Shown here one piece after another: positions 1 through 28,367 of a stretch of DNA of 28,367 nt (positions are counted from its first letter, which is position 1; each line of letters opens with the position of its first letter). Under the pieces are notes generated by a model that was not told where the DNA came from, did not search any database, and was given only the letters and a program-made list of their open reading frames with translations. The DNA is from Chrysochromulina parva. Taxonomy: Eukaryota > Haptophyta > Prymnesiales > Chrysochromulinaceae. Where the stretch lies: NCBI GenBank assembly GCA_002887195.1, contig PJAB01000379.1:1-28367 (forward strand), given 5' to 3'. Position numbers and translations under genes: made by a program.

Positions 1-543
1 CCTGTCGTGAACATCCTTCACGAGGTCCTCCACCCTCGCGCGGGCAGTGTCGAGGTTGTGGCCTGAGAGCGCAAGCGCCTTGATCGCGAGCTTCTTCGGA
101 TCCAGCGCCACAGGCTCGAGGGCCGACACAATCGGGTCGAGCTCATCGGCAAGCAAATTGACCTTACTGGCCGTTGACCATATGTCCTTGTCGTGCACGT
201 TCTTGACCAAGTCCTCCACCCTCGCGCGGGCAGTGTCGAGGTCCCCTCCTGCACGTGCGATCGCCTTCGCCGCAAGCCTTGTAGGATCCAGCGCCACAGG
301 CTCGAGGGCCGACACAATCGGGTCGAGCTCATCGGCGAGTACTTTGATCTTGTACGCCGTGGACCAGATGTCCTTGTCGTGGACATCCTTCACCAGCTCA
401 ACCACATTCGCGCGGGCCGTGTCCAGGTTGCCGCCTGCATGCTCGAGAGCCTTCATCGCAAGCTTGGTTGAGTCTAAGGAGACGGGCTCGAGGGCCGAAA
501 CGACAGGATCGATCTCCTCAGCGAGAGCGACGACCATGACCCA
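1..543 (-). repeat. Three tandem 186-bp units encoding 62-residue repeats
   Basis: The hexamer CTCGAG plus its surrounding sequence recurs at 115, 301 and 487, a constant 186-bp period in frame with the coding strand. The two copies nearest the left edge are the most similar and the third (about 360-543) is more diverged, so the array has grown in steps. It may continue beyond the window. Unit core residues: LADELDPIVSALEPVALDP and LDTARARVEDLVK.VHD. I recognise no named domain. Confidence 0.85.
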
Positions 544-2694
544 TTCACTGTTGATCGAGATCCCATCGTTTCCATCGTCCCCCTCTATTGTGGCTGGCTT
601 TGCCGGTGCGGGCAGCCTACGCGCCGACAGTTCTCCGCGCATGGTTGACGAACCGGCCAGCTTGCGCGGAGTGGCAGCACCCTCTCCTGAGCCTGTAGGA
701 GCGTTGTTAGGCATGAACAACGGAGGGGGCAGCTTGCGGGCGGACACTTCGCGTCGAAACGAATCTTCGCCCGCAAGCTTGCGGGTGGGATCGAGGTCGC
801 CGACCGTGAGCGCCCCCGGCGGGGGCAGCAAGCGAGCCGAAAGATAAGCTTGCGCCGTCGACTCGCCTGCTACCTTACGAGGAGAGATGGTATCGAAGCC
901 GCCGCTGGGTTCATCACCTTGCCGCATGGAAACGAGCCCTGCCTCGAGGGCCGCCTCATACTCCTTCTTGGAAGCAAAGCCCGACTCAATGAAAGACTTC
1001 GGTGCGGCGCCCCCCGCCTTGGGCTCCTTCGCCGCTTTCACAGTCTCCTTGTTCACAGTCTCCTTGTTCACAGTCTCCTTGGCCACTGCTTTCACAGGCT
1101 CCTTGCCCTTCTTGGCCGCCCCCTTCGCCGTCCCCTTCGCGGTACCCTTCGCGGTACCCTTCTCGTCCGACGAGCTGGTAACCGCGCCTAGGCGCAAGGG
1201 CTTGATCCCTCTGTCGGCGGGTGAGGTGACTCGCTTGGGCTTGGCCCCGCGCTGCGAAGGTGATGGGTCAGATGCACCGCTCGCTGGACCGCTAGCGGGC
1301 CCGCTTGCCGGCGATAATTCAGAGTCGCTCGTAACCACGGGCAGCGGGCGCTCGTCGCTGCTGCCCGCTTTAGCCTTGGCTGAGCGATCAGTGTCCTTGC
1401 CGTCCTTTTTGGCCTTGGACGCATTCAAAAGCTTCAATTTCGCCGCCGTGCGCTCCGTCAGGGCTTCTGGGGTGACGGGGTGTGGGGCGTCATCCACGCG
1501 CGGCGTACATGATGGGGTCTCGTATTCTGGTAGTTCCTGAGACCACTTGCGCCGCTCGCGCTCGAGCGCGTTGTCCAGCTGAGGTTCATACTGGGGGCTC
1601 GTAGTTGGCATCCCCGGGGGGGCAATCACCAGCCGCAACTCACCCGGTGATGAAGGTGCAGGCAGAGAACGGGCGGAGAGATCGCCACCGACCGGCGGCG
1701 GCAGCTTGCGATGAGAAACCTCACCGATGTGCCGTCCAAGGCGCCGATCCGCCTCCCGCTGTGCGCGCGAGCGAGGCGACAGCAACGCGTCTGAGTCGCC
1801 CTCGGGCACTTCACCGTTCGCCGCCGCGAGCTGCATGCGTAGAATGGCCACCGTCCGCTCCAGGTGTTGCACACGGTTGCTCGCATCCGAAACGGAGACC
1901 CGATTGCTAAGCGCACTCAAGAGCGCCGCCTCGTTGTCGCTTATCCGCGGAGATGCGGGAGGCGCCTTTGGCGCGGAGGCGGGCGCGGAGGCAGCGGCAA
2001 GCATCGCCAGGCAAGCCTGGGTCCGTTGCGCTGCCGGCACCGACATGGCAAACACGACAGCTGCGCTCATCGGGGTCTGTCCCGCCTTATCGACGGCGTC
2101 GATACTCGCGCCCCGGTCGGTGAGCAGCTTTGCACACTCAAAGAAGCCACCGCGGCAGCTCGCGTGTAGTGGCGTCGCGCCGTCCAAACGCGCCTTGTGG
2201 ACGAGAGCGCCGGCCGAGAGCAGTCGGATCGCGCAGTCACTGTGGCCAGCGGCGCAGCTCACATAGAGCGGCGTGGACCCGTCCTTCGTGTGCGCAAAAT
2301 TTGGATCTGCGCCGGCAATGAGCAGGGTCGAGACGCACTCCGGGTGGCCCTCCTGAGCGCTCACGTACAGAGGAGAGACACTCCCCTTCATCCACCGGTC
2401 CAAGGCAGCGGCGGTGCCACGGTTCGTGAGGTTAACCTCCGTGCGTCCCTCAAAGTTGGCCGAGGCACCCGAAGCTAGGAGCAACTCCACACAGTCTGCG
2501 CGGCCATAGTGAGCCGCTATGAGTAGCGGGGTACCACCAGATGCATCGTCTTCCGCCGCAAGACCGCGAGCGAGGTGCGCCTCGAGCTCAGAGACAGGGA
2601 GCTGCTGCTGACAGATGCGTTCCACGGTCAGTCGTAACGGCGGCATTTCGCCATCAACCTCGATTGGAGGGGCCAAACGAGTTGAGAAGCTCAT
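1..2694 (-). CDS. Large ankyrin-repeat protein with SAR-LPxP motifs and 62-residue C-terminal repeats (3' end beyond window)
   Basis: An uninterrupted reading frame of 898 codons runs from ATG at 2694 to the left edge. An in-frame stop lies upstream (2793-2791) and no other ATG lies between, so the start is secure. Residues about 52-215 form four to five ankyrin repeats (for example GGTPLLIAAHYGRADCVELL and DGSTPLYVSCAAGHSDCA), a protein-binding scaffold. A short coiled coil follows (about 256-292). The middle is low complexity and basic, with GTAK and KETVN tandem repeats at 512-553. Three 24-residue units (604-627, 636-659, 675-698) share the pattern [PT]RK[VL]AG...SAR.LP.P. The C-terminus carries three copies of a 62-residue helical repeat (from about 718) containing the core ALEPVALDP and LDTARARVEDLVK. 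No catalytic domain is visible. A scaffold role is inference. The C-terminal end is missing. Confidence 0.88.
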   Translation of the reverse strand, partial: MSFSTRLAPPIEVDGEMPPLRLTVERICQQQLPVSELEAHLARGLAAEDDASGGTPLLIAAHYGRADCVELLLASGASANFEGRTEVNLTNRGTAAALDRWMKGSVSPLYVSAQEGHPECVSTLLIAGADPNFAHTKDGSTPLYVSCAAGHSDCAIRLLSAGALVHKARLDGATPLHASCRGGFFECAKLLTDRGASIDAVDKAGQTPMSAAVVFAMSVPAAQRTQACLAMLAAASAPASAPKAPPASPRISDNEAALLSALSNRVSVSDASNRVQHLERTVAILRMQLAAANGEVPEGDSDALLSPRSRAQREADRRLGRHIGEVSHRKLPPPVGGDLSARSLPAPSSPGELRLVIAPPGMPTTSPQYEPQLDNALERERRKWSQELPEYETPSCTPRVDDAPHPVTPEALTERTAAKLKLLNASKAKKDGKDTDRSAKAKAGSSDERPLPVVTSDSELSPASGPASGPASGASDPSPSQRGAKPKRVTSPADRGIKPLRLGAVTSSSDEKGTAKGTAKGTAKGAAKKGKEPVKAVAKETVNKETVNKETVKAAKEPKAGGAAPKSFIESGFASKKEYEAALEAGLVSMRQGDEPSGGFDTISPRKVAGESTAQAYLSARLLPPPGALTVGDLDPTRKLAGEDSFRREVSARKLPPPLFMPNNAPTGSGEGAATPRKLAGSSTMRGELSARRLPAPAKPATIEGDDGNDGISINSEWVMVVALAEEIDPVVSALEPVSLDSTKLAMKALEHAGGNLDTARANVVELVKDVHDKDIWSTAYKIKVLADELDPIVSALEPVALDPTRLAAKAIARAGGDLDTARARVEDLVKNVHDKDIWSTASKVNLLADELDPIVSALEPVALDPKKLAIKALALSGHNLDTARARVEDLVKDVHDR
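601..885 (-). repeat. Three 24-residue units ending in the motif SAR-x-LP-x-P
   Basis: Residues 604-627, 636-659 and 675-698 of the ankyrin protein align without gaps: (S/P/T)(P/T)RK(V/L)AG, then (E/S)(S/D)(T/S), then (V/L)SAR.LP.P. Two further copies of only the short motif lie at residues 326-334 (VSHRKLPPP) and 339-347 (LSARSLPAP). Short linear motifs repeated in a disordered linker usually bind a modular domain. That role is inference. Confidence 0.7.
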
Positions 2695-2872
2695 GGCACC
2701 GCCACCGCGCCACGTCCGGCACCAAGGTCCCTGACTTTTCCCCCGAGGCAAAATCAGTTTGGGGACAATGAAACATGCCGGAATTGGTCAAGTCTTTTCA
2801 AATCAGTTGACGTCTACTCTCCACTTGATCTCCCCAAATCTAATCAGCCCCGTTCCGCGATAAAGGGCCCGA

Positions 2873-2925
2873 GACGCGTTGCTGACATTTATCGTTTTGT
2901 GACGACGCGCTCGTCACAACGCGTC
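2873..2925. promoter_or_regulatory. Nested inverted repeats in a head-to-head promoter
   Basis: The 452-bp region 2695-3146 lies between two divergent starts (2694 minus, 3147 plus). It contains GACGCGTTG at 2873-2881 facing CAACGCGTC at 2917-2925, and inside that GTGACGA at 2899-2905 facing TCGTCAC at 2911-2917. Such symmetric sites could bind dimeric transcription factors. No TATA box is evident. The rest of the region holds nothing I can name. Confidence 0.35.
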
Positions 2926-3146
2926 GAGCTTCTTGGCAAAGCACCCAACCTCAAACTGCCCAGCCGTGGTATACCATGGACGCACGATTGTAAAAAATCT
3001 CAAAACCACACTCTCGAAAGTCGTGAGGCCTCTTTCTCCGACGGCGTAGAAAGAGAAGTAGGGTGCCGGTAAAGTTGATAACCACTTCGCCGCGCTTCGG
3101 ATTCCAAGGTGCGGCGGACCGGTTGCACGTACGCGTCACCACAAAG

Positions 3147-6100
3147 ATGGTGCGCCCCGAGACACAGCGGCAGCCGAGCGCCGTCGTTGAGGACAAGCAC
3201 GCAGCGGCGAATGCGGAACTCGCCCGCCTCCTCAAGGAACCGCCTCTGACGGTCGACTGCCAAAAGCTCATGGCCGAGCTTGAGGCGCTCGAAAGGCGAG
3301 ACCCCGACGCCAAGAGCATGCTACAACGCGGGCTGGCAAAGTACGAGTACGCTGAGCGCGCGCAACATGCGTCACGCGTGAAGAAATGGACCGATGCGAT
3401 CAAGGAGCTCATGGTGATGCCACTCGACGTTGACACCGTTGCACTTGCTGCTGCGATAAAGGCGCTCACCGCTCTGGCACCAGCGGACACTTCAATCTTG
3501 GATCGCGGCGAGGCGGCCCTTGCTGTGGCGCAGGCGAAGCAAGCCGAGGCAAGCTTGATGCGTCGCCACGCGGCCGCCGCCGAGATCGAACGGTGTGCCG
3601 CCTTCGACCTCATTCTCTTGCGTATCGACGAGTTGGAGGCAGCCATCGCAGAGGCCGAAGCGGCTGGAGTCGATGCGTCTGTCCTGGCTCGCGGGCGGGA
3701 GCGGCTGGTCGCGGCGGCACGCCGCAGCCAAGCGGCCGCCGACCTCACATACACCGAGAAGGCCGGCGGGACCGATGGCCTACTGAGCGCCATCCAGGCG
3801 GTGCGAATTTCGCCCCGCATCTCACGCCCTAGACCCCTCGACCCTTGATAGCCCCTCGGGAGTGCCCCGAAGCCGTTGCTGAGCCCCTCTGGATGCGCAC
3901 CCGTTGTACGCAGGCGCTCAAGTGTGGCGTCCTGGTGAGCGTTGTGCTCGGCTCGCAGCAAGTTGGCCGAGAGCGTGAGCAGGCAAGAACACCCATCATC
4001 GGTGCCTCGGCCCTCCTCAAAGCCCACGTGAGTCTGCCGGCGACCGACGTCGACCTGTATGCAGCAGAGGCTGCGCTCAAGGCGGCGACGGCAGTGGGCG
4101 TCCCAGCGGAGGAGATTGAGGTCTGCATGTGCCTCCCACCCACCCGCCTCCATCCCGATCGTGCCTCCTCCCCCACTCCTGCATTCCACTCCTTCCCCCC
4201 TCGTCTCACTCCTCTTCGTACGTATCGGCCGTACCCCCTTCCTGCCTCCCCACTCATACCCCACTCCTGCCTCCCGTCCTCAGAGCGCGAGCCGCCAGCT
4301 GCAGGCGGTGAACGAGGCGCACGACCGTCGGGACTCGCTCGGCTCGGCGCTGGTGCTCCTCACCGTCAGCGACCCTCTCACCGCGCAGCCACACCCCTCG
4401 CAGCTCAAGGCCCAACTCGAAGAGGCCAAGCAAGCCGGCGTGCCCGCGCGGCTGCTCGAGGCAGTGGCAGCGCGGCTGGAACGCCGACCGCTCGAGTCAC
4501 GCGCGGCGCAGCATCAGGCCGCGGCAGAGCGCCTTCGGGCCGCTCGGCAGCGCCGCGAACTGAGCGCCACGAGGTATCTTCAGGCGGTCGCCACTTCGGC
4601 TTCACTACGAGAGGCGGCCAAGGTACGCGTCGCCACGCGGCGCAGTCTCACGCGCGTCGGGGCTTTTTGCTCTGGCGCGCATGTATGCGCTCACATATGG
4701 ACCAGCTCTGACCGTGCCGTGTTTGGCCCTCGGCAGATGGCCTCGCACGTTTCACTGACCAACATGGCCGCCGCTGCCGAGGCGGATGCGAAATTGCTTG
4801 AAGCACCACGACCAAGGCTCCTACCGCCATCGACCACTTCAAAGTCGTCTGGCGGAGTCTCGAGCTCACAAATCGAGTTGAGCTTTCGTGGCGATAGCTA
4901 CCAAGGAGGGGTGGGCGTTGATGGCGAGGTCCCCTCCGCGATTGCGAATGCGGAGGAGGAGGAGTTGGCCATGCGGGACTGGAAGCGCTTGACGGCCCTG
5001 ACAAGCGCGAATGAGCAAGCGCGCGCCGCTGCCAGCGAGGCTGAGGTACGCGCATGGTGGATGGAGCCACGCACTGGCACTTAGGCAACCCCGAGAGTGA
5101 CCGACGTCCTCGTCTGATCGTACCTGACTCCCCTCGCCCATGCCTGACCCGACTCCCCTCGCCCATGCCTGACCCGACTCCCCTCGCCCATGCCTGACCC
5201 GACTCCCCTCGCCCATGGTGCTGTCAGGCCAAAGCCGTTGCCGCTTTTGCTGCGTTTGAGAGCGCGCTACAGAATGAGCAAACCCTTCGGGTGGAGGCCG
5301 ATGCGGCGGCGGCGGCGGCGACGCGCGCGGAGCTCGAGGAAGGCACCTTCTCTGAGGCGGCTGCCTCCACCCCCAAGAAGCAACCGCCAAGGGAGGCCGA
5401 CAAGCCGGCCGTCCCCGCCCCTGCTGCGCCCGTCACGGCGCCCGTGACGGTGTCTAAGAACCAAAAGGGCACCGGGTGCTGTGGTCTCGGCCCATCGGAA
5501 GACGTGGTCGAGCCTACTTCCGCGCAGCCTGCCGTCAGCGCACCGGACGCTCAAAACCCCGCTCAGAATGGCTCTGGTGTGAGCTCGTCCGCTTCGTCTG
5601 GGGATGGCTGGGGTTTCACCAGCCTCAGCTGGGCGCCGCTCCTGCTCCCTCGGGCCCCGAAAAAGGCGGACCTACTGCTTGGGCTCATGCTGCGTGGCGC
5701 ATACTCAGAGCCTTCCGTGTGCGAAGCGGTTGCCCACGAGGTCTGCGCCGAGGACGCGGCGGCCGCCGCGACGTTCCTCAATGCCCTCACTGGCACCAAG
5801 AGCGCAAAGCTTGGGTCGTCAATCTCGGGGGTGGTCGACATATGGCTCAGCCAACTCGTGCCAAGGTTGCTGCACCTTGACCCGTGGCCCATTCCGCCAC
5901 GCGATTTGGTGGGGCGCACGCTCAGCTTCTTGCCGGATCATCCTTTCACTCGAACGATGTTCGCTTTCCTCGAGTGCCACTGTGCGAGCCTCGTGGCGCA
6001 AGCCGCGATCGATGCCGCCAAGACGCAGGCCGCGCTCGAGGACATGAAGGCGCCGGCCCTCAAATCGAAAGAGGCAGCCGATGGCGTCAAGCCAGCCGCG

Positions 6101-9100
6101 GCGCTCCCGCCCGCCACCGCCAGCCTCGCCTTGCCAGTGGAGCTCATGAACGAAGTGTATGCCTGCCTCGCTCATCTGCTCTCGTCATCGATGCGCAGCC
6201 GCTCGGCGTACCTCGCGTTCCTGCCGCTGTGGAAGCTTACTTCCGGCTCGGTTGCGCCCGCCGAGGCGCTCATGGGCACAGCCACCTACCTCGAGCGCAC
6301 GGTCTTCAGTCAAACTGCCTCCAAGGAGGTCCAGCTTGCGACGCACAGTGGGGACTTGCCCGCGCCTAGCAAATTGCCGCCAGGCTGGCTGCCTGAGCTG
6401 GACGCAGACGACCAATCTACGCCTGGAAGCCGACGACTGAGCACCGAAGGGGGGGGGGCGACCCCGGGGGGGGCGACCCCGGCGGGGGCGACCCCGGCGG
6501 GGGCGACCCCGGCGGGGGCGACTCCGGGGGGGGCGACCCCGATGAATGTCGACGTGGATGGCAATGAGCGGATCGTGCTCGCGCTGGCCTCTCTCTTCGT
6601 GGAGCAGCCCGATCGGCTCACAGGGTTCCAGTGCCTCGTGCCGAGCATCTTTGAAACATACTTGGTCAAGGGGTCACCGCTCCGGGCAAGGCTTTGCAAG
6701 CAGCTCGTCGAGGGCGGGATGGATGCGGCGACTGTGCAGAGGATCTCGGAGGATGACCGTCTCGTGGCTCAGCGCTTCTTTTGGTCGGCCCCTGGCCTGA
6801 AGCTCTTTGGTGATCATCCCGACCTTCAAGACGAGGGGAAGCTCACCGCGCTGCTCACTGATGCCGTCCGACAGCAACCGGCGATCCTCTCAGCCTTCAT
6901 GCTCTCCGTTGCGGCCAGGGCGACGACCAGCGCGGCCAATGGCGCTACCAAGGCGCCCGTCTCCATCAAGACGGTGTGCAAGGTGGGAGTCATCGCGCTG
7001 TGCACAAACGTGCGGGAGCTCGGTATCGTGAAACACTCGATCAACCCACCCGTTCCCATCAACGAGGCGGTCGCTGTGCTGCTTGAGATTGCGTTGACTT
7101 CGGGAGAAGCCTATGATGGCGTGCTCTGCGGCTGCGATGCCGACGACGACGCCACCACCGCGCTGCTGGATGCCTTCGCGGCGCATTACTTCCGCGTGAA
7201 GCTCGGGGTTGCCGCTCGATCAAGGATGAGTCTCGAAAAGGAGAGCAGTGCAGACTCCTCCGCTGCCGACGACTCGTTTCGAAAGCTAAAGCACTCGGCG
7301 TCCGCACGTCTGGACGAGGCGCTGCGCAGCCCACAGCTGGGCGCGACGGACCAACCACTCAAATCGACCTCGCCGCAATCATCCTCTCGCCGACGCCGCT
7401 CCCTCTCGGCTGAGTCGGTGCTCTGGGAGCTCGATGGGCCGTTGATGAGCACGTGGCCTCGTGGGAATACCGACGGCCCGGAACAGTCGCTTCTCCAATC
7501 CCGGAGGCCGTCGAATGGGCATGCCGCACCGACCGACGCCCTCCCCACCTCCGAGGCCAGTGACGAAACGCGTCGTACCGAGCTCGAGAATTCGACCCCC
7601 AGTGTGGCGCCCAATACGGCGGCCAAGTCGCCTCGCCAGGCGTCGAGCTTGCCCTCCTCGCCGCAGCTCTACTCGACCCCGATCGAGTTTGACCTGCCGC
7701 AGGCGCCCTTGACACCAGCGGCAGGCTCCACCACCGAGCAGACCAGCGAAACTCCGGACAAGACGGCAGTGCTCGCCGACTCTCCCGACAAGACAGGCTC
7801 GACGGAGCTGCCGGAGGAGACCAAGCGCAACGAGCGGGTCGTCATGTGCCTTGCGACGCTGTTTGTAGCCAGGCCGGCGAAGCTCACCGCCTTCGCTCAG
7901 CTGGTTCCACAGGTCTTTGACACGTACCTCGCGCTCGGCAGCGCGCCTCGCGCTGAGCTCAATAAGCTGCTGATGGAGAAGGCCTTCGATGAGAACCTCG
8001 AGAAGCTCTTTTCGGAGACTGACGAGCTGGTGAAGGCGCCCTTTTTCTGGCATGTGGACACGATGCGCCTGTGCACGAAGCAGTGCATCCAGAAGGAGTA
8101 TCGCCTGCTCAACAGCGCCACGCTCCAGACCCAGGACGGCGTCAAGCTGCATCTCTACTCGCGGCTGCTCGCGCTCCTCCTCAAGCTGGCCGCGGCGGGC
8201 AGCGCCGACGCAGTCGAGATCACGAGGCGTACTAAGGAGGTTCTTGACCAGTTTGAGCGCAATCCGGACCAGCAGCACTTTCTGCTCTCCATCTTCCTCA
8301 CGTTGCAGGCGCGCGTCGACACGTGCATCGAGGACTTTGCGGACTTCCCGCTGCCCGTGCTCTCCGAGGTCGCGGCCAACGGCGTGCACACGATCGCGTC
8401 GGTGCGGGCGCCCGGCATGGAGCTCTGTGAGAAGGCGATGACCACGCTCCTCGAAGGGTACGTGACGAATAAGAAGCCCGCCGACTGGAAGGATCTCTTC
8501 AGGGAAGCGACCAACGTGGCTTTTATGGTCAAGTACATGTTCCGCGAGAGTGTGACGCTTGCCAAGACCATCTTCACCTTCATCGCCGACGACAAGAACC
8601 AGTACAAGAAGCTACCCCAGGCGGCCGAGGCGCAGGCGACCATCAAGAAGCTCGTGAGCACGACGCTCCAGGCGTACGGCAACGTGGGCCTGTACGACCC
8701 GGCGCAGCTCGCGACGATCGACTTCCTCAACCACCCCGAGGAGCTCGTCGCGCTGGTACAGGCTGGCAAGGAGTTGAATGCGAATCAGCCCGATATGCTC
8801 CTGCTCGCGGACATTGCAACCAACTGGATGCGTTACATGATCGACCGGGGCTTCCCGCCACTCACGCCGCATCACACGCAGTCCTTTGTGGTCCTGATGA
8901 TGGCGCGCTTCTTCGGCGACGTCGTCAAGCCACCCTCCCCCGCAGAGAGCAGCGAAGGGGCGCTGCTCCCCTACAAGAGCAGCAGCTGGTCGACGAAGAT
9001 CATGGGCGAGAAATCGAAGCTCAATGCCAAGACTTTCATTGCCCAGATGGCCACTGGCGAAGGCAAGTCCATTGTGATTGCGATGCTCGCCGTGTTCATG

Positions 9101-10987
9101 GTCAAGCAATTCGGGATGAAGGTGCATGTGCTCGAGAACAACGAAGGCCTCCTGCTGCGCGACTACGCGACGAATGCGCCCTTTTACGACCGCTTTGGCA
9201 TCAAGTCGGGCAAGGATCTCTCGGACCCCGACACGCAGGTACTGCCTCTAACTGCCTCTAATTGCCTCTAATTGCCTCTGATTGCCTCTAATTGCCTCTA
9301 ATTGCCTCTGATTGCCTCTGATTGCCTCTGATTGCCTTTAATTGCCTCTAATTGCCTCTAATTGCCTCTGATTGCCTCTGATTGCCTCTAATTGCCTCTA
9401 ATTGCCTCTGATTGCCTCTGATTGCCTCTAAGGATCTCTCGGACCCCGACACGCAGATCTGCTACTGCCTCAAGGCGCCCATCAACAAGCAATTCTTGCG
9501 CAACATGATGGAGGGCAAGCTCGTGCTGGACCGCACGGTGCTCATCGTGGATGAGGTCGACGATCTGATCGTCAATGAGCGTCCGAATGCCCACTACGTG
9601 AAGCCCGATAGGGAATACACTCCGAGCATGATCAAATGCCTCGCGGCGCTCAAAGCGGGCAAAGGGATGCCTGCAGGCGTGGACGAGAGCCTCTGGCATC
9701 GTGCGGTCCAGGACATGGAGACAGCCCACACCAAGCAAGAGGGCGTGCACTACCGCATTATCACCAATGAGAAGAACCAGGCCACGTGCGTCCAGTTGGA
9801 CGCCTCAGGCCAGGTGCCCAAGGTCACACTCACCTCCCCATGGCTCAAGGCCCTGAACTACGTCCGGTGCGGTATCGAACCATCCGCCGAGTCTCACTAT
9901 GCGTGCGTGTGCACTCCGTACGTCTTCAACCGGTACGCGGCCATCTTTGGGTTGACTGGCGCATGCATGTGCTCACCACGGCGCCTCTTCTCCCCACAGG
10001 TACGCTGCCATCTTTGGGTTGACTGGCTCAGTCGGGGGCAAGGCCGAGCTTGCCTACCTGACCAAGACGTACAACGCGGTCAAGTTCAATGTGCCCCGCT
10101 TCCTGGACACATGCACCAGTACGCCGCAGAAAGTGCTCACCAACCATGGGGTGGAGCTGCTCAAGAACGCCAAGGAGCAGACGGCGCGCGTCGTCGAGCT
10201 GTGCGCCCAGTACTTTCGTAAAGTGCCTGTGCTCGTCATCTGCTCCTCGGCCGAGGAGCTCAGCAGGATGCATTCGGCCATCTCAGACGCTCAGGGGGCT
10301 CTGGGAGAAGAGTTTGCGAACGAGGTGCAGCGCTTCTCGATGTTCGACGCGCGGGGCGTCTCGCTCCGCAATGAATGGCAGACGATCATTGACGACGCAA
10401 CCAAGCGGCTCGGCACCACCGATGACAATCGCTGCCGTATCACCGTGACCGATAAGTTCGGCGGCCGAGGGCACGACTTCCAGGTGGTCGACAAGCAGGC
10501 GAATGAGAATGGCGGCATGCTCGTGATTGCCACCTCCGTCCCGGATGAGCGTGAGTGGATCCAATGGAAAGGGCGCACGGCTCGCCAAGACCGCCCGGGC
10601 CAGTTTTACGTCATCCTCGCTCAAGATAGCAAGGTCTTCACCAACAATAAGGAGCTCTTGAACAAAGTGAAGAAGGCGAAGCATGAGAGCGGCGATCTCA
10701 AAGGGCAACCCGACCACGACGCGCGCATCGAGGTGCTGCTCGACGCGGCCGACGAAGGCATCGGCAGCAAGCTCAAGGAGTATGGGGGCGAGCAGGCCAC
10801 AGGCGAGAAGCTCAACGCCGTGAGTGAGGCGCACTTCAAGCGGGACCCTCGTTCGTTTGATGATCCCTGGCCCAATGGCTCCGAGAGCGACCGCGCTCTA
10901 CGAGGCTTCCTTATGTCGAACCACGACGCACCGCCCGATGTGATTGTGGAGCGGGCAAGGGAGCGGCTCGCCATCGACCTGCGCTGA
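3147..10987 (+). CDS. Giant SecA-like ATPase with N-terminal helical repeats (seven exons, ~2,304 aa)
   Basis: Proposed exons: 3147-3800, 3983-4120, 4284-4622, 4737-5045, 5228-9238, 9457-9932, 10000-10987; all junctions are phase 0 except the last (phase 2). ATG 3147 has a good context (AAGATGG) and is the first in-frame ATG after a stop at 3024. Residues 1 to about 540 are alanine-rich helical repeats (units like EAAIAEAEAAGVDASVLARG). Two related modules start at about 926 and 1348 (NERIVLALASLFV and NERVVMCLATLFV). The C-terminus matches SecA's motor: Walker A ATGEGKS (1755-1761), DEVD box (1849-1852), YAAIFGLTG (1977-1985), motif GGRGHDF (2130-2136) and GRTARQDRPGQF (from 2167). The segment between DEVD and GLTG is short, and the scaffold and zinc C-terminus of bacterial SecA are absent. 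No transit peptide is seen, so a cytosolic role other than Sec export is inferred. The substrate is unknown. Confidence 0.82.
4623..4736 (+). other. Intron 3 of the SecA-like gene, optional by frame
   Basis: GTACGC donor and CGGCAG acceptor bound a 114-nt segment, a multiple of three with no in-frame stop. Retention would add 38 residues that do not resemble the flanking helical repeats. The donor matches two other introns in the same gene, so I treat it as an intron. Confidence 0.6.
5123..5217 (+). repeat. 25-bp minisatellite inside intron 4 of the SecA-like gene
   Basis: One 20-bp partial unit (5123-5142) is followed by three near-identical 25-bp units (5143-5167, 5168-5192, 5193-5217). 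Each carries CCTGACCCGA then CTCCCCTCGCCCATG. The array fills most of the intron at 5046-5227, immediately before the acceptor CTGTCAG. It is pyrimidine-rich on the sense strand. Confidence 0.85.
6449..6545 (+). repeat. 15-bp coding minisatellite encoding (G/A)GATP repeats
   Basis: Six 15-bp units read in frame as GGATP or AGATP, about residues 888-919 of the SecA-like protein, just before the first NERIV module. The G-rich runs (nine or more G) could form quadruplexes and make length variation likely. The repeat acts as a flexible linker. Confidence 0.85.
9212..9456 (+). repeat. 27-bp direct repeat of the exon 5 end flanking a decanucleotide array (intron 5)
   Basis: The last 27 bases of exon 5 (9212-9238) recur exactly at 9430-9456, where the second copy supplies the 3' splice site CAG. 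Between them, 9239-9430 holds about 19 units of the 10-mer ATTGCCTCT(A/G). The intron is 9239-9456 (218 nt, phase 0). The first bases of the array (TACTGCCTC, 9240-9248) also match the start of exon 6 (9463-9471). Confidence 0.9.
9933..10027 (+). repeat. 67-bp tandem duplication that forms intron 6
   Basis: A 28-base segment starting GTACGC at 9933-9960 recurs at 10000-10027 with one mismatch. The distance (67) equals the intron length (9933-9999). The first copy now provides the donor GTACGC. A 39-base spacer ending in TCTTCTCCCCACAG provides a pyrimidine tract and acceptor. Splicing restores the frame across the SecA GLTG motif (VFNR/YAAIFGLTG). Confidence 0.9.
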
Positions 10988-11582
10988 GCATGGCCATGGG
11001 CGAGTGAAAGTGCTGCGAGCGTGCTATGAGAGCGAAACACGGATGCGGAGGCCGATCGCCGCAGGCAGCGAATCAGCGAATCGCTGCGCCTGTGAGAATC
11101 ATTGATTCGTGCCACAGCGTAGGGCAGCTCGTGGGCGCCGTCGTGAGCACTGTCGTGAGCGTCACGGAGCTCGGGAGGGGTGTGGGGATGAGGTGGAGTG
11201 AAGCATGCCCATGCTAGCAGCTGCGGCACACCTCTGTTGTGTTTGCCTTTGGTCCGGTTTCCGCATTCCCGGACCGAGTCCTGTGTATGTGCTAACGTGT
11301 GTGCGCGCGGCTGGAACGCGATGGCCGGGAATGCGACATCATGGTCCGCAAGATCATGTAATCCATATAATGAGAATAGGGTAGCAATTCGATCGGATTG
11401 AAGTTGTTCACGGCTGCCGGACGTACGGACAAGCCGAACAGACTTCAACAGTTTCGATTGTTCTCCTCATCAAGGCAAAGCGCTCCTTTCTCGCGCCTTC
11501 ACTCTCCGCGCACTGTCCTCACTCACACACATCTCGGCTACGCCGTCGAGGTGGCCGTCGGCAGCGACAACACGAGCACATC
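10988..11582. other. Intergenic region, no gene seen
   Basis: This 595-bp stretch lies between the SecA-like stop and the WD40 start. Its reading frames are short, lack domain signals, and differ in composition from the flanking genes. It must hold the terminator of one gene and the promoter of the next. I could not identify either signal. Confidence 0.6.
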
Positions 11583-12863
11583 ATGGAGACGTGCGTCCCG
11601 ACATCTACGGCATCTGTCACGATTCGCAAGGAAACGCGCCTCGACGGCCACCGAGAACGCGTGTTCGATCTGAGCTGGTCGCCCACCGGTCCTTGTCGAC
11701 TTGCTTCCGTCGGGCAAACGTGCGGGATCGTGTGGAGCCTTGGCGTGGATGGCAGCGTGACATCAAGAACACGTCTGCCCGGCTCTGAGCTCATGCGCGT
11801 GTGCTGGCACCCAGATGGAGACAAGGTGCTGACCGGCAGCTCGGAAGGCAAGATCAGCATCTGTGACGCTGCAGACGGCTCCATGCTCTCGGCTCTGCAG
11901 GCTTCCACGGACCACGAGGTGTATGGGCTTGCGATGCTGTCGCGCGACGGCCTCCTCGCAGCCGGAGCCGGTGAACACGTGCAGCTGTGGGACCTGAATC
12001 GCGAGACCAAGTTCGCTCAGGCTGAGCTCGCAATGGACGCGGAGAATGGCGTCATCTTTGGCGGCCCCGATCGCAACCCAGAAAGGAAGGCGTTCCTCTT
12101 CAGCCTCGCCGCGCGTGGGCGTGCTCTCTGCGCGGCGCTCTCGGATGGCACCGTCCGGTTGCTAGACTCTCAGACGCTGCAGCACATTCAGACGCTCGAT
12201 GAGCACGCGCGGCGCGGCAGTGCGGTCTTCAGCGTCGCGATCTCGCCAACGGCCCCACAACTGGCCACGTCAGACGCCAAGGGCCACGTGTTGCTGTGGG
12301 ATCTGAGGCATGTGGGCAAGGGTCCGATGGCGGAGAGGACGCACCCCTCGGCAGTACACTCACTCGCCTTTGTGAGCGGCTTGTGTCCCGCGTCGTCCGC
12401 GGAGATGCTCGTCACTGGAGGCGCTGACCGGCGGCTCCGTGTGCTCGAGACGCGGACAGCTGCACTCGCATGTGAGGGCTCGGCCGCCGTGGCCAGTGCG
12501 CTGCTGTGCATGGCGCCGACGGTGGCCGCCGACGAGGCTGGCGCGCCCACGCCGCGCCTTGCCACCGGCGGCGGGAGTGGCGGTCTGGTGAGCGACGCTG
12601 GCGTGACCCTCTGGCGAGTGACAGGGCCAAAGACGAATGAGAGCGTGGCTGAGCCTAGCTCCTCGCCTGGGGTCGCGGTCTCGTTCTCGTCGCCGGGCGT
12701 CGCGAGCCAGACCCAGACCCAGCACGCTGGCGAGGACGAGTGTGAGGGCGCGGCGGGCGCGGGCAGTGGGCATAGCGAGACAGGGCGAATCGCAGAGAAG
12801 CGAAGGCGCCGCAACGTCGACGAGGCCGATGAGGAGATTGTTTGCGGGGTTTGCTCGAGCTAG
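11583..12863 (+). CDS. WD40-repeat protein, one seven-blade propeller with basic/acidic tail
   Basis: A single exon encodes 426 residues from ATG 11583 (context CATCATGG, A at -3). About seven WD-type blades are visible, with typical strands such as HRERVFDLSWSP, MRVCWHPDGDKVLTGSSEG, HVQLWDLN, DGTVRLLDS, DAKGHVLLWDLRH, LVTGGADRRLRVLET and GVTLWRV. The ~70-residue tail is Ser/Gly-rich and contains a nuclear-localisation-like cluster EKRRRRN, then an acidic patch and a terminal CGVCSS. WD40 propellers are scaffolds for complexes. The order and the basic tail are compatible with a nuclear role, for example in RNA processing, but no specific orthologue can be named. Blade 4 is poorly conserved. 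Confidence 0.88.
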   Translation: METCVPTSTASVTIRKETRLDGHRERVFDLSWSPTGPCRLASVGQTCGIVWSLGVDGSVTSRTRLPGSELMRVCWHPDGDKVLTGSSEGKISICDAADGSMLSALQASTDHEVYGLAMLSRDGLLAAGAGEHVQLWDLNRETKFAQAELAMDAENGVIFGGPDRNPERKAFLFSLAARGRALCAALSDGTVRLLDSQTLQHIQTLDEHARRGSAVFSVAISPTAPQLATSDAKGHVLLWDLRHVGKGPMAERTHPSAVHSLAFVSGLCPASSAEMLVTGGADRRLRVLETRTAALACEGSAAVASALLCMAPTVAADEAGAPTPRLATGGGSGGLVSDAGVTLWRVTGPKTNESVAEPSSSPGVAVSFSSPGVASQTQTQHAGEDECEGAAGAGSGHSETGRIAEKRRRRNVDEADEEIVCGVCSS

Positions 12864-13330
12864 CAGCGGCATAGAGGAGGGCGGGGTGGCAGTTGAGTGG
12901 CCTCTTTCTTCTGGGTAGAGCTGCGGCTCCGCCCTCGCGTTGTAGGGCGCGGGGGGGGGGTCGGGGTTGGAGTCAGAGATAGAACGGTCCATGGCCAAGC
13001 TGTACGCACCGCCGGTACGTGCACCGCGGGGCGGTCCCCGGTCGCACGTTGGGTGTGGCTGGTGCTGCGCTGTGTGCGGTGGATATGTGCGCGTTCCCGG
13101 CGTCCGTGGCGCGTATGTGGACTCTCGACTCGGCAGACGTGAGAGCGCCGTACTGAGCGCTATCCGGGTCCGTCTGATAGTGATTGCGGGGTTTGGATTA
13201 GGCAGACTTCAGACTGAATTCAACTGACCTGAACTATAGTACGGGAGAGTCTATTGCTTCACCCTGCTTCACCCTAAACCACTTCGTAACGCCGTCACGC
13301 GTCTTCACGCGTCAGTCCTGATGCGGAATG
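12864..13330. other. Convergent intergenic region, no gene seen
   Basis: This 467-bp stretch separates the 3' ends of the WD40 gene (plus) and the ankyrin gene (minus). It includes a run of ten G near 12951-12960 and a short CTTCACCCTG doublet near 13256-13274. I see no coding region or RNA gene. Confidence 0.55.
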
Positions 13331-14170
13331 CTACAGCTCTATTTCGCCATCGGGCAGCGCCATGCCCTGCCACAGCTCGTATTGTTGGAAGACTTTGAGG
13401 ACACCAAAAGCGCGCAGGCGCAACGCGAGCTGGCGGGCACTCTCGCCGCGACCATCCAGACCCGACGGGCGTGAGTGCGATGCGCCTGCTGCAACGAGTG
13501 CCATCGCGCCGGCCGCGAGGCCGTTTGTGGCACATCGCTGCAGCGCTGTGTATCCCCAAGTATCCAGAGCGTCGAGATCGGCACCGTGTCGAGCGTCGAT
13601 GAGCCGCTGCATCGACTGCTGCCCGACGCGGCTCATCGCGCACACGTGCAGCGGCGTGGCGCCTCCTGTGCTAATCTCGAAGGCCATCTCCGGAGCGGCT
13701 TCGAGCGCGGCTTCGACCTCGAGCGGCCCCTTTCGAATGGCCTGCGACAGTTCCGTATAGCCTCCGCCGGCGTAGACGGGGCCGGGTAGCGAGTTGTGCT
13801 CTTGGAACTGCTTGCCGATGATGATACCTCCACGAGCGTCGCGCTGCACGCGCCCGCCGTAGATGCCAGGCCCAACCGAGTCCGACTCGGCTTCAAGCCC
13901 TTCAAGACTCATCGAAGACCTGGCGCCGCGCCGGCAACGGCGCAGGCTTGTGACCTCGTCGCTGAACTCTATGGGCCGTTTTGCGATTCCTGGATCATCG
14001 TTAAGCGCTTCAATTGCAGCATGATCGCAAGCAAGATCCGCCTCTGTGAAGACAGCGAGCACTTTGGCGTGCGCGCCGTTGAGCTTCGGTACTAGGTGAT
14101 GCTTGAAGCATTGCGGTGTTGTACGTAACGCAGCAGCAGCGGCGGCAGCAGCCGCAAGAAGAACGCTCAT
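13331..14170 (-). CDS. Small ankyrin-repeat protein with hydrophobic Ala-rich N-terminus
   Basis: A single exon of 279 residues starts at ATG 14170. The N-terminus (MSVLLAAAAAAAAAL) is hydrophobic and could be a signal peptide or part of a plastid or mitochondrial targeting sequence. A stretch at about 95-130 (GPGIYGGRVQRDARGG, GPVYAGGGYTELSQA) is Gly-rich. Ankyrin-type repeats occupy about 130-250, with the best units GGATPLHVCAMSR and DTWGYTALQRCATNGLAAGA and the helix-turn LVAAGAS. The order and short length suggest an organellar or secreted adaptor. No catalytic motif is seen. The start lies about 150 bp downstream, on the minus strand, of a TTGC microsatellite. Confidence 0.8.
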   Translation of the reverse strand: MSVLLAAAAAAAAALRTTPQCFKHHLVPKLNGAHAKVLAVFTEADLACDHAAIEALNDDPGIAKRPIEFSDEVTSLRRCRRGARSSMSLEGLEAESDSVGPGIYGGRVQRDARGGIIIGKQFQEHNSLPGPVYAGGGYTELSQAIRKGPLEVEAALEAAPEMAFEISTGGATPLHVCAMSRVGQQSMQRLIDARHGADLDALDTWGYTALQRCATNGLAAGAMALVAAGASHSRPSGLDGRGESARQLALRLRAFGVLKVFQQYELWQGMALPDGEIEL

Positions 14171-14318
14171 CTGGCCTTCAACATCTTCACGGGCGGGCGG
14201 TGCTCAACACAGCGTATGTGTGAAGTGTAATGCGTCTGTACCGGTGTGATTTCTGACACACAGAACACACAGGGCGCTGTGTTGCTTCTTTAAGCAATGC
14301 AACGCCAACCCCAACCAA

Positions 14319-14340
14319 GCTTGCTTGCTTGCTTGCTTGC
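14319..14340. repeat. (TTGC)n microsatellite
   Basis: About five and a half TTGC units lie between the 3' end of the nitroreductase-like gene and the start of the ankyrin gene (14170, minus). A similar array lies upstream of the EF-hand gene near 22855. Confidence 0.9.
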
Positions 14341-14378
14341 CAACCCCCGAGACCCTAGAGCTCTCAGCGCGGTCACGG

Positions 14379-15227
14379 TCACTCGTGCCTGCTGAGGACC
14401 TCGGCGAGGGACAACCGCTTCTTCGGCGGCAGCGGAGGCACGCCTGCAGCCGCTCCAAACCAGATGGTACCCACCACGTACTCGTTACTCGGCAGCCCGG
14501 CCGCGTCGCCAAAGCGCGGATCGAAGTTAACTTTCCCTGTAGTCCACTTCGTGCCAAGCCCATCAGCATGCAATGACAGGCACAGATTCTGGATGGCGCA
14601 GCAGGTGGCGGCGTAGTCTTCACGTGCCTCGCCAGCAGGCTCGTCGAGGTGCCCGGCACGGCCGTCTGTACTCGTCGTAGACACACAAGTGACCACGAGC
14701 CACCCGGGAATTTCAAGCCATCTCTTCAACTTCTTCTCACCCTCACTGGCACCCTTCTCGAACGTCACTAGCTCGGCGTTGAGCTCGCAGACGCGCTGGA
14801 CAGTCTTCGGGCCCAGTAAGTGGAATCGCCACTGCAGGCCTCGCAGAGAAAGAGCACCGCAGTCTTCTCAGTGGTTGCGGTCGTGTGCGGACGCGCGAGC
14901 GAGTGCTTGCGATGAGCGCATGTACGCAGGGCAGCAGGGAGATCATGATGCACTGAGGTTGGGAGACTGGAGCGGGCGACGCACCGGCTCCGTTCGCTTG
15001 TGGTTGGGAGCATACGTAGCCGCCTCCACTGCTCGTAGCAAGGAAGACTCCCAATCAGCGGGAAGCTCAGGAGCAAAGTCATTGACAGTGCGCCTAGAGA
15101 GGAGGGCATCGTGGACAGCCACCGAGGCGTAGCCCAGCCCTGGGACCGTCGACCACACGAACCCGGACGGCGGCATTGCCACCATCGCCGCGTGGCAAGT
15201 CGCTATGAAGGCAAGCATGTGAAGCAT
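14379..15227 (-). CDS. Nitroreductase-family flavoprotein (two exons, ~231 aa)
   Basis: Exon 1 is 15227-14985 and exon 2 is 14831-14379, joined phase 0 across a 153-nt intron (donor GTGCGT, acceptor CCTGCAG). Splicing creates the continuous motif APNHKRTEP/WRFHLLGP, which matches the FMN-binding region of nitroreductases (N..PW.F type). Upstream is SRRTVNDF, the usual S-R-R-S/T-V..F start of the fold. Downstream come DYAATCCAIQNLCLSLHADGLGTKW, the conserved long helix, and VVGTIWFG near the end. The family uses FMN and NAD(P)H to reduce nitro, quinone or related substrates. The total length is normal. ATG 15227 is the first in-frame ATG, and the leader MLHMLAFIATCHAAMV could be a weak targeting peptide. 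The substrate cannot be told from sequence. Confidence 0.85.
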
Positions 15228-15354
15228 CGACAGCAGACCGAGGGCGTGCTTGGCGGGAGACAAATCCACTCCAGGCCCCCAGCTCCACGACGGCGGGCTT
15301 CCTCACCGGCCACCAACGCAAACCAGGTCGCACGAGGCGAAGTCCATTCACACG

Positions 15355-18051
15355 TCAAGTTTTCGAGTTACCGTAAACGGTCGACTCAAGTCGACTCCAG
15401 GCGCCCGGCCTGCCGGTGCCGTCGGTGACGGTGTACTGTATGACGTAACCGTCAGAGCTCTTCACAGAGCTCAGACCTGTGTGTACCTTCGAAAAACTCA
15501 GGGGTTGGGCGGTTGCCTCGCTTGGAGAACACCGCTCAGGCTCCACGCACGCGCGCGCGAGAGTCAGAGAGAGAGAGGACCGCTCGCGTCTCGTCTCTCG
15601 CCGCCCGTCCCCGTGCCACAAGTCGGCAGGCCTCGCACGCGCGCCGCAGCACGCCGCTCGCCTCTCACTCACCACATGCCGGCCAGCCCCGGGATCATCT
15701 CGCTGTTGACGTACACGAAGGCGGTCATGCCCTCCTTGCCCGTCGTCTTGAAGCGGATCTTGGCGATGGGCTGGATCTTCGTGAAGCCGTGGCCCCACCA
15801 CACGTGGGGCTTGCGCGTCGAGAGGAAGATGTAAAAGGAGGAGCGCTGCAGCACCGGCGCCAACGCCGCCAAGGTCCACTCGCTGAAGACGCGGTCGAAC
15901 ATGTAGATGTGGCTGTAGTCGAGCGCCTGCTTGCTGCACGCGTCGACCGCCTCGAAGCTCACCCCGCGAAGGAGGTCGTCGGCCAGCTGCGCGCGGTCGA
16001 GCTCGCCGTAGAGCCCCTGCAGAGCGCCAATCGAGATCTCGACGCGCTTCGCCACACACTCGATCCCGACCGCGCACCGGCAGCCCAGGTTGAGCTTGGC
16101 GTGCATCACGACCTTGCCGTAGCCCGAGCCCACGTCGATGAACGTCGAGTCCGCCGTCAAGTTCCACACTTCGGGCCAGTCGGCCATCGCGGGCACGTAG
16201 CGCGTCAGCCGGCGCAGCAGCCGTAGGAGCTTCTCAACGGTCGCCACCGTCGCCTCGCCGTACCCTTCGGAGGTGACCGCCGTCTTCGGTCCCTTGTCGC
16301 TCACGCGCATCGCGTTCTCGCCGTGCGCCTCGCCCCACATGGCCCCGTCGTGCACGATGCACCCGTCCCACGTGTCCCGCTGCTTGGCGGCGACGCGCTT
16401 GCCCGAGATCTCATCGTCCGTCCGCAGACCCCAATCGAGGTACGAGAGCCGATCCACCATCGCGTACATCTTTTTGACGTCGGCCGTCTCGTCGTGAGGG
16501 TCCGCCCACTCGAGCACCGGCACGGCGAACATGTACTGCTGCTGCTCGCCCTCCTCGCCCTCGTCGCTCTCGTCGCTCTCGTCCTCCCCGACGGGCTTCA
16601 ACAGCGTGGCGACCGGCTCGCGCGAGCGCACGGCGCTCGTCGACGGCTGGAGCGGCGCGCCGTGCGCCCGGCCAATGGTGCCCACCACCTTCTCGCCGAC
16701 AATCCGCAGCCGCTCCGAGACGCAGTAGAGGCGCGCGTCGGCCGCACCTGATGAGGGAGGCAATCGGAGGCCATCAGGGGGGCGATCCGACGCAGTAGGG
16801 GCGCGTCGGCCGCACCTGATGAGGGAGGCAATCGGAGGCCATCAGGGGGGCGATCCGACGCATCAGCACCGGACTCGATGGAGCCCGTGTCGATTGAGAA
16901 GAGGTACTCGCCGTCCGGCAGCCCGACCCAATCCTTGGGGCCGAAGCGGCACGTGCCCTCCTGACGCGCGCTCGTGAGTGACTTGTAGCGCATGTACCGT
17001 GGGCGCGCCGCGCCAGTCGGCCAATCGAAGCCTGCGAGGCGAGAGGGTGCGCGGAGGGGGCGACGTGTCATGGGAAGAGCGAGCGGCGTCGGCGGGCACG
17101 TGTGGGAAGCGCGAGCGGGCGTCGGCGGGCAGGCGGCGCTGGCGGGCACGCACTGCTGGCGTCCCACAGACCAACCCATGCGGAAGCGTCGCCGGGAGTT
17201 GATTCGGGAAAGATCCACTGAAGAGTGACCGAGTCGTCCTTCACCTCGGAGACGCTCAGCCGAAACATGCACCCCTTGGGCCGCCGCCACGTGTCCTCGC
17301 AGATCGTTCGATGAGCTACCCAGAGCTCCGACTTGTCGTCGGAAGGGAAGCGTACCCACCCGTTGGTACGCTTCCCTTCTGACGACAAGTCGGAGCTCTG
17401 GGGAGCGCAACCGGCGGCGAGGGCGCCGTCCGCGCCCGCGCCGCCCGCGCCGCCCGCGCCGCCCTCGCCGCCCTCGCTGCCCGCGACGCGCACGCTGCTC
17501 CCGGGAACGGGAAGGCAGCCCGCTCGGGGCGAGAAGGCCGCCGCAAGGCCGCCGTCCTCGACTGGCTTGATTTCCACGTCGAAGCTGCCACTCCGGCGCA
17601 CGCCTCGGATTTCCTGGATCGAGGCCTCGCCGACGCGGATCGTGTGCACCTTGGACTCGGAGTGCTGCCGCTTCTGCTTCTTGAGCGCAGGCCCGCTCGG
17701 GATGGTCGGCACCGCCGGCTTGACGCGTATCTCTCTCGCAATCGGCTGGCGACCTTGGATCAGCACCAGACCGCTGCCCTCGAGCTCCGCCTCTGCCATC
17801 GCCGCGATCGTCGTCTTGACGCGACGGTGTGTGGCCAGCACGAGCGACGCGTCGTCGCCCTTGAGCTGCGGAAAATGGCTGCTCGCCGAGCGCCAGCAGT
17901 TGCGGCTCTTCGGGTAGCCGAGCCACTGCACCCACACGGCGTCACTCCTGACGCTGCGGCATTTTTCGACGATGTGCAGCTCCGCTTGGGTCGCGGCGCG
18001 TGAGCCGATGGTCGCCGCGGCAGGCGATTCAGAGGGTGGGATGACGTCCAT
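15355..18051 (-). CDS. Chromodomain / SKICH-like / DOT1-like SAM methyltransferase (four exons, ~758 aa)
   Basis: Proposed exons: 18051-17154, 17031-16870, 16747-15673, 15496-15355. ATG 18051 has G at -3 and +4; there is no ATG in good context further upstream. Residues about 24-70 resemble a chromodomain (ELHIVEKCRSV...VWVQWLGYPKSRNCW), which binds methylated histone tails. After a Gly-rich linker, a SKICH-like region runs VTLQWIFPEST...AWVGLW across intron 1 to FGPKDWVGLPDGEYLF. The C-terminal methyltransferase has motif I FIDVGSGYGKVVMHA (about 555-570), then VGIECVAKR and IYMFDRVFSEWTLAALAPVL, a pattern of DOT1 (H3K79) enzymes. Role: nuclear histone methylation, inferred. The last exon depends on a GTGAGT donor that overlaps a stop; without splicing the protein ends at 15669 (712 aa). 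Introns are 122, 122 and 176 nt. Confidence 0.78.
16747..16869 (-). repeat. 68-bp tandem units with GATTGCCTCC core forming intron 2 of the DOT1-like gene
   Basis: On the minus strand the intron (16869-16748) is one 54-nt and one 68-nt unit. Each 68-nt unit starts with a copy of the first ~28 bases of exon 3 (GTGCGGCCGACGCG) and ends with GATTGCCTCCCTCATCAG. A 32-bp core with 7-bp inverted ends (CCTGATG / CATCAGG) recurs at 16747-16778 and 16815-16846. Skipping both units joins TCC-G to GT-GCG in frame. Confidence 0.85.
17321..17400. repeat. 36-bp inverted repeat (one mismatch, 8-nt loop) inside coding exon 1 of the DOT1-like gene
   Basis: Arms 17321-17356 and 17365-17400 pair at 35 of 36 positions around the loop CACCCGTT. 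The sequence is within the open frame, encoding SSDLSSEGKRTNGW on one side and VRFPSDDKSELW on the other. A hairpin this stable in mRNA or DNA is unusual in a coding region. Confidence 0.9.
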
Positions 18052-18059
18052 GACAGGCA

Positions 18060-18077
18060 ACTTTTTGTGCAAAAAGT
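18060..18077. promoter_or_regulatory. Palindrome ACTTTTTGTGCAAAAAGT in a 169-bp bidirectional promoter
   Basis: Eight-base arms flank a TG centre. It lies nine bases upstream of the DOT1-like ATG (18051) and about 145 bases from the HAD gene ATG (18221). It could be a protein-binding site or a 5' UTR hairpin. Confidence 0.35.
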
Positions 18078-18220
18078 GTGTGTTTGGGTGTCGAATTCTA
18101 AACATAGGCTGTGAAAACAGGTTTCAAGTCGAGACGTGTCGCGAGACGCGCCAGTCAAGCCAGTGGTCATATCTCACGGGAGGAAACGCAAACATCAGGA
18201 AAAAGGGGCTGCCTCGCTCA

Positions 18221-18841
18221 ATGGCGCAGACGAATGGCTTCTTGGCGATCGACTTGGCTGCGGACTTGGCCAAGATGACGCAGACGATCACAGACTTGGC
18301 CGCAGCATCGCCCGATTCCGCCGCTAAGGCCACAACGTCGAGCTACACTTCCACGCTGCCCACGTCACCGCTGCTACGAGTCATCTTCCTTGACATAGAC
18401 GGGGTCCTGAATCGCACCAAGGAAGCCACGCACATTCGGATCGACGAAGACTGTGTTCAGCGGCTCAAAACTCTCATTGAGCACACCGATGCCAAGGTCG
18501 TGCTATCCACGTTCTGGAGGCATTTTGACGAGTACATAACGTACATCCTGCATCGCGAAGGAATCGCAGCTGACGTAGTGATTGGCCGCACGCCGGGCCG
18601 AACGGGCTCGCAACATTTGTCTGCCTCAGCCGCTGATGAAGCTCAGTACGCATCGAGAGCAGCGGAGATCAAGACGTGGCTAGCGCAGCATCCGGAGGTG
18701 ACTCAATTTGTGATCCTCGACGATCGGCCGTCGGCAGCGGACGCGTCATTGCAAGCACACTTTGTACAGACGCTGTCCGATCATGGCCTCACAGATGCGG
18801 ACGTGGTGCGATGTTCAGAGCTGCTACTGAACGCACATTAA
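18221..18841 (+). CDS. HAD-fold protein of the RNA-repair-associated (SAK) type
   Basis: A single exon of 206 residues starts at ATG 18221; the open frame extends further upstream, but that part overlaps the divergent promoter and lacks conserved features. After a ~50-residue N-terminal helix and linker, motif I is VIFLDIDGVLN (catalytic Asp58 and Asp60), followed by motif II-like VVLSTFWR and a late motif FVILDDR. The ending VQTLSDHGLTDADV matches the small HAD domains seen with Swiss Army Knife RNA repair proteins and their eukaryotic relatives. HAD enzymes hydrolyse phosphoesters through an aspartyl intermediate. The substrate is unknown. It is head-to-head with the DOT1-like gene, 169 bp apart. 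Confidence 0.82.
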   Translation: MAQTNGFLAIDLAADLAKMTQTITDLAAASPDSAAKATTSSYTSTLPTSPLLRVIFLDIDGVLNRTKEATHIRIDEDCVQRLKTLIEHTDAKVVLSTFWRHFDEYITYILHREGIAADVVIGRTPGRTGSQHLSASAADEAQYASRAAEIKTWLAQHPEVTQFVILDDRPSAADASLQAHFVQTLSDHGLTDADVVRCSELLLNAH

Positions 18842-19027
18842 TTGTAGCCGCAGCTTTTCGTCTACGTGTGCTGTTGTGGACCATTAGAAATCGAATCGAG
18901 CTCCCCGTTGCGGGTTGGACGCGCCGGCCGCGCCGCGTGGGCGTGCACCGTGCTCGATGTCCATCCGGCGCGTATCGGTTTGGTACTTACGTCCCGGGTC
19001 CGGTCGGGATGCAGTTTCGCTACACAG

Positions 19028-19879
19028 CTACTGCTCGGACCTCGTCTTTCCGCTGTACAGGAGTGACACCGCGTTCTTGCGAGCCTGGTCTAGCGTGGGT
19101 CCCAGCACCGCGGCACCCATCACGACCCCCGGGAAGAGGAGCGTAGATGCGGTGGACGCCAGTGCCAATCGGCTCGCTAGAAGGCCGACCCCATTGGCAG
19201 AGCTCCCGAAACGGCCCATGAGACCCTCTGCGCCCCCAGTCGTGCGAAGCGCCACGTAGAGCAGCAAGATGGAGACCGGACCGATGACATTCTTAGCCGC
19301 CATGTACGCCAGCCCATACCGGTCGGTGAGCTGCCTGACCGTGTCCATGGCCTTGCTACGCGTCTCGCTCGCCTGAGCCGCCGACGCTGGAAAGAGACGC
19401 TGGCGCAGGCTCGTCCCCCCTCGAGTTGCAGCATCTATCATCAGCGAGACTCGGATGCTGGCCAGGGATGGCCAAAGCCGTGCAAGCAGTGCTGCGCCTG
19501 AGGCGTCAAGAGCGAGACGTGGCACTCGTAGGGCACCCTTGCACACCGTGTATGCCAGCGCAAAGTCGGACGGCACTCTTATGTTCAGAGCCATGAGGAT
19601 GGAAAAAAGTATGGCTGCGGAGCCGATATCAATCATAATGAACGCAACCACAGTCGCCATGGGTGCGAGCTCGAGAGCAGAGTTGATCCTGTTTGCCCAA
19701 CGTGGTTTCTCGTCATCAGCCACCGGAAAACCTCGGAGGCCTACACCCCTGCCCGACTGAGATATGCGTGCGGTCCAGAGAGAAGGATTTGATGGTTGCA
19801 AGTGAAAGAGGCCTCCGCCCGTGCTGATTGCGATGCTCACAGCTGTGTGTGCGAGGAAGATTGCGAACCGCCACCGCAT
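19028..19879 (-). CDS. Multi-pass membrane protein, possibly DUF1279/FAM210-like
   Basis: A single exon of 283 residues starts at ATG 19879, the first ATG in the open frame (codons before it contain none). The leader MRWRFAIFLAHTAVSIAIS is hydrophobic, as in a signal or organelle-targeting sequence. Membrane segments: MATVVAFIMIDIGSAAILFS, VIGPVSILLLYVAL and TLLFPGVVMGAAVLG. The pattern of hydrophobic helix followed by FALAYTVCKGALRVPRLALD recalls the DUF1279 family of mitochondrial or plastid inner-membrane proteins, which have a similar AY..K...P.R stretch. A second half (DRYGLAYMAAKNVIGPVSILL) may be a weak internal repeat. The family assignment is tentative. Confidence 0.68.
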   Translation of the reverse strand: MRWRFAIFLAHTAVSIAISTGGGLFHLQPSNPSLWTARISQSGRGVGLRGFPVADDEKPRWANRINSALELAPMATVVAFIMIDIGSAAILFSILMALNIRVPSDFALAYTVCKGALRVPRLALDASGAALLARLWPSLASIRVSLMIDAATRGGTSLRQRLFPASAAQASETRSKAMDTVRQLTDRYGLAYMAAKNVIGPVSILLLYVALRTTGGAEGLMGRFGSSANGVGLLASRLALASTASTLLFPGVVMGAAVLGPTLDQARKNAVSLLYSGKTRSEQ

Positions 19880-20234
19880 GCTTCCGTAATGGCAATCTGC
19901 GGTGTGAATTCCAACGGATGGGTGCTTGGATCTCACAGACGTAATACAATCGAACCTCACAGAACCGTACCGGTACCGGTAGCTTCGTTTCGGTTTTTGA
20001 TGTTGGTTGGCGTGCGCATGGTGCGCGGGTCAGGTGTGTTTGTCTCATGCGTGCGGCTTTGCGCCACGACGGCGGCTCCCCCGGTGTTCTTGAACAGGTG
20101 TGTCTCACGAGTTTCGCTTTCTGCGACCATCCCTTGGATGCCACAGGTCGAAGACGAACGCGAGCACATGTCCTGTACATTCGGATCTCCATGAAACGGA
20201 GATTGAAAACTCAGGAAATCTCGAAGCAAAAATC
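19880..20234. promoter_or_regulatory. 355-bp bidirectional promoter with a 14-bp perfect palindrome
   Basis: The region separates divergent starts at 19879 (minus) and 20235 (plus). TACCGGTACCGGTA at 19968-19981 is a perfect palindrome made of two overlapping ACCGGT sites. It lies 89 bases from the minus-strand ATG. No TATA box is clear. I see no gene here. Confidence 0.4.
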
Positions 20235-22145
20235 ATGTCTTCGTCGCCGACGTCGGTGACCACCGCGTCCGTGGTGTCCGGAGCGGTAGCTTCGTCGCCT
20301 TACTTCAGCTCAGACCGTGCGGCCAAGTATGGCTGGGGTCTGCCACGACTGGTGCTCGTGTGCCTCATCGCATTTGAGCTTGCTCCTCGGGCCTCGAGTG
20401 CCATCTCGCCAGCGTCGCAAGCCGCACTTGGCCTGCTGCCGTACTTACGGTCGGGCAGATGGATTGGGCACCTCTACATTGGCAGCATCGGTGCGGCGGT
20501 CAATGTACAGATCCGAAGCTTCACTTTCAACCTCTGCATGCTCATTGGTGCGGCGGCGCTGATCGTGTTTGATCTGAGGCTCGACTACGCCATTCTCATC
20601 TACATGCTCAAGACATTCTCGGGGGACTTCATAGCCGGGAAGCTGGACACGCTCGAGTGGCGCCTGGTCCTCCTCTTCACTGGCCTGGTTGCTGTCGCGG
20701 CGTGGCAGTTGGAGGCGGCCAACGCGCCGGTGGCCTTCCAGCCGTACACGCGCATTCTGCCCGTGCTCGCGACAGTCCAGTTGATCTGCGAGCTCGGAGA
20801 TGCACATCTGGAGCAATGGCTCTTCTTCCGCCACCGGTACTCGTTTGAGGTCCTGTCCCTGCTCGTGCTCTTCGGGCTCCAGCTCACCTCGCAGGAGCTG
20901 CCGCCCGTGCAGCACGATCTCGTCATCTGCCTGGGCTACCGAGCTTCAAATCTCGCCATCATCCTCGCGAGATCAGGCGAGCTCATGGAGGCCTCCCGGC
21001 GCCTCGCGTTCCATCTGCTCGGGCTGCTGAGTGGCACGCGCATCCAGGTGGTGAGCGACGTCACGGTCGCCATGGCCGTCCTCCGAGGCTCCTCACTCAA
21101 AGGCCACGCCTTGGAGCGCCTCATTGCCTCACCCGCATGGGCTCCGGTCCTCTCACTCGAGTCCATTGATGGACCTCTGCATGCACTCATGATTGCGGAC
21201 TTCCACAAGCTGCTCACCGCGCTGCCGCCCGCCTCGACGTTTGCGGACGTGGCCAAGCGGCGCGTGGATGCGCTCTTGGTGCACGCGTCCGCGACCGGCA
21301 CGCCGATCGATGCCGAGGCGATCGCGCGCCTCACCGTGCTCTCCTTCTGTCGTTACTTATTTGGCAAGGGGGCCGGAGGGGCGGAGAGGGACAGCTGCGT
21401 GGTCAAGGGCGCCGACGGCGAGGCGATCGAGGCGGCACTCGTGCAACGGCTCGTCGATGGCTCATGGGAGTGGCGAATGGAGATTGCAGTGCGAGGCCGT
21501 GCGAGTGCTGAGGTCAAGGCTGCTGCTGTGGAAGCTCTTCTGACGCTCTTGAGAGACAGTGAGTTGTGGTCGCTGCACGAGGAGAAGTGGGCGTTGCCAC
21601 GCTACTACTCGCTCCTCATGCAGCCCTTTCTGCTCTCGCCCGCCATCAACATGGGCGACATCGCCGTTGCGATGCATGCAAACCCGAGCCTGAGCCCCGA
21701 GGACGCGATCCGCCGCAACCACCCGTTTCCTATTTTGGAAAGGTTCGTCGGGCCCGCGGGCACGCGGCTCAAGGACGGCAGCCTCGCCGTGCACCCGAAC
21801 ACGCAGGTCATCATGTTCACGCCCGACTTTGCGAGCAGCAAGGAGAAATGGCCAATATTCGGCGCAGGCCCGCGTGCATGCCAAGGGGCGAGCTTCGCGC
21901 AGCCCTTTATCCAGTTGATGCACTCAAAGCTCTTGCCCTACCCGGGGTTCCAGCCGGCTGCGGGTCACAGGTTCAGCGGTCGGAATAATGACGATCAGTG
22001 GGGCCTGGGCGAGCTGCGGTACTATGTCGGCACGGTGGCCGGCGCGCTCTTGACAAGCGAGGCGACGAGGAATCATGCCCTGCTCTTAGCTGACGAGGCG
22101 GCGAAGGCGGAGATGGCGAGCAGCGCGGCCACGGGCAAGGAATGA
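20235..22145 (+). CDS. Cytochrome P450 with multi-pass transmembrane N-terminal domain (636 aa)
   Basis: ATG 20235 has A at -3; upstream in-frame codons contain no other ATG. The first ~230 residues contain five or six hydrophobic helices (for example PRLVLVCLIAFELAP, FNLCMLIGAAALIVFDL, RLVLLFTGLVAVAAW, ILPVLATVQLIC, FEVLSLLVLFGLQL), far more than the single anchor of normal microsomal P450s. The C-terminal part carries the heme loop FGAGPRACQG (residues 542-551, ligand Cys549), which fits FxxGxRxCxG exactly. The expected K-helix ExxR appears as DAIR (490-493), an Asp for Glu change, followed by NHPFP as in the ExxR-helix context. The region between (RLAFHLLGLLSGTRIQVVSD...) fits the P450 N-half. 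Function: heme monooxygenase or related, membrane-bound. Substrate unknown. Confidence 0.8.
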   Translation: MSSSPTSVTTASVVSGAVASSPYFSSDRAAKYGWGLPRLVLVCLIAFELAPRASSAISPASQAALGLLPYLRSGRWIGHLYIGSIGAAVNVQIRSFTFNLCMLIGAAALIVFDLRLDYAILIYMLKTFSGDFIAGKLDTLEWRLVLLFTGLVAVAAWQLEAANAPVAFQPYTRILPVLATVQLICELGDAHLEQWLFFRHRYSFEVLSLLVLFGLQLTSQELPPVQHDLVICLGYRASNLAIILARSGELMEASRRLAFHLLGLLSGTRIQVVSDVTVAMAVLRGSSLKGHALERLIASPAWAPVLSLESIDGPLHALMIADFHKLLTALPPASTFADVAKRRVDALLVHASATGTPIDAEAIARLTVLSFCRYLFGKGAGGAERDSCVVKGADGEAIEAALVQRLVDGSWEWRMEIAVRGRASAEVKAAAVEALLTLLRDSELWSLHEEKWALPRYYSLLMQPFLLSPAINMGDIAVAMHANPSLSPEDAIRRNHPFPILERFVGPAGTRLKDGSLAVHPNTQVIMFTPDFASSKEKWPIFGAGPRACQGASFAQPFIQLMHSKLLPYPGFQPAAGHRFSGRNNDDQWGLGELRYYVGTVAGALLTSEATRNHALLLADEAAKAEMASSAATGKE

Positions 22146-22950
22146 GAATGAATGCTATCTGCATGCGGCGAGGCCACGAAGTAGCAATGCCTTGTATCTG
22201 TGAGAGTATAGTGCGAGGGGCGTGCAGGGCCGGACCACGGCATGGCGATCAGGCGTGCTGTGCGGCAGACCCGGCAAGACCAAGAGCCCGCCGCCAAAAC
22301 CGGACGCCGCGCAGGTCGCCCGTTCTAAACGGACGACACGAGGAATTATGTAGCACACTCCACCGTCTCCATCTCTCCAACTTGCTGTAATAATGGCATT
22401 CTCTAGCAGCGCGTCAATGGCCGGCGCTTTAACTTGATTCGCGAAGTTTTTGAGCGGACGGGGGGCAATCCCAATCGAAGGATCGAATCGTTCCGCTCGT
22501 GCTGCCCAAGGATTATACCCCCCACTCTGGGAACTAAGTTGATAGGGCTTTGACCTTGATCGGGCAACCTTGATGCCCCCCCCCGCGGGAAGCTCGTCGC
22601 CGCGCCGTCCGCGCCATCCAGTCACTACATGGTACCTGTTCAACCGCCCTCGTTCGCACCTTCGCAGCCCTTGCGCCATTCCCTTGCGCTGCTCGCCTCC
22701 CTCGCTGACCAACCCGGATGGCTAGCCGCCGCCGCCGCTCGCCTCCATCTCTCCATCGATCTGACCATCGATCTCGCGTCTTCATCAATCTTGGATCACC
22801 CCCTTTGCGCACGCAGCTCCAACAAGCAAGCAAGCTAGTTAGTCGAAACAACACTTGCTTGCTTGCTTGCTTGCTTGCTCCAACTTCAGCTCGCCCGGGA
22901 CTGTGCGCTTCATTTTCCGTTACATATCCGGACAAAGAAGTTCGCAAGCA
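22146..22950. other. Intergenic region with TTGC microsatellite, no gene seen
   Basis: This 805-bp stretch precedes the EF-hand gene. It contains runs of C near 22575-22584 and a (TTGC)n array at 22854-22878 facing an inverted AAGC array at 22822-22835, about 75-130 bases before the ATG at 22951. The open frames have no domain features. The EF-hand promoter and 5' UTR probably lie here. Confidence 0.6.
22822..22878. repeat. Inverted AAGC / TTGC microsatellite pair
   Basis: CAAGCAAGCAAGC at 22823-22835 faces TTGC repeats at 22854-22878. The two can fold as a hairpin in the presumed 5' UTR of the EF-hand gene. Confidence 0.75.
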
Positions 22951-25722
22951 ATGGTCGCAATGCGATCGCCGCCTTTAGGGACGGCGCCCACCTTCCGTGC
23001 CGTGCGCACCGACGCGGAGTTGGACGGCATGGCGTCTGCGCTGCCGCCTTTCCGGCCGGCGATGCCCGCGGTGAAGAGCTTCCGTCCTCCTTCCGCCAAA
23101 ACGGACATTGAGCATTTCGAGACCCGTCTCATGCAGATGCAGTCGCCGCGCACTACCACGCTCCTTACTGGGCTGCCGATGCCTGCGTTAACTCGGCGGC
23201 CGACATCGATCGCGGCCGTGGATGTATCCGCCCCGTCGAAGATCATGAGCGCTCACCATCTCGCTAAGAAGAAGCTCTACCCACCTTCCATCGTGGCCGA
23301 AAAGGTCATCATGCAGGGTGACCCTTGCCCGCCGCTGCGCACTGCGTACCTCATGTCCGTGTACGATGGCAACCAGGACGGCAAACTGACGCAGGACGAG
23401 CTGGACGTCCTCCTCCGTGACCTGCAGGGCTCCACACGCGTCCTCAATGAGCTCCGCTATGCATGGAGTGTCGTCGGAACCGCGGCTCTAGCCGCACGAC
23501 CAGCTGCTGCACCAGCCTACACCGGCAGCGGCGCCAGTGGAGCGTCGTCGTCGGCATCAGCCTCGAACAAGACTCCGATACCCACCTCCGCATCGGCGGT
23601 CGATCTTGCGCCCTCGGCGGCCAGCAGAGCATCAATGAACGAGCCCGTCGACGACGACGAGAATGAGGCCGTCCAAGGGGCTGTCAAGAGCGGTCGTTTG
23701 ACCGCGCCGCCGCCGCCGCCCACCGCTCCCGCGTCGATACCGTCAGACGGCAAGGCAAGGTACGACGCGCCTAGGCACGATGTGCAGGCGTCAAGAGATG
23801 AGCCGGGTCGCCAAGCCACCGCCCTCGCCGCCCCTTCCGCTGCGAACACCATCGCCGCCCTCACCCCTCGCTCACACGCTGAGGAAGAACGCCAGTCGGT
23901 GACCTCCACGACCCACTTGCAGCCGCGTCGGCGCGAGGAAGCACCCCAGCCGCCGCCGCGCCGCGCACCGCAGGGTCCATCTCGCGTCTCGCCGGTGCCG
24001 ATGCAGGGCGGTTACACCATGCATGCAGGAACCACGAAGCGAGCGGCGCAAGCGGCGACCTCTCTGCCTGCTGATGAACAGGTGATGGCCTCTGATGGCC
24101 ACCGATTGCCACTGATTGCCAAAGCACGCGGCGCATGCGGCGCATGTAGCGCACTCTCTGCCTTCTGATGAGCAGGTGATAGCCACTGACGGCCACTGAT
24201 GCCGTCTGATGGCCGCTGATGGCCTCTGATGCCGTCTGATGGCCACTGATGGCCACTGATGACCACTGATGGCCTCTTATCCCACTGATAAACGCTGATG
24301 AATTCTGGTTAACGCTGATTGCATCTGATATGGCAGGTTGCCAGCCTGCGAGCCATCGAGATGCGAAAGCGTGTCAAGGAGATGCTGCTGCACAAGGCAC
24401 AGCGCGTCATCGACACGTTCAACGAGTGGGACAAAGACCATTCGCTCACGGTCGACATCGAAGAGTTCCGAGGCGCCATGGGCGCGCTCGGCGTGACCGA
24501 TCCGAATGAGATCCACACCCTGTGGGAAGCACTCGACGCGGACGGTACCGGCGAGATAGCGTATCACGAGCTACTTGCCGCGGTCGACCCACACCGGGCA
24601 GCTCCCGGCAAGGCGTCCCTCGAGGCGCTCGATCCGAACAATAAGCAGCATCGGTGGAAGTACGGTCACCACGAGGCAGAGAGCGCCGGAAGAGACATCG
24701 AACGGAACGGCATCCGCGACGTCGGCTACAACGAGGATGTGCGCGTCAAGTCCGAGGTGGCCGAACGAGTCTTCCAGCAAGGGCTGCGAAACGATGCAGT
24801 CGACCCGAACGCCAAGTTCAAGCCGAAACAGCGGCCAGTCGCCCACTTGCCTGGCCTGGCCGAGCACATGGGGCAGGCTGGCGTGTCCAGCTTCCGGGAC
24901 GGCCTACGCGAGGCGCTCCAATCGATGGCAACGACGCGTGTCATCGACGTCTTCCGTTCATGGGATGTGGACGACTGTGGTACGGTCAGCTACAAAGAGT
25001 TCGCGGCGGCCGTGACGACGATGGGCGTCAAGGCGAGTAGCGAGGAGATGCATGAGATGTTTGCCCAGTTCGACACGGACGGCAACGGCTCTATCGACTA
25101 CAAGGAGCTCGAGAAGGCGCTCAAGCCGACGGGGAGGCACAAGGAGAAGGGAACAAAGGCCTTCGTCCCACCTCCTAGCAACGTACCAGCTGTGGGTCGG
25201 CATGCACCACCAGTCAAGGCGCCTGCGAGCCTGGCGAGTAAGGCGAAGAAGAGCAAGCTTAGCCAACTCGGACTCGGCGGCTCCCAGCTGGACGGCCTCG
25301 CCATGCTGCGCGACGTCGTGTGCCACAAGGCTTCCCGCGTCCTCGAGACGTTCAAGGAGTGGGACACAGACCGGAGTGGCACGATCACGTACAAGGAGTT
25401 CAGCAAAGCGATGGCTGGCATGGGGATCACAGTCGGCGAGAATGTACAAGAACTCTGGAACACGATCGACGCCGACGGCACGGGCGAGATTGCGTACCAC
25501 GAGCTTCTCGCGGCGCTCAACCCGCGCGCCGCAGCCTCCGGCGCAACCGAAGATGCTCTCGACCCGAACAATCAGCGCAAAGCCTTCAAGTACGGCAAGC
25601 AGCAGGCCGACGATGCCGCGAAGCTCATCGAGCGTGATAGCGGCATCCGTGACGAGGACTTTGAGACGGCCGAGAAGAGGCGCAACATGGCGCGCAACCC
25701 GGACTTTTTCCGCCGGACGTAG
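22951..25722 (+). CDS. Seven-EF-hand calcium-binding protein (two exons, ~838 aa)
   Basis: Exon 1 is 22951-24081 (377 aa) and exon 2 is 24337-25722 (461 aa), phase 0. ATG 22951 has G at -3 and +4. One EF-hand lies in exon 1 (loop DGNQDGKLTQDE, 139-150). Exon 2 has three pairs: loops at 409 (DKDHSLTVDIEE), 444 (DADGTGEIAYHE), 587 (DVDDCGTVSYKE), 623 (DTDGNGSIDYKE), 720 (DTDRSGTITYKE) and 755 (DADGTGEIAYHE). All keep acidic residues at loop positions 1 and 12; the loop at 409 has Ser at position 5 and is probably weaker. The region after each of two pairs repeats ALDPNN..KYG...IR, so the pairs arose by internal duplication. Exon 1 is mostly Pro/Ala/Ser-rich disorder. Role: calcium sensor, perhaps cytoskeletal or flagellar (inference). 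Confidence 0.88.
24060..24336 (+). repeat. TGATGGCC/TGATTGCC minisatellite intron with duplicated exon end
   Basis: The intron is 24082-24336 (255 nt). The exon end plus donor (24060-24090, CTCTCTGCC...GATGAACAG/GTGATGGCC) recurs, diverged, at 24154-24184, offset by 94 bp; the second copy has an in-frame stop, so only the first can be the coding end. Degenerate 8-11-bp TGATGGCC(A/T)C units fill 24082-24120 and 24176-24300. Near the acceptor is CTGATTGCATCTGAT (24315-24329), also found almost exactly in the sulfatase array. Confidence 0.82.
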
Positions 25723-26056
25723 CGTTGTCGTGGGCATCTACTCCGAACGGACCCTCAAACCCCTTTTTGTCTGACGTACATGAGCCCCGCATTCGAGTGC
25801 ATCTGGGTGTTCTCTGACTGGGTGGAGGCGGGGGAGGGCGAGAGTGCTGTGTAAGAGGCGTCGTGTCATGTCAGCGAGGTCAGACCGGTCGCGACACGGT
25901 CGTAGGCCGGATCGGATCTAATGCAATAGAGGCGCGTTCGTAAGTTTGCACGAAATCGAATGCACAATGCACCAGACTGGCAGTCAACCATCTACGCTGT
26001 ACAGCTGTACACCTTACCCAAACGCATACCGGACCCGGCGCCGTTTTCCGCCCGCC
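25723..26056. other. Convergent intergenic region, no gene seen
   Basis: This 334-bp stretch separates the EF-hand stop (25722, plus) from the F-box/ankyrin stop (26057, minus). I find no coding, RNA or repeat feature in it. Confidence 0.55.
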
Positions 26057-27061
26057 CTAAGCAGGTACAGGTAGCGGCACGCCTTGCTCGTGCAGCCACT
26101 GCACCGTGTCGAGATGGCCACGCAGAGCAGCGTGGTGGATGGGCTGATCTCCATTGCTGTCCGCCACGACGAGCGACACCCCTTGCTCGTGCAGCCACTG
26201 CACCACGGCGAGATGGCCGCGCCGAGCAGCGCAGTGAATGGGCTGCCGACCATTTTCGGCCGCCACGGTGAGCGAAACACCTTGCTCGTGCAGCCACTGC
26301 ACTGTGGCAAGATGGCCACGCAGGGCAGCGCAGAGAATGGGCTGCTCGCCATTGTTGGCCGCCACAGTGAGCGACACACCTTGCTCGTGCAGCCACTGCA
26401 GTGTGGCGAGATGGCCACGCATTGCTGCGTGGTGGATGGGCTGATCTCGATGAACAGTGCCCTCTACGACGAGCGACACCCCTTGCTTGTGCAGCCACTG
26501 CACCACGGCGAGTTGGTCACGCCGAGCAGCGTGGTGGATGGGCTGCCGACCTTTGTAGCCCGCCCCAGTGAGCGGCACGCCTTGCTCGTGCAGCCACTGC
26601 ACCACGGCGAGATGGCCGTGCAGAGCAGCGCAGTGGATGGGCTGATCGCCAAAGTTGTCTGCCACGAGGAGTGGCGCCCCTTGCTCGTGCAGCCACTGCA
26701 CAACAGACAAGTGGCCTCGGGCTGCGGCGATTGACATGCAGCCTGTCTCGCTCCACGGGCACGGCGGCTCTTGATGCACACGAAGCCACTGCAGCATGGC
26801 AAGGTCGCCTCGCTCAGCGGTCCCCTTGCACCACGCCTCACTCGGTTCGATGTTGCCCATGCCCAGCGCCCACTTGACCCGAGATGCCGAAGCCACGATG
26901 AGGGTGGTCCAGAGAGGTCCGTCCTGCTTCTGGTTAGCCTTGGCACGCTCTGTGCATGCGGGCCACATCCGCGTGCATGTGAGCGCCACCGGCAGCAAGT
27001 CGTGAATCGGCACCCTTGCGACGATGGCACGGACGAGGTCGTCATCAATAAGGTCAAGCAA
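26057..27061 (-). CDS. F-box/ankyrin-repeat protein (5' exon unresolved)
   Basis: The open frame gives at least 334 codons. Its N-terminus (LLDLIDDDLVRAIVARVPIHDLLPVALTCTRMW) resembles an F-box, a Skp1-binding motif of SCF ubiquitin ligases. After a linker there are seven ankyrin units with the near-identical core GHLAVVQWLHEQG and QPIHHAA, most 33 residues apart. The fifth to seventh units are very similar at DNA level. The frame has no ATG before the F-box: it opens after a stop at 27118 and its first ATG is inside the F-box end. CTCGACAG at 27069-27062 could be an acceptor for a short upstream exon. Ankyrin/F-box proteins select substrates for ubiquitination; this role is inferred. It is head-to-head with the sulfatase. 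Confidence 0.78.
   Translation of the reverse strand: MLDLIDDDLVRAIVARVPIHDLLPVALTCTRMWPACTERAKANQKQDGPLWTTLIVASASRVKWALGMGNIEPSEAWCKGTAERGDLAMLQWLRVHQEPPCPWSETGCMSIAAARGHLSVVQWLHEQGAPLLVADNFGDQPIHCAALHGHLAVVQWLHEQGVPLTGAGYKGRQPIHHAARRDQLAVVQWLHKQGVSLVVEGTVHRDQPIHHAAMRGHLATLQWLHEQGVSLTVAANNGEQPILCAALRGHLATVQWLHEQGVSLTVAAENGRQPIHCAARRGHLAVVQWLHEQGVSLVVADSNGDQPIHHAALRGHLDTVQWLHEQGVPLPVPA
26060..26760 (-). repeat. Near-identical ~99-bp ankyrin-coding tandem repeats
   Basis: The phrase GCTCGTGCAGCCACTGCAC (plus-strand view) recurs about every 99 bp from 26085 to 26690, with one unit slightly longer (about 105 bp). The repeats also keep the opposite strand open, which produces a long antisense frame that is not a gene. 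Confidence 0.85.
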
Positions 27062-27358
27062 CTGTCGAGCAAGTCGAGAGCGGGCAGGGGGAAGGGGGTC
27101 GTGAGACGGTCTATATCATTTTGTCCGGCTGACGGACGAGTACCATGCTCCTGCTTAGTGCGGGTCCTGTCTGACCGACGACATTTATACAAGCGTTTCT
27201 TTCCCTATTTACATGCATCAAAAACGTCAGTTTCGTGTCACGTTGCATGCAAAAAGTTGCCAAAGAAAGCGTTTTGTGCCAACCCCTTGTGCGTTGTGCC
27301 CTTCACAGCCAATAATCGACCTTCACATGCACACTTCACAAGCCCCAACACGCCCGAG

Positions 27359-28367
27359 ATGGTCGCGCCACCCAACCTTCTATTCACCATGGCGGATCAG
27401 CTGCGCTGGGATTCGCAATCCTACGCCGATGCTGCATCGCCCGTACGCACACCCGCCCTGGATCGCATCGCTTCAGAAGGAGTGCGCGTGCGCTTTTCAT
27501 GGTCCTCTACGCCCACTTGCACCCCCGCTCGTGCGGCTCTGCTGACCGGCCGGCGTCCTTGGGGCCACGGCATGCTCGGGTATGGTGACGTCGCCGAGCA
27601 CTACCCGCTCGTCTTCCCGCAGTTGCTGCGGGACGCGGGCTACATCACCGCGTCGCTGGGAAAGGATCACTTTGGGTGGAACGCCACGTCCGACTCAGGC
27701 ATTGCGCACGGGTACGACCGCACCGTGCTGTACGATGGGCTGGGCCGTTGGGACCCGTCGGCGAGACCATGGCCATGGAACGGCGAGTACGACGACTACG
27801 ACCGTTGGTTTGCCCAGCAGATGCCTGGACAGGACCCATCCGCCACGCTTGACCCGCTGGACGGTGATGGTTGGAACGGTTGGCATGGCAAGGCCTTTGT
27901 GTACGAGGAGCGACTGCATCCGACCGCATGGCTCGGCGCTCAGGCTGTCGCCTTCCTCAAGGCGCATGACCCGTCTGGCCAGCCTTTCCTGCTCAAGGTG
28001 TCCTTCCACCGCCCTCATTCGCCCTACGACCCGCCGCAACGCCTGCTTGACCAAGTGCCCACGACGGCGCTGCGCCCGATGGTGCGGTGCGCGACCTTCA
28101 GCGGCGCAAGCGTCCACGGCGCGATCTCCAGCGGTGCGAGCAGCTGCTGGAGCACTCGGTTTCGAGGCAATGCGAGCCTCGGCGACCCTCCTGGGTGTGA
28201 AGTCTCCGCGGACGCGTGGTGTGGCGCCATGCCGGAGGAGGAGGCGACGTTGGGCCGGCGCTGAGTCTGATTGCATGCTGATTGCCTCCCTCATCAGGTG
28301 TGGCGCCATGCCGGAGGAGGAGGCGGCGTTGGGCCGGCGCTGAGTCTGATTGCATGCTGATTGCCTC
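27359..28367 (+). CDS. Sulfatase (N-terminal part; 3' end beyond window)
   Basis: ATG 27359 has G at -3 and +4. Exon 1 runs to 28218. The start LLFTMADQLRWD is the metal-binding N-terminal strand of sulfatases. CTPARAALLTGRR at residues 54-66 is the formylglycine signature C-x-P-x-R; Cys54 would be converted to the catalytic formylglycine. GKDHFGW and SFHRPHSPYDPP follow, as in choline-sulfatase-like and related arylsulfatases. The reading frame reaches DAWCGAMPEEEATLGRR and then meets a stop unless the tandem array from 28219 is spliced out (donor GTGTGG after GCG-TG). The enzyme would hydrolyse sulfate esters, but no signal peptide is seen at this start. The rest of the catalytic domain lies right of the window. 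Confidence 0.82.
28218..28367 (+). repeat. 79-bp tandem array of exon start plus CTGATTGC spacer in the sulfatase gene
   Basis: Copy 1 begins at 28218 and copy 2 at 28297, differing at one visible base (GCGACG versus GCGGCG). Each has about 43 bases of coding sequence (GTGTGGCGCCATGCCGGAGG onward) followed by about 36 bases ending in GATTGCCTCCCTCATCAG. The window ends inside copy 2. The 79-nt interval 28219-28297 has GT at its start and CAG at its end. Confidence 0.88.

What the first reader, a model, noticed from the sequence alone, without database searches (positions are those of the whole stretch)
9239..28367. A short sense-oriented repeat family (TGATTGCCTC / TGATGGCCTC) sits in introns of four unrelated genes
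The SecA-like gene (9239-9430), the DOT1-like gene (16748-16869, read on its own minus strand), the EF-hand gene (24082-24336) and the sulfatase (28264-28297 and on) all have introns made of the same 10-mer theme. In every case it reads in the sense direction of the gene, including the minus-strand one. The DOT1-like and sulfatase introns end in the identical 18-mer GATTGCCTCCCTCATCAG, and the EF-hand and sulfatase introns share CTGATTGCAT followed by CTGAT. I saw no copy in exons or between genes. This is what a multiplying intron family (introner-like) would look like, though the units are far shorter than described introners.
Basis: partly seen in the sequence, partly recalled or inferred. 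Interest (0 to 1): 0.88.

Follow-up and report, generated by a model that had tools for sequence, protein, structure and literature searches.

The report
Half-introns that spread through algal genes
In this marine alga (a haptophyte by its nearest named relatives) short DNA pieces carrying only the back half of an intron look to have been copied into many genes, each time with a doubled stretch of the gene itself supplying the front half, so new introns seem to be forming now and differ between close relatives.

Summary
GATTGCCTCCCTCATCAG occurs 815 times in the 45-Mb genome (reversed control 0); where flanking coding signal is strong, 20 of 20 downstream and 12 of 14 upstream flanks read sense. 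D is a 15-44-bp copy of the exon just downstream; the copy inside the intron begins GT or GC and would supply the 5' splice site. Of 45 copies (27 loci), 32 show the duplication. Introns are 57-105 nt, not multiples of three, and removing them restores reading frames where testable. An unrelated element, E2, has the same anatomy (7 of 8 copies) and also sits in the window (9933-9999). Database proteins: a 94% relative reads through both SecA intron positions; DOT1 proteins differing by 1-2% carry E1 or E2 tails at sites empty here. Nearest named relatives are Prymnesiales. So 'introner-like' is right in kind, but only the 3' half is carried, the duplication is far longer than the 3-9 bp described, and no inverted repeat marks the left end. 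DNA template switching or intron RNA: open. No RNA-seq was available.

The parts
9239..9456 (+). SecA-like gene, intron 1: array of about 18 ten-mers (GT...), ending in a 27-bp copy of the upstream exon that supplies the 3' splice site (mirror type: D ends in CAG, E starts with GT)
   Evidence: removing it and 9933-9999 leaves one 1834-aa frame; relative P0013 reads straight through this junction, P0015 reads into the array
9212..9238 (+). exonic copy of the 27-bp direct duplication (other copy 9430-9456)
   Evidence: 27 of 27 identical
9933..9999 (+). SecA-like gene, intron 2: family E2 (D copy 9933-9960, E2 9961-9999), exon resumes with D at 10000
   Evidence: not in the reading of relative P0013
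16748..16869 (-). DOT1-like gene, E1 intron with two units (unit 1 16816-16869, 54 nt; unit 2 16748-16815, 68 nt = D + E)
   Evidence: near-identical protein P0125 has one unit only; homologues P0126-P0131 have none
24082..24336 (+). EF-hand gene intron, E1-type arrays with an internal duplication containing CAG|GT
   Evidence: limits read by eye
28219..28367 (+). sulfatase gene, E1 unit 1 28219-28297 and partial unit 2 28298-28367, cut by the contig end
16997..16998 (-). empty target site CACG|GTACATG; near-identical protein P0125 has here the reading LIASLIR, as the E1 18-mer would give
16263..16264 (-). empty target site AAGG|GTACGGC; occupied by D-E2-D in protein P0133
16558..16559 (-). 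empty target site GAGG|GCGAGG; occupied by an E2-like 3' end in P0133 (MQVLTMAPLVPFPTG|EEGEQQQ)
   Evidence: exact base inferred from the protein
8457..8458 (+). empty site AAGG|GTACGTG; possibly occupied by an E1-like intron in relative P0013 (starts MTILIR|YVTN)
   Evidence: weak, because the exon here (MTTLLEG|YVTN) resembles that reading

Best explanation
These are recently gained spliceosomal introns made by at least two families (E1, which contains the ten-mers, and E2) of short 'half-introns'. A piece carrying a branch-site-like motif, pyrimidine tract and CAG is copied into an exon. At the same time 15-44 bp of the exon downstream of the insertion point are duplicated, so that a GT or GC at the start of the duplicated piece becomes the 5' splice site and the exon resumes exactly where it left off. 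SHOWN: the D-E-D anatomy, copy number, frame restoration where testable, differences between database proteins of close relatives. INFERRED: splicing itself, and the copying step. My preferred copying step (about 0.4) is DNA synthesis with microhomology-driven template switching: out of the exon into an existing intron, copying its 3' end, and back to the exon at a shared G|GT. Selection then keeps only spliceable, sense, frame-neutral results. Repeats of the local version give the tandem units, and slippage gives the long ten-mer arrays.
For: Exon sequence after CAG duplicated upstream in 32 of 45 copies (22 loci; 9 of the 32 are follow-on tandem units), the copy starting GT (23) or GC (9). 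The exon after CAG itself starts GT or GC in all 45, so the two are one fact, not two. Match of 18 or more of 22 in 25 of 45 against 10 of 680 sampled control CAG|G sites. Phase restored in 14 and not in 2 (both tandem units) of the 16 duplicated copies whose flanks both read sense; the other 16 could not be scored. Intron lengths mod 3 are 11/11/7 in 29 hand-picked introns. Pfam matches run through three joined junctions: calreticulin 1.8e-26, cNMP-binding 3.5e-18, EML WD40 4.8e-24 (3 of 8 sent). Left-junction microhomology averages 1.67 nt against 0.50 (15 hand-picked junctions, 0 of 20000 resamplings). DOT1 unit 2 joins exon to intron at a shared TGCGTC. Relatives: P0013, P0125, P0133; P0125 differs from the window at 0 of 40 and 1 of 246 residues in the compared segments.
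Against: No RNA-seq: splicing is inferred. Exact joining at CAG|G could be pure selection. 13 of 45 copies show no clear duplication (old, or another mode). Microhomology is zero in 7 of 15 junctions. Of 8 stretches fetched because their 18-mer is not followed by G, five are internal array units but three (L058, L059, L060) join exon-like sequence at A, A and T. No empty copy was found inside this genome for the 8 loci tried. P0013 could be a spliced transcript rather than an empty genomic site; the relatives were seen as proteins only.
Confidence: 0.75

Rival explanations
1. RNA-mediated: the 3' end of an excised intron is reverse-transcribed at a staggered nick in the exon, as in SINE/LINE target-primed reverse transcription. 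The precise end is the intron's own 3' end, the left end is truncated, and D is the target-site duplication.
For: Precise right end at CAG in two unrelated families, variable left end with microhomology, D variable 15-44 bp; reverse-transcriptase domains in the genome, 4 of 5 hits in stop-free frames.
Against: No poly-A or shared 3' signal beyond CAG seen; no link between any of those five reverse transcriptases and E1 or E2 was tested; the mirror-type SecA array and duplications that contain CAG|GT do not fit; DOT1 unit 2 is explained by a local switch.
Confidence: 0.3
2. Non-autonomous DNA transposon (MITE-like introner) with an unusually long target duplication.
For: Many copies, flanking direct repeats, a 7-bp inverted repeat CTGATGA/TCATCAG in one common E1 end (fold z -1.97, 10 of 200 shuffles as good).
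Against: Left ends are not at that inverted repeat; the E2 copy folded shows none at its ends; D length is not fixed; no transposase sought.
Confidence: 0.12
3. Ordinary minisatellite growth inside old introns, with no new introns.
For: The SecA array is an 18-unit tandem repeat; one versus two units in DOT1 relatives.
Against: Exon duplications at the splice sites, relatives without the inserts, same ends in unrelated genes.
Confidence: 0.06
4. Plain tandem duplication of AG|GT exon pieces (Rogers/Hellsten model).
For: Fits a few loci in which D contains CAG|GT, e.g. L004, L022 near 7547, EF-hand.
Against: The 29 introns and the rows have mostly foreign E sequence between the D copies and draw the 3' splice site from E.
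Confidence: 0.05

Closest known systems
Introners (Gozashti et al. 2022, PMC9860276; read: Results and Discussion, first of three parts of Methods, TSD section)
   Same: Similar introns in unrelated genes, mostly no change to the mRNA, splice sites shared between element and target duplication; a Chrysochromulina family is described there (carries its 5' splice site, 4-bp TSD, no TIRs).
   Different: Their search required similarity near both splice boundaries and dropped low-complexity families. Here the first 15-44 nt are target copy and E1 is repetitive, so such a search would probably miss it. Flanking repeats of some previously characterised introners are given there as 3-9 bp; here 15-44.
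Tandem genomic duplication of AGGT (PMC4974935 and PMC3443670, passages read)
   Same: Exon duplication supplies splice sites; protein unchanged.
   Different: Foreign repeated E sequence sits between the copies and supplies the branch-site-like motif and 3' splice site.
Intron gain in double-strand-break repair (PMC3443670, passages read)
   Same: Direct repeats from gap filling flank filler DNA.
   Different: Filler belongs to multi-copy families and carries a ready 3' splice site; repeats are longer than the 'short' ones described.
Amoebophrya introner elements (PMC7789003, passages read)
   Same: Repeated introns with direct repeats at the borders.
   Different: Those have 8-20-nt inverted repeats and 3-5-nt direct repeats, many with non-canonical splice sites.
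Direct repeats near intron borders (PMC11782384, abstract read)
   Same: 4-30-bp direct repeats at or near borders across life.
   Different: The abstract does not tie them to multi-copy half-introns or to presence/absence alleles.

Membership tests
Introner | similar sequence in introns of many unrelated genes | tested here: met
   815 copies of the 18-mer; unrelated genes
Introner | similarity reaches near both splice boundaries (criterion of PMC9860276) | tested here: not met
   only the 3' boundary; the 5' part is a copy of the local exon
Introner | inserts into exons, removal restores the coding sequence | tested here: met
   (where testable)
Introner | short (3-9 bp) target duplication | tested here: not met
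   15-44 bp (28 introns after dropping one tandem copy)
DNA-transposon introner / MITE | terminal inverted repeats at both ends | tested here: not met
   left ends vary in the 29 introns; the 7-bp inverted repeat lies inside some E1 only; one E2 copy folded shows none at its ends
DNA-transposon introner / MITE | mobilising transposase in the genome | not tested
   not searched
SINE/LINE-type retroposition | precise 3' end, variable 5' end, variable target duplication | tested here: met
   (sample chosen by the 3' end, so precision there is partly built in)
SINE/LINE-type retroposition | 3' tail or signal shared with a reverse transcriptase element | tested here: inconclusive
   no tail seen; RVT_1 frames exist but were not compared
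Tandem genomic duplication (AGGT) | both splice sites come from the duplicated exon | tested here: not met
   met in a few loci only
Spliceosomal intron | removed from mRNA | not testable with these tools
   no RNA reads; indirect support

The most novel reading that the evidence does not exclude
Spliceosomal introns in this alga spread like SINEs: the 3' end of an excised intron RNA is copied into exons, and the target duplication becomes the new intron's 5' half. It is a general, ongoing intron-making pathway that works with any intron tail, is polymorphic within the species, and is invisible to searches that require end-to-end intron similarity.
Probability: 0.3. Interest if true: 0.92.

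Novelty: new variant of a known kind. Interest (0 to 1): 0.78.

Why it matters
How introns arise is a long-standing question, and catching gains as segregating alleles is rare. Here two unrelated element families share one architecture, donor tails are abundant, and near-identical relatives seem to differ in which sites are occupied, so mechanism (RNA or DNA template), rate and cost of intron gain could be measured directly. It also suggests that introner surveys demanding similarity at both splice sites and discarding repetitive families may undercount.

Tried and rejected
Rejected: chance; antisense or both-strand spread; insertion without splicing (lengths are not multiples of three); terminal inverted repeats as element ends. 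The 18-mer was not found in viral contigs (0; records near this genome may be left out there). The eight stretches fetched because their 18-mer is not followed by G (chosen by comparing the first 100 places) all contain such a copy: L053-L057 are internal units followed by more E-type sequence, L058 and L059 join exon-like sequence at A, L060 at T (its D copy upstream begins GT). These three are exceptions that I do not explain.

Led nowhere: 18S identification (RF01960, not answered). The EF-hand search: best hit P0001 (98%) starts at an internal Met after the intron and says nothing about it. Intron-less paralogues: 14 joined loci were prepared; two were dropped because their upstream flank holds arrays, four more were left out by a pasting slip, and the eight sent had one stray base (1121 nt); all 17 matches lie in the queried loci themselves. 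A microhomology test on the right junction cannot separate splice consensus from mechanism, so none was made. A first duplication scan extended too greedily and showed 2 of 76 pairs with AG|GT; one search replaced it.

Selection notes: the 45 copies come from the first 8 listed 18-mers, 24 places of the 29-mer subfamily, and any copies falling in those loci, the window and the chosen stretches. They lie in 27 loci, and L045, L034, L039 give 13 of them. All 45 are followed by G, against 689 of 815 genome-wide, so the sample leans to the 29-mer subfamily. In one search the 13 copies without a duplication got an arbitrary upstream end; the 8 of them with two sense flanks came out of phase, which is uninformative. 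One search required G at the start of D. The 29 introns were chosen by hand from 183 automatic hits and the rows; I judged by eye that most of the rest are opposite-strand readings, tandem units or simple repeats. One of the 29 was dropped (tandem E2). The 15 junctions were also chosen by hand.
Full report
WHAT WAS CLAIMED. A ten-base theme (TGATTGCCTC/TGATGGCCTC) in introns of four unrelated genes, always sense, two introns ending in the same 18-mer; perhaps an introner-like family.

THE OBSERVATION. It is in the sequence and far above chance. The assembly holding the window has 45.07 Mb in 2199 contigs; the window is G000:C379:1-28367, and I take the contig to end where the window does (its full length was not printed). 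The 18-mer has 815 exact copies there (control 0), the 29-mer TGATGACCTCTGATTGCCTCCCTCATCAG 74, and the triple ten-mer 149 overlapping matches. Of the 815, 689 are followed by G and 523 by GT.

WHAT THE INTRONS LOOK LIKE. Reading loci around the copies showed that the sequence after ...CATCAG is often repeated upstream, starting at a GT or GC. Systematically: of 45 non-redundant copies in 27 loci, 32 (22 loci) have a match of at least 15 of 22 bases in the 260 bp upstream; 23 of those start GT and 9 GC. The exon after CAG starts GT (34) or GC (11) in all 45, so this is one property of the site, seen twice. At the stricter level of 18 of 22 it is 25 of 45 against 10 of 680 sampled CAG|G sites elsewhere (at 15 of 22 the background is 47 of 680). 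The anatomy is X|D-E|D-Y: D is the exon copy, E the shared piece. E1 is a run of ten-mers, here one to about eight, mostly ending CTGATTGCCTCCCTCATCAG or a variant, in which CTGAT fits a branch-site consensus (recalled), followed by pyrimidines and CAG. In 29 hand-picked introns the length is 57-105 nt with remainders 11/11/7 on division by three, and the exon base before the intron is G in 23 of 29. Without one tandem E2 copy, D is 15-44 (median 23) and D and E lengths are negatively correlated (r -0.50, permutation p 0.002), as if total intron length were under selection; some of that may come from decayed D being counted as E, although 13 perfect-D cases give -0.53.

A SECOND FAMILY. Motif-free scanning of the window plus 200 kb chosen by contig number found the same D-E-D anatomy with an unrelated E: (G)CATGCATGTGCTCACCACGGCGCC...CCCCACAG. 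It has 67 exact 25-mer copies. Of the eight copies listed, seven have a duplication of at least 16 of 20 bases (two are tandem units of one locus); the eighth is weak (15 of 20, not starting with G). One is the second intron of the SecA-like gene (9933-9999). Two unrelated tails with one architecture argue that the way of insertion, not the 10-mer, is what matters.

OTHER MODES. The SecA array (9239-9456) is the mirror case: E starts with GT and the duplicated 27 bases end in the 3' splice site. L004, L022 near 7547 and the EF-hand intron have duplications that contain CAG|GT, so both splice sites come from D.

ARE THEY SPLICED? Not shown by RNA. Indirect evidence: removing the two SecA introns gives one frame of 1834 aa. 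Among the 32 duplicated copies, phase is restored in 14 and not in 2 (both tandem units); 16 could not be scored. The 13 without a duplication have no known 5' end, so their phases (8 out of phase, 5 unscored) say nothing. Pfam models run through the joined junction in calreticulin (L043), cNMP-binding (L044) and EML WD40 (L034) loci; the kinase match (L030) begins at the junction, and the other four of eight peptides sent gave matches beside the junction (one of them weak, E 0.0098).

RECENT GAIN. A 449-aa joined SecA fragment found 112 proteins. P0013 (94% identical over 404 residues) reads straight through both intron positions, then shifts frame shortly after the second; P0015 (99% over 238) ends ...DPDTQVLPLTASNCL, as the window would on reading into the array (my reading). 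P0013 begins MTILIR|YVTN, which fits an E1 3' end at a site empty here (8458), but the exon here (MTTLLEG|YVTN) is itself similar, so this point is weak and P0013 may be genomic or spliced. The DOT1 fragment found 42 proteins. P0125 matches the window in 40 of 40 and 245 of 246 compared residues (plus one M/I difference beside the insert) and begins LRLIASLIR|YIRYKSL: what the E1 18-mer gives when read in this frame, joined at window site 16997, where the window has plain exon. At the DOT1 intron it has one 54-nt unit, the window has two. That it is the same species is inferred from this identity. P0133 (98% over 117 residues) starts with an E2-like tail before EEGEQQQ and ends ...KLLRLEERRHASAHHGVPRPSLPTG|TARRRWRPSRSSYGCCAG, that is D, E2, and D again in the shifted frame (one substitution against the window), at window site 16263, which is empty here. 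Six more distant homologues (P0126-P0131, 55-61%) lack the DOT1 insert.

HOW IT PROBABLY WORKS. DOT1 unit 2 (68 nt) equals 27 nt that match the first 29 nt of the following exon with a small length difference, plus 41 nt copied from the neighbouring intron tail, joined at a shared TGCGTC: a backward template switch that makes D-E-D. For scattered copies, left-junction microhomology averages 1.67 nt against 0.50 for the same exons at other positions (15 hand-picked junctions, 0 of 20000 resamplings as high; seven junctions have none). The same features fit target-primed reverse transcription of intron RNA, for which the genome has reverse-transcriptase domains (5 hits, 4 stop-free) but no demonstrated link. 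Both leave the exact CAG|G(T) junction partly to selection. I prefer DNA template switching because it also covers the mirror and CAG|GT-containing cases, but only at about 0.4.

WHO IT IS. Named relatives of the two genes are Prymnesium (P0082, P0097, P0112) and Haptolina ericina (P0146), the latter in Prymnesiales.

KNOWN OR NEW. Gozashti et al. (PMC9860276; Results and Discussion, first of three parts of Methods and the TSD section read) describe splice sites taken partly from target duplications, 3-9-bp repeats for some previously known families, and a Chrysochromulina family; their pipeline required similarity near both boundaries and removed repetitive families. Searches for introner, haptophyte, intron gain, target site duplication, template switching, microhomology, tandem duplication/AGGT, Chrysochromulina introns and reverse transcriptase listed nothing that I recognised as half-intron elements with long exon duplications; I saw only listings for most results, lists were capped, and the library lacks most subscription papers. 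Hence 'new variant of a known kind'.

Noticed in passing
window 17322-17400 (minus strand): A near-perfect inverted repeat near the start of the DOT1-like reading (cagagctccgacttgtcgtc...gacgacaagtcggagctctg); perhaps a hairpin or an assembly fold-back.
   Followed up: no
window 1-2787 and 26057-27115 (minus): The first is a long stop-free frame with ankyrin repeats. The second holds about six 99-bp tandem DNA units (26073-26701, 77% matches at that period) that look ankyrin-like by eye.
   Followed up: partly
window 5198-11200: A SecA-like DEAD protein of over 1800 aa once the introns are removed, with 112 relatives to a joined fragment, some named Prymnesium; an odd gene for a nuclear genome.
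   Followed up: partly
L045, L039, L050, L022: Single loci carry several D-E-D introns within a few hundred bases (L050 has E1-type at 1297 and 1449 and E2 from 1631), leaving very short exons; possible hot spots.
   Followed up: partly
L049 2127, L051 2310, L007 2441: D-E-D introns that would start with GA rather than GT/GC; possible GA-AG introns.
   Followed up: no
L060 (minus): An E1 copy followed by TTTCACC while its upstream D copy begins GTGCACC: either D decayed on the exon side or the rule of a G after CAG has exceptions.
   Followed up: no
P0148 residue 162: Another DOT1 relative (82% over 68 residues) whose protein ends in an E2-like read-through (HASAHHGASCPLPHR).
   Followed up: no
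window 5122-5217: A 25-bp tandem repeat, 3.8 copies at 98%, at the very start of the SecA-like stop-free frame (5198 on).
   Followed up: no
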